A stretch of DNA of 64,000 nucleotides, from positions 6,701,001 to 6,765,000 of the forward strand of contig NZ_CP121650.1 in the NCBI RefSeq assembly GCF_029714405.1, read 5' to 3'. Of this stretch, positions 1 to 64,000 are shown piece by piece. The position numbers and the translations under genes were made by a program. Within the stretch, counting starts at the first letter, position 1. Every line of letters starts with the position of its first letter. A model generated the notes under the pieces. It searched no databases and was not told the origin of the DNA. It saw only the letters and a program-made list of their open reading frames with translations. This DNA comes from Bradyrhizobium sp. CB82 (GTDB taxonomy: Bacteria; Pseudomonadota; Alphaproteobacteria; Rhizobiales; Xanthobacteraceae).

Positions 1-1381
1 CGCCAAGCTCAGCGGATATGGAATTATCCATGACTCCTCGGACGATCTCCTTAGGGACGAAGCGCGCGAACGACCGTATGGTGCGTTGCGCGAGATTCAC
101 CACACTACCGAGTTCGCAAATTTCCTTAATGCGTGATGGAACTGGTGAAGGGTCGGGTGCGGCCAGCTTCTGGAGTCTGGCGGCCTGCGCCGTAATGTCT
201 TTCAAGGAACGAGACATTCCGCTGCCAAATATCCAAACAACCGGAACAAACACGGCGCCAGCAACAATCGCGACGATTAATCCAGTAACCTGGAGCCGCC
301 GAACATTTTGAACAAAGTCTCCTTGGGCCGCCAGCAACAATATCCGGCCGCTGTGCTGCTCACCCAGAGTGAATTTCGCTAACCTGAACAAATAGCCGTT
401 GCCTTGGTCGTCGCGAATATTTCCGTCGTATTGGTCGCGGCCATGCGCCCCTCGCAACACGGCCGCTGCGACCCCCGAGTTGATCTCCTTGATGTTGGGC
501 AATTGCGGTTGGGATGGGTGTGTCATCGCGCTAGTAACGAATTGTCCAAAATCGGGATGGGCAATGAGCGAGCCGGCGGCGTCAAAAATCAAGACGATAC
601 CGTGCTCTCCAGGCCGTTGCGATTGGACGAAATCGTTGAAAGTGTCGAGCTTGAGATCAGCGGCAACGACGCCGTGCACCTTGCCCCGCAGAGGCGTGCT
701 AATCGTCATCACGGGTGCGTCGATATCGAACGAAAGATAAGGGAAGGAGACAAGCGACCGGTCGGCCTTCAGCGTCTTGTGATACCAGGGCCGCTTGCGG
801 GGGTCATATCCGTATTTCCATAGATTCAGTTGTCCTACTTCGTTGCCCTGCCGATCTTCAAAAATTCGTCGCATAGGCAGTTCGCCATCCGGGCAGGGGC
901 GGATCAAATTGATGGCAATATCAGCGCGAGGTGTCGCACGTAACCTCTCGCGCTGCTCCTCGTTGAGGTCGCTGGTACGTCGCACCTCCAACCAAGCGCC
1001 ATTTTCAAAGCCGACATAGATACTGTCCATTTGGGGCAGTTCCTGCAGCGCGGCTTTGAATAGATTGATCGCAGGGCTGGTCTCGATGCTTTCATTTGAA
1101 TCGGCTACGCTGGAACTGGTCGCCAGCACACGCACCAACGACGCCATAGCGGTAATCTCCATTTGAAGACGTCCCAACGCCTTCGAGCTGGTCGCGTCCA
1201 TAAAGGCAGACGCAGCTTCCTGCGTTGCCAAATGAAGAGCCCGGACCTGAATAGTGATTAGCAGCGCGGCTAGAGCGATGATGAACGCCATCACCGCGAA
1301 GGTAATTGAGGTTCGAAATGTCAACATCCACTGGTCACTTGGCCGCGTTAATGCTTCGAGTTCAATCTCCTGGATCGCCAT
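1..1381 (-). CDS. Sensor part of a class III adenylate/guanylate cyclase-type protein, cut by the window start
   Basis: The minus-strand frame stays open from an ATG at 1381 to the window edge, about 460 residues. It has a membrane helix near residues 25-45 (FAVMAFIIALAALLITI), a long extracytoplasmic double-Cache-like region (PWYHKTLKADRS, and a later block around GVVAADLKLDTF), a second helix near 350-370, and a linker ending in RFVPKEIVRGVM. In proteins I know with this layout, that linker leads into a HAMP-like segment and a class III nucleotide cyclase domain, which would lie outside the window. The cyclase call is therefore an inference from the linker. A GGDEF or kinase output is the main alternative. 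A second ATG at 1327 would remove 18 residues, but the upstream codons read well. Confidence 0.75.
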   Translation of the reverse strand, partial: MAIQEIELEALTRPSDQWMLTFRTSITFAVMAFIIALAALLITIQVRALHLATQEAASAFMDATSSKALGRLQMEITAMASLVRVLATSSSVADSNESIETSPAINLFKAALQELPQMDSIYVGFENGAWLEVRRTSDLNEEQRERLRATPRADIAINLIRPCPDGELPMRRIFEDRQGNEVGQLNLWKYGYDPRKRPWYHKTLKADRSLVSFPYLSFDIDAPVMTISTPLRGKVHGVVAADLKLDTFNDFVQSQRPGEHGIVLIFDAAGSLIAHPDFGQFVTSAMTHPSQPQLPNIKEINSGVAAAVLRGAHGRDQYDGNIRDDQGNGYLFRLAKFTLGEQHSGRILLLAAQGDFVQNVRRLQVTGLIVAIVAGAVFVPVVWIFGSGMSRSLKDITAQAARLQKLAAPDPSPVPSRIKEICELGSVVNLAQRTIRSFARFVPKEIVRGVMDNSISAELG

Positions 1382-2112
1382 ACCTGCTCTATCTCTGCTA
1401 GTTCGTGCGCCCTGCCGGTTTGGTTACGGCCGGCTGCGCCAATGCAAAAGGTTCATTGTTCAGACTCCATCCAGCCGTCCACTTTCGCGATAAATCTGTC
1501 AGCTGTGTTCAGCAATCCTTGCGTCGCAAATAACCGCAATAACGAGCGAACGAGAGCAATTGAGCCTAAGCTCGTCGCTCTGCCCGCCAAATATTGCTCG
1601 CTCAGGCTGCTCAGTCGGCTACGCGGCAAATGTTGAGTTCAGTCGGGCGAGTTTATAGTGACAATCCATTCGAGAGCTCCGAAATGGTTGCATGTGATCC
1701 GACTGTCGATCAGAAGGGAGCTTATGGGATCGCCGGCGTCTCAATGGATGAGCGGGTAGGTTTTTCAGTTCGGGAGCTAGTGAGTGAGGACCTTACGAGT
1801 CGAAATCCGCGCGTGAGGGAAGCGAACGGTGTTTCGCCCCGGCGGAATCAGTCAAAGGTGACCGTCGCTGTCGCAGGCTACCCCACGTGGTCGAGCGGCA
1901 TCAGTGGCACCGAAGAAGTCTCGCATGGCCGAGCGCCGATCGCCGCTCAGCACCTGTGGTCGAAGTTCTCGCGGACTTTGATCGCGGCTGCCGGCTTCAG
2001 CCCGGCTTCCGCGGAAGCCATCGTCACCTTTGGCGGCGCCGCAGAGGTGGGATGCACGGCGGTTCCTAGGCTGCCGAACATCGATCGTCTCGGCTCCAGC
2101 TTTTCCATCGGC
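1382..2112. other. Non-coding stretch between the cyclase and the b561 scrap
   Basis: No convincing gene was found on either strand. An open frame on the plus strand from 1594 has atypical composition and no recognisable domain before the b561-like tail. The region probably includes the promoter of the minus-strand cyclase gene, but no promoter could be assigned. Confidence 0.5.
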
Positions 2113-2316
2113 CATCCAATCAGGGCGATGACGTACCACGTTCATGTTTTCTTTATTTGGTCGCTTCTAGCGATTATTTCTCTCCACGTGACGGCGGCGC
2201 TTTTCCACCATCTTGTGTTTCGGGACACCTGGTCAGAACAATTCCAGTCCTTGGACAGCGCGCCGGATCGGTATCGGATTCATACCCGACCGCGAATTCG
2301 CGACCTGACCGACTAA
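2113..2316 (+). pseudogene. C-terminal scrap of a cytochrome b561-type protein
   Basis: The last 67 codons of a plus-strand reading frame encode one membrane helix followed by HVTAALFHHLVFRD. This closely resembles the last haem-ligand helix of cytochrome b561 proteins (HxxAALxHHxxxRD). The upstream part of the open frame (from 1594) lacks the other three helices and reads like non-coding DNA. I therefore regard only this tail as derived from a real gene. It carries no function by itself. Confidence 0.45.
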
Positions 2317-2494
2317 AGGAGCCGGGAGCAACATCGTAAGAACGGTGAAATGCTGAGACCAGCTCAAGGCCAACCTCAGCTGCAACCCATGCCCGTTACC
2401 AGAACCCTGCGGTGATCGGAGTTCTGTGCGTCAAGTTCAGCAAAATTGATCATGGGGTCCGGCCGAGCTATCCGCTTGGTGGGCCTGAGCATCG

Positions 2495-3160
2495 TCAGGC
2501 CGCTTGGCGTAGCGCCTCCTCCTTGTGCTCCTTCAACAGATCCATGTTGAAATGGTCCTCGAGCCAGGCATCATGGCGCTCGACGGTCAGCGCCCGGACG
2601 AGCCGTAAGCAGCTCTCTCGGAGTTGGGGAAGATTCGCACCACATAGGTGCGCCGCCTGATCTCCTCGTTGAGACGTTCGAGCATGTTGGTCGACTTCAT
2701 GTGCTTGCGATGCACTAGCGGCAGATGGAAGTAGGTGAGCGTCTCCTCGATGTTCTCCTCGACCCAGCCGGTGAGCTTGGGGTATTTGCCGCCCCATTTG
2801 CCGAGCCACGCCGCCATATCGAGCCGCACCTCGCCAAGATCACGCCGGTCGTACATCCATCGTCGCTCGAGCAGACAATCGTCGTCGACCCTGCGCGGCA
2901 CGTAGTCGAGCGCGTTCCTAAGGAAGTGCACATAGCAGCGCTGCCAGAACACCTCTGCGAGGACTTCAGCGATCGCCTTCTTCAGCCCGGGATGATCGTC
3001 GGAGACGACGAACTCGACGCCTTGAAGGCGGCGGGCCTTCAGTCCCTCCAAAAGCTCCTTTCAGCTCGATCGGCTCTCCCGGTTGGTGAGCTCAACCGCA
3101 AGCACCTGACGCCGACCTTCCCAGTCAACGGGCGCAGTTGTGGTTAGGAGCACGTCACAC
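2495..3160 (-). pseudogene. Decayed IS256-family (mutator-type) transposase
   Basis: Three reading frames together give the C-terminal two thirds of an IS256-family DDE transposase. They include the second catalytic Asp region (VEFVVSDDHPGLKKA), the segment WQRCYVHFLRNALDYVP, and the late block with the catalytic Glu (STNMLERLNEEIRRR). An in-frame TGA near 3062 replaces what should be Trp in the strand leading to LEGLKARRLQG. A frameshift near 2620 moves the tail into another frame that ends in HFNMDLLKEHKEEALRQ. The N-terminus is missing and no terminal inverted repeats were recognised. It is a dead relic marking past insertion. Confidence 0.85.
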
Positions 3161-3315
3161 CTCGATCGCGTTCCGCGTCGCCTCGTCAGTCTAGCCGGGA
3201 ACTGCGACGCGCTGCCGGGGCGGTTGGGCCTTGAGCGACAAAATTCACACCTTGTCCGGCTGAGACAGCATTGAAGGCCCCTTACATCGCACCTCCCTGC
3301 ACACGGCGATAGAGT

Positions 3316-3693
3316 TTAAGTCATCGTCCCCGGCATGAAGCAGCGGATGGTAACGCCGAGATGCCCCCTGAGTGGCCACACCAGCGTATGTCCCGAAAGG
3401 TTCGGCTCGGTGATCACGGCCTCATCGGGCACGTCGATCCATTCCATATCAACCTTGCCCATCTCCGAAGAGACATCGATGCGAACGCGGTAGTGACCGT
3501 TCTTGGTTTCCCAATCGGGATCGGCGACGTGCACGGCGTCTTTACCATCGCAGCACAAGCCTTTGCCGCTTTTCAGGCTCTCGAACCACTTGTTGAGCTC
3601 GGGATGCTCGTGGTCATGCGCATGCACGGCGCCGTGCGGGAAAACTCCCGAGATCAGCCCGCCTGTGAGGCACAACCACAACCGACTTCGCAT
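3316..3693 (-). CDS. Small secreted protein of unknown function (GLCCDG motif)
   Basis: 125 residues from an ATG at 3693, preceded by the Shine-Dalgarno-like GAAAGGA. Residues 1-24 form a signal peptide ending near AVHAH. The mature part contains HEHPELNKWFESLKSGKG, a Cys pair (GLCCDGKDA), DPDWE and a C-terminal IRCFMPG. I recall similar small periplasmic proteins in Bradyrhizobiaceae, but no function is known to me. The reading frame is open upstream to 4233. The strong internal start and signal peptide indicate translation begins at 3693. Confidence 0.75.
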   Translation of the reverse strand: MRSRLWLCLTGGLISGVFPHGAVHAHDHEHPELNKWFESLKSGKGLCCDGKDAVHVADPDWETKNGHYRVRIDVSSEMGKVDMEWIDVPDEAVITEPNLSGHTLVWPLRGHLGVTIRCFMPGTMT

Positions 3694-4233
3694 CAGGACA
3701 TCCTTTCTCTCATTTGCTGAAAACCCCCGACGAGCGCCATGCCCTCGCCTTGGGGCTTGAGGTGAGCGAGGTGGGATGATGGCCTTCACGTCGGGACGCC
3801 GAACGAGGCCTATCACACATCGGACCTGGCGGAGAAGGCGACAACTCAGTCCACTTGACCTTGCGATCGCAGCAAGCGGCAATATCGTCGTTAGCACTGG
3901 CATGCTCCGCGGTTGCGCCTTTGGAATTGCGCCAGCCGGCGCCTGTGGAGTGGGAGTGGATTTTTCCACTCGCTCTCGGTGGGAGTGGCCGCTACTCGCA
4001 AACGGAATCGCGCCGCGCTCTCTTGCCAGCCGGTAGGCGTATTGTTCGCGCAAACCTAAGCTCATGGCGTACAGCTGTGCCTTCCGAGTCTCGCCACCTA
4101 CATAGAGCCGCAAAATCTCTTCGCGCTGTTCTCTGGTGATGCGAAGTCGATCGCCGCCGAGGTCGCGTGCCATAATGCGCATCGCCTCGCTATGCTCGAT
4201 GTTCGCCTTCGCGATCTCTTCAGGCATCCTCAA
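3694..4233 (-). CDS. Uncertain hypothetical protein upstream of and in frame with the secreted protein
   Basis: An open frame from an ATG at 4233 runs without a stop into the small secreted protein gene. Its first ~75 residues (ITREQREEILRLYVGGETRK, then AYRLARERGAIP) look protein-like and hydrophilic. The rest up to 3694 is Pro/Arg-rich and reads like translated intergenic DNA. A short gene that has lost its own stop is the likeliest explanation. A genuine fusion is unlikely because a signal peptide sits in the middle. I do not recognise the family. Confidence 0.3.
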
Positions 4234-4495
4234 CTCGATCGTTTGGCCCCAGACCGTCGACTACCATAGTGAGCCGTGCGGCGCCTCCCGTCGGTGGTAT
4301 ATCTCGATTAATCTCTCGTATGATTCGGCAGCAACTTTGGGTGCACGACCCATTTTTGGCGCGGATGCGCAGGCGGGGAGCGCGCTGGACTTCGTTGAAG
4401 CACTCGAATGACCCCGATTGCGCGTTTCGTGAGCAGCGCAGAAGCGCGCAATTACTCCGGACGCAGTAGCCCGAGGGCCCTCCCTGGATCGCCCT

Positions 4496-5206
4496 TCATC
4501 GCGCTTTCTCTGAAGGGTTCACGTTATGAAAAGAGATCAAGGCCTGGCCGTTGAGATCTGGCAGCGTGACGATCGGGCCAAGGCAATCTCCAGACTTGAA
4601 ATCGAAAGCGACGACCTCATCTTAAGCCACGCAATAGAGCTGGCCATGCGGCCCAAAGCGCAAACCGCGCGGCTTCTGAAATCGCACGCCATCATTTGGG
4701 AGGAGGACCCGCACGAGACGCCCGTCGGCGCGGTCGTATTCGCGAACCGTCGTCACTGCATTCGCTACACCGAAGGGATGCTCGCTGCCGGACGCGAGAA
4801 ATAGCGCGCCATCGGCACCAAACGCAAAACCGCGCGAAAACGGGACGATGTGCGGCGGCAGGAAATATTCGCCCGGCCTATCCAGCTGCCGCGCGTACGC
4901 CATGATCGTTCGCTCGCTGCGGAGGCCGACATGGTATCTTCCGTCCGGTCCAAGATTGCCGCCACCTGGATTCAACCCTTCCACGCTTCCCGTCGCGCGC
5001 ACGACCTTTCCGTTGCGATCAAGTGCGAGAATCCGATTGGATCCGCTGTTGATAAAGAGCAATCTGTCGACCGGGTCGATCCCAAGCCCGCGCGGATCGA
5101 CAATCCGTGGATCGTCGCCGAAAGTGCCAACTAGTTCGCCGTTGTCAGCGAAGGCCAGAATGTTTCCGTAGCCCGCGCCGGCGGCGCTTGTGACGAGGAG
5201 GCTCAT
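4496..5206 (-). pseudogene. NHL/SMP-30-like beta-propeller protein with a premature stop
   Basis: From the ATG at 5206 the frame encodes a propeller-type protein with repeated blade motifs (GNILAFADNGELVGTF, DPRGLGIDP, PRGLRFGPHGQLYCVA). A TAA at 4622-4624 ends it at 194 residues. The same frame continues immediately after the TAA with DEVVAFDFKSGDCLGP and reaches a natural-looking TGA at 4496-4498, so about 42 residues are cut off. Compared with relatives as I remember them, a middle segment also seems deleted around residue 137 (LASGSEHPFG). Possible roles such as lactone or sugar-acid binding cannot be assigned. Confidence 0.65.
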
Positions 5207-5338
5207 TTCAGTCTCGGTACATATTCAAGGCTAGACTTATTGCTGCTTCAGGCCGTCAAAGCGCACTCAAGCCGTGATCGGGCGATGAGTGTATCGCTCG
5301 TTCCTGCCATCCAGGTAACTCTCGTGCTGGAACAGGAC

Positions 5339-6488
5339 TTATTCCAGTCTGGAATGTACGGGGCGGCGGCAGCAGCGGCATTTGTTAAACATGACGCTCG
5401 TCGCGGTTGGCGGCAGAAGCCTGTGGTCGATCAGAGACAGCAGTGCGTTGCGAAACGAGACCTCGGTATCAATCGTTTTTGTGAACCCAGCCTGGCGCAG
5501 CTTTGATGGTGCTCACGAATGCCCGAGGTCCTTCCAGGTCGCCATAGGCGAACGCAAAGTCCGCATGCTGGTCTCCTTGGCCGACCAGCTCCCCAGGTTC
5601 CGCGAGCGAAGATTGTACTTTGCGATCCGGTTCCAGACATCAGCGTCTTCTTCCAGGCTGCCACGCTCGTTGGCTTGTCCGGCCCGGTTTCGACACCGAG
5701 GGTTTCGGCTAGGACCGGCCACACGTTGCGCCACTCAAACATATCGCTGTTGGTGATGTTGAAAGCCTCGTTCGCCGCCTGCGATGACTGCGCAGCCCAG
5801 ACCATCACGTCGGCGACGAGGTCCGCATCGGCGGCCTCCCAGACGAACGACGGACCGCGGGGATAACCGAACGGTTCACCCTTCTCGCGGCGGATTGCCG
5901 CGTAGGCACCGATGGCGGGAAAACGTTCACTCGCCTGGAGTAGGCCCGGTGACGAGTTGAGGACGCAGTGCCATGTAGTTGAAACCATTCTGTGCGCCCA
6001 TCTCACGCACATAGGCTTCCTGATCGAAGAAGAAGTTCGGGTGATCTTTACGGGCATTACGTTCGCGGGCGGGGATTGGGATCGATTGTAGGTGCACGCC
6101 GTAGACCTTCGTTCCCTGCAGGATGCTGATGTGCTGGAAGTTCGGGGTGTTGCGCACGATCGGCTCGACCGCGTTGCGCAGCATGGCGCTATTAGTCTCG
6201 ATCTGTTCCTTACTCGACCAGCCAGCGACCAGCTCGGGCTTCTCGTGCGGAGCCCTGTAAGCGATGTGCGTAATGTCAGTCAGCGGCTCGAACGCAGCGC
6301 GGGCTTCCTCGTCTCGCAAATCGACCGACAGAAAGTCAATCTTGCGGCCGCTGGTCAGCTCAGGCTTGCGGCGTGAGACGCCAACCGGCGGAAAGAAACT
6401 TCTCGATCGCGGCGACCCCCAGCAGGCCGCTTGCACCTGTGATCAGTACCTTCTTCGGAACGATCTTGCTCTGATTGATCGTGCTCAT
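5339..6488 (-). pseudogene. NAD-dependent epimerase/dehydratase (extended SDR), broken by at least three frameshifts
   Basis: An ATG at 6488 opens an SDR N-terminus with the nucleotide-binding GASGLLG. The frame then breaks near 6380. A second frame carries RKIDFLSVDLRDEEARAA and LQGTKVYGVHLQ to about 5927. A third frame continues with FPAIGAYAAIRREKGEP and AFNITNSDMFEWRNVWP to about 5640. A further frame gives DVWNRIAKYNLRS, and the last gives LRQAGFTKTIDTEVSF, ending at 5339. Read together they form one protein of about 370 residues, similar to PRISE-like or short-chain reductases acting on enoyl or sugar substrates. With this many breaks it cannot be functional. Confidence 0.8.
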
Positions 6489-6536
6489 GATTCCAAGACA
6501 TCGTTGTCTGATGTAGAGCGTTACTCGTGAAGGTGG

Positions 6537-7478
6537 CTATGCCGACGTTGCGTTGACGTCGAGCCACTTCGTGATTTTGGCTGCGGCGTCGCCATAGAAC
6601 GTTCGATAAAGATCCTCGGTAACGTAGCCGATGTGCGGAGTCGCGAGAACGTTATCAAGCTTCCGGAAAGGATGGTCGGCAGGCAGCGGCTCGATTTCGA
6701 ATACGTCGACCGCGGCCCCGGCTATCCGGCGTGTCTGCAGCGCTTCGATCAGAGCAGGCTCGTCGACGATCGGACCACGTGACGTGTTAACGAGTCTTGC
6801 CGTCGGCTTCATCAGCGCGAGTTCGGGCGCTCCGATCAGGCCCCTGGTACGAGGGCTGAGGACGAGATGGACGGTCACGATATCGGCTTTGCGAAACAGC
6901 GTCTGCTTGTCGACGAGACTCGCGCCAGCGGCGCTGGCCTTCTCCTCGGTCAAGTTCTGGCTCCAGGCGATCACCTTCATGCCGAAGGCGAGTCCGATGC
7001 GCGCGACTTCCTTGCCGACGTTGCCTACCCCGACGACGCCAAGGCTCTTGCCTCGCAGGTTCGAGCCGAGGCCCGTTTGCCACGCACCGGCCTTCAGCGA
7101 GGCGGACTCCCGGTCGATACCCCGCATGCTCGCCAGGATCAGCGACCAGGTGAACTCGATGGTCGGAGTGGAATTATAGCCCGTCGCCGTGACCGCGATG
7201 CCGAGATCGGCCGCGGTCTGGGTATCGATCGAGGCGTTTCGCGGTCCCGTGGAAGCTATCATCCGCAGGTTCGGTAACTGCTGCAGGATCTCCCTTGGAA
7301 GAGGCGTGCGTTCGCGCATCACGCAAACCACATCGAACGGCCGCAACCGTTCGACAACAGCCGAGGGGTGGGCCACATGGTCATTGAATACAATGATCTT
7401 GGCGTGCCGACGGACGCCCGACCAGTCGGCGAGCTGCAGGGCCACGTTCTGGTAGTCGTCGAGGATCGCAACTTTCAT
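6537..7478 (-). CDS. D-2-hydroxyacid dehydrogenase family protein
   Basis: 313 residues, the normal family length, starting at an ATG preceded by GGAGGGATCCA. It should reduce a 2-oxo acid to a D-2-hydroxy acid with NAD(P)H, or the reverse, in the cytoplasm. A Rossmann motif (VGVGNVGKEVARIG) lies near residue 147. The catalytic Arg (LVNTSRGPIVDE), Glu (VFEIEPLP) and His (ATPHIGYVTED) are all visible. The ATG overlaps the stop region of the upstream hydrolase gene by four bases, so the two are translationally coupled. Substrate is unknown; phosphoglycerate- and glyoxylate-reductase-like enzymes share this fold. Confidence 0.93.
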   Translation of the reverse strand: MKVAILDDYQNVALQLADWSGVRRHAKIIVFNDHVAHPSAVVERLRPFDVVCVMRERTPLPREILQQLPNLRMIASTGPRNASIDTQTAADLGIAVTATGYNSTPTIEFTWSLILASMRGIDRESASLKAGAWQTGLGSNLRGKSLGVVGVGNVGKEVARIGLAFGMKVIAWSQNLTEEKASAAGASLVDKQTLFRKADIVTVHLVLSPRTRGLIGAPELALMKPTARLVNTSRGPIVDEPALIEALQTRRIAGAAVDVFEIEPLPADHPFRKLDNVLATPHIGYVTEDLYRTFYGDAAAKITKWLDVNATSA

Positions 7479-8314
7479 TGGATCCCTCCTTCAGGCTCGC
7501 CGGCAAAGAACTCGGCCAAGGCCCCCGCAACGGCTTTGGGATCGTTTTCCATCGGAATATGGCCAGCCGACTTGATCCGAACGAGCCTCGTGTCCGGAAT
7601 CTCGCGGACATAACGTTCGGCATAGTCGATAGTCTGAAATGGGTCGTCCTCGCCCCACACCAGGAGCTTCGGCGTCTTGGATTGCAGTAAGGCCGGCAGC
7701 ATCTCCATAGTATAGCGGTGGTCGGCAGCAGCCGCGAGCGCCAGCCAGGATCGGGCAACCCTGGGATCGGTCCATGGTTCGAGATATTCCGCGATCTCGG
7801 CTTCACTGGCCGGACGTCCGAGCGCCTTCACGACGGATACACGACGCGCAGCCAGAATATCGTCGCGCGTGGTGGCTGCAGCGACCGCCGGATCCCGGAA
7901 GCGGGCTACGCCTGGCACGGGCCACGAGTCGTACATGATCCCGTTCACGACGGCCACGCGCGGCACCTCCATCTCCTTTGCGAGCATCAGATGCTGCGCC
8001 ACGCCTCCGCCGATGTCGTGGCCGGCGACCACGACCGGACCCTTGTGCCCGAGCGCCTCGAGGAAACGCACCAGCCAAGCGGAAAGGCGCGGGACGGAAG
8101 CCTCGTTTATGGTGAGTTCGCCGGCGGAACGCCCGAAACCGGGGAAATCGACCGCCACAGGGCGAAGCCCCGCGGCTGCAATGTCATCCAGCACGGGCAG
8201 CCAAACGCGACTCCAATAGGTGCCATGAAGCAGCAGCACCAACGGACCGCCCTCGCCGGCGGTCAGATAGCTGATCGGAATGCCGTCGACGTTGATCGTA
8301 GCCCGACGCGTCAT
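7475..8314 (-). CDS. Alpha/beta hydrolase with an Asp nucleophile (epoxide hydrolase/haloalkane dehalogenase type)
   Basis: 279 residues. The oxyanion-hole HG motif (LVLLLHGTYWSR) lies near residue 29. The nucleophile elbow reads AGHDIGGGVAQ near residue 99, with Asp rather than Ser, as in epoxide hydrolases, haloalkane dehalogenases and fluoroacetate dehalogenases. The catalytic His sits in SAGHIPMEN near residue 258. It is cytoplasmic with no signal peptide. Its ATG (8314) overlaps the TGA of a 21-codon ORF, and its stop overlaps the hydroxyacid dehydrogenase start, so it lies in the middle of a coupled operon. An ester or lactone substrate is not excluded. Confidence 0.9.
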   Translation of the reverse strand: MTRRATINVDGIPISYLTAGEGGPLVLLLHGTYWSRVWLPVLDDIAAAGLRPVAVDFPGFGRSAGELTINEASVPRLSAWLVRFLEALGHKGPVVVAGHDIGGGVAQHLMLAKEMEVPRVAVVNGIMYDSWPVPGVARFRDPAVAAATTRDDILAARRVSVVKALGRPASEAEIAEYLEPWTDPRVARSWLALAAAADHRYTMEMLPALLQSKTPKLLVWGEDDPFQTIDYAERYVREIPDTRLVRIKSAGHIPMENDPKAVAGALAEFFAGEPEGGIQ

Positions 8315-8376
8315 CGGACGAGCCTCTTGACCTGCGCCGAGTCCAAGATCTCGTCTGCGAAATGTGTGCTGATCAT
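8311..8376 (-). CDS. 21-codon ORF with a strong ribosome binding site, coupled to the hydrolase
   Basis: An ATG at 8376 follows AAGGAGGCAAGC, one of the best Shine-Dalgarno matches in the window. The frame runs 21 codons (beginning MISTHFADEILDS) and its TGA overlaps the ATG of the hydrolase gene. It could be a leader peptide that brings ribosomes to the hydrolase, or the stump of a larger gene. No known family was recognised. It is too short for an independent functional call. Confidence 0.45.
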   Translation of the reverse strand: MISTHFADEILDSAQVKRLVR

Positions 8377-8496
8377 GCTTGCCTCCTTGTTCGACAATCG
8401 CCTGCCAGAATCGTCATTGTCCCCCAAGATCCTTGCGACGGCTCGGGAAGCGAAGCGCCGCCCCAGCCCGGAAGGAGGGGCAGCGTGTCCCGCTGG

Positions 8497-9072
8497 TCAA
8501 GCAACCGGCTTGAGTTTACCGGGCGCGGTCCATTCGGCGCCCTTCATGAAGGAGTCGTTCGGCGTCTCCGCGAGATGGTTGGTGTAGTTGGAGATCAACT
8601 TGGTCGCTTCGAGCACGAGCACGTCGAGCAGTGCGCGGTTGTCGTAGCCCGCTTGCCTGAAGGCCGCGACGTCGGCTTCGCTGACCACGCCGCGCTGGCG
8701 AGTCAACTTGGCGGCGAACAGGCGCAGCGCCTCGAGCTTCGGATCGGCAATGGGACGGCCCTCTCGCACCGCAGCGATCGCGGCAGGGTCGACCTTGGCC
8801 ATGCGCGACAGGTTGGTATGGCCGGCCATGCAATAGGTGCATTCATTCTCGTAGATGATGGCCAGATAGACGATGTTGCGTTCCTGCGGAGTAAAGCCCG
8901 TTTTCTCGGCGATTTCCCATAGCGTGCTGTACGCCTCGAGCGCTGCCGGGCTCTCTGCGAGGACGCGGTGCAGGTTGGGCACAAAACCCCAGGTCTTCTG
9001 GACGCCGTTCAGGATCTCGGCGGACGCCGCGGGCGCGGTCGTGGCGTCCTGAAGTTTGAAGCCGTTGATCAT
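8497..9072 (-). CDS. Carboxymuconolactone decarboxylase/AhpD-like family protein
   Basis: 191 residues from an ATG preceded by GAGGAGAAGGACA. The all-helical AhpD/CMD signature is clear: ERNIVYLAIIYENECTYCM then AGHTNLSRMAKVDP, with a CxxC pair and a His four residues on. Such proteins act as alkyl-hydroperoxidase-like disulfide reductases or, less often, as decarboxylases. The CxxC favours the redox type. It lies between the HAD-like gene and the hydrolase, on the same strand. Its substrate is unknown. Confidence 0.9.
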   Translation of the reverse strand: MINGFKLQDATTAPAASAEILNGVQKTWGFVPNLHRVLAESPAALEAYSTLWEIAEKTGFTPQERNIVYLAIIYENECTYCMAGHTNLSRMAKVDPAAIAAVREGRPIADPKLEALRLFAAKLTRQRGVVSEADVAAFRQAGYDNRALLDVLVLEATKLISNYTNHLAETPNDSFMKGAEWTAPGKLKPVA

Positions 9073-9226
9073 TGTCCTTCTCCTCGATGGTCGATGAATG
9101 ATGTGCGGGCAAACTCATCCATTCCGCGGCGCGGCGGCAGATGCGCCGCGGCCATATCATTCATTCCTCCGTGGAATGTGCATGAAACCGCCGACACGGT
9201 GTCTTCCAAGTTCGGCACGAACACTA

Positions 9227-10057
9227 TCATCGCCAGAGCTTGATCAGTTGCGCCTCCACGCTTGGAAGATCTGGCCCGACGGCTACCGGCGCCGGCCACC
9301 CAGGCACGGCCAGCGTCGGCGGCGGAGCACTGCCCGGTCGGGCGATAAGCGCTGCCGGGCAACCAACGTTCTGCGCCCCGAGATTATCCCACACCTGGGT
9401 CGATACCATGCAAATCGCAGCCGTCGGTACCCACAGCTCCTCCGCGGCCATATGGTATACCCGTGGCGCCGGTTTATATCGACGCACGAGATCAACACTC
9501 AGCAATTTTTCAAAGAAACCATCGATACCTGCGCGCGTTAGCTGTACGCTCTGCGCGCCCTCCGGCGAGTTCGAAAGCGTGACTAGCCGAAAACCAGCGT
9601 CCTTCAATTGCTTCAGCCTTGCCGGTACATCGGAGTGCGCGGGCAGCGTGGCGGATCGCATTTCCAGTTCGACGATATCGGCCTGCTGTATCGAGACGCC
9701 GTGGATCGAGCCCATCGATTTGAACACGGCCTCCGACAAATTAAAGAACGGTATGTATGGTCCCCCAGCCAGGCTTATTGCCTCCGAGTGGAGGATGAGC
9801 CTTGTATACCACTCGTTCATGAGCCTGCCGTCGCCGAATAGCCGTTCAAACAGCGGTGCCAGGTGCCGGATGTCGAGCAGCGACCCATTGACCACGAACG
9901 CAAGGATCGACGGCACCGCAGCGCCGCTCTTGCTTTCTTGAGCGCGCGCGGGCTCAGTTCGCCCGACAGCACTCGCCGTCACACCACCAATTGCGGAAGC
10001 TCTGAGCCCGGCAAGTAGCTTGCGGCGCGGCAATGAGAGCAGAACATCGTCCGTCAT
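9227..10057 (-). CDS. Exported HAD-superfamily (haloacid dehalogenase type II-like) protein lacking the nucleophile Asp
   Basis: 276 residues from the ATG at 10057, preceded by AAGGAG; an ATG at 10075 is less well placed. A twin-arginine-like leader (PRRKLLAGLRASAIGG, then ARAQ) predicts export. The body matches (S)-2-haloacid dehalogenase/HAD: motif 2 (LVTLSNSPEG), a Lys in RRYKPAPRVY, and a late VWDNLGAQNVG. Motif 1, normally F-D-x-N-x-T, reads ILAFVVNGSLLD: the nucleophilic Asp is replaced by Val. Ordinary hydrolytic chemistry is thus unlikely. It may bind without catalysis, or be decaying. It is the first gene of the minus-strand run. Confidence 0.82.
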   Translation of the reverse strand: MTDDVLLSLPRRKLLAGLRASAIGGVTASAVGRTEPARAQESKSGAAVPSILAFVVNGSLLDIRHLAPLFERLFGDGRLMNEWYTRLILHSEAISLAGGPYIPFFNLSEAVFKSMGSIHGVSIQQADIVELEMRSATLPAHSDVPARLKQLKDAGFRLVTLSNSPEGAQSVQLTRAGIDGFFEKLLSVDLVRRYKPAPRVYHMAAEELWVPTAAICMVSTQVWDNLGAQNVGCPAALIARPGSAPPPTLAVPGWPAPVAVGPDLPSVEAQLIKLWR

Positions 10058-10866
10058 CGGGTTCTCCTTTTCCATTTCGACGGCTGAGTATCCTTTCCTG
10101 CGCTTTGCGAGCGCAGCGCGTGGCTGCCGCGTCGAATTGGAGCGCCGACACGTCTCCGCAGTTGGTCCCGAATTTCCATCGCGCTTTAGCTAGCAACTTT
10201 CCAAGGATGACAGCAGCCAGATGGAAGCCCGCCGCTCTCGTCGAACTTTGGTGCGAAAACATTCATACGCAGGTTGGCCTTGAGCAACGGGCTTAAGTCC
10301 GGTGCCGAGTTTGTGATGGACCTACCGGCCGACATGATCCACCAAATCCGGAACAGACGCGAGAGAGGAGGACGATGGCACCAAAGACGCTTTGCGCGAC
10401 GTACGACATTCTTCCGATCTCAATTCGAACAATACCCGGCTCATGGATCACGTGCTGATCCGAGAATGCTGCATTTTGCTGTTCCTTGCGTCAGTGGCGC
10501 CTGCATTCGATGGGAATCTACGCCAATCCGGAAACCTAGAGCCGCGGACCTACCAGTACATCGCAAATCCGTTGCAGCTCATCTCGGATGTTATGAGCAG
10601 GGACACAGCACTTGAGCATCAAAGCGAAGCAGTAAGCCGCACTCGATCTCTCAACGGGCGACGTGGCGTGTAGTGGAAAGCGGAAGTTGACAAAGCGGGT
10701 ATATCGTTGCGAAGTTTTGAGTGCCTGCTTTAAGAGTCTTCGCAGTCACAAAGTACGGGCTAGCGGCGCGCATGGTTTCAGGCAGCAAGCAATATGTAGG
10801 GGGATGCCGTCTAGCTCTGGTGAACTTCAGCATTGAACGTAGCAGCGAGCATCACTTCCCTTGAAC
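10058..10866. other. Intergenic stretch without recognised genes
   Basis: About 800 bases between the HAD-like gene and the end of kup. Short open frames exist on both strands, the longest at 10392-10673 (93 codons). They show no recognisable domain, no convincing ribosome binding site, and composition like untranslated DNA. The region should contain the promoter for the minus-strand operon starting at 10057. I could not identify it. Confidence 0.5.
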
Positions 10867-12786
10867 TTAAAGCTCGATCCGCCGTCCAATTTCTACCAAG
10901 GCATTGGAGGGTATTCTAAATCGGTCGATTGCGTGGGCGGAGTTTCGGGACATGAAAGCGAACAGCGCAACGCCACAACGCGAGAGCATATTTCGATTTT
11001 TGCGGCTTATGGGATCATGTCGCTCGATGTAATAGATTGGCTCATCCCACGCGGGCACTCCCTTTCTCGTAGCCCGGGAGATCACCGAGGGAAGGTCAGG
11101 AATCTCAACAAAACCAAAATGCACGGTGACGTGCCACACCCCCTCGCCAAGATTCTCGCATCGCATGCGATCCCGCGGACGAACCCTGGGAACGCTCTCA
11201 AAGCTAACCGTCAGCGCTATGGCTGTCTTGTGGAGACATCGTCCTTGTTTAACGTAGTTGACGATGATCGGCGGCATACCCTTGCCAGACCGCGTTAGAA
11301 AGATGGCGGTACCCGAAACGCGGACCACATTCTCGTTGCGGAGGCGACCGAAGAATTCGGTTCGTTGCTGGGGTCGCGCGATATTTCGCCGGTACAACGC
11401 CTCAACGCCGAAATGCCATGTGGTCATGATAGTGAAGACAAGGATGCCGAAAGTCAGTGGAATCCAGCCCCCCTCGAGGATCTTAAAAAGGTTCGCGGAG
11501 AAGAAGGCCAAGTCGACCGCCAGCAAAAGCGCCGCGGTTGCGGCAGCTTGATAGAGCGTCCAACGCCAGCGACGTCGCATCACCTCGTACAGAAGGACTG
11601 ACGTCAAAACCATCGTTGTTGAGACAGCCGTGCCGTAAGCTCCGGCAATGCGCTCCGAATTTCCGAAAACTGCGGTCAAAGCAACTGTAAGGAACATCAT
11701 GGTCCAATTCACGAAGGGCACGTAGATCTGGCCATATGCCTCAGCCGAAGTCTGATCGATCCGAACGCCAGGAAACCATCCTAGTTGCATTGCTTGTCGG
11801 GTCATCGAGAACGACCCGGTAATGATGGCCTGGCTTGCGATGATGGTTGCGAGGGTTGCCAAAGCTACCAGAGGGTAGATCGCCCAATCCGGCGCAAGCT
11901 TGAAAAATGGATTCGACTCCATATCAGGAGCGTCCAGAAAATTCCCGACCTGACCGGCATAGTTTAGAACGAGGGCAGGAAGTACGATACAATACCATGC
12001 AAGGCGGATGGGGTAACGACCAACGTGGCCCATATCAGCGTACAAGGCCTCACCCCCCGTGAGCGCCAGAAAAACACCACCAAGAACGGCAAAGCCAACG
12101 AATCCATTCGTACTCAGTAACCGGAAAGCGTGAACAGGGTCGAGTGCGCATAGCACCTGCGGATGCCGCACAATGGCACCGATGCCCAGCATGGCCATCG
12201 TTGCGAACCAAATCAGCATAACCGGTCCAAACGCCTTGCCGACGGTGGCTGTGCCTCGGGTTTGCAGCGCGAACAGGGCGACAAGGATTAGAACCGCGAT
12301 CGGCATTGTGTAAGGTTTGAAAATGTCAGTCGCGACGTTCAGGCCTTCCACCGCACTCAAGACCGAAAGGGCTGGTGTAATGATGCCATCGCCGTAGATG
12401 AGAGCCGCCCCAAATAACCCGAAAATGACCAGCCAACGCCGCCGTCCTGACCGATCTTCACCGGTCATAGCCATGAGCGCGAGAATACCACCCTCACCGT
12501 GATTGTCCGCACGCATGACTAACACGTTGTATTTGACCGAGATCGTGATGATCAACGACCAAACTATCAAAGATAGAGAACCAAGGGCTTCCTCGGGCGT
12601 GAATTCATGTCCAATGATATGAACGATGGTCTGGAGCGTATAGAGCGGACTCGTTCCTAGATCGCCATATACGATGCCGAGCGCAACGAGAACCGTTGCG
12701 AGGTTCGGACTTTGCCCCAGCTTATTGTGAATCTCCCCGGCGAACCCGGTGTGGCGATTGAGGGCAGAAGTGGTCGAATAGGGCAT
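10867..12786 (-). CDS. kup: Potassium uptake protein, Kup family
   Basis: About 640 residues, the full family length. It is a proton-coupled low-affinity K+ importer of the inner membrane. The N-terminus has ALGIVYGDLGTSPLYTLQ, followed by GDGIITPALSVLSAVEG, a family hallmark, around 12 membrane helices and a cytoplasmic tail (FVEIPDLPSV). The start is unclear: an ATG at 12786, or a GTG at 12798 four codons upstream. Neither has a good Shine-Dalgarno. Both lie inside the out-of-frame end of the truncated ammonium transporter gene, so kup may rely on readthrough transcription or coupling from that remnant. Confidence 0.95.
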   Translation of the reverse strand: MPYSTTSALNRHTGFAGEIHNKLGQSPNLATVLVALGIVYGDLGTSPLYTLQTIVHIIGHEFTPEEALGSLSLIVWSLIITISVKYNVLVMRADNHGEGGILALMAMTGEDRSGRRRWLVIFGLFGAALIYGDGIITPALSVLSAVEGLNVATDIFKPYTMPIAVLILVALFALQTRGTATVGKAFGPVMLIWFATMAMLGIGAIVRHPQVLCALDPVHAFRLLSTNGFVGFAVLGGVFLALTGGEALYADMGHVGRYPIRLAWYCIVLPALVLNYAGQVGNFLDAPDMESNPFFKLAPDWAIYPLVALATLATIIASQAIITGSFSMTRQAMQLGWFPGVRIDQTSAEAYGQIYVPFVNWTMMFLTVALTAVFGNSERIAGAYGTAVSTTMVLTSVLLYEVMRRRWRWTLYQAAATAALLLAVDLAFFSANLFKILEGGWIPLTFGILVFTIMTTWHFGVEALYRRNIARPQQRTEFFGRLRNENVVRVSGTAIFLTRSGKGMPPIIVNYVKQGRCLHKTAIALTVSFESVPRVRPRDRMRCENLGEGVWHVTVHFGFVEIPDLPSVISRATRKGVPAWDEPIYYIERHDPISRKNRNMLSRCGVALFAFMSRNSAHAIDRFRIPSNALVEIGRRIEL

Positions 12787-13396
12787 AGTTTGCACCAAGG
12801 TCTGCGAGCAGTGAGATGCCGCCAGCGAAATCGATGACGCCCGCGGCCGCGGCCCACCCGCCGCCCCACACCCAATGGGTAACCGGCAAATAGACTATAA
12901 CGAGCCACCCCATCGTAAAGAGCAGGACGAACGGAAAGCGCACGCGCTCGGGAAATGCGCCGATTATGAGCGCAGAGGTGATGACGGCGAAGGTCATTTG
13001 AAACAGCAGGAACACCACCTCTGGCAGGTTGCTGCGGAGCTCCTTGTTGCCGAAATGGACGAGGAAGGCGTTGTCCAGCGGACCGATCAATGCCCCGCCG
13101 TGGCCAAAGCTAAGACTGTAGCCGAATCCCGCCCAGAGCAGCGAGACGATGCAACAAATGCCGAAGCAATGCATCAGTACTGAGAGACGATTCTTCCGCG
13201 CGCGCGCCAAACCGCCGTAGAATAACACGAGCCCGGGAAACGTCATAAACAGCACAAGCGCCGACGCGACTAAGACCCAAGCAGTGTCGCCAGCGTTCGG
13301 CGTCATTGCTCCGCCGGCCCAGGCTGGCGAGGCGGCGCACGACAACATCAGCGCAAACACATACCGCCAGCCGACGCCTCTCAGCAAGAACGACAT
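12722..13396 (-). pseudogene. Ammonium transporter (Amt), truncated to its N-terminal half
   Basis: From the ATG at 13396 a signal peptide (MLSCAASPAWAGG) precedes typical Amt helices: MTFPGLVLFYGGLARARKN, LPEVVFLLFQMTFAVITSAL, IIGAFPERVRF and THWVWGGGWAAAAGVIDFAGG. After DFAGG (about 12818) homology stops. Amt proteins normally continue with VVHI and five or six more helices. Here the frame carries 31 unrelated residues overlapping the kup start. The pore His residues are lost, so it cannot transport. A deletion or recombination joined the amt front half to kup. Upstream, the frame is open to 13693. Confidence 0.85.
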
Positions 13397-13612
13397 GGTG
13401 CTATCCCGTGGGCTCTGGCGGAGCCGTGGGCCTTGTCGCAACCGATTTACCGGCGGGCCCACGGTTGCCCGCATCAACGAACGGTCAACATATTCGGCGA
13501 TCTTCTTGCGGTAACGCTCAAGCCTGCGCTGAACCTGGGCCGCGGCCCAGAGTTTCGCGGCGAGCACCGCGACTTTGCGCAGGCCATCGGTTTGAATTCG
13601 GTCGTCGCTCAT
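13397..13612 (-). CDS. Short hypothetical segment in frame upstream of the Amt remnant
   Basis: An ATG at 13612 follows a good GAAAGG, and 72 codons run in frame into the Amt signal peptide. The residues (VQRRLERYRKKIAEYVDRSL and similar) are basic and helical. They resemble no Amt leader. This may be a separate small gene that has lost its stop, or spurious. A signal peptide in the middle argues against a natural fusion. Confidence 0.3.
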
Positions 13613-13769
13613 GCTTGCCTTTCCGCGGGATGAGTCCGTACCGCTGCGATTCCCAGTGACAAGCGCGACAAGGGCAATGCCGACCGGTAGCATCAGGGAC
13701 CGCTATGGTCGGCGCGACAGAATACTGCCGTGCCGCTCGCAAGATTTGATCGAACTGTCGACGGCTAGA

Positions 13770-13972
13770 AACGGTGACGAAGGTGGCCCAATGCGGCATG
13801 TGTGTTCGCCCACAATCGTCCGCCGTGTACTTCGACGATCGTACGACAGATCGACAGGTCTCATCCCCACGGCTTTATCGTGTAGAATGCGTCGAAAAGA
13901 CCTTCGACGGCCTCCGGCGTCAGCCCCAGGCCCGCGTCTCGCACAGCGAGAACTCTGCCTTCTCTCCTCCTT
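13770..13972 (-). pseudogene. C-terminal ATPase-domain relic of a sensor histidine kinase
   Basis: The minus strand encodes VLAVRDAGLGLTPEAVEG and LFDAFYTIKPWG, then a TGA where GMGM is usual. It continues in the same frame with DLSICRTIVEVHGGRLWANT. These are the G1, F and G2 regions of a histidine kinase of the same kind as the hybrid kinase at 33.8 kb. No H-box or upstream part is present. It is a dead fragment. Confidence 0.8.
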
Positions 13973-14063
13973 GATCTTGACGAGCAACTCCTGTCTCCCA
14001 TCGCAGGCGTCATGGCGTTAATTGTTGACCTCACAACCGCGACAGTCCGTCATTGAATGCGAA

Positions 14064-14582
14064 CTACTCTCGTTGGCGTGTGGCCTCGAATAGGAACCAG
14101 GTTCGCCGCTCGGCTTCATCAATCCAGTTTTCCAACAGACTTGCGGTGGCGATATCGCCGTACGCGTCACAAAGTCCATGCGTTTCGCGCAAGTTCGCGG
14201 TGAGCTGCTTGTTGTCGTCACGAAGCTCGGCGAGCATGTCCATGGGCGTCACGAAATCTGCGTCGTTGTCGAGGATGCGTTGCAGCCGACCGATGTGCCC
14301 GATTGATCGCAACGTCGTGCCGCCAACCTTGCGAACGCGTTCGGCAATAGCATCGGTAGCGGCGAAGATCTGATCGCCCTGCTCATCCAGGAGGAGGTGA
14401 TAGTCGCGAAAGTGCGGGCCTGCCATGTGCCAGTGAAAGTTCATGGTCTTCAGGTACAACCCGAACATGTCGGCGAGCAGGATGTTCAACGCGCCTGAAA
14501 TATCTCGTATAGCATCCGACTTCAGATCTGTGGGCGTCTGGAGCGAAGCAGTTTTCAGCTCTTTGGCGTTTCGAATGCTCAT
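14064..14582 (-). CDS. dps: Dps-family DNA starvation/ferritin-like protein
   Basis: 172 residues from the ATG at 14582 after GAAAGG, typical Dps length. Dps dodecamers bind DNA and store iron as they consume peroxide in the cytoplasm. The ferroxidase-site signature is clear: [20 protein letters not shown] near residues 46-65, with DEQGDQ following. A conserved [19 protein letters not shown] sits at the end. The start overlaps the stop of msrA by four bases, so the two form a coupled oxidative-stress operon. The frame is open far upstream, but that part is a shadow of msrA. Confidence 0.96.
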
Positions 14583-15094
14583 ACGTTCGATCCTTTCACG
14601 CGTTTCGGCAGTTTCCAGCCGGGGCGCACATAATGACAGGTGTAGCCGTCTGGATAGCGCTCGAGATAATCCTGATGCTCGGGCTCGGCTTCCCAGAAGT
14701 CGGCGGCAGGAGTGACCTCGGTCACCACCTTGCCAGGCCAAAGATGTGAAGCATCGACGTCCGCGATCGTGTCTTCGGCGACCTTCCTTTGCTGGTCGCT
14801 CGTATAGAAGATTGCTGAGCGGTAGCTCGTGCCCCAATCGTTGCCCTGGCGATTGAGAGTGGTCGGGTCGTGAATCTGAAAGAAGAACTCCAGCAGAGTC
14901 CGAAAGCTGGTCTTTCCGGGATCAAAAGCGACCTCAATGGCTTCGGCATGCCCTTCGTGATTGCGATAGGTGGCGTCCTTCACCTTTCCGCCCGTGTAAC
15001 CGACGCGCGTGGAGATAACGCCCGGTTGTTTGCGGATCAGATCCTGCATGCCCCAGAAGCAGCCCCCCGCGAGGACAGCGCGCTCGATCGTCAT
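14579..15094 (-). CDS. msrA: Peptide methionine sulfoxide reductase A
   Basis: 171 residues, normal for MsrA. It reduces methionine-S-sulfoxide in proteins using thioredoxin. The catalytic Cys is in [11 protein letters not shown] (residues 9-19). YTGG, the conserved [12 protein letters not shown] block and the [15 protein letters not shown] region all match. It sits directly upstream of dps on the same strand and overlaps it. A fragment that looks like the end of MsrB lies just upstream, suggesting an older msrB-msrA-dps operon. Confidence 0.97.
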
Positions 15095-15213
15095 TCAATA
15101 ATCTCCACTTGATCGAGGCAGGCACCGTCGCCCTCCGCTTTCATTTGATCGCGCGGACTGAAAAGCGACGAAGCCGAGTTGGCGCAGTAGCGCAAACCGT
15201 CCCCGCCTACGGC
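15091..15213 (-). pseudogene. Possible C-terminal scrap of MsrB
   Basis: The last ~40 codons of a longer minus-strand frame read GGDGLRYCANSASSLF and so on. This resembles the catalytic-Cys region of methionine-R-sulfoxide reductase (GLRYCxNSxSLxF). The upstream codons show no MsrB zinc site or N-terminus. The frame ends overlapping the msrA start. I consider it a truncated remnant. The short match leaves real doubt. Confidence 0.4.
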
Positions 15214-15960
15214 GCCTACCGGCGCTCCGCCACCCACGTAGCGCCGCCGATGCCTGCAGCACCCACGCCAGCGCCAAGTACACGCCGCGTCCCCTTTCCC
15301 GCTGCCAGCAACCGCAAGTCGCGTCGGCACTACGGACACCAAGCAGGGTGGATTGCCCGACTCCTTGAATTCCCGATGATCATAATGCATTCCGTTCCAT
15401 TGCTGAGTTGAGTGACTAGCACGAGATTGAACACCCAAACCACCCTCCGTCATCCCGCTATCGGTTGTTTGACACGGAATGTGCCTCTCATCGACGAAAG
15501 CTCGCATACCTCAAAATGGCCTTCTGAATTCGTACTATGACCGAGGTCCCACTTCTTCGCGCGTTGTCTTCTGCAAAGAAAGGTTGTCTTCTGCAAAGCA
15601 ATGAAAACTCGCAAGGGCAAGTGACCACTTCAGTGAGTGTTGAGTGCCGATCGAGGGTTTCTGCTCGCGGCTCCTGACACTGGCGGGACTCTTGTTCGCC
15701 ATTGACCGAAGTTGATCGCCTAGTAGCGTAAGTGTCGAGGCAGGAATGTAAGAAATATCACCATTGCAGAAAGCGTCCCTCTGCTTTGTCACGGCATCAG
15801 TGACGTTTCATTCCGGCAAGCCTGACTCGCGTAAGGCCCGCTCGATCCGTGATCTTGCATCGGCGGCAGGTAGAACCCTAATTATCGATATTTCGAGGCA
15901 TTGAATCGACAATTCCACTGATGCTCCTGGTATACGGGCTCGTTTCTTGGATCTCGCGAT
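15214..15960. other. Intergenic stretch with a 20-bp tandem duplication
   Basis: No supported gene. Open frames on the minus strand (15535-15792 and 15091-15507) lack domains. At 15563-15602 a 20-base unit beginning GTTGTCTTCTGCAAAG occurs twice in a row. The first 16 bases are identical and the last four differ. It may be a replication-slippage duplication. Confidence 0.5.
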
Positions 15961-16461
15961 TCAACTGCGTGTTTTTTCTGCCGCACGTGTCAGATCCTGC
16001 TTGAGCAAATAGAATGAAGCGACCAGAAACAGAACATCCTTCATCAAGAAACCGAGTGGCAAGGTCATGATCGGAAATCCGCCCGCCTCGTTGGCCCAGC
16101 CATCGGGTAGGAAAGGAATAATGCTTGTGGTGCCGATGAAGGTTGCGATCGACCCTAGCGCGCCCAGAATGCCAAGCTTCGGGCTCCAATAGCCAAGGAA
16201 AATGAGAGAGCCGAAGATCGTTTCGGTCGTCCCGAGGAAGAAGCCCGCGCCGCGAACGCCGAAAGCTGGAAGCAGCCAGAAAACGATCGGGCTATGGCTG
16301 ATTAAGGGGACTAGCATCTCCGCGGTGTACTGGCTCCACTTTTGGATGCTGAAGGCGAAAAACGTAAAAACCATCGCAGCACGAATCAAATGACGGTCAA
16401 GACCACTCCGAAACGGGGCGGCCTTCGAAACATAAAGAATAAGCTGGTTCGACTGATTCAT
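15961..16461 (-). CDS. DUF417 (YkgB-like) inner-membrane protein
   Basis: 166 residues from the ATG at 16461, with four predicted membrane helices. Family-type segments include HLIRAAMVFTFFAFSIQKW, the loop LVPLISHSPI, GTTETIFGSLIFLGYWSPK and, near the end, FLMKDVLFLVASFYLLKQDL. DUF417 proteins are uncharacterised; some respond to hypochlorite or reactive chlorine in E. coli relatives (RclC). A paralogue lies at 29651-30148 in this window. The open frame continues upstream to 16632, but that part looks non-coding. Confidence 0.88.
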   Translation of the reverse strand: MNQSNQLILYVSKAAPFRSGLDRHLIRAAMVFTFFAFSIQKWSQYTAEMLVPLISHSPIVFWLLPAFGVRGAGFFLGTTETIFGSLIFLGYWSPKLGILGALGSIATFIGTTSIIPFLPDGWANEAGGFPIMTLPLGFLMKDVLFLVASFYLLKQDLTRAAEKTRS

Positions 16462-16712
16462 GATGTCATTTCTCTCATTCCTATTTCCACGACTGGATCG
16501 CCGTCGCAGACCTCTAGAAAGCGGCGGAACGGCATCCGTTCGCCACCTGCCGCTAACCATAGCTGCTCTATCTCTGTTAAGTCGTTCGCCCAGCGCGTTG
16601 GTTAGGGCCGGCACTGCTGTGGGCGAAACCACGAAACGAATGGTCAGATGAGTCTCGCCGGCGGCCGACGCCTGGCGACGGGCCTATCCCAGACGGCTGT
16701 CGCCGTGCTCCC

Positions 16713-18407
16713 TCATCCGCCGGTAACCGCAAGTATCGTTTCCTTGATCTTTGCTTTGGCGTAATTGCCGGCCTGTTCCAGCTCAACATGCGGGAAGTTA
16801 GGCAACTCGTTCGCCGCAACCACGCAGTCGACAATGGTTGGGCAATCTGACTTGAGCGCTTCGTCGATAACGTCGCGCAACTCGGCGGGTTTTTCGGCCT
16901 TGAAGCCAACCCCACCGCAGGCGCGCGCTAGCGCCACATAATCCGGATTGGGGAAGTCGATACCGTGTTTCCAGGCCGGCACCCCGATCGCTTCGGCCTC
17001 GAGCGTGATCAGTCCGAAAGCCGAATTGTTATAGACGAAGCACTTAACCGGCAGCTTATGATGCACGGCAGTGAGGAATTCGCACATCAGCATGTTGAAA
17101 CCGCCGTCGCCGCAAAGCGCTATAACTTGGCGCGAACGGTCGAGTGCCTGAATGCCGTTGGCCTGACCAAGCGCGGTACCAACGGCGCCATTGTTGAACG
17201 AGCCGATGATCCGCTGCGCGCCACTCTGGCGGATCCAGTTGCCCGACCAGAGCGTATTGAGCCCGGTGTCGATGACGAACACGGCATCGCGCGTGGCGAG
17301 GTCACTCACCCCACGCGCGACCGCCTGCGGGTGAATAACACTCTTGCTGCGCGCGGTATCGGATTGTTTGTCTAGCATCTCGTCCCAGGTCCTGCGCCGG
17401 GTCGCAATGAAATCGAAAAATTCCCTGTCGCTCTTCGGCTTCACCCGACCGAGCAGCGATCTGATCGTCGGTCGTACTGACCCGTTGACGCCGAGCTCAG
17501 TCGGGGTGCGGCGGCCAAGCACGCCCGCCCGGTCGTCGACCTGGATGACAGCACCCTTGCGGGGTAAGAATTCTGAATACGGATAATCTGTGCCGAGCAT
17601 CAAAAGCAAATCGCAATGCATGGCGGCTTGATAGACCGGTTTCGTCCCGATCATGCCGATGCCACCCATCCAGTGCGGATCGTTATAAGGCATGATGTCC
17701 TTGCCTCTGAAGGAATGGATCAGTGGCGCCTTGAGTCGATCGGAAAGCGCACGCAATTCTTCGGCTGCGCCATGACATCCAGCACCGCACATGATGACGA
17801 TGCGGCCAGCTTCGTCGATGCGGCGGGCCATCTCGGCAACATCTGCTTCGCCAGCGGATATTTCTGGTCGCGGCTTGAGCGTGGTAACGCTGGCAACGCT
17901 GCCGTCGGACGTCGAGCCAATGACATCCTGTGGCAGCGTCAAATGTGCGACGCCACGGCTACCATAGGCGGCAGCGATGGCCTGATGAATAACGGCCGGC
18001 GCCTGTGCGGCTGAGGAAATGGTCTCGGTATAGAGCGAGACATCACGGAATAGCAGGTTTGAATCTGTCGCCTGAAAATAGTCGGTGCCCTGCTTCTTGC
18101 GCGGCATCTCTCCAGAGAGTGCAAGAACCGGTGCGTGGTCGCGATTTGCTTCGTAGAGGCCTGCGACGAGATGGGTGCTGCCAGGTCCGGTTGTTCCGCA
18201 ACAGACGCCGAGCCGACCTGTGAGCTTTGCTTGGCCCGCAGCCGCGAGCGCTGCTCCTTCCTCATGGCGGACGCCGATCCATTCAATTTCGCTGTGGCGA
18301 ACAGCATCGGCGATCGGATTAAGCGAATCGCCAATCAGCCCGAATATCTGCCTGACACCAACCTTTCCGAGCACGTCGACCAAAGTACCAGCTACTGTCC
18401 GTGACAT
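16713..18407 (-). CDS. Thiamine-diphosphate-dependent pyruvate oxidase/dehydrogenase (PoxB type)
   Basis: 564 residues from the ATG at 18407, which follows AGGAG with six bases spacing. The family converts pyruvate to acetate and CO2, with FAD passing electrons to ubiquinone at the membrane. The N-terminal catalytic Glu is in GVRHEEGAALAAAGQAKLTG. A central FAD-type domain contains MCGAGCHGAAEELRAL. The C-terminal TPP motif reads CGDGGFNMLMCEFLTAV and ends in VYNN. Acetolactate synthase or another TPP enzyme is possible, but the overall layout is PoxB-like. The DNA at 23975-24731 is a wrecked paralogue. Confidence 0.88.
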   Translation of the reverse strand: MSRTVAGTLVDVLGKVGVRQIFGLIGDSLNPIADAVRHSEIEWIGVRHEEGAALAAAGQAKLTGRLGVCCGTTGPGSTHLVAGLYEANRDHAPVLALSGEMPRKKQGTDYFQATDSNLLFRDVSLYTETISSAAQAPAVIHQAIAAAYGSRGVAHLTLPQDVIGSTSDGSVASVTTLKPRPEISAGEADVAEMARRIDEAGRIVIMCGAGCHGAAEELRALSDRLKAPLIHSFRGKDIMPYNDPHWMGGIGMIGTKPVYQAAMHCDLLLMLGTDYPYSEFLPRKGAVIQVDDRAGVLGRRTPTELGVNGSVRPTIRSLLGRVKPKSDREFFDFIATRRRTWDEMLDKQSDTARSKSVIHPQAVARGVSDLATRDAVFVIDTGLNTLWSGNWIRQSGAQRIIGSFNNGAVGTALGQANGIQALDRSRQVIALCGDGGFNMLMCEFLTAVHHKLPVKCFVYNNSAFGLITLEAEAIGVPAWKHGIDFPNPDYVALARACGGVGFKAEKPAELRDVIDEALKSDCPTIVDCVVAANELPNFPHVELEQAGNYAKAKIKETILAVTGG

Positions 18408-18801
18408 CTGCATCTCCTGCAATTGGAACCTTTCAGATCGTCTCTGCCAAGACGCAAAGTCCGGCCGCTATTTAGGTTTTGACTTTTGGCAGGGCACCTA
18501 AAGCATTGCCACTTACGTGAGGTCGAGAGCCGCTCGTACGCTTTAGGGGTAGCCGGTTAACACGAAAGCGCATATCTCGTCTGTTTCGGAAATGACATGA
18601 CTTAGGACGTTTTGCGTCAATCAACTCACCGGTACGTTCCGTCCTGAGAGGACGCCGTGATCGCCTTCTTTAGCTTGTTCCTGAAATCAACATCACCGCT
18701 CGTAAACCTCGTGTGCGATGCTGTTGGTCGCGGTTCTCACGCGACCGCCGGCGATAGCTTGACAGCATTCGCGTTGACATCATCAGATTGTCATGCCGGC
18801 A
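18408..18801. other. Intergenic stretch between the PoxB gene and IS630
   Basis: No gene seen. It should carry the promoter for the PoxB-type gene starting at 18407. No clear promoter or operator was recognised, and the five-copy motif found elsewhere in the window is not present here. Confidence 0.5.
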
Positions 18802-19029
18802 CTAGTGGTTCATCACAGTGATTTTGACGTGGCAGAGAATCTCGATGCTTCGGGGAACGCCGGGCTGACCGCGAATGAAACCGTTTCGTTCGAGGGTGAC
18901 GATCATTTGGTGGACTGACGGCGAGCTGACGCGGAAATGGCGCTGAATGTCGGCTTCGGCGGGCGGCTGTCCGAACATGTACGAATAGGTATGGATGAAA
19001 GCTAGGTAGTGACCCTGCTCGGCAAGCAC
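18802..19029 (-). CDS. Small LexA/MarR-like helix-turn-helix protein carried by the IS630 element
   Basis: A minus-strand frame from a GTG near 19029 encodes about 75 residues: YLAFIHTYSYMFGQPPAEAD, then IQRHFRVSSPSVHQMIVTLE and FIRGQPGVPRSIEIL. This is the winged-helix form seen in small LexA-N-terminal-like proteins that accompany some IS630 transposases, as I recall. The last codons are written by the terminal inverted repeat. The stop TAG is made of the target-site TA plus the adjoining host base. It may regulate the transposase or be a passenger. The start codon is uncertain. Confidence 0.65.
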   Translation of the reverse strand: MLAEQGHYLAFIHTYSYMFGQPPAEADIQRHFRVSSPSVHQMIVTLERNGFIRGQPGVPRSIEILCHVKITVMNH

Positions 19030-20085
19030 GCCGCCCGCAAGCTCAAGCGGACGCAGATTTTGCTGGCGGCCGATAGGAGCTGCCGCGAAGAAGAGATTGC
19101 CCGGACCGTGAGTATCAGCCTTTCCATCGTCAGCCGGACCAAGCGCCGCTTCGTGGAAGGCAATCTGGAGCGGGCCTTGAGTGAGGAGCCGCGTCTGGGC
19201 GCAGAGCGCAAGCTGACCGGAAAGGAGGAGGTCCTGCTGGTGGCGACGGCATGCGCCAAGCCGCCTGCCGGCCGCAAACGCCGGACGCTGACGCTGCTGG
19301 CCGACGGTCAAGCTCACCGATCACGACAGCCTGTCGGGCGAGACCGTGCGTCGCCGGCTGGCTGAGAACGATCTCAAGCCATGCCGCAGGGACATGTGGT
19401 GCATTCCCCATGTCGACGGCAAATACGTCGTCCGCATGGAGGACGTGCTCGATCTCTACGCCGAGACACCGGATCCCGCCCGGCCGCTGGTCTGCTTCGA
19501 CGAGACCCCCGTCCAGCTGATCGGCGAGGTGCGCCAACCGGTCCCGGCCCAACCGGGACAGCGCGAGCGCTACGATTACGAGTATCGCCGCAACGGCACC
19601 GTCAATCTCTTCGTCACCTTCGATCCGTATCGGGGCTGGCGCAACCTCAAGCCCACCGATCGCCGCGCCGCCGTGGACTACGCCCACTGCATGCGTGAGC
19701 TCGTCGACGTCCATTATCCCGACGCCGCCTGCATCCGTGTCGTGCAGGACAATTTGTCGATCCATAAGCCCGGGGCGCTGTATGAGGCCTTCGCGCCCGC
19801 CGAGGCCCGACGCATCCTGTGCCGCCTCGAATTCCACTACACCCCGAAGCACGCCAGTTGGCTCAATATGGTTGAGTGCGAGATCAGCGTGCTTCAGCGC
19901 CAGTGTCCCGGCCGCCGCATCGACGACCCCAAAAGGCTCCGAAATGAGATCACAGCATGGCAACGGCGGCGAAATAAAACCCGAGCCCGAATCAAATGGA
20001 TGTTCACAACCGACAAAGCCCGCGCCAAACTCGGCCGCGCCTATCCAGCCACCGCCAAAGAGTCAAAATCACTGTGATAGAACAC
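18805..20085. mobile_element. IS630-family insertion sequence, about 1.28 kb
   Basis: Both ends carry the same 17 bases in inverted orientation, ATCACAGTGATTTTGAC at 18812-18828 and its complement at 20062-20078. The outer bases are partly conserved. The element is flanked by TA at 18803-18804 and 20086-20087, as expected for IS630/Tc1 elements, which duplicate a TA target. It carries a DDE transposase on the plus strand (frameshifted) and a small HTH gene on the minus strand at its left end. Confidence 0.9.
19009..20077 (+). pseudogene. IS630-family transposase, reading frame split
   Basis: The first frame (GTG at 19009) encodes the N-terminal helix-turn-helix part: KLKRTQILLAADRSCREEEI, then SRTKRRFVEGNLERALSE. 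The second frame covers the rest from about 19302: LTDHDSLSGETVRRRLAEN, the catalytic block RPLVCFDETPVQLIGEV, the second Asp in CIRVVQDNLSIHKPGALYEA, and LEFHYTPKHASWLNMVECEI with the Glu. The join needs a frame change near 19300. An in-frame TAG at 19003 prevents a longer N-terminus. It is either inactive or made by programmed frameshifting, which occurs in some IS630 elements. Confidence 0.85.
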
Positions 20086-20087
20086 TA

Positions 20088-20525
20088 AGCCAACGCGGCA
20101 ATCAGCTTGCCTTTACACAGATACAGAGTTGAGCCGTTACTCGAACGCGAACGAGTCGGCGCCAGCGGGGTACTGACGAGCGGAGACAAGTCGACCGGAC
20201 CGGCTCGGCTCGACCGTTCTCCCAATGTCGCGCCGTTCGCCCTCATCGAGTACGTTCGTTAGACAGATGAAGAACGAGAAGACCGCGAACCCGGCTCTGA
20301 CACGTGCTCGCCGAACTGCAGGCGATCTCGCGCCGACCACCACCGTTGAAGCGTCAGCGTTTCGGCCCAACCTGGAAGTTATCGTTTTGCTCCGAACTAA
20401 AGCCGAAGATTACGTCGTGTATGGCACGAATTGCAATCTTCAATGAAACGCAGAGAGCTCTCGATGGCGCCTCCGACGGGACGTTGCGCTTCTGTCTGTG
20501 GTTGTTCGAGCGCGCGAATACGGCA
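20088..20525. other. Intergenic stretch without recognised genes
   Basis: Short open frames on both strands show no domain and no plausible ribosome binding site. Nothing further can be supported here. Confidence 0.5.
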
Positions 20526-21776
20526 TCATCCGTTCGTGACCGCTCGCCGATCACCGAGATAATCGATCGCTATCTTCGGCAAGATTAGGCCTAAGCTCAT
20601 GGCCAATACGACCTCGATGGCGGTCACACCATCTGCGATTGTAGCGCCAACCAGCTCCGATGTTGCCTGCGCCGTATCGGCAATTTGCATCAACCCGCTG
20701 ATCATTCTGAAGGCGTAGACGCCGGGTATCATCGACACCACGGACGCAAAGCCGATGGCTGCGAACGGCAAGTGCCGCCGGCGCGAAACCGGAGCAAGCA
20801 GCACCCCGACGACGAGACAGGCCACGAGAGCGCCTGCTACGACTCCAAAACCGAACTTGGTGATCGCAACCCACCGAAAGGCATGGGCCAGCATGCCGAC
20901 CGCCACAGGCCATCCCAGCATGTTTATGGGGGTCGAGAAAAATACGCCGTAGCAAGCCACCGCCACGCCGGCAGCTATTACATCCAACCACAGAGGAACC
21001 GCCGTGCCGGTCGGATCAACCGGCAAAGACACCTGGAATACCGCGAGGCCTAGAAGTAGTCCGGCCGAGATAGCGACCACAACGAGACTGGCAAAAATCA
21101 AGCGCGCAGCACCGAGATCGATGCGGCCGCCGATAAGGTCAATCGCACCATTGAGAAGATGTGGACCCGGCACAAGCACCATACAGGGGCAGACCACGAC
21201 CAACCGTAAGGCCGTGCTTAATTGATAGCGTACCGCCAGTCCGCCCATGAGACCTGCAAGCAGCGCAGCGCAGAACGGTTGTATGATGATGTTCGTGCTT
21301 ACTCTGGCGATTGCGCGGCGCAGCACGGCGCCCGCGCCGGAGCTTGCGATGATCAGCAACGCAGTAAACTGGTGCTGAATGCCGAAGATGATTGCCAATG
21401 CGGTCGCGGCGGCCGCCGCGGCAAGGGCAAAGAGCCACGTTGGAGCCGGCTGTGCTTTGGCGATGGTGTCGATCCGCAAGCGCGCATCAAGTGGGCAAAG
21501 CCGGTCGGCCTCTATCTCAGCGATCGCTTCCATCGCAGACGCGACGCGGCCCATATTTAGGCCGGTTGGATCCGCTACGACGCTCGAGATCGGCGTCGAG
21601 CCTCCACCCATCGAGCGCAACTGCAGTTCACCCCAGCGCAGCGACAGGTCGGCTCGGATGCCGAGCTTGTCACCGAGCCGCCGGCCCGCGGCGACGACCT
21701 GATCCGTAGCCTGGCCGTTGACATAAACAACCCTTGTGATTGCAAGGATCAAGCCGGAAAGCTCATCATTGGTCAT
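20526..21776 (-). CDS. Threonine/serine exporter family protein (ThrE-like)
   Basis: 416 residues from the ATG at 21776; an ATG at 21815 is also possible and neither has a strong Shine-Dalgarno. The soluble N-terminal domain (residues 1-115) contains [20 protein letters not shown]. About ten membrane helices follow, with [39 protein letters not shown] and, at the end, [16 protein letters not shown]. The combination matches the ThrE family of proton-coupled amino-acid exporters. Both halves (DUF1212-like and DUF3815-like) are present in one chain. It stands alone on its strand before fumC. Confidence 0.88.
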
Positions 21777-21845
21777 GGCTGTTGCTCGGGACAGAAATAC
21801 AGGACTTTCCAACATCGACCTGCCGTGCCGTGATCACGTCTCCTT

Positions 21846-23270
21846 TTAGCCTGCGGCAGATGCCCTCGCCGCAGTCGCGACGTAGGGTTTCACCATCTTG
21901 GCAGGATCAACGACGCGGTCGAACTCTTCTTCGTTGACGAAGCCAAGCTTGAGCGCGGCAGCCTTCAGCGTCAGATCGTTGTCGATGGCGTAATGCGCGA
22001 TCTTCGACGCCTTGTCGTAGCCGATCACCGGCGCGAGCGCCGTCACCAGCATCAATGAACGTTCAACATATTCATTGATCTTCTTCAGGTTGGGCTTGGA
22101 CCCCTCCACTAGGAATTTGCGGAAGTTGACGCAACCGTCGCTCAGGATCGTAATCGATTGAGTGATGTTGAAGATCATCAGCGGCTTGTAGACGTTCATT
22201 TCGAGGTATCCGCCGGCCCCACCAAAGCCGACCGCGACGTCGTTCGCCATGACCTGCACCGCGATCATGGTGAGCGCCTCGCACTGGGTCGGGTTTACTT
22301 TGCCCGGCATGATCGATGAGCCAGGCTCGTTCTCCGGTATCAATAATTCGGCAAAGCCCGCACGAGGCCCGCAAGACATCAGTCGGATGTCGTTGGCGAT
22401 CTTGTAGAGCGAAACCGCGAGCGTCCGGAGTGTGCCGGATAACTGCACCAGCGCGTCGTGAGCACCCTGCACGGTAAATTTGTTCGGCGCGGTCACAAAG
22501 GGGAGACCGGTGAGTTTGGCGATTTCGGCTGCCGCCGCCTCGGCGAAGTCGGGAGCCGAATTGATGCCGGTACCTACCGCAGTGCCGCCAAGCGCCAGCC
22601 GATAGACACTCTGCAGGGCCGCTTCGATTCGCTCCAGGTCGTCCGTCAGCATGCCCACATAGCCCGACCATTCCTGGCCCAGCGTCAATGGGGTCGCGTC
22701 CTGCATGTGCGTGCGGCCGATCTTGACGATGTTGTCCCATTCTTTGGCTTTGACGGCGATAGCATCGCGCAGTGCTGCCACCGCCGGAATCAGGCGTTGC
22801 TTTACGTTTACGGCGGCTGCGATGTTCATCGTCGAGGGAAACGAGTCATTCGACGATTGCGCCATGTTGACGTGATCGTTGGGATGGACTGGTGTGTGGC
22901 TGCCAAGCGCCGTGCCGGCAAGCTGGCTGCAGCGGTTGGAGATCACCTCGTTCACGTTCATATTGAATTGCGTGCCGCTGCCTGTCATCCAGACATGCAG
23001 CGGGAACATATCGTGATGTTGGCCCGCCAGGATTTCGTCACATGCCTGGACGATCAGTCTGTGGCTCGCTTCGTCGAGCCGCCTGCTCGCGTTGTTCGCA
23101 TTGGCGGCGGCTTTCTTCAGAATCGCATAACCTGTGATCATCTCGCGGGGAATCAGATCCGTGCCGATGCTGAAATGCTCTAGCGATCGCTGCGTTTGCG
23201 CTCCCCACAGCTTGTCTGCAGGTACCTCGACCAAGCCGAGACTGTCGCTTTCTTTCCTAAAGTCGGTCAT
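21846..23270 (-). CDS. fumC: Fumarate hydratase class II
   Basis: 474 residues, the usual class II length. It interconverts fumarate and malate in the cytoplasm without an iron-sulfur cluster. The start follows GAAGGAAACGCAC. The conserved [55 protein letters not shown] and the superfamily signature [17 protein letters not shown] (about residue 318) are intact. A copy of the five-member upstream motif lies 445 bases before the start. Together with maeA it would make malate for oxidation to pyruvate. Confidence 0.97.
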
Positions 23271-23974
23271 GTGCGTTTCCTTCTTGGCTGCTCACGCATA
23301 CGAATGGGCTCGCGCTCTGCCGACGATTTGCCGCCGACGATTTTGCGGATCGCGCCTCCGCGGGATCTCCAGCATCGCTCAGACGGCGTCGACGACAGCT
23401 TAGGCAAGGGTCTGATTTCTCCACATCGATCGATGTACCATCAAAGTCATGCTTCCCGACACGAAGCAGCGGATCAATACGCCTGCAAAACCGTAAAATG
23501 GCCGACCATGCTTCGCCTGCATTGTTCGGCTAGATGCCGACCGCGTCGTCCGCCACGTCGTCCAACCGAAGCCCCATTTACTCCTGTGTGTTTCCTTCGC
23601 GCTTACCGCATCGCCCGAGCGTGATGTCCCTCCATCCGCTCCTCAAGTGCACATCTCCGTTGCGCACTTGGTACGCATCTCGCCTGGAGAGAGTCGCTCA
23701 GTCTTGGCAGCTGAGCGAGTTTAACGTTGTAAGATGGTGTTAATCGTCGGTCTCTCGCGACATCTTTGGTCGAGGATAAGGCTCATGACTTGGCGCTTGG
23801 GAAAAGCGACTTGTGCGCCAATGGCGTGCGAAAGCGCGTTCGCCATCGAGCCGCGCGCCAATGAGCCAATCATGCGGCGTCTGCCGTTCATGCGAAGGTC
23901 GCGCGCGGCCCAGATCGTCGGAGTTCCAACATCGTAGGTGAAAGCCGCATTTTCATATGCGTGCTCACTAATCA
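23271..23974. other. Long upstream region of fumC
   Basis: About 700 bases with no supported gene. Short open frames at 23534-23743 and 23734-23937 have no domain. The main content is motif copy A at 23715-23744. The region between the motif and fumC may hold the fumC promoter. Confidence 0.5.
23715..23744 (-). promoter_or_regulatory. Conserved ~30-bp motif, copy A (upstream of fumC)
   Basis: Read toward fumC, this copy contains ATTAACACCATCTTACAACG followed by TTAAACTCGC. It is identical or nearly so to copies B and D over 30 bases. It lies 445 bases before the fumC start. The orientation relative to the gene is the same in all copies. Confidence 0.6.
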
Positions 23975-24731
23975 GGGGCGTCTGATATTATGGATGGATC
24001 GTTGGTCCCGCCACACGCGCCGCAAGATCCTCCAGGCCTGCGCGAACCTCCTTATAGCTCGCGAGGGACGCAGCGAGATGAGCGCCGTCGAGCTTCGGCA
24101 AGAGCGCGGCACGCGTTGCTTTGCCGTCACCGACAAGACCCGGGTCGGGGCCGGGTTCTCCTGCCGAGGTTCTCCGGACGCAACTCGATCTGCGCGATCT
24201 TGGCATCCGTCGGATAGAACTGCCGGTAGGGACGACCGGTGCTTGGCAATCAATAGCGTGTCGCAGGTCAGCATCGCTCCGTAGTCCGATGAGAACCCGA
24301 TCAGCCCGGTCATTCTGACGTCGTACGGGCTTTTCCCACTCGGTGTGCTACTTGCCGCCAAGCGCGTTGACGATCGGCGCACCCTGGCGCTCAGCCAACG
24401 CAATCACCTCGTCATGCGCACCTGCTCATCCCCGCCCGCGGAGCAGGTTCGATGGAATTTGCGCTGCGATTGCGAGGACGGGAACGCGAGAGCGGTGGCA
24501 ATCGAAAGCCCGTTGATCAGTGGAGATTTTCCTGGTCCACAGCTGCTGGCACACGGCGAGCCCGCCTGCTGAACGGCTGCGGCTTCCTAATGACGCGTGT
24601 GACGCCACGCGATGTCTCCGCAACGCCGCTCAGATTCCGTGAAGCAGAGTGTTGTTGACGATTCCGTAGACGCGGCGTACGCCGATCGAGCTGAGATTCT
24701 CGTTGATGATGTCGGCCGCCTTATATGCCAT
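23975..24731 (-). pseudogene. Wrecked PoxB-type thiamine-diphosphate enzyme
   Basis: An ATG at 24731, four bases after the ndh stop, opens AADIINENLSSIGVRRVYGI, a typical N-terminus of a TPP enzyme. It stops after 33 codons. Fragments in other frames follow: LAERQGAPIVNALGGK, EWEKPVRRQ or YDVRMTGLIGFSSDYGAM, DAKIAQIELRPENLG and HLAASLASYKEVRAGLEDLA. These correspond in order to the N-terminal and middle domains of pyruvate oxidase. The catalytic C-terminal domain is absent. It is clearly dead, and it sits where a poxB gene would follow maeA and ndh in one operon. Confidence 0.85.
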
Positions 24732-24734
24732 CTG

Positions 24735-26081
24735 CTAGCTCCTGCTCTGCTGTTCGCATTTCGCGACGAAGGCCCCTCTTGTCGCCTGCGGGCCAATGGC
24801 ATGCCCTGGAGCGCCATCCGAGATCAGCCGTGCGCTTCGCTGGCGCGTCACGAAGCTCCAGAGCCAATCAAATGCGACGACGATCTTGCTTCGAAAGCCG
24901 ATGAGAAAGAGGATGTGGACGAGGCTCCAGAACATCAGCGCGACAACTCCGGACAGTCGCAACTTGCCCATGGCTACCACGGCCGATTTCCTACCGATGA
25001 CCGCCAGATCACCCTGGTGCTTGTACGAAAAGGCGGGCGAGTTCACCCCGTTGCAGACACGCCCTGCAATGAGGCGACCTACATACCGGCCCATTTGCTT
25101 TGCCGCCGGGGCCAACCCGGGAACCGGCCTTCCTCCAGATTGCGCCGCACTCGTATCTCCGATGGCGAAGATGTTTTCGTGCGGCGGCACGGAAAGGTCA
25201 GACCGTACGATGATCCTATTTGAGCTGTCGTGTTCGGCGTCAAGCCATTGCGCCGCCCTTGAAGCCCGAACGCCTGCCGCCCACACCACTGTCGCAGCGT
25301 CGATTCGTTCAGGTCCAAGGGACACGCCGCGCTCGGTACATTCTGTCACACTCGAGCCGATTTTGACCTCCACGCCCATCTCGATCAACGACCGCTTGCA
25401 GCGTTCCGAAAGGCGTTCCGGAAAGGCTGGTAGAAGCCTCGGGCCGGCCTCGACTAGAACGATCCTCATTTTTCCTGGATCGATCCATCTGAACTCTCCC
25501 TTAAGCGTTCGATGGGACAATTCAGCAACGGCCCCAGCCATCTCCACGCCAGTCGGTCCGCCGCCAATTACAACCGTCGTGAGGCAGCGTCGTCGGACCT
25601 CATCGTCCTCGCTCCGCTCCGCCAATTCGCACGCGGATAGGAGCCGCTCGCGAAGAGCTCGAGCATCGTCGATTGTTTTGAGACCAGGAGCAAACGGTGT
25701 CCAACCCGGATGACCGAAATAGGCGTGCGTGGCGCCGGTCGCGACGACCAAATAGTCATAGGGTAACGTCGTTACGCCGTCGGTTACGGTTTTGCTCGTT
25801 GGGTCGATGGAGTTGACCTCCATCATGACGACGCGGACGTTTTTCTGCCTGGCGAAGACCGACCTCAACGGCCAGGCGATATTTCCGGGCGAAAGCGCGG
25901 CGGTCGCCACCTGGTACAACAATGGTTGGAAGAGATGACAATTTCTGCGATCGACAAGCGTGACCTCGACCGGCGCCGATTTGAGGGTTCTGGCGGCGGT
26001 AAGGCCACCAAAACCTCCGCCGATGATGACAACGCGAGGCAACGCCGCGGACGACACTCGGGCCCCTCCGGTGCTGCTCAT
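24735..26081 (-). CDS. ndh: Type II NADH dehydrogenase (single-subunit, FAD)
   Basis: 448 residues from the ATG at 26081. It oxidises NADH and reduces quinone at the inner face of the membrane without pumping protons. The FAD-binding VVIIGGGFGGLTAARTLK is at residues 15-32, and the NAD-binding TVVIGGGPTGVEMAGAVAEL lies near residue 175. The FAD-site ENIFAIGDTSA and the hydrophobic C-terminal helix (VVALMFWSLVHILFLIGF) also match. The frame is open upstream to 26510, but that part is a shadow of maeA. It starts 15 bases after maeA ends, so both are co-transcribed; malic enzyme would supply its NADH. Confidence 0.94.
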   Translation of the reverse strand: MSSTGGARVSSAALPRVVIIGGGFGGLTAARTLKSAPVEVTLVDRRNCHLFQPLLYQVATAALSPGNIAWPLRSVFARQKNVRVVMMEVNSIDPTSKTVTDGVTTLPYDYLVVATGATHAYFGHPGWTPFAPGLKTIDDARALRERLLSACELAERSEDDEVRRRCLTTVVIGGGPTGVEMAGAVAELSHRTLKGEFRWIDPGKMRIVLVEAGPRLLPAFPERLSERCKRSLIEMGVEVKIGSSVTECTERGVSLGPERIDAATVVWAAGVRASRAAQWLDAEHDSSNRIIVRSDLSVPPHENIFAIGDTSAAQSGGRPVPGLAPAAKQMGRYVGRLIAGRVCNGVNSPAFSYKHQGDLAVIGRKSAVVAMGKLRLSGVVALMFWSLVHILFLIGFRSKIVVAFDWLWSFVTRQRSARLISDGAPGHAIGPQATRGAFVAKCEQQSRS

Positions 26082-26095
26082 CTCCCCGATCCGCG

Positions 26096-27721
26096 CTAAT
26101 CGATGCGACCGTAGACGGGGACGAAGGCTTTGTCGCCTATTAGACGGCTGATATCTTGCGGGCGCGCTATTCGGGCAAGTCCGCGATCGAATATGTGCTC
26201 CGCGATCCTTGCCGCTACGTGCAAAGAAGCCGTCAATATTTTGCTCTGGGGCGGATAGATTAGACCAACATCGAGACTGTCCTGGCCGACTTGCTCTGCG
26301 ACGGCTTTGGCAGCAACGATGAACATCTCCTCCGTCACCCTCTTGGCTTCGGTCGCATAGACGGCCATGCCCATGGCGGGGAAGATGTAGACGTTGTTGC
26401 CTTGGCCAGGCACGAAGTGCGTGCCGCCGACGGTCAGTGGAGGAAATGGACTGCCGCTCGCAAAGATCGCGCGACCCTTCGACCAGGTATACGCTTCCTC
26501 TGCCGTGCATTCCGATCGAGACGTCGGATTGGAGTAGGGGAAGATGATCGGCCGCTCGTTGATTTCCGAAATGGCCTCGATAACTTTCTGATTGAACAGT
26601 TTTGGCACTGTACTCACGCCGATGATGCCGGTCGGCCTCAGTGCCTTGATCGCTCCGGCAAAATCGCCTATCGGCGCGTGCTCGATCGCGAAAGGTTTCT
26701 GAAAATCCCCGAGCTTTCTCGATGACGTCAGCAGACCATTGATGTCGTACAAGTTGTTGCGGCTTCTCGCCTGCTGGAGGGTCAGGCCTTCCATTGCCAT
26801 CGCCTGCGAGATCAGTTCAGCTATCCCTGTTGCGGCGGAACCGGCACCGAGAAAGAGGAATCTCTGATCGATGAGCTTTTGGCCGCTGATCCGCAACGCC
26901 GCATAAATACCGGCCAGAGCCACCGAGGCAGTCCCCTGGATGTCGTCATTATAGGTGCAGATTCGATCGCGATATTTGGCGAGGATTGGGACAGCATTGA
27001 TGTTGGCGAAGTCTTCCCACTGGATGCAGCTCTTAGGGAAGAGCTCTTGCACGGCTTCAACGAATTCGTCAATGAAGGCGCAGTACGGTTCGCCGCGCAC
27101 GCGCGATTGACGCAAACCGAGATAGAGCGGATCCTCGAGCAAGGCTGCATTATTCGTCCCAACGTCTATGGTGATCGGGAGACACAATTCCGGAGGAACA
27201 CCCGCGCACGCCGTATAGAGGGCGAGCTTTCCGATTGGAATACCCATGCCGCCAACCCCGAGATCGCCAAGACCGAGAATCCGCTCACCATCGGTTACGA
27301 CGATGAACCGCACGTCTTTCTGTGGCCAGTTTAAAAGCAATTGTTTGATACGGCCCTTGGCCGAAATCGGTAGGTAAATGCCGCGGGCGGCATGAAAGAT
27401 GTGGTCAAACTTCTGCGAGGCCTCGCCGACGGTTGGCGTGTAAACAAGCGGCATGAACCCTGCGGGGTCGGACATCAAGACCGCGTAGTACAGAGTTTCA
27501 TTTCGCGCCTGCAAGTCCGACAAGAATAGATACTTCTGCAGGTCACTGTCCAACATGGCAAGCTGCGTGTGTATCCGGGCTATCTGGTGGTCGAGCGACG
27601 CGGGCACCGGCGGCAGCAGACCTTCAAGTCCAAGATTTCGCCGCTCTTCATCGGAGAATGCTGTTCCCTTGTTGGTGTGCGGGTCGCGCAACAATGCATA
27701 GCCTTTTGCGTTCAAAATCAT
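26096..27721 (-). CDS. maeA: NAD-dependent malic enzyme
   Basis: 541 residues from the ATG at 27721, preceded by AGGAG with six bases spacing. It is a large-type malic enzyme, converting malate to pyruvate, CO2 and NADH. Motifs: VYTPTVGEASQKFDHI, the metal/substrate region GDLGVGGMGIPIGKLALYTA, EDFANINAVPILAKYRDR, YNDDIQGTASVALAG, and the nucleotide site FLFLGAGSAATGIAELI. It is first in the operon with ndh and the dead poxB. Motif copy B lies about 255 bases upstream. Confidence 0.96.
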   Translation of the reverse strand: MILNAKGYALLRDPHTNKGTAFSDEERRNLGLEGLLPPVPASLDHQIARIHTQLAMLDSDLQKYLFLSDLQARNETLYYAVLMSDPAGFMPLVYTPTVGEASQKFDHIFHAARGIYLPISAKGRIKQLLLNWPQKDVRFIVVTDGERILGLGDLGVGGMGIPIGKLALYTACAGVPPELCLPITIDVGTNNAALLEDPLYLGLRQSRVRGEPYCAFIDEFVEAVQELFPKSCIQWEDFANINAVPILAKYRDRICTYNDDIQGTASVALAGIYAALRISGQKLIDQRFLFLGAGSAATGIAELISQAMAMEGLTLQQARSRNNLYDINGLLTSSRKLGDFQKPFAIEHAPIGDFAGAIKALRPTGIIGVSTVPKLFNQKVIEAISEINERPIIFPYSNPTSRSECTAEEAYTWSKGRAIFASGSPFPPLTVGGTHFVPGQGNNVYIFPAMGMAVYATEAKRVTEEMFIVAAKAVAEQVGQDSLDVGLIYPPQSKILTASLHVAARIAEHIFDRGLARIARPQDISRLIGDKAFVPVYGRID

Positions 27722-28298
27722 GAACAACTCCTAATCGCTACTAAGCGTGACGTCACTCCCCACGACATTCGACGGTTTGCTTTGGAAGCCATGGGTGACA
27801 GTCAGTCTGGCGAATTCGCTAACAGTGGCCCCTATTCGTTCCGTGCATCGTACTAAGAGCGATAGCCCGCTCTGCGGTCTTCCCGCAGAATCCACGATAT
27901 GCCATCTTTTGCGCATGCGCGTTCTCTCAAGTGGCGCCCATCAAACCCTTCGAATCATCGCGCAACCTTCCCAGCTCAGCGAGTTTAATGTTGTAAGATG
28001 GTGTTAATGCTCGGCGATGAGAGGTCGTTTTGCGTGTGCACACTAATCGATTGACGGCCAGACTAACGATCTGTCGCGAGATCAGTCTCAGCAACATTCA
28101 CGATACTATCGTAGCACCGGCACCATCGCGGGCGATAGTTCTGCAGATCGCATGCTGCTTGCCGCTTTCACCTGCAGGCGGACGGCGAGAAGCAAAACCA
28201 TTTCAGGGGCCCATCTAATGAGGCGAAGCGAACGCGTTGCCCGCGCAGTCTCTTTCGCTTCGCGGACGTGACGCGAGACCGCCTGACGTACGGGCCGG
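27722..28298. other. Upstream region of maeA
   Basis: About 575 bases with no supported gene. Frames at 27747-28007 and 28030-28218 have no domain. The notable element is motif copy B at 27979-28008. The part near 28200-28298 lies downstream of the crotonase-like gene. Confidence 0.5.
27979..28008 (-). promoter_or_regulatory. Conserved ~30-bp motif, copy B (upstream of maeA)
   Basis: Read toward maeA it matches copy A over 30 bases except for one change in the TTACAACG-TTAAA centre (TTACAACATTAAA). Similarity continues weakly for about 12 bases into CTCGCTGAGCTG. It lies about 255 bases before the maeA start. Confidence 0.6.
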
Positions 28299-29066
28299 TT
28301 AACTGCCGGCTCGCGAGCGAGCTACGTCGGCCGCGGAAATGCCCTCGAGCGCCAACCCATAGCCGACGCTCTCATCAACCAGGCGACGTAACGGCTGGGT
28401 GAGAGCCACGCGAGTGTAGCTGGCAGTCAATGGTGGCAGCGTCGCGATGCTGGCCGCGATCTCCCGTGCCCGCACATGCAGGTGGTCTCGGCTCACGATC
28501 TCGTTGACCACTCCCAACTGCTTTGCTTCCTTTGCGTCCAGCGTCTGCTGGGTAAGAACGAAGTAGCGACCGCGGATCGAGCCGATCAGGTGCGGCCAAA
28601 GCGAATGGATTCCATCGCCGGGTACGATTCCGAACCCGAAATGCGGTTTATCCTGAAACACGGTGTCTGGCGTGGCGATCACGACGTCGCATAGAAGAAC
28701 ATATTCGGAATGCACCGTCGTTGGGCCGTTCAGGGCGGCGATCACCGGCACCGGAATATCCAGCAGGTTCGCAAGAACTTTCTTCCCCTCCCGGTAGATC
28801 TTGTCATACCCTCGCGGCGTGAAAAAATCGAAGCCCGCTGGGTCGATACGATCGATGAAGGCTTTCCCCGCGCCTGTTAGAATTACCACGCGATTATCGG
28901 CATCTTGGCCGATCTGGTGAAACAAATCCACGAACTCCTCGTGGGTATGCCCATCGAAGACGAGTGTGTCGCCGTCAGTGTGCAACACCACTTCGAGAAT
29001 GCCGTCGGGCGAGCGAGTGAGCTTGGCGTGAGGAAATGCGCTCTTGTACGTGTCGATCTTGGCCAT
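28299..29066 (-). CDS. Crotonase-superfamily protein resembling 6-oxocamphor hydrolase (retro-Claisen type)
   Basis: 255 residues from the ATG at 29066. It has a crotonase fold: VVILTGAGKAFIDRIDP, then ALNGPTTVHSEYVLLCDVVI and FGFGIVPGDGIHSLWPHLIG, and TLDAKEAKQLGVVNE. The CoA-binding glycine-rich oxyanion loop of true enoyl-CoA hydratases is replaced by TTVHSEY, and the usual catalytic Glu region reads PGDG. As I recall, the His and Asp in these positions are the catalytic residues of 6-oxocamphor hydrolase, which cleaves non-CoA diketones. The substrate here is unknown. A frame extension upstream to 29282 seems non-coding. Confidence 0.82.
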   Translation of the reverse strand: MAKIDTYKSAFPHAKLTRSPDGILEVVLHTDGDTLVFDGHTHEEFVDLFHQIGQDADNRVVILTGAGKAFIDRIDPAGFDFFTPRGYDKIYREGKKVLANLLDIPVPVIAALNGPTTVHSEYVLLCDVVIATPDTVFQDKPHFGFGIVPGDGIHSLWPHLIGSIRGRYFVLTQQTLDAKEAKQLGVVNEIVSRDHLHVRAREIAASIATLPPLTASYTRVALTQPLRRLVDESVGYGLALEGISAADVARSRAGS

Positions 29067-29196
29067 AGCCGATGTCCTCAGTGTTGTGACGCTGTAGATG
29101 GCGCTCTCTCCATCACCAATTCCAGAGCAGTCTGGCTCACGCACGCGCGTCCTCTCAACTGACGCCAGCTGGAACATTGGTGTGGCGCTTTCTCGT

Positions 29197-29562
29197 TTAG
29201 CAGCCACGACAGATAATAAGCTTGCGATCCAATTCTTTGTTGAGGCGATCTTGTTGGCGCTCCCACTCCGATATGGAATCATCGATCTGGATGTCGGCTC
29301 GTCGTGGTTGTCGGTGACCGATCGGCGCTCGCCATGGCAAACGCGAAGTCAGCGCCAGGGTGCTATTTCGATCGTGGACGCCGATTGAAGCATCGCTATT
29401 GTCGTTCGATGTGGTGCCGCGGACCGGGAGATCGGGAAAGCCGCTCACACTGCCTTCTTGCGCGGCGGTCGCAGCTGGCAAATACCAACCGATCATGACA
29501 ATACAGGCCGCGATAGCGGTGGCATGTCTCGCCGATTGGCTTAGGGTCGAGATAGGACTCAC
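29197..29562 (-). CDS. Small secreted hypothetical protein ending in CRGC
   Basis: 121 residues from a GTG at 29562, preceded by GAGGAG with seven bases spacing. A signal-peptide-like stretch (ATAIAACIVMIGWYLPAATA) is followed by an unstructured Ser/Asn-rich region. The C-terminus reads SISEWERQQDRLNKELDRKL then IICRGC. I recall small Bradyrhizobium proteins with this tail. Function is unknown. The terminal Cys pair might bind a metal or form a disulfide. Confidence 0.6.
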   Translation of the reverse strand: MSPISTLSQSARHATAIAACIVMIGWYLPAATAAQEGSVSGFPDLPVRGTTSNDNSDASIGVHDRNSTLALTSRLPWRAPIGHRQPRRADIQIDDSISEWERQQDRLNKELDRKLIICRGC

Positions 29563-29650
29563 GACGACACTCCTCTTTAGCAGACCGCCGATCCGCGTTG
29601 TGGGTTGCCAGAAAGCCGCCGGCAAGTTTTCGGGAGGCTCCTGTTTATCG

Positions 29651-30148
29651 TCACGCCACGCGAACGAGATCCTGCTTTAAGAGATAGAGCGACACCGCAA
29701 GCAGCACGACATCCTTCATCAGGAACGGGACATTGCCAGTCATAGCCGGAAATCCGGCTACGGGGTCCCAGCCGTTCGGCATGAAGGGAATTATCGAGAC
29801 AGTTACGATGAAGGTCACAGTCGAACCCGCGGCGCCGAGGATCCCCAGCCGCTTGTCCCAGAACCCTGCAAGAATCAGGGCGCCGAAGGTCCATTCGGAC
29901 AAGCCGAGAAGCCAGCTGGCACCCTGATGGCTGAACACGAGGTAGAGCCACCGGATCAGCGGACTGTTGCTGATGAACGGAACGAGCCGCTCGGCTTCGT
30001 ACGGCCACCACTTCTGGTAGCCGAAGAAGAAATACATGATTACCATGGAGGCCCGGATGACGTGGTAATCGAGATCAGACAAGAGCAGGCTCGACCTGCG
30101 CGATTTGCCGACAAATGGATCGAGTGCGGTATCCATATGCGCGTTCAT
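29651..30148 (-). CDS. DUF417 (YkgB-like) inner-membrane protein, second copy
   Basis: 165 residues, the ATG preceded by GGAGCACCACA. It has four membrane helices. The pattern HVIRASMVIMYFFFGYQKWW, RLVPFISNSPLIRWLY, LSEWTFGALILAGFWDKR and FLMKDVVLLAVSLYLLKQDL runs parallel to the protein at 15961-16461, so the two are paralogues. Function is unknown in general. Motif copy C lies 133 bases before the start. Confidence 0.9.
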   Translation of the reverse strand: MNAHMDTALDPFVGKSRRSSLLLSDLDYHVIRASMVIMYFFFGYQKWWPYEAERLVPFISNSPLIRWLYLVFSHQGASWLLGLSEWTFGALILAGFWDKRLGILGAAGSTVTFIVTVSIIPFMPNGWDPVAGFPAMTGNVPFLMKDVVLLAVSLYLLKQDLVRVA

Positions 30149-30280
30149 TGTGGTGCTCCTTTTCGTGGCAACCGAGCGGTCGCACTAGGCGACGGCGTGG
30201 AAGTAGATTGGGGTGTCGTTGATGCGGAACGTCGAGACACACCCGAATGCTTGGGATCTTCACAAAATCCTGCTCGTTGC

Positions 30281-30310
30281 GCGAGTTCAACGTTGTAAGA
30301 AAGTGTAAAT
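30281..30310 (-). promoter_or_regulatory. Conserved ~30-bp motif, copy C (upstream of the DUF417 gene)
   Basis: Read toward the DUF417 gene it contains TTTACACTTTCTTACAACGT then TGAACTCGCG. It keeps the CTTACAACGTT core and the ACTCGC tail but differs in several bases of the left half. It lies 133 bases before the start codon. Confidence 0.5.
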
Positions 30311-30752
30311 TGCATGGAGAGGCAGTGGCAGGATGGCTCGTTGAGTGTTCAGAGAAACTGCTAGCTATGCGGTGGCATTCGACAACACTGATTGAAATGA
30401 CTTGTCGGCCGACCGCTTCTCAATCGTCGCATCGATCGCGGTGAAGAACCAATTCTGCTAGGTCGCTCTGGGCAACGAACCAACGCGCCAGCACGCTCGG
30501 AGCAAGAGCCGCGAGCCGGCAACACTGTCGCCAAGGCAGTGTTGAGTGCCGAGCCTGGCCTCGCCGAAATAGGCTGCAAGATAGGGCAAGATGCCTTCAG
30601 TCCTTCCTACTCCTGTCCAGCCTGATATGCGCTTATCACGTGGAGCCCGCTCTCATTTGTGCGGCAGGGCAACCCTTCAAGCGCCCGAGAGTGCAACGGT
30701 CGGGCCTTTTCACTCGACGCGTCGCGCTGCAAGTGTGATCTCTGCAACGACA

Positions 30753-30782
30753 ATTAACACCATCTTACAACGCTAAACTCGC
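30753..30782 (+). promoter_or_regulatory. Conserved ~30-bp motif, copy D (upstream of the histidine kinase gene)
   Basis: Plus strand, ATTAACACCATCTTACAACG followed by CTAAACTCGC. It differs from copy A by a single base. It ends 74 bases before the kinase start, and this is the only copy whose target gene is on the plus strand. Confidence 0.6.
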
Positions 30783-30855
30783 TCGCGTTGTGACGTTGCG
30801 TCATGCTCTCCGCTGATCGGATTCCCTCAACGCACTTCCACCTGAGGAGCGTACC

Positions 30856-31638
30856 ATGCACGAGACAGAAGGGCTGGTTAAGGTAGCGGAAACCCGCGGG
30901 ACCATCGCTACAGAGCGGGTGGCAAAACGGTCCATCACTTGGAGCATGACGGCCAGAGCAGATCCGCAAAGGCCCTCGGAGTTCGAATCCGTGTTACTTG
31001 CAATAGCGGGACACGATCTCCGGCAGCCACTCCAGGTCATCCAGGGCGCGCACGATTTTCTAAGTCTCGGCGTTCGAACAGACTCCGAGCTGCGGCTGCT
31101 GCGCTCCGGCCAGAGCGCCATCGATCGGTTGAGGGACCAGCTCGATGAATTGCTCGCTGCGATGCGGCTCCGGGAACACGCGGAGGGGATGAAGCTAACG
31201 CCGGTGCCGGTTGGGCCTATATTTCGGCAAGCTTGTCGCGAGAACAAGATTTTGGCTCTACGAAAGGGAATCACCCTTCGCATAGTCGAGACCACCGCCA
31301 CGATTCACAGCAACGCGCTGCTTCTCAGCACTATCCTGCGCAACCTGATCAGCAACGCGATCAAGTACACGCAACCCGGTGGACGCATTCTCCTCGGTTG
31401 CCGTCACGTCGGCCAGAACATCCGTATCGATGTGTATGACACCGGAATCGGTATCGCGGAAGACCAAATGCCTCGAATTTTCGAGGCCTTTACTCGTCTC
31501 GATCCGGCGCGACGCGACGGTCTGGGCGTCGGCCTCTTCATCGTGCGCCAGGCCGTCGGCCTCCTGGGGCATCGCGTCGACATCAACTCTGCGCCCTCAC
31601 AAGGGTCGCGATTTTCGATACTCGCAACAAAAAACTGA
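30856..31638 (+). CDS. Soluble sensor histidine kinase
   Basis: 260 residues; the start follows CTGAGGAGCGTACC. No membrane helix and no obvious input domain. The H-box reads LLAIAGHDLRQPLQVIQG (about residue 52). The N-box NLISNAIKYTQPGG, the G1 box DVYDTGIGIAEDQ, the F-box RIFEAFTRLDPA and the G2 box GLGVGLFIVRQAVGLLGHRV all look functional. The H-box type (GHDLRQPLQ) is common in hybrid kinases. With only ~45 residues before the His, it needs a partner sensor or detects a cytoplasmic signal. Motif copy D is just upstream. Confidence 0.92.
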   Translation: MHETEGLVKVAETRGTIATERVAKRSITWSMTARADPQRPSEFESVLLAIAGHDLRQPLQVIQGAHDFLSLGVRTDSELRLLRSGQSAIDRLRDQLDELLAAMRLREHAEGMKLTPVPVGPIFRQACRENKILALRKGITLRIVETTATIHSNALLLSTILRNLISNAIKYTQPGGRILLGCRHVGQNIRIDVYDTGIGIAEDQMPRIFEAFTRLDPARRDGLGVGLFIVRQAVGLLGHRVDINSAPSQGSRFSILATKN

Positions 31639-32186
31639 CAAAATGGCAGCGCAACGACGTCAAGACGGGCCGTCTTGGTACTGCGTCAGCAGCAAGACCT
31701 AGATGATTTTTCTAAACGATGGTTTGCTGCAGTCCGCGCTCAGCCTGGAACGCAACGCGCTTACGCGAAAGGCGAACTGTACTCGTCACGTTGTAACGGA
31801 AGAATCAAGATGCTGTTTGGGCAAACGGCCGCGACACAATTGGCTTGCACACGGGTCGACGCGCGGGGCAACAGACAACTAAACGGCAAAGCTTGCCTCA
31901 CTGACCGGCTCTGATCGAGGGGCGCTGCTTTTCTACGCGGCGACATTAGCTCGGCCGACTGGCGGGCTTATGGTGAGCTCATTATAATCGAGCCGCTAAC
32001 CAAGCGGTTGACAGCTGCTAGCTGCCGGGCCTTGCGCAGGGCCCCATCCGTTGCGCACTTCGACCTTGCCTCGACGAGAAGGGTAAGGTTTTTCGCGTTC
32101 ACAGACTGGTTGGCAGGGTGCGCTCCTTTCATGCAAAGCAATCACAGCAATGCTCCTACTATAACCACGCCGCACATGTCGTAACG
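31639..32186. other. Intergenic stretch between two kinase genes
   Basis: No supported gene. Open frames at 31675-31914 (plus) and 31761-31946 (minus) have no domain. A lone ACGTTGTAA at 31786-31794 resembles the core of the five-copy motif but lacks its flanks. Confidence 0.5.
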
Positions 32187-33369
32187 ATGCAAATACTCGC
32201 GCGCTTGACTCCGGAATTGCATAGGATCCGCTCGCCGATCCTGCGCTACGTTTTTTCCGTCGGTTGCGTTGCGATCGCGCTTGGACTGGCGCTTACATTG
32301 CAACGCTACCAGTTGCGCGAGGTAGAACTACCAATTCTTGCTCTGTCGATCGCTCTCACCGCCTGGTACGCGGGAAGTGGGCCTACCGCGGTCGCAGTGA
32401 TGATATCCACGGCCTGCTTCGCCTACTTCTTCACCGAGCCCATTTACTCACTCTACGTTTCGGTCGGAGATCTACCGTACTTCCTCGTTTTCGTGGCGTG
32501 GGCGGTGCTTGTTGCCTCGTTCGCAGAAGTTCGACGCCGAGTTGAGGACGATCTTCGTCGAGCCCGCGACCATCTTCAGGCCGAAGTGGAACAACGAGCT
32601 CGCCGCGAGGGCGAGATCGCAAGACTAAACCAGGAACTTGCGAACCGCGCGGAAGAACTCGAAGCGACCAACAAGGAACTAGAATCGTTTGCCTATTCAG
32701 TTTCCCACGACCTGCGCGCGCCGGTTCGCCATGTCATCGGATTTGCGGAGCTGCTGCAGAAGCAGGGATCTTCTTTGCTGAACGACAAGACCAATCGATA
32801 CGTCAAGATGATCCTAGAGTCGGCAAAACGAATGGGCAATTTGATCGACGACCTCCTGGGCTTTTCGAGGATGGGAAGGGCAGAGGCCAAGAAGACGGCT
32901 GTGGATCTCGAGCAGCTCGTCAAGGAGGTTGTCACTGAATTCCGACAAGAGACAAGGGGGGCGGGACATTATCTGGAAAATCGGGGCGCTCCCGGTCTGT
33001 TCCGGCGACCGTTCCATGCTGAGAGTGCTTCTAATTTCCAATGCGGTTAAGTTCACACGAATGCGAACGCGGGCCGAGATCGAGATCGGCTGTGCCGAGG
33101 GAAAGGGAGATCAAGCAGAGCTGTTCGTGAGAGATAACGGCGCCGGCTTTGATATGCGGTATGTGAACAAGCTCTTTGGTGTGTTTCAGCGCCTGCACCT
33201 GCCGGAAGAGTTTGAAGGCACTGGAATAGGGCTCGCCACCGTTCAGCGCATCGTCGACCGACATGGGGGGCAAATCCGGGGCGAGGGAGCAGTAGATCGG
33301 GGCGCGACGTTCTATTTCTCTCTTCCGAAGGCATTCGTTTCACAGAAAGAAGCGAGGAGCACTCTATGA
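32187..33369 (+). pseudogene. DUF4118-type membrane sensor histidine kinase split by one base in a G run
   Basis: The first frame (ATG 32187, or GTG 32118) has DUF4118-like helices (WYAGSGPTAVAVMISTACFA, FFTEPIYSLYV), a coiled coil (LNQELANRAEELEATNKELE) and the H-box FAYSVSHDLRAPVRHVIGF. At 32951-32961 a run of six G interrupts the frame. With five G the protein continues as [58 protein letters not shown] and [18 protein letters not shown] to 33369. The two halves together make one normal kinase. It is followed at once by a CheY-like gene. A sequencing error, a real mutation, or phase variation could all explain the break. Confidence 0.85.
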
Positions 33370-33824
33370 GCATGCTGGGACGCATTTTGATCGTCGAGGA
33401 CGATCCAAGAGACGTTGAACTTACTCTGGCTGCCCTGGAGGAGTACTACCTGACAAACGAGGTGGTTGTTACCCGTGACGGACAGGAGGCTCTCGATTAT
33501 CTCTATTGTCGGGGGCAGTTCGATAGTCGTTCGAACGAAAACCCAGCCGTCATGCTGCTCGACTTAAAGCTGCCAAAGATTGATGGGCTGGAAGTGTTGC
33601 AGCAGATCAAATCCGACGATCATCTCAAGGTGATACCCGTGGTGGTGCTGACGTCGTCCCACGAGGAAAAGGACATGATGAAAAGCTACAAGCTCGGGGT
33701 GAACGCCTACGTCGTAAAGCCGGTCGACTTTCACGAATTTGTCAATGCCGTCAAGGAACTGGGCGCGTTCTGGGCGATCGTGAATGAGCCGCCGCCGGGC
33801 AGCATGAAGAAGAACGTACTGTGA
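33366..33824 (+). CDS. Single-domain CheY/Rcp1-like response regulator
   Basis: 152 residues; the ATG follows GAGGAGCACTCT and overlaps the end of the kinase frame. A single receiver domain without output: acidic pocket [18 protein letters not shown], phospho-acceptor Asp in [17 protein letters not shown] (about residue 65), Thr/Ser in [13 protein letters not shown], and Lys in [12 protein letters not shown]. Rcp1-type regulators act by protein contacts. The order kinase-regulator-hybrid kinase, with overlapping ends, indicates one phosphorelay operon. Confidence 0.94.
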
Positions 33825-35716
33825 CGTCTCCTCTTCGGATTCTATTGCTGGAGGATAACTCCACTGATGCCGAGCTCATTCAAGATCTCCTGGAAACGGA
33901 CGGGCTCTTCTTTGAGATAACGCGGGTTCAAACACGTGTTGAGTTCGAAGGCGCACTCAACAACGTCGCAATTGACCTGATTCTTGCGGACTACCAACTT
34001 CCCTCATTCGATGGTCTTTCAGCATTGAACCTTGCCCTTCGTACCCATCCTAATCTACCTTTCATCTTTGTTTCCGGGACGCTTGGCGAAGAAGTCGCCG
34101 TCGAGGCACTCAAAATCGGAGCCACGGATTACGTTCTGAAGACCAGCCTGTCGAGACTCGTGCCCTCAATGCGGCGCGCATTGCGCGAAGCTGGACAACG
34201 AACCGAACGCAGGAAGGCTGAGGAGGCTCTACGCAGGAGCGAGATGACCCTCGCCGAGGCGCAGCGATTGAGCCACACCGGGAGTTTCGGCTGGGACGTT
34301 TTGAGTGGGGAAATCAACTGGTCCGATGAGACATGTAGAATCTTTGGATGCGCCCCTGGGACGAAGCCAACGACGGACCTGGTGGTGGAGCGCACTCACC
34401 CGGACGATCGGATGCTTCTTCGAAAGATGATTGATCGCACCTCGATCGTGAGAGCCGCATTTACCACGGAGCGGCGCCTGATGATGCCGGATGGTGTCAT
34501 AAAGCACGTTCGAGTTGTGGCTCATCCCGCAGCTAGCGACAATCCTGAGAGCGTGCTCTTCATAGGCGCGATAACGGATATCACTAGCCGCAAGCGCGCT
34601 GAAGAGACGCTACAGGAACAGGCTAATCTTCTTAACCTAACGCATGACGCTATTTTCGTCCACGACTTGAATGAGATTATCACGTACTGGAATCGTGGTG
34701 CAGAAAAGCTGTATGGGTGGACAGGCGAGCAAGCGAAGGGCCAGAATGCTTTCAATCTGCTGAAGCCGGCCTTCCCGGCTCCACTTGAGGAAATCACGTC
34801 AGAACTGCTGCAAACTGGCCATTGGGAAGGCGAGGTTGTGCACACCAGGAAGGACCACGCTCGGCTAACCGTGGAGAGCCGCTGGTCATTGCAACGAGAT
34901 GCGCAGGGCACGCCTGTAGCAGTTTTGGTGACCAACAGCGATATTGGGGATCGCAAATTGGCCGAAAGAGAGCGCGAAAGATTGCGTCAGCTGGAGGCAG
35001 ATCTCGCACGCATAAACCGTGTGAGCATGATGGGAGAGCTGGCTGCCTCTCTCGCGCACGAGATCAAGCAACCGATCACTGCGGCCGCGTTGAAAGCCCA
35101 GGCCTGCGGGCGATGGCTAAGTCATGCTATGCCCGACGTGACAAGAGCGCGCGAAGTTGCTGGCGAGATGATTACCGATGTAATGCGAGCAGGCGCCATC
35201 ATCGACCGAGTGCGATCACTGTATGCGCGCAGTGCGCCGCAATGGGAACTCATTGACATAAACGAAATTATTCGAGAGATGACGGCTTTGCTACGTGATC
35301 TGGCGATTCGAAACGCTGTCTCGATCCGCACCGAGCTTGCTGTTGGGATTCCGTCGACGACAGCGGATCGCGTGCAAGTGCAGCAGGTTTTGATGAACCT
35401 GATGATCAACGGCATCGAGGCGATGAAGGATAGCGGTGGCGAGCTGACCGTCGTGTCCGATAGGACCGAAGACCATCAATTACTAATCTCGGTGAGCGAT
35501 TCTGGCATCGGGCTTCCAGCCAACGAATGCGAGCACATTTTCGATGCATTTTTTACCACGAAACCGCAAGGCGCCGGTATGGGATTGTCCATCAGTCGGC
35601 GGATAATAGAGTCGCATGGCGGTCGCTTGTGGGCGAGCCCGAACTCCGGCCGGGGCGCGACCTTTCGCTTCACGCTACCAGGTAAGGCGATGCAGTCCTC
35701 ACGTCACGCGGTTTAA
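33821..35716 (+). CDS. Hybrid sensor kinase: receiver-PAS-PAS-histidine kinase
   Basis: 631 residues from a GTG at 33821 that overlaps the TGA of the receiver gene. Residues 1-125 form a receiver (LRILLLEDNSTDAELIQDLL, phospho-acceptor in LILADYQLPSFDGLSAL). Two PAS domains follow, one near 145-265 (LSHTGSFGWDVLSGEINWSD) and one near 270-390 (LTHDAIFVHDLNEIITYWNR). The kinase core has the H-box SLAHEIKQPITAAALKAQ, NLMINGIEAMKDSGGEL, SDSGIGLPAN and GAGMGLSISRRIIESHGGRL. No membrane helix is seen, so the signal is probably cytoplasmic. This receiver-first layout suits the second step of a phosphorelay. Confidence 0.93.
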   Translation: MTSPLRILLLEDNSTDAELIQDLLETDGLFFEITRVQTRVEFEGALNNVAIDLILADYQLPSFDGLSALNLALRTHPNLPFIFVSGTLGEEVAVEALKIGATDYVLKTSLSRLVPSMRRALREAGQRTERRKAEEALRRSEMTLAEAQRLSHTGSFGWDVLSGEINWSDETCRIFGCAPGTKPTTDLVVERTHPDDRMLLRKMIDRTSIVRAAFTTERRLMMPDGVIKHVRVVAHPAASDNPESVLFIGAITDITSRKRAEETLQEQANLLNLTHDAIFVHDLNEIITYWNRGAEKLYGWTGEQAKGQNAFNLLKPAFPAPLEEITSELLQTGHWEGEVVHTRKDHARLTVESRWSLQRDAQGTPVAVLVTNSDIGDRKLAERERERLRQLEADLARINRVSMMGELAASLAHEIKQPITAAALKAQACGRWLSHAMPDVTRAREVAGEMITDVMRAGAIIDRVRSLYARSAPQWELIDINEIIREMTALLRDLAIRNAVSIRTELAVGIPSTTADRVQVQQVLMNLMINGIEAMKDSGGELTVVSDRTEDHQLLISVSDSGIGLPANECEHIFDAFFTTKPQGAGMGLSISRRIIESHGGRLWASPNSGRGATFRFTLPGKAMQSSRHAV

Positions 35717-35975
35717 GCTGCAGGTCAGACGCAACTGTAGTGCAGGAGGGCCGACCACCGCATTGAGTTTCCGGTCCGCTGTAAATGATGAGAAGAATTC
35801 TCGCCAAATTCAGGCAGGAGCGCGACCTTCAGATAGGGATTCTCGAGCACTTGGGTCTTGAACGAGCGATCAAGGATAGTCTTCTCGTCGATCGACCCGC
35901 TCACCGTTCTGCGCTCCGGCCGGGTAATTGACGGCACTCCAAAAGCTAGACACGCAGAAATCATACTGCATCGAG

Positions 35976-36782
35976 TCAAAGAGCCCTGTGGTTGCGAGTA
36001 GCATCTTCCAGCTCTGCCTTTATGGCAAGGAAACGTTCATCCAGCACAAGCGGATTCTCGCGGTTGAGGGCGATCACCTGCGCCCTCGCCTCGCCACCTC
36101 GCGCGACTTCGAGGGCGTCGGCCTCGATTCCTTCCACGATCGCGGCCGCGACATCAACCGCGGACTCACGTCCGAAACCAAGACCCGCGCCCGCCTTCGA
36201 ACTTGCCATCATCGGCGTGTCGGTGGCGACCGGATAGACCGTCAGCACGTGCACGCCCTCGCCCTTGAGCTCACGGCGCAGCGCCTCTCCGAAGCGGGCA
36301 AGCCCCGCTTTCGTGGCAGCATACGTCCCATAAAACGGCACGCCAGTCAGCGCAGCCGCAGATGTCACGTTGACAATCAGCCCATCGCCGCTGCTGCGCA
36401 GGCGTGGCAGCGCCTCACGTGTCAATAGGATCGGTGCCAGCAGGTCAACCTCGACCATCGCCCGGATCTCGCGTTCCGGAATAAGCTCAAGCCGTCCGGC
36501 TCGCACCGCGCCGGCATTGTTCACAAGGATATCGATGCCACCGAATTCGGCGTCCGCATAAGACAGAATCTTCTGTCTATCCGACCCTCTGGTCACGTCG
36601 GCCGCGACTGCACTGACGCTCAGGCCGGTCACCTTGAGCTGTGCGACCGCCTTGTCCAGGTGCACTCGTCGCCGACCCACGATTGCTACGCGTGCGCCGC
36701 GCGCCAGCAGCAAGCGCGTTAGCGCCAAGCCGATGCCGCTGGAGCCACCGGTGACCACAACGCGCTTTCCCTTCAGATCCAT
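35976..36782 (-). CDS. Short-chain dehydrogenase/reductase (classical SDR)
   Basis: 268 residues from the ATG at 36782. The cofactor motif VVVTGGSSGIGLALTRLLLA lies at residues 7-26, with an Arg-rich turn (IVGRRR) that favours NADP. The structural NNAG (ILVNNAGAVRAGRLELIP), catalytic Ser (IVNVTSAAALTG) and YxxxK (FYGTYAATKAGLARFGEAL) are intact. It is close to DltE-like oxidoreductases. Substrate unknown. It stands alone between the kinase operon and a FUSC-like gene. Confidence 0.93.
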   Translation of the reverse strand: MDLKGKRVVVTGGSSGIGLALTRLLLARGARVAIVGRRRVHLDKAVAQLKVTGLSVSAVAADVTRGSDRQKILSYADAEFGGIDILVNNAGAVRAGRLELIPEREIRAMVEVDLLAPILLTREALPRLRSSGDGLIVNVTSAAALTGVPFYGTYAATKAGLARFGEALRRELKGEGVHVLTVYPVATDTPMMASSKAGAGLGFGRESAVDVAAAIVEGIEADALEVARGGEARAQVIALNRENPLVLDERFLAIKAELEDATRNHRAL

Positions 36783-36898
36783 TACTCGATTTCCCTTTGT
36801 GGCCCAAATCGCCATTTGCAATGGCCTCGCGGCACCTTCAGCCGTTCCATCGTTTGACGACCGATCCAGCTCCGCGATCGAAAGCTAACTTCACGTCA

Positions 36899-37417
36899 TC
36901 ATTTCCCGACTGCACGGGAATACAGATACGAAGCAGCCCATTTACTTCCGACCCCGATCCCGACTCCAACAACGGTATCAACCAGACGGAGGACTGGTTG
37001 CTGCCAGGCATCAGTAGGGCTAATCGCAGCAACCACCATGACGACTACCGTCGTTATTCCCGTGGTAACGATGTCCTCTTGTCGGCCTAAGAGCATCATT
37101 GCCAATGTACCGATTCCGATCAGCGCAGCTAGACCTAGTACCGTGAATGGGAAGAACCAAAGATAGGCCAAGCACAACGCGAAGCTCACGCTCGTGGCCA
37201 GCAATCGGCTCGCTCCTGCCGACAAGCTGTCGCCGCGAGACGCCCGAAAGACGAAAAGGGTCGCCACGGCCGCCCACATGCCTCCCAAAAACTCAGAATC
37301 CTTGTCAACAATTGAGGCAAGTGCATGGGTCATAACCCAGTAGGATATTGCGCACGCGATTCCCATATTCAACGAGTAGATGACGTTCCAAGATGAGAGC
37401 CTTGCCCTAACAATCAT
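36899..37417 (-). CDS. FUSC/aromatic-acid-exporter-like membrane protein
   Basis: 172 residues; the ATG follows GGAGGTGACGTT, a strong Shine-Dalgarno. It has six predicted membrane helices. Segments VIYSLNMGIACAISYWVM, FLGGMWAAVATLFVFRAS and LRLVDTVVGVGIGVGSKWAA are characteristic of the FUSC/ArAE N-terminal membrane unit. Many relatives have a long cytoplasmic domain; here only the membrane half is present, as in some short bacterial forms. It may export organic acids, but no substrate can be given. Confidence 0.8.
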   Translation of the reverse strand: MIVRARLSSWNVIYSLNMGIACAISYWVMTHALASIVDKDSEFLGGMWAAVATLFVFRASRGDSLSAGASRLLATSVSFALCLAYLWFFPFTVLGLAALIGIGTLAMMLLGRQEDIVTTGITTVVVMVVAAISPTDAWQQPVLRLVDTVVGVGIGVGSKWAASYLYSRAVGK

Positions 37418-37456
37418 AACGTCACCTCCATCATCGAGCTGAAAGCTACGGGTTTC

Positions 37457-37627
37457 TCATCGAATCCCGTTTCGTGGGCTTCGTTCCACCCGAACTGCAC
37501 TTCCTTCAGCTCGAGTGTTTCGGTTCTCGGCCGAGTGGGCGACCGCAAGGGCCTCTCGCCAACCTGCAAACGCGGGCAATTCACCGCCGATCATCAAGAG
37601 TGCGATCGCTCCTCGAATTCTAAGCAT
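37457..37627 (-). CDS. 56-residue secreted hypothetical protein
   Basis: An ATG at 37627 follows GGAGGGTGAGAAGACC. A short signal peptide (MLRIRGAIALLMIGGELPAF, then AGW) precedes a small hydrophilic tail rich in Arg and Asn. No family recognised. It ends 39 bases before the FUSC-like start on the same strand, so it could be the first gene of that operon. Confidence 0.5.
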   Translation of the reverse strand: MLRIRGAIALLMIGGELPAFAGWREALAVAHSAENRNTRAEGSAVRVERSPRNGIR

Positions 37628-38112
37628 GGTCTTCTCACCCTCCTTTGTACGACTATTTCCAGAATATCGCGCCCTCGCGGGATGTCTTCCGCAGTTATGC
37701 CGTCTCTTGACCGAAAGTGCGCCGTTCATTCGTATCCTGATCTCCAAGAAACGTCTTTCGACACAAGCGCGCTGGGCCAAATGGCCACAAGGGCACCTGC
37801 GAGCACGCTTCAAGCGCCCGTCGGGCGCCCACATAGGAATTGCAAGCGATCACCGCAAACCTTGGTTTTAGTTCCCGCAGCCCTTTCGGCTACCGGCGCG
37901 AACCGACGTACAATTGAGCCATCTCCCTCATCATCTTAATCTCGCCGCCGTTTCTAGATTGGGCGATCGCCTGAACCTAAAGTCGACGATTTGGCCCACA
38001 ACTCGAGCGCAATCATTTTTTATGATGTCGGGATCCACTTTTGCTTTGGACGACGTCAACGACAGAGAAGGACGGCAATTGGGGCCCGAGCGACGACCAG
38101 AGGAGACAGGAA
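37628..38112. other. Intergenic stretch, no recognised gene
   Basis: Open frames on both strands lack domains. The interval must hold promoters for the minus-strand secreted protein and the plus-strand zinc-ribbon gene. None could be assigned. Confidence 0.5.
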
Positions 38113-38289
38113 ATGCTCAGCAACTCAAACAATAAGCAGCATGATGCGCCAAAGCGCTGCGCGGCCTGTGAGGGACCGTTCGGTCTCATCCGGCATTATT
38201 CCTGGCGAACTCCCCTCTGTTCAAAGAAGTGCGTTGAACGCTTCAAGGTCCGCCGCTGGGAGAACGGCAAGTGGCTATGCCGTCTTTAG
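38113..38289 (+). CDS. Small four-cysteine zinc-ribbon-like protein
   Basis: 58 residues from the ATG at 38113, preceded by AGAGGAGACAGGAA. KRCAACEGPFGLIRHYSWRT and then PLCSKKCVERFKVRRW give a C-x2-C and C-x3-C pair that could bind one zinc. I recall similar short proteins in Bradyrhizobium, of unknown role. A longer in-frame start at 38041 lacks a ribosome binding site. Confidence 0.65.
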   Translation: MLSNSNNKQHDAPKRCAACEGPFGLIRHYSWRTPLCSKKCVERFKVRRWENGKWLCRL

Positions 38290-38559
38290 CAAACAGGCGC
38301 CTAAGGCCCTGCCTTGAAAAGCGCTTGAAAATTCATGCTTTTCGAATTCGGAACACATGCGCACATCGGGCTTTCTGGTCGAGCTCATCCTGTGGCACTG
38401 TCGCTGCTGTCTCCTCACGCGCTGCCGCGCCGAGCGCAAGACACTGAAGATCAGGCTAGTCGTCTCTTACAGAGAGTCCTAAGTGCTGCGATTTTTGCAC
38501 TGACGGATGAGAAGAACGAAGCCTGTCTTCGACCTAACGAGGATGGTAGGCAATAATCC

Positions 38560-39324
38560 ATGACTGTTGACCGAGCGTTAGTTGCTATTATCGACAGCGA
38601 CGACTCCTTGCGAGCGCGATTGAAGATCTTGCTCGGGAGGGCGGGCCTAGAGGTCGCACTCTTCAAATCGGCCGAAGAATACTTGAAGAGAGGCACATCT
38701 CATTCACCCAATTGCATCGTGCTAGACGTGCGGTTGCCCGGCATAAGCGGCCTCGATCTTCAATCCCGACAAGCAAGGACCAGACTACCCAATATACCCT
38801 TCGTCTTTCTTACCGCTCAGAACGAGGCCAGGACGGTCGTTTCAGCGATGAAAGCTGGGGCCGTCGACTATCTCATCAAACCGTTTCAAGATCATGAGCT
38901 ACTCGACGCGGTGAAGAGCGGCATCGAGTCTGATCGCGCGCACCGTTTGCAAAAGCAGACCATGGACGAGCTACGGACCCGGCTCAAATCGCTTTCGCCT
39001 CGCGAAAGAGAGACGATGGTGTTACTTTCAGCAGGACAGGGACCCAAGCAGATTGCAAGCCAATTGGGAGTCTGCACGCACACCGCTCGCATTCATAGTG
39101 GCCGGATCATGTCCAAAATGGCTGCACGATCTATCGCCGATCTGGTGCGCATGGTGGATAAGCTGGGTCATGTGTCTAGCGGAGGCACAATACGCTCTGA
39201 TGACTTCGATGGGATCAACTGCTGCAGAGCTCTCCGCCGATATCCTAACGCCCGCAAGCCCGACGGCTCTTCGAGCGAGAGCCGAGGCGGTCAATCTATG
39301 CCGCTTGCCCCCCCACTATCCTGA
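38560..39324 (+). CDS. FixJ/NarL-type response regulator with a C-terminal extension
   Basis: 254 residues. The receiver (1-120) has an acidic pocket in VAIIDSDDSLRARLK, phospho-acceptor Asp in CIVLDVRLPGISGLDL (about 56), Thr in FVFLTAQNEA and Lys in DYLIKPFQDHELLDAV. A LuxR-type HTH follows: LSPRERETMVLLSAGQGPKQ, then IASQLGVCTHTARIHSGRIM. A usual FixJ-family protein ends soon after this. Here about 45 extra residues (NCCRALRRYPNARKPDGSSS and on) follow, perhaps from loss of the normal stop. No kinase is adjacent; the kinases at 30.8-35.7 kb are candidate partners. Confidence 0.9.
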   Translation: MTVDRALVAIIDSDDSLRARLKILLGRAGLEVALFKSAEEYLKRGTSHSPNCIVLDVRLPGISGLDLQSRQARTRLPNIPFVFLTAQNEARTVVSAMKAGAVDYLIKPFQDHELLDAVKSGIESDRAHRLQKQTMDELRTRLKSLSPRERETMVLLSAGQGPKQIASQLGVCTHTARIHSGRIMSKMAARSIADLVRMVDKLGHVSSGGTIRSDDFDGINCCRALRRYPNARKPDGSSSESRGGQSMPLAPPLS

Positions 39325-39889
39325 GGTCGGGAAATCCCCACCGGGCGATCTGACCGCGAGCAGAGGACGTTCGATCGCAAATGGCTTCCTTGCCGAGCTA
39401 CGCGCATGTGTGTCAATAGGAACGCTCCAATCCTCAAATTGTAATCCTCGAGACTCTCGGTGCGACCCCGCTTCCGAATGATGTCAGGCGCGCCTGTTAT
39501 GGGTCATCGAACCATCGACTTTCGGCCCGCCTCGTTGACTGCGACTGACTCCAGCCCAAGCGGCGCCGGCTTTCGAAGCACTCGCTCTCCCGAAGCCATC
39601 GACGAAAGATGCGAATCAGAAGGCTAAAAATGGCGCCGGGTGATCACCAACATTGGGGATCAACCTGGCAATTGGAGGCGCAATAAGGGCAGCGAGGGTG
39701 GCTTTGCACGCGTCTCCATTTCAAACGGCGCTATGAGATCCCTCTACTCCGATATGCTATACACCCTAGAATGATGCGCTGGCCGACACCCCGACGCGCT
39801 GCGACTTCCTTCAGCGGTTTTCCGACCCAACCTAGCCTGTGACGCGTCAGGGCTAAGCAGATCGCGCGAGGGGTGATGCGTGCGTCGCT
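39325..39889. other. Convergent intergenic stretch, no recognised gene
   Basis: About 565 bases between the FixJ-like gene and the end of the AraC-type gene, which converge on it. No gene, repeat or clear terminator hairpin was identified. Confidence 0.5.
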
Positions 39890-40900
39890 CTATTTGAACT
39901 CCCTGCGATATTCGCTCGGTGTCCAGCCTGTCGTCTTCCGAAAGGCCACGCTAAAGGAGCTCGTTTGACAGTAGCCAAGCGCAAACCCGATGTCTGTGAT
40001 GGGGATTGATCGATCTGCCAAAAGCAGCTTGGCTTGTTCAATGCGCCTTTGCACGTGGTACTGATGCGGCGGAACGCCGAAGGATTTTTTGAAGGCCCGA
40101 CAAAAGTGGTGCTGGCTGAGGCGGGCGAGCTGCGCAAGCGTACCTAGACAAATTTGCTCGCCTAGATGCTCTTCAATGTAACCCACGACAGCGCGCTTTT
40201 GCCAACAAGCAAGGCCTCCACGAATCGGGGCCGCATCACGCGATGCGCTATCGTCAGAGCGCGACAGCTCAATTGCGAGCACGCTAGAGAGCGCGGACAG
40301 ATAGAATATCTTCTTTGCTTGCCCATTCTCGATCGCGCTCTTCAACTTGGCCGCGGTTTCCCAAACGACAACGTCCTCAAAATGAACTCTCGCGGCATAG
40401 TCGGTTTCTCCATCGCTTCGGAGAACGGTTGGATCCAAATAGAGAAACGTCAAGCGGGTGGACGAAGCGGTCTCGAGCCGCTCTCGATAGCCGCAGCCGG
40501 CCGGGACGAACGTGAGCTTCTTCGCAAAATTCCGAATCTTGGACGGCGCGAATCCATCAATCGAAGTTTCCCCGTCCCGGCGGGCCCCCTCATTGTACAT
40601 TGCCAAGAGGTGAACGGGACCTTGAAATTCTAGCTCTATTCTCCGCCCCATCGGCGCATGTATACTCTCTACGAACCAACCGGGACAACCAGTACCGAGA
40701 CGCTTTACACACTCAACCGGCCCAATTTGGACAGTCGGATGGAGAAGCTTACTGCTACTTGACGGACAGGACTTGACATCGACCGGCGGTCCGATCGTGT
40801 TCAAGTCCCGAAGGTCAGTTACCGCTTGATTTGCGCTACCATATGGTGAGCTTATCCTTTCAGGCCCTCCGCTCGACACGCTCGTCATCATCCCTGTCAC
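39890..40900 (-). CDS. AraC-family transcriptional regulator
   Basis: 336 residues if started at the GTG at 40900. ATGs at 40891 and 40888 are also possible. The N-terminal ~225 residues are a non-conserved sensing domain without membrane helices. The C-terminal ~100 residues contain the two AraC helix-turn-helix units: ICLGTLAQLARLSQHHFCRA with FKKSFGVPPHQYHVQRRIEQ, and ITDIGFALGYCQTSSFSVAF with RKTTGWTPSEYRREF. The last matches the family signature. Regulated genes are unknown. A weaker copy of the five-member motif lies 105 bases upstream, so the gene may belong to, or control, that set. Confidence 0.92.
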   Translation of the reverse strand: MTGMMTSVSSGGPERISSPYGSANQAVTDLRDLNTIGPPVDVKSCPSSSSKLLHPTVQIGPVECVKRLGTGCPGWFVESIHAPMGRRIELEFQGPVHLLAMYNEGARRDGETSIDGFAPSKIRNFAKKLTFVPAGCGYRERLETASSTRLTFLYLDPTVLRSDGETDYAARVHFEDVVVWETAAKLKSAIENGQAKKIFYLSALSSVLAIELSRSDDSASRDAAPIRGGLACWQKRAVVGYIEEHLGEQICLGTLAQLARLSQHHFCRAFKKSFGVPPHQYHVQRRIEQAKLLLADRSIPITDIGFALGYCQTSSFSVAFRKTTGWTPSEYRREFK

Positions 40901-41484
40901 CTACTAACTCTCCGTAGTCGTGGATCATTGGCGGGCGACCTCGCACTCGCCTAGTTCGCACTCTCAATCGATGAGGCAGACTATGTCGACCGGTGAAAAG
41001 TGTCGCGTTAAGCGTTGTAATTAGGCGTTGTAAAACGTCGTAAGGATGCAAACAATGACTGGCGGAAGCTCGTTTCGTGGATTTCTTATCCGATATGCTT
41101 CCTATTCAAAATCGCAGTCTCGTCGGCTCGAATAGCGCCATACTATTTTTGACTGCTCCAAGTTACCGATTGGCTTTAGTCAACACAAACCAAAGTTTTA
41201 TCTTGGTCGTTCCGACGGCAACTGTCGACGGTCAAAATGCATGATCAGCTGTCGACTGCACCACCACCCACGATCGCCGGGTCGCCTTCTATCAATCCGC
41301 AACGGTACGACGGCTTTCGCTCGATGCCTCGCGGGCGCGCTAATCTGACAAGATCACTTCAACTGCAACAATCCTGGAATAGCAGGCAGGATCGAGTGCA
41401 CGCATACTACGCGCCCGAGAGGGTCGATTGGGTTGTCGTTAAGACAGTCTTCCGCCCGCGAGCCTACGCCAACGAGCCAACCAA
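40901..41484. other. Upstream region of the AraC gene
   Basis: No supported gene. It contains motif copy E at 41005-41034. An open frame at 41237-41560 has no domain. Confidence 0.5.
41005..41034 (-). promoter_or_regulatory. Divergent copy E of the ~30-bp motif (upstream of the AraC gene)
   Basis: On the plus strand, GCGTTAAGCGTTGTAATTAG is followed by GCGTTGTAAA. It aligns with the other copies through TTAA-CGTTGTAA-GG-GTT. CGTTGTAA occurs twice at a spacing of 13 bases, so it may contain two half sites. It has the same orientation relative to its gene as the other four, 105 bases before the start. Confidence 0.4.
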
Positions 41485-41835
41485 ATGTCTGACGCTTATT
41501 TCTGTGTATTCTGGGCCGAAAAGAACGCCGAGCGTAAGGCTCAAGGCGCCCAGGAGTTGAACTTCCGCGAAGCTCGGAAGCAATTCGGCTTCGATGCGCC
41601 ACCTCCAGGCGCCGTCACGCTTTGTTCTGGCGGCGAAGATATCCGTGCTTTCCCCGGCAAAACGCGTGAAGGCACAGACACGTGGTACGCCCAGTACCGG
41701 CAAGTGAGTGCGAAGGGCGCTCTCTGGCGCATGATCAACGATGCTACCAACCGACCCATCTGCTACATCGGCGCGACAGAGGCGCTCGGCGCGGCACGGC
41801 TTGCCAGTACCGGCGGTGAGGTCGCGGGTCGATAG
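41485..41835 (+). CDS. Hypothetical protein
   Basis: 116 residues from an ATG at 41485. It reads like a soluble, globular protein (AEKNAERKAQGAQELNFREA, TWYAQYRQVSAKGALWRMIN). I recognise no family, and no good ribosome binding site precedes the ATG. The opposite strand is also open (41464-41901) but has less protein-like composition. Confidence 0.4.
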   Translation: MSDAYFCVFWAEKNAERKAQGAQELNFREARKQFGFDAPPPGAVTLCSGGEDIRAFPGKTREGTDTWYAQYRQVSAKGALWRMINDATNRPICYIGATEALGAARLASTGGEVAGR

Positions 41836-41905
41836 CCCGGACAACCACATGGGGAGACTGAATACACTGAGTGAATGGCGCGGGGTTGCCAGGTGAATCA
41901 AGTAC

Positions 41906-42577
41906 TTAAAGGTTCGCCGCTGCTAACCCACCCTTCTTGAGAATGAAGTCGGCGATTTCATCGACGCCCTCCCCGCTTTTCAGATTTGAAAAAATGAAAG
42001 GCCGCGTAGTTCGCATCCGTCGGGCGTCTGATTCCATAACCTGAAGATTGGCTCCCACCAAGGGAGCCAAATCGATCTTGTTGATCACGAGCAGGTCGGA
42101 GCGCGTTATACCTGGGCCGCCTTTGCGTGGGATCTTCTCGCCAGCAGCGACGTCGATCACGTAGATAGTCAAGTCCGCAAGCTCCGGACTAAAGGTTGCC
42201 GCGAGATTGTCACCACCCGACTCCACGAAGCACAGCTCTGCATGCGGGAATTTCAAATTCATACCCTCGATCGCAGCGAGATTCATCGAGGCGTCCTCAC
42301 GTATCGCCGTGTGAGGGCAGCCGCCTGTCTCCACGCCCATGATACGTTCTGCTGGCAGCGCTTGGGCGCGGGTTAAAATGAGCTGATCTTCTTTGGTGTA
42401 GATGTCGTTGGTAATTACGTAGATGTCGTAGAAATCTCGTAGAAGCTTGCATAACGCCTCTACTAGCGCTGTCTTGCCCGAGCCTACTGGGCCGCCGATC
42501 CCGACGCGGAGCGGACCGTGGTGTGCCGGAGCGAACTTGCTGCGCACAAGGGGCGTCTCGTTTTCAACCGTCTTCAT
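41906..42577 (-). CDS. ureG: Urease accessory GTPase UreG
   Basis: 223 residues. UreG is a SIMIBI-type GTPase that delivers nickel to apo-urease. The P-loop is in [20 protein letters not shown] (residues 26-45). The nickel-relevant Cys-x-His appears in [18 protein letters not shown], then [17 protein letters not shown], and the guanine-specificity motif reads [13 protein letters not shown]. The ATG overlaps the ureF stop (ATGA), so the two are coupled. It is last in the urease operon. Confidence 0.98.
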
Positions 42578-43272
42578 GACCGGAACAACCTCGTATATTG
42601 GGTTTCATGGTCAATGGAAGCGATTTCAACCATTAAGCCCGCGGAGCCCAGGTCGTCAAGCGTGCTGCAGATTCCCTGTGCGCTTGCGGACAAAACCGCG
42701 TGCTCAAGCTCCGCGATAGCGAGTTGACCGTCGGTTTGCCCGAGGGGGATCAGCCTGACGCCGGCGATTACCAAATTGGCGACATAGCTGTGCAGGAAGG
42801 CAGGTAACGCCACGCACGCCGGAATCCGCTCCCTTGCCGAGCGACAGCCGAGAACGACCGCCACGACCGGCTGGATCTGCTTCTCCAAGAAGAGGTCCAA
42901 TATAGGATCGGACCACACCCGACGGAGTGTCGTAAGGCTTGCAGTCGCCTGCTGCGATGATTCAAGCGCGAATTCTGATGTCCCGCGCGAGGCTGCCGCC
43001 AATTCGGCAACCAAGGTGAGCTTAGCAGCGTCATTATCGATTGCGCAGCGATATGCTTCGTTGAAAAAGACCGCTTCATTCCGTCCGGATCCATGGCAAA
43101 GATCTGCTTCCAGCCAATCGACAAGGCTTGAGCGGTCATGGACGAGACCAGCCTCGGCGGCCCATTCGAGACCGTGCGAATAACTGTAGGCGCCATTTGG
43201 GAAGTTCGGCGAAAGCCAACTCTGCAGTCGCAAAAAGGATAGAGGCGAGCACGGGAACCCCTCGTCCGTCAT
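42574..43272 (-). CDS. ureF: Urease accessory protein UreF
   Basis: 232 residues from the ATG at 43272. UreF joins UreD and UreG to apo-urease and gates nickel insertion. It is mostly helical and includes [33 protein letters not shown] and, later, [20 protein letters not shown] and the family-type [14 protein letters not shown]. The frame is open back to 43362 across the end of ureC, but the conserved part starts after 43272. It follows ureC directly; the usual ureE is not between them. Confidence 0.95.
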
Positions 43273-43310
43273 GATATTTCGTCCATTGCGCATATAAGTA
43301 CGCGTCGGCA

Positions 43311-45014
43311 TCAATACATAAAGTAGCGCTGAGCCATTGGCAGCACCATCACAGGCGCGCAAGTGAGCAGCCGGCCATCTGCCCGCACCTCATAAGTTTC
43401 CGGATCGACCTCCATGTGAGGGGTGGCGTTGTTGAGAATCATCGAATGCTTACCGATTTTGCGCGTATTCGAGACAGGAAGAAGTCTCTTCGCAAGCCCG
43501 AGCACCTGGTTCCTCACTAGGGATGCCTCGCTGACGAAGGTCACTGAGCTCCTGCTCAGAGAGCGGCCGAACGCGCCGAACATCGGCCGATAGTATTGAG
43601 GCTGGGGGGTCGGAATAGAGGCGTTGGGATCGCCAATGATAGCTGCAGCGATCGTGCCGGATTTGAGAATCATGTCAGGCTTTACGCCGAAAAGGGCCGG
43701 ATCCCAGATTACGATGTCGGCAATCTTCCCAACTTCAATCGAGCCGACGTAGGTGGAGATACCTTGGGCTATCGCAGGATTGATCGTGTATTTGGCAACG
43801 TAGCGCCGCGCTCTGAAGTTATCGTTACTGCCATTCTCTTCAGCCAATCTCCCGAACTGCTTTTTCATCTTGTCGGCTGTTTGCCACGTACGGGCAATCA
43901 CCTCACCGACGCGCCCCATTGCCTGGCTGTCTGACGACACGATTGATAGAGCTCCCAGATCGTGCAAAATGTCTTCCGCGGCTATTGTCTCCTTGCGTAT
44001 CCGGCTCTCAGCGAAGGCAACGTCTTCTGGAATACGACGATCGAGGTGATGCGTGACCATGAGCATATCGAGCGCTTCGTCGAGCGTGTTCACCGTGTAG
44101 GGCCGTGTTGGATTTGTCGAAGCCGGGATGACGTTCCCCTCTCCACAAACCTTTATGATGTCCGGCGCATGTCCGCCTCCGGCGCCTTCAGTGTGAAAGG
44201 TATGGATCGTTCTGCCCTTGAATGCGGCGATGGTTTTTTCCACGTAACCACCCTCATTAAGAGAGTCGGTATGGATCAAGACTTGCACATCCATGTCGTC
44301 CGCCACGGAAAGGCAGCAGTCGATCACAGCGGGCGTCGCGCCCCAGTCTTCATGCAGCTTGAGACCGCACACACCAGCCTCGATCTGCTCAACGAGACCA
44401 GCGGCCAGGCTCGCATTACCTTTACCGAAAATACCGAGGTTCATCGGGAAGGCGTCTGCTGCCTCGAGCATCCGTTGGACATGCCAAGGGCCTGGAGTAC
44501 AGGTTGTGGCCGCGGTACCTGTCGCTGGTCCGGTGCCCCCACCCATCATCGTTGTTAGGCCTGAATAGAGCGCCTCGTCGATTTGTTGCGGGCAAATGTA
44601 ATGGACATGAGTGTCGATACCCCCTGCGGTAATGATCTTGCCTTCCCCGGCGATGATCTCAGTACCAGGTCCGATGATTATGTCGATGTTCGGCTGCACA
44701 TCGGGATTGCCGGCCTTCCCGATCTTTGAAATGAGCCCATCCTTGATAGCGATGTCCGCCTTCACGACCCCCCAATGATCAAGAATCAGGGCGTTGGTGA
44801 TGACTGTATCAACGGCTCCCTCGCTGCGCGTACGCTGCGACTGTCCCATGCCATCGCGAATGACTTTTCCTCCGCCGAACTTCACCTCCTCTCCGTAAGT
44901 CGTGAAGTCCTTCTCCACCTCTATCAGCAGATCGGTATCTGCGAGACGAAGCTTGTCCCCAACCGTCGGTCCGAACATCTGTGCGTAGGCGGAGCGGCCC
45001 ATTATGTGGGGCAT
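43311..45014 (-). CDS. ureC: Urease alpha (catalytic) subunit
   Basis: 567 residues, the usual length, with the start after GAGGTAACCAA. It hydrolyses urea at a dinuclear nickel centre. Visible ligand regions: [14 protein letters not shown] (the His pair), [16 protein letters not shown] (the Lys to be carbamylated), [34 protein letters not shown], and the mobile-flap region [20 protein letters not shown]. All look intact. It works with UreA and UreB in one complex. Confidence 0.99.
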
Positions 45015-45023
45015 TTGGTTACC

Positions 45024-45365
45024 TCAATCGCCTGAAGTGATCGCGGCGTGCCCTGCTGGCGGCAGAGGTCCCATCACCAAACCGCCAAACCCATAAACTA
45101 CGCGGGCGCCGCCATAACGGATCAACGAAACTTCGCGGGACTGGCCCGGCTCGAACCGTACGGCCGTCCCGGCCGGGATATCGAGCCGACAACCTAAAGC
45201 GGCATCTCGATCAAAAACCAGAGCCGCATTTGTCTCCGCGAAATGATAGTGGCTGCCCACTTGAATGGGCCGATCTCCGGTGTTGGCAACCTCAAGAGAG
45301 ATGGCTGTCCTATCCTTGTTCAGGACAATCTCACCCGATGCTGGAAAGACCTCGCCAGGGACCAC
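45024..45365 (-). CDS. ureB: Urease beta subunit
   Basis: 113 residues from a GTG at 45365 preceded by GGGAGG with a good spacing. The frame is open upstream to 45575, but that part overlaps ureJ and is not UreB-like. Conserved UreB features: [72 protein letters not shown]. It lies between ureJ and ureC on the minus strand. It has no catalytic residues of its own but completes the trimer. Confidence 0.97.
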
Positions 45366-45366
45366 A

Positions 45367-45939
45367 TCAGCCTCCCAATAGTGACAATCCGACCGCCGCT
45401 GCGCATCCGCCCGCTGCGCGCAGCAAGAGCGTTCCGACCGAGCTCCGCGCGTAGAAGCCAGCTCCGACGCCGACGGCAAGGAGCGCAGAAGTTGCGAGCG
45501 TGAAACCCGCTGCATAAAGAATAAGGTTGGCTGTGGTTGCCTCCGTCCCGTGAGCGTGCCCATGGAAGAACGCAAAGAGACCGACTATCACGGCCCCCAA
45601 GGCTACTGGCGCCCGTACTCGGAACGCAACGAGCACTCCCAGCAAGACGACCGACCAGCAGATGGCCTGCTCGACGAAAGCGATCTGCAAGCCCCAGCTC
45701 GCCGCCGCGAAGCCGCCCAACATCGCCGCCACGAAGGTGGCTGGCCAGACCAAAACGGCACGCCGGTCTGTAAACACGCTCCAAAGGCCTACCATCGTCA
45801 TAGCAATGAGGTGGTCTGCCCCACTAAAAGGATGTGCAACTCCGGAGCTGAACGAACTCACGGATCCGACACCTGTATGAGCATGAGCCGGGACGATCAA
45901 CGCCTCGGCCAACGCGATGCAGATCAAGGCTAAGCGCAT
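45367..45939 (-). CDS. ureJ: HupE/UreJ-family nickel permease-like membrane protein
   Basis: 190 residues from the ATG at 45939, preceded by GGAGC. It has a signal-like first helix and about six membrane segments. The family signature reads [20 protein letters not shown] (about residue 34) and is followed by a second His site in [19 protein letters not shown]. UreJ/HupE proteins are thought to import nickel for urease or hydrogenase. It is inserted between ureA and ureB, an unusual place, and its stop codon is one base from the ureB start. Confidence 0.92.
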
Positions 45940-45948
45940 CAAAAGCTC

Positions 45949-46251
45949 CTATCGAATCGGATTGTGGACCGGCACAAGTTTCGTTCCGTCAGGGAATGTG
46001 GCTTCGACCTGCATCTCGGAAACCATTTCGGGAATACCCTCCATGACCTGGTCCTGCGTCAGTACTCGGCCGCTCGCGGACATGAGTTCGGCGACCGATT
46101 TACCGTCGCGCGCTCCCTCCAGGATGAAATCCGTAATCAGTGCGATACTCTCTGGATAGTTGAGCTTGAGGCCTCTCGCGAGCCGCCCTCGCGCAACCAT
46201 CGCGGCGACAGCTATCATCAGCTTGTCCCTTTCTCGTGGTGTAAGATTCAA
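45949..46251 (-). CDS. ureA: Urease gamma subunit, TTG start
   Basis: 100 residues, exactly the normal UreA length, if translation starts at the TTG at 46251. This follows GGAGAATGCC, and the product begins [20 protein letters not shown]. The open frame extends upstream to 46320, but those 23 residues are not UreA-like and overlap ureD. Conserved features: [35 protein letters not shown] and [21 protein letters not shown] starts are weak, and this may keep UreA low or be a feature of the local operon. Confidence 0.96.
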
Positions 46252-46276
46252 GGCATTCTCCGTTCCATAATGGCCG

Positions 46277-47188
46277 CTAACACGACCACATTTTCGGCAC
46301 TCCGAAAGGGCCTGGTCCAAGCTCTCGACTGAATTGTTCCAGCAAACTACGAAGTCCCCGCCGAAGATCGGAGCTCACCGCTGCGGCGACGCGCACAATG
46401 ATGATCGCCCCGACGATCGTGGCGGCGCAGCGACAATCGAGCGAAGCTGCTATCTCGCGCAAACTCTCCAGCCGTCTATCAAGACCAGGTCCGAAATAGA
46501 TGAGTGTTGCAACGGCCTTCCAGTTGGAGAGCAGTGCCTTTCGGTGCAGCTGCGCGAACACCTCGTCTGAGACGCGGAAGCCGTCCGCCCAGATGAGGTG
46601 GCCATCCTTTTTGATGCGCCAGCTCTCCGATATGTGCCCACTGACGACTTCCTCTCCGCGTGCAGCACGACCAAGCACCAACCATTCGAGCGCAATCAGC
46701 TCGGCTCCTGAGCAAAGATCAATCTCTGTCTGCCGAAGAATGCGTGCCTGATTAAAGACGATCGTTTCTTGCGGAAGCCAAGCGAGCTTTGCCCCACCGC
46801 ACGCCTTCAACTTAGTCCCAACCCGAGCAGGTCGATCTAACGCCCTGTAGATCTTTTCCGCAGCCTGTGTTGTGACAGCGACCGATGCATCGTTGAGCGC
46901 CACGACTTCTATTTCGATCCGATCTCCCCCTGCGATCCCGCCTGATGAATTCACGATGACGGCCTCTTTCACCAAGTCGCTGCCGATCCTTGGAAACATC
47001 ACGCCTATCGGAAATTTCTGATAAACTTCGGAGATTCGAGTACCGCTCGCGGAGCCAGTGAGTACGATCCGGCCGGCTCCGTTGGCCCGCTCTAGATCGA
47101 CGTCGCTCACATTTCCTCCGTGCACGCCGAAAGCTCTAGGACCACTTGGGTTCTCGCTGGAATTGCCCTGGTGTGTTGCTTCGAACAT
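46277..47188 (-). CDS. ureD: Urease accessory protein UreD
   Basis: 303 residues from the ATG at 47188; a TTG at 47269 would add 27. UreD is a scaffold that binds apo-urease and channels nickel from UreG. Family-type segments: [57 protein letters not shown] and [14 protein letters not shown]. It is the first gene of the operon, and its promoter should lie in 47189-47313. No NtrC or nickel-regulator site was recognised. Confidence 0.93.
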
Positions 47189-47313
47189 CGGCTCGACAAA
47201 TCTTGAAAGTGAGCGCTTGATTGAGAATGGTTTGGCGCCGGCAAAACGAAGGAAGGGTGGGCGTGACAATCGGCAAAGCCGGTCACGCCCGAACCCGCGG
47301 TGCGAAAGTGGAA

Positions 47314-48588
47314 TCAGAACCCCGCAAGCCCTTGCGGACTGTTGTAGGGAATCTTCACGCTATCAACTTCCTTGAGCGAGCCGTCCGGCTGCGTGGCGTA
47401 ACAGACGAGCTTCGCGGCGTTGCCGTAGATCTGGTAAAGATACGCATCATCCGGGCTGAGCCAGTTATCGGCCGGCCCGCTGGTCACGGTGCCGTTGAGC
47501 CCTCTGGCGGTGCCGTCTCCCGGAACCTTCGGGCAAGCTGGATCGCTCGCAATTTCCAGGCCGTGACCGTTGATGCGGTAGCTACTGACATTGCTGTAGC
47601 CGAAGTTCGTTGCGTACACCATTGTGTCATCGGATGAGACCGATGCCCAGCACAGCTCAGTCGGCACTCCCGCGCTCGTGTCGATCTTGACGAGCGGGCC
47701 GATGTTGACCCTACCGTCGTCCTCGATAGTGCCCATGCTCACGCCATCGCCGACGGCATATCCGATGATGAAGGTGTTCGGCCGCTTATGCAGGAAGGCG
47801 ATATAGAACGGAGAGCCGCCTTTCCCGTCAACGAACCTGCCGGTGCCGAGGGAGCCGTCCTCCCCGATGGGAAAGATGGCGAGACCGTCGGGGTCCGGAG
47901 CATTCGAGGCGATCGAATGGTATGCGCCGCCCTTTCGCTGGACCCAGAGAATGGGCGAACCATCCGGATACAAGCCTGTGGTTACGATTGGTTCGTCGAA
48001 GGTAGTACCGACAAAGAGAAATTTTCCATTGGGCGACAACACGACCATGGTCGACACGCGGTTCGTCTTGTCGTGGGTGTTGATGGTGTGTCGCTCGGGA
48101 CGCGGCGTAAGCTTACCTTCATCGCTGACCGACATCAGACGAACGTGGTCCGGCCCAAACGAATGAAGCACATACAGCGTCTTGCTTGAGGGCCTGTAGG
48201 CAACCGACTTGGCCGTACCACTTCGTCCCTCGACTGGATTTCCGGTTGGCTTGACGTCTAGCAGTGTAAGCCGGCCGTTCTCGCCCACGCGGAAACTCGA
48301 AACGGAATTGTCTCCACCGTTCGTCGTGAACAGAAAGCGTCGATCCGGCGTGAAGATGATGCTGCTCGCGCCCTCAAACGCGTTGGGAGCGCTTTCTTGA
48401 CCGCTGATCGGCTTGAATTCACCTGAGCCCACGCCACCCGTTTTGATGCGTTCCACCTCGGTAAGCGCACCTGTTGCGCTCCGCTCGTAGTGGATAATCG
48501 CATTTTCGACTTCATTGGTTTGCATGTAGAGATGTCCAGGCTTTCCTTTTGCCACAGACATGTCTTTCATCATCGCCTCTTTTGCCAT
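47314..48588 (-). CDS. Seven-bladed beta-propeller lactonase family protein (YVTN/6-phosphogluconolactonase-like)
   Basis: 424 residues from the ATG at 48588, preceded by AAGGAG. It has no signal peptide. Repeated blade segments include HLYMQTNEVENAIIHYERS, IIFTPDRRFLFTTNGGDNSV, LSPNGKFLFVGTTFDE, DTMVYATNFGYSNVSSYRIN and LSPDDAYLYQIYGN. This is the layout of the Pgl/YbhE-type lactonase family. It could hydrolyse sugar lactones or simply bind a ligand. It lies between ureD and a cytochrome P460 gene on the same strand, 67 bases downstream of the P460 gene, so it is probably in that operon. Confidence 0.85.
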   Translation of the reverse strand: MAKEAMMKDMSVAKGKPGHLYMQTNEVENAIIHYERSATGALTEVERIKTGGVGSGEFKPISGQESAPNAFEGASSIIFTPDRRFLFTTNGGDNSVSSFRVGENGRLTLLDVKPTGNPVEGRSGTAKSVAYRPSSKTLYVLHSFGPDHVRLMSVSDEGKLTPRPERHTINTHDKTNRVSTMVVLSPNGKFLFVGTTFDEPIVTTGLYPDGSPILWVQRKGGAYHSIASNAPDPDGLAIFPIGEDGSLGTGRFVDGKGGSPFYIAFLHKRPNTFIIGYAVGDGVSMGTIEDDGRVNIGPLVKIDTSAGVPTELCWASVSSDDTMVYATNFGYSNVSSYRINGHGLEIASDPACPKVPGDGTARGLNGTVTSGPADNWLSPDDAYLYQIYGNAAKLVCYATQPDGSLKEVDSVKIPYNSPQGLAGF

Positions 48589-48655
48589 CTGCAACTCCTT
48601 TGGTTGAGCTTAAATGCGGGGGTTAGGTCGTCTCACTCTGCACGAAGCGTCCCCT

Positions 48656-49237
48656 CTATCGCTTCAATGCAGGGTATCCTTCGACGTAGATCCAGTCCGT
48701 CGCCTTCGCTGGTACGTGGCAGGATTTACAATTCAATCTGTAGTCGGTGGATGTTGTCTTTGTGGGGTTGGCAGCATCGAACCAAGACCAGCCCCACCCA
48801 TCGCCCCACAAGGCGTTGCCCGGATAGCGGCCGGCACTGTCCTTCACCATGACAAACCAGCCCTTCAACTTCTCTGCGTGGCTGACGGTACCGGTCGTCA
48901 TTTCCTTCGTAGCGGTTTCAAACACCTCTTTCACGAGCACGGTTCCGTCGGGAAATCGGCCGTCCTTGCGGTAGGCCTCGATGGATCCCGGTGATGCGAG
49001 CACGACGTGGAGCTCTTTCGAGCCTTGGCCTTCATCAGCCGCGATCGCCCAGCTTCCAAGCGACTCATAAGTGGTCTGATAGTCGGGCGGAACGCGCAGG
49101 GCACCCTGCGCGTCTACGGCTGCTTGTGTTTGTCGAACGCCGTCAATTGCAATCGCCTGCATAGAACCCAGCGCGGCGATTGCGATGACTGCGGCAACTC
49201 CCGAAATGCCGAGAGTAAAGACGCCAACGGTTCTCAT
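48656..49237 (-). CDS. Cytochrome P460-family protein
   Basis: 193 residues. The start follows AGGGAGTGAGCG. An N-terminal signal segment (GVAAVIAIAALGSMQAIAID) predicts export. The body has YESLGSWAIAADEGQGSK, a hallmark GRFPDGTVLVKEVFE, WFVMVKDSAGRYPGNALWGD and a single c-type haem site, NCKSCHVPAKATDW (about residue 170). In characterised P460 proteins this haem carries an extra Lys crosslink and oxidises hydroxylamine; a crosslinking Lys cannot be proved here. It would act in the periplasm, with its paralogue just upstream. Confidence 0.9.
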   Translation of the reverse strand: MRTVGVFTLGISGVAAVIAIAALGSMQAIAIDGVRQTQAAVDAQGALRVPPDYQTTYESLGSWAIAADEGQGSKELHVVLASPGSIEAYRKDGRFPDGTVLVKEVFETATKEMTTGTVSHAEKLKGWFVMVKDSAGRYPGNALWGDGWGWSWFDAANPTKTTSTDYRLNCKSCHVPAKATDWIYVEGYPALKR

Positions 49238-49278
49238 CGCTCACTCCCTGCTGTCTGGCCGATGTCTAACGACTGACA

Positions 49279-49875
49279 TCACTTGTCCAACAAGGGATAG
49301 AACTGGGTCCACACCTCATCCTTTTTCGCGCTTGCGATGTGGCAATACGCGCATTCCCCCTTCGCCTTTACTTTCGCCATCGGAGCCTTCGGCTCATGAT
49401 GATTGAAATTGAAGTATCCCCATCCGTTAGATTCAGGGAAACGCTTGGAATCTTTGACCGTGACATCGGCGCCGTTGAAAGGTCCGGGGAAGTAGCCTCT
49501 TCCCGATGGCTCGGTTCGTGATCCGTCTGGATTTTCGCCGGGCAGCGTAAGTTGAAGCTCCTTGAAGAAGATCGTTCCTTCGGGAAATTGACCGGTCTTC
49601 TTATAAATCTCATATGAACCCGGCTCGATGTAGACGTTGTGAAACTCCGGAAAGTTAGCATGGCCGTCATTCAGCGCATTCGGCGTAAGCGGGGATCCGA
49701 GGTACACCCAATGGTTCCAGTCCTTCGGCAAAAGGAGTTGCCCATCGGCCGTGTATTGAGGCAGTTGGCGAGTTGTCGTCTGCGCGTTGCCGGTTTTAAG
49801 AGATCCGAAGAATAAGGTCGTTGCGATCGCACTGCTCGCAATGACGACAGCTGCTGTCCGAAATCCGATACGCAT
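49279..49875 (-). CDS. Cytochrome P460-family protein, second copy
   Basis: 198 residues from the ATG at 49875, after AGGAGAAAGCG. It is exported (AVVIASSAIATTLFFGSL, then NAQ). Like its neighbour it has a P460 domain: GQLLLPKDWNHWVYLGS, KKTGQFPEGTIFFKELQL, a long middle insertion with GPFNGADVTVKDSKRFPES, and one haem-binding site KGECAYCHIASAKKDE near the C-terminus. The pair differs clearly in sequence, so they may have separate substrates or form a hetero-oligomer. It is first of a probable P460-P460-lactonase operon. Confidence 0.9.
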   Translation of the reverse strand: MRIGFRTAAVVIASSAIATTLFFGSLKTGNAQTTTRQLPQYTADGQLLLPKDWNHWVYLGSPLTPNALNDGHANFPEFHNVYIEPGSYEIYKKTGQFPEGTIFFKELQLTLPGENPDGSRTEPSGRGYFPGPFNGADVTVKDSKRFPESNGWGYFNFNHHEPKAPMAKVKAKGECAYCHIASAKKDEVWTQFYPLLDK

Positions 49876-50147
49876 CGCTTTCTCTCCTGCGACTATGGCC
49901 AGACGCACATTCGCGCCGGTGACCGATGAGCTTCCTCATCGCGAATGAAAAAGGAGATACAGGGTTGGTGTGTGTCGTGCGCGTCAGCGATTGCCTTCGT
50001 TTTTTCAATCTTGATGCATTTGGCTTGGCGCCCATCGACAGGCGAATACTTTTGCACCAAGTGTAGGCCGAACGATCGGCGGGCAACCGGATCAAAGCAC
50101 CCCGGTTCTTCTTGCACGGCGCACTTACGGAAGAAAGGCATGATACT

Positions 50148-50771
50148 ATGGATGAAGAGGCTCACATCTCTCGCGGGTTTAGGTCAAAGCGACACGAGCA
50201 AATGACGAAAACTCGCGTGCCGCCTGGACAGTACGTCACAACCGAATTCCCTATTCTTTCGGCGGGCCCAACGCCACAAACCAAAGTCGCAAACTGGAAT
50301 TTGGCCCTTCAGCTTGGCGGCTCCCTGCTCCGACAATGGAGCTGGGCCGAGTTCGAAGCGCTGCCGCAGACCACGGTCAACACCGATATTCATTGCGTCA
50401 CGAAATGGTCGAAGCTCGATACGACGTGGCAGGGCGTGACCTTCGATGACCTGCTGAAAGCAGCCGGGCTTTTGGAACCTCCCGAACCTTATGTCATGGC
50501 TCATTGCGATGGCGGCTATTCAACGAACGTCCCTGTTGAGGATCTGGTCGACGGCAAGGGCATGATCGTTACTCGTTACGACGGCCTGCCGATCCTGCCC
50601 GCTCACGGCGGACCAGCTCGCCTGTTGGTGCCGCATCTTTACTTTTGGAAGAGCGCCAAATGGGTGCGCAGGATTCGATTTATGCCGCAGGACGAGCGCG
50701 GCTTTTGGGAGTCACTGGGATATCACAACTATGGCGACCCTTGGAAAGAGCAGAGATATGACGGTGACTAA
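50148..50771 (+). CDS. Sulfite-oxidase-like molybdopterin oxidoreductase
   Basis: 207 residues from the ATG at 50148; GAAAGG lies upstream. The short SUOX/MsrP-like fold is recognised from NTDIHCVTKWSKLDTTWQGV (the Mo-binding Cys), then TFDDLLKAAGLLEP, MAHCDGGYSTNVPVEDLVDG, LPAHGGPARLLVPHLYFWKS and AKWVRRIRFM. No signal peptide is obvious, so it is probably cytoplasmic. The gene end overlaps the start of a flavin reductase by 14 bases. It divides from the P460 genes back to back. Substrate is unknown; sulfite, methionine sulfoxide and others are possible. Confidence 0.88.
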   Translation: MDEEAHISRGFRSKRHEQMTKTRVPPGQYVTTEFPILSAGPTPQTKVANWNLALQLGGSLLRQWSWAEFEALPQTTVNTDIHCVTKWSKLDTTWQGVTFDDLLKAAGLLEPPEPYVMAHCDGGYSTNVPVEDLVDGKGMIVTRYDGLPILPAHGGPARLLVPHLYFWKSAKWVRRIRFMPQDERGFWESLGYHNYGDPWKEQRYDGD

Positions 50772-51519
50772 TCCCGCTTCTCCAGCCAAACGGCTTGAGT
50801 GGCAAATCGCTCACGTCCGCGACGTCGTGGTGGAAACGCGCCGCGTAAAGAGCCTCATGTTGCAGCCAGCCAGCTGGCCAGGACACCTGCCGGGTCAGCA
50901 CGTCGATATCAGGCTCACAGCCGAGGATGGCTATCAAGCGCAACGTAGCTATTCCATTGCCTCGCCACCTGAAGACGAATTGCTTGCGTTGACCGTCGAG
51001 CGAGTGAAAGATGGCGAGGTCTCCCCCTATCTTCTGGATGAGCTACGCGTCGGCGACCAACTCGAGCTTCGGGGACCAATCGGGGGATATTTCGTCTGGA
51101 CCGGCGCCGCAAAGGAGCCAGTTTATCTTCTCGCTGGTGGAACGGGTATCACGCCTTTGATGTCGATGCTTCGCCACCGGGACAGGCGGGCAAGCCCCCC
51201 TCCGGCCTTGCTGATCTACTCGGCTAGAAGTTGGGAAGATATCCTCTACCGAGACGAGCTCGAGGCGATGATGCTGCGTGATTCCGGCTTTCGCCTTGTT
51301 TATGCGCTTACCCGTCAGCAACCACAGGACTGGACGGGCCACCGGGGGAGAATCGATAAAGGCTTGCTTTCAGCAAATTGGTTTCCGCCCGCGCATAACC
51401 CAACAATCTATGTTTGCGGTCCTACGACCTTCGTCGAGACCGCTTCCAGTCTTCTTGTAGAGCTTGGATTTGACCCTCTCAGCATCAAGACAGAACGATT
51501 CGGTCCATCAGGAGGATAG
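50758..51519 (+). CDS. Ferredoxin-reductase-type FAD/NAD(P)H oxidoreductase
   Basis: 253 residues from the ATG at 50758. The FAD domain has RSYSIASPPEDELLALTVER (the RxYS flavin motif), and GPIGGYFVWTG follows. The nicotinamide domain has LLAGGTGITPLMSMLRHRDR and the terminal TIYVCGPTTFVETASSLLVE. No plant-type [2Fe-2S] domain is present. It overlaps the molybdopterin gene, so the two are likely one electron-transfer unit: NAD(P)H to flavin to molybdenum, or the reverse. Confidence 0.92.
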   Translation: MTVTNPASPAKRLEWQIAHVRDVVVETRRVKSLMLQPASWPGHLPGQHVDIRLTAEDGYQAQRSYSIASPPEDELLALTVERVKDGEVSPYLLDELRVGDQLELRGPIGGYFVWTGAAKEPVYLLAGGTGITPLMSMLRHRDRRASPPPALLIYSARSWEDILYRDELEAMMLRDSGFRLVYALTRQQPQDWTGHRGRIDKGLLSANWFPPAHNPTIYVCGPTTFVETASSLLVELGFDPLSIKTERFGPSGG

Positions 51520-51524
51520 ACAGC

Positions 51525-51791
51525 ATGTCAAATAACGTCTCCGATCTTTTGCTCGACGGCAATGTCGCGGCACAACTACTTCAGCGGATCTTCGTCCCCG
51601 ACATCACACTCGCGAAGATTCGATGCGATTCATGCGATTGTGTGAGCGGCGTGGGAGCTCTGACCTTGGATGCATCTCCGATGGGAGCGGTTCTGAAGTG
51701 TGCAGATTGCGAGAGCGATCTGATGAGAGCGGTAGATACGCCGCGCGGTCTGTGGCTCGAGATGACCGGCGCGCGGTGTCTGCTATTCTAG
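51525..51791 (+). CDS. DUF6510 family protein
   Basis: 88 residues; the ATG follows AGGAGGATAGACAGC. It begins SDLLLDGNVAAQLLQRIFVP and contains two Cys pairs, RCDSCDCVSGVGAL and VLKCADCESDLMRAVDT, so a zinc ribbon is likely. I recall DUF6510 proteins next to sulfite-oxidase-like and flavin reductase genes. It is five bases downstream of the reductase gene, completing a three-gene operon. Its role is unknown. Confidence 0.85.
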   Translation: MSNNVSDLLLDGNVAAQLLQRIFVPDITLAKIRCDSCDCVSGVGALTLDASPMGAVLKCADCESDLMRAVDTPRGLWLEMTGARCLLF

Positions 51792-52284
51792 GATCAGTGC
51801 GCAAACTATCATGTGCCCAACCGTGGAAGGCGGTGGCAGCGAAGGTGACATCTGAGGCTGTGCGTCGATCCGACATGGCAGCAAGCAGCGTTTAGCCTCG
51901 CCAATATCGGAAAAGCGCGGTTGAGGCTTGTCATGTAATCTTGTGGAAACCCGGTGTTTCCTCCCACGCTCCCCCGAGACCGGGTTAACTGCGGTCGGTC
52001 GAAAGGCGGCCGGCCGCATTTTTCAGCTTTGCGACGGTCCGTCGAACTAAAACGGGAGGTTCTCCGTGCCCGACCTCCCGACTGATATCGGTCACGTCGA
52101 CGACTAGATCGCAGTCGCAAGGGAAACTCTTCGCGAGTTGTCGAGCAGGCGGCCGCCTACTCCGGTGCCGTACGATGACCTCATGGCGCAACGTATTGCC
52201 GATCAGGAAGCACGCCTTCCACTTCTGACCAAACGGCGCAAGGAAGTTCTTCAAAATGCCAAATCAGATACGAGGATAAGAGAC
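51792..52284. other. Intergenic stretch, no recognised gene
   Basis: Open frames on both strands (51985-52254 minus, 52138-52320 plus) show no known domain. It may contain further decayed DNA related to the DUF2171 relic that follows. Confidence 0.45.
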
Positions 52285-52525
52285 ATGGCGAAAAGTCGGA
52301 TCAAGAGGAAAATGAGGTGATCGGAGCTGACGGTGTTCACATCGGAACTGTGAATCGCATCACAGCGGGCCGGATCAGGTTGACCGCGAAGGACGGCACA
52401 AGGGTCATCATCACTATATCGACCCGGGACTGATCGCGGATATCGAGGGCTAGGCGGCGCGGCTGTCGGCAGTCGCGGCCACCGCTGTCACCTTCGAGGA
52501 GGAGAAATCGGGCGAGCCACATTGA
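52285..52525 (+). pseudogene. Decayed DUF2171 protein
   Basis: After an ATG at 52285 the frame fails quickly. A neighbouring frame gives EVIGADGVHIGTVNRITAGR and IRLTAKDG. A third gives HKGHHHYIDPGLIADIEG, a TAG, then AARLSAVAATAVTFEEEK and SGEPH. Together they are a complete DUF2171-type protein with at least two indels and one stop. The function of the family is unknown to me. Confidence 0.75.
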
Positions 52526-52602
52526 CCCTCGGCACGCCACGGGACTTGTTCGGGAGGAACGGCCTGATGGCAGTCCATTCAAAGTCACTGAGGTCCATAT
52601 CT

Positions 52603-52638
52603 CATGATTCGAGGCTCCCGTCGGGAGCTTGGATCATG
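52603..52638. repeat. Large imperfect palindrome
   Basis: CATGAT at 52603 pairs with ATCATG at 52633. Inside it, GCTCCCG pairs with CGGGAGC around a single T (52614-52628). There is no T run, so it is not a typical terminator. It lies between two dead gene fragments. It may be a protein-binding site or the end of a lost element. Confidence 0.5.
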
Positions 52639-52743
52639 CTTATCCCAACGCTCGCATTGCTGGATAGCGGGCATAGGGTATGGCAAAATCGACGCAAATG
52701 AACCTTACCGACATGCGGATACGGGCAAAGTGAGCATGGATAT

Positions 52744-52842
52744 ATGACCTCGTCGTGATTGGCACCGGAACCGCTGCTCAGGTGGCAGCACGGCGTGTCC
52801 GAAAGGCTGGGCGGACGGTTGCCTCCGGCGACGGTTTCTAAT
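52744..52842 (+). pseudogene. N-terminal scrap of a flavoprotein disulfide reductase
   Basis: The plus strand encodes YDLVVIGTGTAAQVAARRVR then KAGRTVA. This is the FAD-binding start of the glutathione/mercuric/dihydrolipoyl reductase family. After this the frame runs into unrelated residues and a TAA that lies within the end of ccmG on the other strand. Only the first ~30 residues remain. Confidence 0.7.
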
Positions 52843-53452
52843 CGGCAGTTCGCGAAATCGAAGCCGCATTGACCGCCATGTCTATCTCGGCCTTCACTAC
52901 GGAGTCAAAATTGTCCAGCGTGATCGGGCCGACCAGCTTGTAGGCGATCGTGCCGTCGCGGCCGACGATGAACGTCTCCGGCACGCCGTAGACGCCCCAT
53001 TCGATCGCGGCGCGGCCGTTGGCGTCCACGCCGACGGCCGAGAATGGGTTGCCATAGCGCCCAAGAAAGTGCTTGGCGTTATCGGGCGCATCCTTGTAGT
53101 TGATGCCGATCAGCTGCAGCCGGTTGTCCTTGGCAAGCTCAATCAGAAGCGGCGCCTCGTCATGGCACGGCACGCACCAGGACGCCCAGACACTGACCAC
53201 GCTGACTTTGTCCTTGAAGTTTGCCGGATCCAGTCCCGGCACTTGCGCGCCGTTGCTGAGCAAGCCCTGCAGCGGCGGCAACGACGTCTGTGGTGCAGGA
53301 TGTCCGATCAGGGCGGAGGGAATCCGCGACGGATCGCCATCGCCAAGCCGGAACCAAAACACAGCAGCCAGCGCGAGAAAGACGATCAGCGGCAGCACTA
53401 CCAGCCACGAGCGGCGCTGCGGGCTTGCTTCGGATGTCACCTGTTCGGTCAT
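52838..53452 (-). CDS. ccmG: Cytochrome c biogenesis thiol:disulfide protein CcmG/DsbE
   Basis: 204 residues. It keeps apocytochrome haem-binding cysteines reduced on the periplasmic side. A single N-terminal membrane anchor (SWLVVLPLIVFLALAAVF) is followed by a thioredoxin domain with the active site VWASWCVPCHDEAPLLIELA (about residue 93), the typical YGVPETFIVGRDG and the cis-Pro. Its ATG follows directly after the ccmD stop codon, so it is translated from the same messenger as ccmC and ccmD. Confidence 0.96.
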   Translation of the reverse strand: MTEQVTSEASPQRRSWLVVLPLIVFLALAAVFWFRLGDGDPSRIPSALIGHPAPQTSLPPLQGLLSNGAQVPGLDPANFKDKVSVVSVWASWCVPCHDEAPLLIELAKDNRLQLIGINYKDAPDNAKHFLGRYGNPFSAVGVDANGRAAIEWGVYGVPETFIVGRDGTIAYKLVGPITLDNFDSVVKAEIDMAVNAASISRTAD

Positions 53453-53629
53453 CTACGGCTCCGTTGCACTGCGCCCGGAGCGCCGCACCACGCCGCTGTC
53501 CTCTAGCTCGCGGAGGCGCCGCTTCTGGTTGCGGTGGTCGACGACGATCCAGGCAACCATCAGTGCCACCACCACGGCCGCGGCGAGATAGGAGGTCACG
53601 ATAAAATAGGCGTAAGGGCCGAGCGACAT
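53453..53629 (-). CDS. ccmD: Haem exporter protein CcmD
   Basis: 58 residues from the ATG at 53629. A single membrane helix ([20 protein letters not shown]) precedes the basic segment [15 protein letters not shown], the usual CcmD pattern. CcmD helps release holo-CcmE from the CcmABC haem exporter. It lies between ccmC and ccmG with almost no spacing. The gene is shorter than many gene-finding cutoffs and is easily missed. Confidence 0.9.
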
Positions 53630-53635
53630 CGTGCG

Positions 53636-54409
53636 TTACGCCGGTTGCGAGGCAGGCGAAGCCGCGCCCACTTCGCCTGATGCGGCGCGCGCCTGCATCA
53701 TCTGCAGCGCGCGCACCCGCCGCCGCAGGATTTCGTTGCGCATCGCCGCCACATACAAGGTGACAAATAGCATCGTGAAACCGCCGGCCATCACCAGTAG
53801 CGGAATCAGAAAGGCGCGGTCGAGGGCCGGTCCTTCCATGCGGAACACCGAGGCCGGCTGATGCAACGTGTTCCACCAATCGACAGAGAATTTGGTGATG
53901 GGCAGGTTGATCGCGCCGACCAGGGTCAGAACCGCCGCCGCGCGCGCAGCGCGCGAGGGATCATCTACCGCCCGCCACAGCGCCATCAGGCCCAGATACA
54001 TCAAGAACAGGATCAGCACCGAGGTCAGGCGTGCATCCCATTCCCAATAAGTGCCCCACATCGGTCGGCCCCACAGCGAGCCCGTCACCAGCGCGAGAAA
54101 GGTGAAGCTGGCGCCGAGGGGCGCGGCGGCCTTGGCGGCGACGTCAGCGAGCGGATGACGCCACACCAGCGTGCCGAGCGCGGTTGTGCTCATCACCGCC
54201 CAGACGAACATCGACAGCCACGCATTGGGCACATGGATGAACATGATCTTGACGGTCGCGCCCTGCTGATAGTCATTCGGCGCGGTTGCCGAGAGATAAA
54301 TGCCAACCGCGAGCACGATGGCAGTTCCTGCCACGAGGATCGGCATCAGCCGCGCCGTCAGCGACAGGAACCTGGTCGGATTGGCAAGGCCGATCAGCGT
54401 CATGGCCAT
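53636..54409 (-). CDS. ccmC: Haem transporter/haem-handling protein CcmC
   Basis: 257 residues with six membrane helices. The tryptophan-rich WWD-type haem-binding motif is WGRPMWGTYWEWDARLTSVL (about residues 113-132). IMFIHVPNAWLSMFVWAVMS contains one ligand His and NTLHQPASVFRME the second. CcmC loads haem on CcmE. It is the first gene of ccmC-ccmD-ccmG here. ccmA and ccmB, which normally precede it, are absent from the window; a hemA gene lies upstream instead. Confidence 0.96.
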   Translation of the reverse strand: MAMTLIGLANPTRFLSLTARLMPILVAGTAIVLAVGIYLSATAPNDYQQGATVKIMFIHVPNAWLSMFVWAVMSTTALGTLVWRHPLADVAAKAAAPLGASFTFLALVTGSLWGRPMWGTYWEWDARLTSVLILFLMYLGLMALWRAVDDPSRAARAAAVLTLVGAINLPITKFSVDWWNTLHQPASVFRMEGPALDRAFLIPLLVMAGGFTMLFVTLYVAAMRNEILRRRVRALQMMQARAASGEVGAASPASQPA

Positions 54410-54522
54410 CCCCGGTTAGAGTCGCGACCGCCACACGCCTTCGCTGCCTCCCGCTCATGCTGGATAGCGTCGACGGACGCTAAGCGATGTTGGAGAGAAC
54501 TTCGCAATAGGCCGCTCATGGT

Positions 54523-55830
54523 TCAACTGATACCGGTTGTTTCCGTGACGTGAGGCGTCGGACGCCGGATGCTGTGAAACGCCGCCCGCTCTCTACACGA
54601 CCCTGTGCCGGCAGCGTCGCACGAGAAATGCTCGACCAAGCGGCTCGACCAGATTTCGGCAAGCGACGTGCTCAGGTGTTCGATATCCGCCTCGGAATGA
54701 AACGGTGACGCGGTGATACGAAGTCGCTCTGTACCGCGCGGGACCGTCGGGTAGTTTATGGGTTGAATGTAGATATCGTATTCGTTCAACAGAACGTCGC
54801 TGATCTGCCTGCAGAGGTCGGCGTTTCCTATCATTACCGGCACAATGTGACTAGGATTCCGGAGATGCGGCACGCCGATATCATCAAGTCGACTCCTGAG
54901 CGAGCAGACCCGGCTGTGCATGACTTCTCGCTCCGTCGCACTTGATTTGAGGTATCGCACGCTGGCTAACGCGCCTGCCGCGATGTGTGGCGGCAGCGCC
55001 GTCGTAAAAATAAAGCCCGACGAATAGCTACGCACAAAGTCGCACAATGCTGCTGATCCTGCGATATAGCCGCCGACGACCCCAAAGCCCTTAGCCAGTG
55101 TGCCTTCAATCACCGTCAACCGATTGCTCAGACCCTGTTGCGCAGCGACGCCACCGCCATGCGATCCATAGAGACCGACAGCATGCACCTCGTCCAAATA
55201 GGTCATAGCGCCATATGCATCAGCAACATCACACAGCTCTGCGATTGGTGCGATATCGCCGTCCATGGAATAGACCGATTCAAACGCCACCAGCTTAGGC
55301 GCATCGGCGTCGACCTCCGCGAGTTTACGCGCAAGATCAGCGGGATCATTATGTGCAAAGATTCTGACCGGAGCACGGCTACCTCGAATGCCTTCGATCA
55401 TTGAGGCATGATTGAGTTTGTCGGAAAACACAATGCAACCCGGAATGCACGACGCTAGTGTGCCAAGCGCAGCCCAGTTCGAGACATAGCCTGAAGTAAA
55501 CAAGAGTGCTGCCTCTTTCTGATGAAGATCGGCCAGATCGCGTTCGAGAAGGACATGGTAGTGATTAGTGCCCGAGATATTGCGTGTACCGCCGGCACCC
55601 GCCCCGCAGCTGTCGAGTGCCTCGTGCATAGCTGCCAGCACGGCTGGGTGCTGTCCCATTCCGAGATAGTCGTTAGAACACCAGACCGTGACCTCCCTTT
55701 TCCCGCGCGCGGAACGGAGCGTTGCACGAGGAAACTTACCTGCCTTGCGCTCCAGATCAGCGAAGACCCTGTACCGCCCCTCCCTACGAAGTTCGTCGAG
55801 GCGCTTGCAGAAATACGCATCATGATTCAT
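54523..55830 (-). CDS. hemA: 5-aminolevulinate synthase (alpha-type, C4 pathway)
   Basis: 435 residues, a usual length plus a slightly long tail. It condenses succinyl-CoA and glycine, with pyridoxal phosphate, into 5-aminolevulinate, the first haem precursor. Motifs: [75 protein letters not shown], the PLP Lys in [19 protein letters not shown], and HIVPVMIGN. The intact fold suggests activity. Together with ccmCDG it points to haem supply for c-type cytochromes such as the P460 pair, though this link is inferred. Confidence 0.97.
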
Positions 55831-56089
55831 GGACCACCCGGAGCTGGATTCGATGCAGGTTCAACGTCACCACAACTCGCACCCTCGCCGAGCCCATTTC
55901 GGCCAATGGAAGAAGCGAAGTACCCACCGGCACGATAATCTAGCTAGAGTATGGTGTCTGTTGCAGCATTGCTTAGACTTCGCAGATAATGCGCAATGCC
56001 GACCGATCCTCCTAAGCTTAAATTGCTGATGCTTTCATCCGCCACCGGATTGAGCCTTCGTCATCACCCCAGTCTTCTCCATCGGAGAA
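55831..56089. other. Upstream region of hemA
   Basis: About 260 bases with no supported gene on either strand. It should contain the hemA promoter; no FixK/FNR-type box was recognised by eye. Confidence 0.45.
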
Positions 56090-56442
56090 TGAGCGACCGG
56101 ACTCTTGGTCATGAGGCTGCTGGCCTTCCAATTGGCCACGTGCACTGTTGGTCGCTACTACTACTCGTCCGTAGCTGAGCGCGCAATTGGCTGAGCTCGA
56201 GCGGCCGTGCTGCCCATGCCGGTCCAGGTCATCCTTCAATCCACATTCGTGAGTGAGGCGATCGAGCGTTGCGGAGGATGCTCGGCGGCGGGTATCACCT
56301 CCAGCACGATGCTGCGGTTTCCGTCGGTACCCAAGCTCCACCTTCGGCAGAAGACGCGGTCCCCATCCTCCCATAAGACCTGGAAGTTGTTATCCCTGCC
56401 CGCGTTGAACCGAGTAGTTGGATTCACTGCCGTCTCCACCAC
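56090..56442 (-). pseudogene. N-terminal relic of a giant Ser/Thr kinase-ATPase-histidine kinase
   Basis: Two frames give NFQVLWEDGDRVFCRRWSLG, SIVLEVIPAAEHPPQR, LTHECGLKDDLD and then AWAARPLELSQ in the next frame. These align in order with the start of the protein at 63647 in this window (EVLWEDAERLVRRRWRL, VLMVLPVAEPPTSGSL, KDDLDDAWAARPLELV). The remaining ~1700 residues are missing. It is a truncated paralogue with at least two frameshifts. Confidence 0.75.
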
Positions 56443-56692
56443 TCCGGGCGATCAAGGCTCCGCCGGCTTGGAAGACTCTGCGATCTCGCCTGCCCGGCTG
56501 GCCAGACCAAGCTTAAACATGGCACGTTCGCCACATAGGGCGCAGTTTGCCAATCTTAACCCGGTTGTCCATCAACCGCAGGAAGCCGGTATTAGGTGAG
56601 AGACGCCAGAGGAGCCGTGCGTCTCGAAGATCAGTTGTCTCAAATCCTTCCGTAAAGCAGTCGTAAACTCGCGCTAAGATGCTTTTTGATGG

Positions 56693-57622
56693 TCAATAAT
56701 GCACAGCGGGATATCTCAGCGCCTCGGCCGCACGCAACCCCGGATCATCTGGCGCCGTCTCCAACGCAAGGAGCATGTGCACATGCTCGTCTTTGGCCCG
56801 CAGCGCCTCGCGCGTGGTCACGAGAATGCGCGTTTGTGGTGCCTCATTCAGAACGCGTTCGACCAATTGCGCCACTGCGTCGACGTGATGGTCGCAGTTG
56901 TCGAGCACGAGAAGAGCTTTTCTGTCACCGAGAAAGTCAAGCAGGCGATGAAATGGGTCTTCCGCCCGTCCCACCGAGCCTAGCGCCGACGCGACGGCAA
57001 TCGAAACCAGGCGCGACTCGGCGAGGGCACCCAGGTGGACAAAGAAGACGGCGCCGTCGAATTCCGCGAACAACGTGTGGGCGATCGCAATTGCGACCAT
57101 TGTTTTCCCAACGCCCGCTGGACCGACAATGCTGACAAAACGACCTGCCGAGAGTTTGGCTAGCAATTGACGCACCGTCTGGTCTAGACCGAGCATTGTC
57201 GCAAGTCGGGCGGGCAGATTGTGTGTTCGACTTGCGATATCAGTACCGGCAGGCTGCGGCGGAGTGCGCGCCACGGCCATTACGAAGCAATAGCCGCGAC
57301 CTGCAACGTTGGAAATGTAGCGAGCACCATCCAGACCATCGCCGAGCACCTTGCGAAGAGCAGAGATATGCACCCGGAGATTTGCTTCCTCCACGGTGAC
57401 GTCAGGCCATGCTCGTGCGATTAACTCCTTATGACTGATAACTTCGCCAGCGCGTTCTACCAGGACGCTCAAAAGATCGAACGCACGACCGCCAATCGAA
57501 AGCACCTCTTCGCCCCTCTTCAAGACTCTCTCAGCCACGGACAGGTTGAATGGGCCGAACCGAAACACGTTCCTGACGCGCGAGCTGATTTCAGGAATGG
57601 ACTGAAGTACGCGCTCTTCCAT
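56693..57622 (-). CDS. Winged-helix/ATPase transcriptional regulator, truncated
   Basis: About 309 residues from the ATG at 57622; possible earlier starts lie at 57700 and 57847. Residues 20-110 form an OmpR/CadC-type winged helix: GGRAFDLLSVLVERAGEVIS, VTVEEANLRVHISALRKVLG, YISNVAGRGYCFV. An STAND-type ATPase follows: P-loop FVSIVGPAGVGKTMVAIAIA and Walker B RKALLVLDNCDHHVDAV. The chain ends at TAAEALRYPAV-like residues, where relatives continue for ~600 residues with the rest of the ATPase and TPR repeats. It ends within 260 bases of the kinase relic. It probably cannot work normally. Confidence 0.8.
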   Translation of the reverse strand: MEERVLQSIPEISSRVRNVFRFGPFNLSVAERVLKRGEEVLSIGGRAFDLLSVLVERAGEVISHKELIARAWPDVTVEEANLRVHISALRKVLGDGLDGARYISNVAGRGYCFVMAVARTPPQPAGTDIASRTHNLPARLATMLGLDQTVRQLLAKLSAGRFVSIVGPAGVGKTMVAIAIAHTLFAEFDGAVFFVHLGALAESRLVSIAVASALGSVGRAEDPFHRLLDFLGDRKALLVLDNCDHHVDAVAQLVERVLNEAPQTRILVTTREALRAKDEHVHMLLALETAPDDPGLRAAEALRYPAVHY

Positions 57623-58010
57623 CGACGAAGTTGCCGCCCTACACCCCTGAAGTCCAATCGGTGAAAGTGGATGGCTCATCGTGTTGGCAGACCTTTCCAT
57701 AAGCATCGCGCGCCACCATCTCGGTCCAGATTCGAACTGACCTAGAGCTTTCGACGCCGCATGCGCTAGGGTTGTATTCGGTGAGTAACCCATGGGCGTC
57801 GCTCCGTTGACGCAGCATAGAGGAGTACTGCGGACGCTAAATCCCACTTAGGTTTCCATTGTTGACCAAATGGATCATACCTTGGTTTTACGAACCAACA
57901 CTGGCTATAGATTAGCGTCTATCGATCCAGATTGGATGGCGGAAAAGGCCCTGCCCCGTGCGGCGCAAACTGGCCTTCGAGTGCCGCTCCCTCGACCTCG
58001 CGTTACCTGC

Positions 58011-58712
58011 TTAGGGAGCTAGAAGCTGTAAAAGCGTTGGATCATTGCGCACGGCAGCTGATCGACCCTCAAGCGCAACCCGACCTCGATCGAGGACATA
58101 AGCGTAGTCCGCTACGCCTAGCGCGAGCTCAAGATGCTGCTCGACAATAACGACGGCGATATCTTTGACGAGGTCTCGCAAGCACCCGGCGATCTCCTCC
58201 ACGACACCGATCCACAAGCCCTCAGTCGGCTCATCGAGTAGCAGGAGCCTGGGACTAGACGAGATGGCACGGCCGATCGCCAGCATTTTGCGCTCACCAC
58301 CGGAAAGTGTTCCTGCCACCTGATCGAGCCGTTGACCAAGCTTGGGGAACCATGCGAGCACCTGGTCAATCGCCAACCGGTCCTGGTTCGCGAGCGCGCC
58401 CACCTCAAGGTTCTCGCGCACACTCAATCGGTTAAAGACAGAATGCTCCTGCGGCGCGTAGCCGAGACCCGCCTGAATTCGGCGCTCGGTCGGCAGTAGT
58501 GTGATGTCTTGAAGATTCAAGACGATGCTACCGCTGCGGGGCGCAATTTCGCCGACAATTGTCTTAAGCAAGGTCGATTTGCCGGCGCCGTTCCGACCAA
58601 GCACCGCTACCGCGCCATGTCTTGGCACCGCCAGAGTTACGTTGAAAAGTACCTGACTAAGGCGGTATGAGACACAAAGGTCGCGGATTTGGAGGAGCGC
58701 TGACTCAGACAC
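58011..58712 (-). CDS. urtE: ABC transporter ATPase, UrtE/LivF type
   Basis: 233 residues from a GTG at 58712 that overlaps the urtD end. It powers uptake of urea or a related amide. Walker A: VLGRNGAGKSTLLKTIVGEI (about residue 35). Q-loop region: GLGYAPQEHSVFNRLSVREN. Signature: AGTLSGGERKMLAIGRAISS. Walker B: RLLLLDEPTEGLWIGVVEEI. His switch: VVIVEQHLELALGVADYAYV. The TEGL after Walker B is typical of this class. It is the last gene of the operon. Confidence 0.9.
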   Translation of the reverse strand: MSESALLQIRDLCVSYRLSQVLFNVTLAVPRHGAVAVLGRNGAGKSTLLKTIVGEIAPRSGSIVLNLQDITLLPTERRIQAGLGYAPQEHSVFNRLSVRENLEVGALANQDRLAIDQVLAWFPKLGQRLDQVAGTLSGGERKMLAIGRAISSSPRLLLLDEPTEGLWIGVVEEIAGCLRDLVKDIAVVIVEQHLELALGVADYAYVLDRGRVALEGRSAAVRNDPTLLQLLAP

Positions 58713-59439
58713 GAATAAGATAGACCTCCTGCACCTTCCGGCTGTTCTGAATGTGTTTGACCGTGCCGCTGTCGATGACCTTGCCCTGATCGAGGACAGT
58801 GAGAATGTCGCAAACATCGCGGATAAAGTCGAGATCGTGCTCGACGATCACTAGAGAGCAGTGACGTTTGATCGGTATTAGCAGCTCGCCCGTTATACGT
58901 CGCTCTTCGAGGCTCATCCCGGCGGTCGGTTCATCGAGCAAGAGAAGGTGCGGTTTGCAGGCGACGGCCATCGCGATTTCGAGCCATTGCTGATGACCGT
59001 GGGATAGCGCGGCCGCTCGCTCCCAGCACCACTCAGTTAGGTGGAATTGTTCGAGCAGGTGCATTACACGTTCATGGAGTGCTCTGCGTGTACATGAGAA
59101 GATCAGACTGAAAGTGGAGCTTCGCGCCTGGAGCGCGAGGAGCACGTTGTCGTACACTGTGAGCGCCGGGAGGACACTGGTGATCTGGAATTTGAGGCTG
59201 AGGCCGGCGCGTGCTCGCTCGGTAGGCGTGGCCGCGGTGATGTCGTGGCCAACGAAGCGGATCGTCCCTCCGGCCGGGAACTCGGCACCGGCCACACATT
59301 TCATCAGCGTGCTCTTGCCGGAACCATTGGGACCGATGAGACCGTGAAATTCATTTTCACCGACGGTCAGGTCGACGCCACCCAGCGCCACCAGCCGCCC
59401 AAAGACCTTGGTTAGCCCGCGCACTTCAAGCAGCGCCAT
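58705..59439 (-). CDS. urtD: ABC transporter ATPase, UrtD/LivG type
   Basis: 244 residues from the ATG at 59439, preceded by GGGGGAGACA. Walker A: GLIGPNGSGKSTLMKCVAGA. Signature: AAALSHGHQQWLEIAMAVAC (SHGHQQ, as in UrtD/LivG-type proteins). Walker B: LLLLDEPTAGMSLEERR. Switch: SLVIVEHDLDFIRDVCD. The SHGHQQWLEIAM form is, as I recall, characteristic of the urea-type rather than the branched-chain amino acid type. It overlaps urtC upstream. Confidence 0.9.
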   Translation of the reverse strand: MALLEVRGLTKVFGRLVALGGVDLTVGENEFHGLIGPNGSGKSTLMKCVAGAEFPAGGTIRFVGHDITAATPTERARAGLSLKFQITSVLPALTVYDNVLLALQARSSTFSLIFSCTRRALHERVMHLLEQFHLTEWCWERAAALSHGHQQWLEIAMAVACKPHLLLLDEPTAGMSLEERRITGELLIPIKRHCSLVIVEHDLDFIRDVCDILTVLDQGKVIDSGTVKHIQNSRKVQEVYLIRV

Positions 59440-60418
59440 TGTCTCCCCCCGAATCGACATGGCGAGTCGGCAAAGAAGGTCTGCCGAAGCTGCCAATCCG
59501 CTCTTGCTCGGAGACCACAAGCCCAATCAGCCCAGTGGGCCAAAACAAAGCAACGACGAGCAACAGGAGCCCGAGGATAATGGGCCAGATCTCAGGAAAA
59601 CTGTCGGCGAGCCAGAAGCCTGCGATTTCGGTGGCGACGACGCCGATGACAGGGCCGATCAACGTACCAACGCCGCCAAGTAGGGCGTAGAGCACGATTT
59701 GCGTTGACAGCACGACACCAACCATATGGGGCCCAACGAAGCCGTCATGGAAAGCGTAGAGACCGCCGGCGAGTCCAGCGATGGCGCCCGACAATGAGAA
59801 TACTGTTAGTTTCAGCCTCTGCGCCTGGTAGCCGAAGAAGAGAATGCGCGTCTCTCGGTCGCGCGCGCCGGCAAGCGCTAGTCCGAATTGCGAACGCACG
59901 ACGAAGCGGCAAACAAGATAGACAATCGCAAGCGCGCTGAAGGCGAGGTAGTAATAGACGCGCCCTTCGGCAAATTCGTAGCTACCGGCAGTCATAGGCG
60001 GGATGGAAGGGATGCCATTTTGCCCGCCAAGATAATACCATGCGCGCGCTAGCCGGTCGGCCACATAGGAGCCAGTCAGGGTGCCCAATGCGATGAAGAT
60101 CATGGTTGGCGGATGGCGCCCAAGCAGCAGGAATGCGCCGAGGGCAAGCGACAAAACCAGGCCCACGGCGAGCGCAGCTGGCAGGACGACAAAAATGGAT
60201 GCAACTCCGAGGTCGCGTGCCACAAGGGCCACGCCGTATCCCGCCGCCCCGAAGAATAGTGCCTGCCCGAAGCTCATGATGCCGGAGTACCCCCAAATGA
60301 GGTCGAAGCTCAGCGCAAGCAGCGCCAGGATGAGGACGCGCGTAGCGAAGATCGTGAGATAGTTCTCGAGCATGATCGGCGCTACCGCAAAAGCGGCAAA
60401 GAGCACGATCTCAAGCAT
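59426..60418 (-). CDS. urtC: ABC transporter permease, UrtC/LivM type
   Basis: About 330 residues from the ATG at 60418 or the TTG at 60427. Around ten membrane helices. Family motifs: LLALSFDLIWGYSGIMSFGQ, LFFGAAGYGVALVARD, GARDRETRILFFGYQAQRLK (the EAA-like coupling loop) and ALLGGVGTLIGPVIGVVATE. It forms the transport channel with UrtB. Its stop overlaps urtD by 14 bases. Confidence 0.93.
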   Translation of the reverse strand: MLEIVLFAAFAVAPIMLENYLTIFATRVLILALLALSFDLIWGYSGIMSFGQALFFGAAGYGVALVARDLGVASIFVVLPAALAVGLVLSLALGAFLLLGRHPPTMIFIALGTLTGSYVADRLARAWYYLGGQNGIPSIPPMTAGSYEFAEGRVYYYLAFSALAIVYLVCRFVVRSQFGLALAGARDRETRILFFGYQAQRLKLTVFSLSGAIAGLAGGLYAFHDGFVGPHMVGVVLSTQIVLYALLGGVGTLIGPVIGVVATEIAGFWLADSFPEIWPIILGLLLLVVALFWPTGLIGLVVSEQERIGSFGRPSLPTRHVDSGGDNGAA

Positions 60419-60496
60419 CGGAATCAATTGCCGCCGGCGACTGCGGAGTGATCCGGCGCTAGTCGACGGCGCGGCTGCTAACTGGTCGGTCAGTGT

Positions 60497-61735
60497 TTAG
60501 CACTCCCGCGGATCGACGAGACCTTCGCTGCGCGCGGCTATCTCGAAAATTCCATTCTTGACGACGGCCGTATAAATGTTCAGCCGGCAGTGCCGTTTAC
60601 CCGGGACCATTTCAGCTGGCCCGCCGGGCCCCTCGCTGATCTTGGCGTGATCGAGCGCGGCGGCGACCTGCTCGCGGTCGAGATTGCCCGCCTCCTTCAC
60701 CGCTACTTCCCACAACTTCAAGCCGCGATACATACCGGTCGCGGCGGTGCCGGCCGTAAGGAGGATTTTACCGGGGAATTCCTTGTCGTATTCAGCCTGG
60801 ATCCTAGCACTAGCCGGATCCAGGGCCGTTACTGTCCGGAAGTAGTCGAGGCAGGCGGCCAGCCCTTCAATTTCCTGCGGTTCGTTGATGCTGAGCGCAC
60901 TCTCATCGTAATAGACGCAAGCGAGCCGGCCACCTTGCTTGCTGAAGCCGGCTTGGTAGAGCTGTTTGAAGAAGGGTCCCACGCCCGGCCAAATGATGGA
61001 GTTGAATACCACTTCCACGTTGTTTGTCATGATTTTGTTGATGGTGGCGCCATATTCTACTTGGTCGAGTGGATAGTACTCTTCGAAGATCACCTCACCA
61101 CCGTTATTCTCGATGAGCTTGCGGGTATATTCATTGAGGACGTGTGGCCAGATGTAATTTGCAGACGGCAGCCCAAAGCGTTTGCCGCCGTTCCTTATCA
61201 GCCAAGGAATGATCTGGTCGCATTGCTGCGCCGGGACTGGTCCGGTGCAAAAGAGGTAGGGCGTGCATTCCTTGCCCTCATATTGCTGCGGATAGATGTA
61301 GAGCGTCTTCCCGCGCGTGACGATGACGTCCTTGATAGCGTTGCGCATCCCACTGGTGACGCCGCCCAGCACGACGTCAACCTTGTCGCGCTGGAGGAGT
61401 CTGTGGACGTTGGCGACAGCGACAGATTCGTCGGATGCCGTGTCCACGATAAAGAGTTCAATCGGGCGACCCAGAATGCCGCCAGCATCGTTGATGTCCT
61501 TCACCACCATCTTGGCGACGTTGGCGTTGGCGTTGCCCGCGTTAGCAATGGTGCCAGTAAGATCGGTGGCGATGCCAACCTTGATCGGTGCCTCGGCAGC
61601 ATTCAGCCAACCGGGCCGGACCACCCAGCTGCTCACGCCGATCGCAACCGCTCCGCTCATCCAGGCGGCGCTCTGTAGAACACGCCTGCGGGTCATCGTG
61701 GAGGTGATGCAGCTGTCCTTAATTTGCTTAGGCAT
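60497..61735 (-). CDS. urtA: Periplasmic substrate-binding protein, UrtA/AmiC type
   Basis: 412 residues from the ATG at 61735, preceded by GGAGGACGAACT. It has a twin-arginine-like leader (TMTRRRVLQSAAWMSGAVAI) and two-lobed type 1 binding fold. The YPQQYEGKECTPYLFCTGPV and VPAQQCDQIIPWLIRNGGKR segments match the UrtA/amide-binding group, as does WLIRNGGKRFGLPSANYIWP. It most likely binds urea or a short amide. The gene order with UrtB first is unusual. The urease operon 13 kb away supports urea, but formamide or acetamide cannot be excluded. Confidence 0.87.
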   Translation of the reverse strand: MPKQIKDSCITSTMTRRRVLQSAAWMSGAVAIGVSSWVVRPGWLNAAEAPIKVGIATDLTGTIANAGNANANVAKMVVKDINDAGGILGRPIELFIVDTASDESVAVANVHRLLQRDKVDVVLGGVTSGMRNAIKDVIVTRGKTLYIYPQQYEGKECTPYLFCTGPVPAQQCDQIIPWLIRNGGKRFGLPSANYIWPHVLNEYTRKLIENNGGEVIFEEYYPLDQVEYGATINKIMTNNVEVVFNSIIWPGVGPFFKQLYQAGFSKQGGRLACVYYDESALSINEPQEIEGLAACLDYFRTVTALDPASARIQAEYDKEFPGKILLTAGTAATGMYRGLKLWEVAVKEAGNLDREQVAAALDHAKISEGPGGPAEMVPGKRHCRLNIYTAVVKNGIFEIAARSEGLVDPREC

Positions 61736-62594
61736 AGTTCGTCCTCCTTTCCGCGATCAGTCCTCCCGGCTTGAACTTGACGAAAACGATAGCGATGACG
61801 AAGGTCAGCACGTCGGCCAGCACGGGCGCTACCGCCCAAGGTAGGGCTGCGCTCAGCATGCCGACCACAGCGGCGCCCACCATCGACCCTTCGAACGAGC
61901 CAATGCCGCCCAACATGATCGCGAGAAAGCCCTCGATGAGGAACCGGACGCCGAGATCGGCAGAAAGCGAGAACACCGGCACTACCAGCGCGCCGGCGAG
62001 GCCCGCGAGGGCCGCACCGAATGTGAAGGTGACGGCATAGAGGGCGCTCGTCGAGATGCCGGACGCGCGCGCGAGAGACGGGTTCTCGAGTGCCGCGCGG
62101 CCGCGCAGCCCAAAGGAAGTTCTGGTTAGCAACAGATAGCTGGCTAGCACCACCGCTGTGGTGATGACGACAATGGCGAACCGCCAACGCGAAAGTTGGA
62201 CACCCCCGACGGTGAACGAGCCGACGATCGGCTCCGGCACCGTGATATAGAGCCCGCCAATCAGGCCGCGCACACCCTCCCGAATGATAAGGCCGAGCGC
62301 ATAGGTTCCGAGCATGGCGACGATCGGGGCGGCATAGAAGTGTCGGATAAAAAGACGCTCGAGAACGAAGCCGATCGCCGCTACAACGAGTGGCGCTCCA
62401 AGCATGCCGAGCCAAACCGGCAGCCCGAAGCTGTAAGCGAGATAGGTGGCGTAGGCGCCGAGGAGGACAAACTCGCCATGCGCAAAGTTGAAGATGCCCA
62501 TCATGCCGGCAATGATCCCGAGTCCTAGTACCACAAGGACAATGACGGCCCCGAAACTCAGAATGTCGAAGGTGGCGCTCAGCGCGCTTTCCAT
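61728..62594 (-). CDS. urtB: ABC transporter permease, UrtB/LivH type
   Basis: 288 residues from the ATG at 62594, preceded by GAGGATGGC; an ATG at 62684 is less likely. About eight helices. Family features: IIAGMMGIFNFAHGEFVLLG, ATYLAYSFGLPVWLGMLGAP, GRAALENPSLARASGIS (coupling loop) and FLAIMLGGIGSFEGSMVGAA. It overlaps urtA by 8 bases and is first in the operon. Confidence 0.93.
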   Translation of the reverse strand: MESALSATFDILSFGAVIVLVVLGLGIIAGMMGIFNFAHGEFVLLGAYATYLAYSFGLPVWLGMLGAPLVVAAIGFVLERLFIRHFYAAPIVAMLGTYALGLIIREGVRGLIGGLYITVPEPIVGSFTVGGVQLSRWRFAIVVITTAVVLASYLLLTRTSFGLRGRAALENPSLARASGISTSALYAVTFTFGAALAGLAGALVVPVFSLSADLGVRFLIEGFLAIMLGGIGSFEGSMVGAAVVGMLSAALPWAVAPVLADVLTFVIAIVFVKFKPGGLIAERRTNYA

Positions 62595-62944
62595 GCCATC
62601 CTCGCCTACTGGAAAACGGAGAGCTGCCTGGGATCGTGCCGCAGCGATCCTCGGCAGTTGTTCCTGCTCAATCACGGCGATCAACCAGAGTTCCTAACAA
62701 AAGTCCGACTTCATCGCGATGGATTTTAGCCGAGCGAAATCAAAGAGCTGAATGGGCAAGAATTCGCGGGTCGGTTCCATAATGCCAATCATACAGATTT
62801 GCTCACCGATGGAGGGGATGCTAAACTGCCTTCTTGGTGCTTCTAGGCAAGCGCGAGAGCCGTGATATCGCCACAGGACAGCACAAACGCGTCCCCAGCT
62901 ACGGCAAGAACATGATCCAATGTTCTTGGCCAGTAGGATCGGCC
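62595..62944. other. Divergent intergenic region upstream of the urt operon
   Basis: About 350 bases between urtB (minus) and the GAF gene (plus). No gene and no clear operator. A nitrogen-control (NtrC or sigma-54) site was looked for by eye and not found. Confidence 0.5.
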
Positions 62945-63454
62945 ATGGTACATCCTATCGAGATACCCTATCATATCGTGCAGAAGTGGCAGGAGATGAT
63001 GGACCTGGTTGGCGAAATCATGCACGTTCCGTCCGCCCTCATAATGAAAGTAGAGTCCCCAAACATCAGAGTTTTCGTCGCCAGCGAGTCCGAGAAGAAC
63101 CCGTGGAAACGAGATGAGGTCGCGCCTCTTAGTGGCGGTACCTATTGCGAGGCTGTGATGGCGACTCGCCAAATGCTGCTTGTCCCTGACGCTCTCCAAG
63201 ATGACGAATGGAAATCGAATCCTGATATTGAACTGGGGATGATCTCCTACCTGGGCCTGCCGATCACTTGGCCGGACGGCGAAATATTTGGGACAGTTTG
63301 CGTCCTCGATAGCAAAAGGAATGAACATAGCGAGGTTCACAGCAGACTTTTGCTACATTGCCGCGATGTGTCGCAAGCTGACTTGAGATCGTTAGTTACA
63401 ATTCACGAACTCGAACAGTCTAGAAGCGAAGATCCGGCGCTTGGTCGACACTAA
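62945..63454 (+). CDS. GAF-domain protein
   Basis: 169 residues from the ATG at 62945, after AGGATCGGCC; an earlier in-frame start is at 62834. One GAF domain fills most of it: MMDLVGEIMHVPSALIMKVE, SPLSGG-like PLSGGTYCEAVMATRQMLLV, ISYLGLPITWPDGEIFGTVC and VLDSKRNEHSEVH. In relatives this domain is followed by a coiled coil and kinase or other output. Here only HELEQSRSEDP remains, so it is short or truncated. It may bind a small ligand. Confidence 0.75.
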   Translation: MVHPIEIPYHIVQKWQEMMDLVGEIMHVPSALIMKVESPNIRVFVASESEKNPWKRDEVAPLSGGTYCEAVMATRQMLLVPDALQDDEWKSNPDIELGMISYLGLPITWPDGEIFGTVCVLDSKRNEHSEVHSRLLLHCRDVSQADLRSLVTIHELEQSRSEDPALGRH

Positions 63455-63646
63455 TACCACCGCGATCATATTACTGGCGCGACCTTTCAATTCACATTGC
63501 GCGTGCACCCAGACAATATATCGAACAGCGAAGTTGATTGATCCGCAAACTTTGGGCGTGCTCTGGTATTATCCTCGCAGTGACACGAGCCATGCCGGAT
63601 ATCACACCCGGCCGATGCTGACCTGGCCTCACGGCGGAGTCGGCAG

Positions 63647-64000
63647 ATGAACCGATTTTCCTGGTTCAGCGGTGATGACGATATTGGTTCTGAGGTGTTG
63701 TGGGAGGACGCCGAACGCCTCGTCCGCAGAAGATGGCGCCTCTCTGCCAATGGCGATAAGCCATCTGTTCTGATGGTGCTTCCGGTCGCGGAGCCCCCGA
63801 CGTCTGGAAGCCTCAATCGTCTCCTACATGAATATGAAGTTAAGGACGACTTGGATGATGCATGGGCGGCCCGACCGTTGGAGCTCGTCCGCGAGCGCGG
63901 GCAGACCATACTCCTGCTCAAGGACCCAGGGGGCGAGCCACTTGACCACTTTATCGGCTCGCCCATGGAGATCGGACCATTCCTCCGCTTCGCGGTCGGC
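63647..64000 (+). CDS. Start of a giant Ser/Thr kinase-ATPase-sensor histidine kinase, cut by the window end
   Basis: 118 residues from the ATG at 63647 to the edge. Segments EVLWEDAERLVRRRWRLSAN, VLMVLPVAEPPTSGSLNRLL, DDAWAARPLELVRERGQTIL and LKDPGGEPLDHFIG match the very N-terminus of proteins I know as trifunctional Ser/Thr protein kinase/ATP-binding/sensor histidine kinase (about 1800 residues). The kinase lobe begins here; the ATPase, GAF and histidine kinase parts would be outside. A relic of a paralogue is at 56090-56442. Confidence 0.8.
   Translation, partial: MNRFSWFSGDDDIGSEVLWEDAERLVRRRWRLSANGDKPSVLMVLPVAEPPTSGSLNRLLHEYEVKDDLDDAWAARPLELVRERGQTILLLKDPGGEPLDHFIGSPMEIGPFLRFAVG

Follow-up and report, generated by a model that had tools for sequence, protein, structure and literature searches.

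A repeated 30-bp motif in Bradyrhizobium as the predicted operator of large STAND-type transcription regulators

A repeated 30-letter motif was followed up in a 64,000-nt stretch of the Bradyrhizobium sp. CB82 genome (the window) and is a real control site. It is fairly probable, in our assessment, that the motif serves as the operator of a STAND transcription regulator family whose members combine a winged helix, an NB-ARC/NOD domain and TPR repeats. Judged from sequence, the motif is probably the landing site of these little-studied, large ATP-driven regulators, whose targets would be genes for detoxification and for small signalling kinases. If this is true, an AfsR-like mechanism would extend from the control of antibiotics in Streptomyces to the defence of soil and root-nodule bacteria against stress. 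A search of the open-licence literature, at the level of listed entries, found no Bradyrhizobium STAND regulator of this type with a known operator or regulon, and a predicted operator together with named genes makes the function of these regulators directly testable.

Motif copies in the window and in related genomes

The motif was described by a 29-bp pattern, TTNACACNNTCTTACAACNNTNAACTCGC, and its occurrences were scored with a matrix built from 35 sites. The initial annotation had listed five copies, each upstream of a different gene. The four strong copies, at 23715, 27979 and 30281 on the minus strand and at 30753/30754 on the plus strand, were recovered at these positions; all four face the next gene, and copies A and D are one base apart over 30. 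The copy placed at 41005 did not hold up (score 16.3 vs 47-52), and the fifth strong copy lies outside the window. The features are listed below, with gaps between motif and gene taken from ORF start coordinates.

21846..23270, minus strand: fumC, doubtful as a target
23715..23743, minus strand: motif copy A (29 bp), matrix score 50.7, 444 nt before the fumC ORF start
26096..27727, minus strand: malic enzyme gene maeA, overlapping an NADH dehydrogenase-like ORF (24735-26510)
27979..28007, minus strand: motif copy B, matrix score 51.9, 251 nt before the maeA ORF
29651..30148, minus strand: DUF417 membrane protein, weakly RclC-like (69 bits, cut-off 275)
30281..30309, minus strand: motif copy C, matrix score 47.0, 132 nt before the DUF417 gene
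30754..30782, plus strand: motif copy D, matrix score 48.6, 73 nt before the histidine kinase gene HK1
30796..30803, plus strand: second conserved element, consensus ATTGCGCnA, here TTGCGtcA (motif positions 42-50, from column frequencies)
30856..31638, plus strand: HK1, a 260-aa histidine kinase with Pfam matches to HisKA and HATPase_c alone
41003..41031, minus strand: weak, register-shifted match before araC, matrix score 16.3
56693..57847, minus strand: truncated STAND regulator; the 384-aa ORF contains Trans_reg_C plus an incomplete NB-ARC and matches roughly the N-terminal 300 of some 950 residues

The exact core pattern matched once in the window and never in 100 shuffles. With up to three mismatches, TTNACACNNTCTTACAACNNTNAACTCGC matched five times in the 10.1-Mb genome and its reversed form not at all; four of these matches are in the window, the fifth lies at contig position 6782831, 18 kb past its end, and all five fall within about 58 kb. 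The 18-bp core, at up to two mismatches, gave 16 matches in the whole genome vs 3 for the reversed pattern. At up to two mismatches, a set of 146 Bradyrhizobium genomes, this one among them, yielded 10 sites in 5 genomes and none for the control, while among 397 genomes of the order (15 of them Bradyrhizobium, own genome included) the own genome was the sole match and the reversed control gave 2. No Rfam family matched positions 23000-42000 at gathering score, and a literature search with the core string and the word 'promoter' returned titles that, among the matches listed, look unrelated. About 0.5 kb downstream of the fifth strong copy, a partial coding stretch for a histidine kinase ATPase domain was observed (L022:17831-18594, contig position 6782831 onward).

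In HK1, the kinase that follows copy D, Pfam found no sensor domain. Relatives of HK1 at E <= 1e-40 were detected in 25 of 265 genomes. The motif stands upstream of 17 of the 24 Bradyrhizobium HK1 copies (0-4 mismatches of 20, with wide flanks) and is missing from the other 7, and its end lies 68-77 nt before a start codon in 16 of the 17 motif-bearing loci (57 nt in G161c). When 30 loci with HK1 relatives were inspected at the upstream position, a match with up to six mismatches was present in 18 and absent from 12, the latter including all six loci of 36-49% identity (L058-L063). A further histidine kinase extends over two overlapping frames at 32118-33369 of the window (plus strand; DUF4118 and HisKA / HATPase_c), possibly through a frameshift.

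Three syntenic relatives (G027, G161 and G248) allowed the proposed target genes to be compared. The motif is conserved before DUF417 and maeA in all three. The assignment of fumC became doubtful: the site matching 23715 in G027 and G161 precedes a gene for an RclA-like oxidoreductase (in G027 of 480 aa), fumC follows some 1.1 kb later, and a tblastn search of the window for this oxidoreductase gave no match better than E 0.035. Because the RclA-like gene stands between motif and fumC in these two genomes and is missing here, the link to fumC looks like a deletion scar. G248 yielded no RclA-like gene and no such site before fumC. The copy assigned to araC also lost its standing, as the match is weak and shifted and no site of at least 12 was listed near the araC orthologs of the three relatives. 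Intergenic position, orientation, constant HK1 spacing and retention in relatives bear out the earlier view of a binding site or promoter element, as opposed to random repeats; orientation, HK1 spacing and conservation, together with the matrix counts at STAND loci given below, likewise support an undescribed regulon.

Two minor observations concern these leader regions. A possible remnant of a TPP-dependent enzyme, seen by ORF clustering alone, lies upstream of copy A at 23961-24403, and G027 has a TPP gene upstream of the site matching copy A. The maeA leaders of G027 (L031) and G161 (L149) contain, between motif and maeA, a short reading start MCETE that resembles the N-terminus of HK1 (MHETE/MRETE) and is absent from G248 and the window; in G027 and G161, maeA may have acquired its promoter and leader as a copy of those of HK1.

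Association with STAND regulator genes

Clustering of the ORFs at 26 loci gave one recurrent large neighbour, a STAND-type regulator found at 22 of the 26 when truncated forms are included. The protein has about 950 aa and carries Trans_reg_C (an OmpR-type winged helix), an NB-ARC ATPase and weak TPR matches. The winged helix (PF00486), for which PDB matches to OmpR, PhoB and CadC were obtained, spans residues 33-106 in the G162 protein and 56-130 in the G145 protein. In the two full-length proteins scanned, NB-ARC (PF00931) starts at residue 145 or 168 and scores 25.1 and 27.3, just over the cut-off of 23.5, the TPR matches are below their cut-offs, and a BTA domain is absent from the Pfam hits at E <= 0.001; a third, cut STAND piece gave no family in the Pfam scan. 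The NB-ARC/NOD domain, repeat sensor and effector domain that characterise the STAND class were found as these domain matches and as an alignment of the NOD region with the AfsR model of NCBIfam (46 bits, cut-off 1430). At E <= 1e-200, 177 of the 265 Bradyrhizobium genomes encode a regulator of this type. Among the 17 HK1 loci with the motif, 13 carry a full-length STAND gene within the sequence fetched (some 20 kb off in G027) and the other 4 (window, G161a, G161b and G248) a partial one; a STAND-like gene was also seen at 4 of the 7 motif-less loci. The gene order STAND, site, SnoaL-like gene, site, HK1 is found, for example, in G145, G161c, G031 and G162b.

The link was quantified with the matrix, which gave one hit of at least 8 and none of at least 10 on 600 kb of random sequence. 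Among 46 STAND loci unused for the matrix, a site of at least 8 was present in 33, of at least 12 in 25 and of at least 18 in 19, as against 4, 3 and 0 of 193 control windows of 5.8 kb (Fisher p 1.5e-25, relatedness ignored); 13 of the 46 have no site of at least 8. Seven training loci, the duplicate L233 and the control loci with STAND genes (L141, L145, L146 and L148) were left out of this count, in which many STAND loci are orthologs and independence is overstated, L214-L232 measure 5.5-10 kb vs the 5.8 kb of the control windows, and L205 and L216 overlap, neither having a hit. When the proteins were clustered at 60% identity, a site was found in 10 of 15 clusters, a count that takes in loci of the training set and one or more spurious ORFs. 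Of 61 sites, 3 fall inside a STAND gene, although the STAND genes make up 48% of the bases. Three of the four control hits (L126, L140 and L147; about 12.2-12.9 kb) face a gene of about 343 aa, with no STAND gene found in the fetched stretch; in L145 and L148 the counterpart of this gene and a STAND gene are divergently oriented, and a site lies between the two.

Co-variation between sites and proteins (Mantel) was weak in the uncurated set, at r 0.14 (p 0.10) for the recognition helix and r 0.18 (p 0.05) for the winged helix, and in this set the rest of the STAND protein gave a higher value (r 0.28, p 0.0006). Co-variation rose to r 0.51, a figure for the curated set, only after one spurious ORF had been removed and two sites re-registered, and it is taken as supporting evidence only. 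A phenylalanine in the recognition helix accompanies operator base C in 10 of 10 cases and a valine in 1 of 15 (p 3e-6, post hoc and among related proteins).

Near the sites of the own genome the truncated 384-aa ORF is the only STAND gene seen; four intact paralogs are encoded elsewhere, two of them without a site of at least 8 in the fetched stretch. Since the local STAND gene is truncated, either its shortened product or a paralog may read the own-genome sites, or these may be relics. Loss of an inhibitory part could, as a speculation, leave a constitutive regulator. The local winged-helix gene of G248, about 330 aa long, has lost its ATPase part in a different way, through loss of its middle, and that of G027 is of equal length; both genomes carry intact STAND relatives within about 35 kb of HK1.

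Operator architecture and competing explanations

The motif contains three half-sites, TTNAC, yTTAC and TNAAC, arranged head to tail and about 10 bp apart. Correlation between columns was highest at lag 10 (0.37), followed by lag 18 (0.34), and was 0.10 at lag 11. A half-site repeat of about 10 bp suits an OmpR-type fold bound head to tail, and three such half-sites would place STAND protomers next to one another along the same face of the double helix. The second element, ATTGCGCnA, lies 13-21 bp downstream of the motif, with A at position 50 at a frequency of 0.91, and could represent the promoter or start region of an activator-dependent promoter. We infer that the STAND proteins bind the motif directly and activate transcription on a stress signal, the bound protomers helping RNA polymerase at the weak promoter just downstream.

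Two Streptomyces regulators provide the closest models. The sections of PMC10936776 on AfsR, a large SARP, describe an OmpR-type winged helix, NOD and TPR within one protein, a direct-repeat box that overlaps a suboptimal -35 element, and a DNA-binding part restrained by NOD and TPR. The STAND family shares this architecture and the direct-repeat site, but its repeat period appears to be about 10 bp instead of 11, its sites face genes for kinases and for detoxification, and the host is Bradyrhizobium. For PimR, a SARP-LAL, the operator description in PMC5930380 gives a main operator of three heptamer direct repeats over 29 bp and a secondary one of 10-bp units. Three direct repeats in 29 bp are also found in the motif, while PimR differs, by the same description, in its CGGCAAG sequence, its SARP domain and its single target gene in pimaricin synthesis. 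SARP operators of the AfsR/PimR kind have repeats 11 bp apart, the 3' repeat lying 8 bp from the -10 element. The Bradyrhizobium proteins were not filed as SARPs because no BTA domain was found, although by analogy their sites would work like AfsR and PimR operators. The DNA-binding domain of MalT is C-terminal and of LuxR type, whereas that of the regulators here is N-terminal and of OmpR type. The treatment of MalT in PMC4381067 presents it as a typical STAND activator with inducer-driven assembly, and the STAND ATPase is the feature in common.

The half-site spacing also bears on an orthodox explanation, in which an OmpR/CpxR-type response regulator phosphorylated by HK1 binds the motif and the STAND protein is a neighbour or target only. 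The half-site spacing of CpxR and OmpR is compatible with that found here, and the motif does lie upstream of HK1 itself. However, no OmpR-type response regulator was recognised among the 45 largest ORF clusters, which were typed in part, and sites also occur at STAND loci where they face DUF1348, Ohr or efflux genes, so we regard this explanation as unlikely. An alternative sigma factor that recognises the motif as a core promoter would account for the constant distance to the HK1 start codon and for the second element at a fixed distance. Three half-sites at about 10 bp, a conserved stretch exceeding two hexamers and the operator variants at STAND paralogs make such a factor a rather improbable answer.

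The FixJ-like regulator (38560) and the AraC regulator (39890) of the window had been put forward as candidate binders; both lie close to sites and have syntenic orthologs in G027, G161 and G248. Yet FixJ-like ORFs occur at 5 of the 7 motif-less HK1 loci (G025b, G032, G083, G167 and G169) vs 6 of the 17 motif-bearing ones, and the araC-proximal copy is not conserved in the three relatives, which leaves very little credence for either protein; the likely binder, on these comparisons, is the STAND regulator of about 950 aa. That the copies are repeats or mobile-element ends, as five own-genome copies within about 58 kb and a kinase remnant by the fifth might suggest, is contradicted already and was rejected, as their similarity fades past about 57-67 bp and the sites keep the same register upstream of orthologous genes in several genomes.

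Operator variants and the genes faced

STAND paralogs would use variants of the operator. At 12 loci (L200-L203 and L206-L213) one paralog is accompanied by as many as three sites of related sequence, e.g. CTCGCAACTCCTAACAACTTCTAACACGC; the genes they face, as typed in L200 and L211, encode a HisKA_2 kinase, a DJ-1/PfpI protein and a protein that matches no family. For some variants a second matrix was used, made from 15 such strings, and its scores are not independent. Sites at other STAND loci face genes for Ohr, a CMD peroxidase-like protein, an epoxide hydrolase, a quinone oxidoreductase and EmrA- or MexE-like adaptors; a DUF1348 gene is faced as well. Family names suggest oxidant and electrophile defence as the common theme. 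Small local regulons would thus consist of a sensorless histidine kinase and mostly defence-like genes (DUF417, RclA-like, SnoaL/DUF1348, CMD peroxidase-like, Ohr, DJ-1/PfpI, epoxide hydrolase and efflux adaptors as putative members), with maeA and one gene of no known family as further candidates.

E. coli responds to reactive chlorine through RclR and RclABC. The motif precedes both the DUF417 and the RclA-like gene in G027 and G161, which recalls RclABC, but the RclC and RclA models reach 69 of 275 and 358 of 740 bits, both below cut-off, and there is here no sign of an AraC-type protein as regulator. The best model for the RclA-like gene is a general FAD-containing oxidoreductase (433 of 629).

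A new signalling unit of STAND regulator and sensorless soluble histidine kinase can be proposed tentatively, although we think it rather doubtful: the STAND protein would sense an electrophile or oxidant and drive the kinase gene by way of the operator, and the kinase would in turn feed back on its STAND partner or act on an orphan response regulator. The kinase has no sensor and its STAND partner no receiver domain, and such pairs are seen with both HisKA and HisKA_2 kinases.
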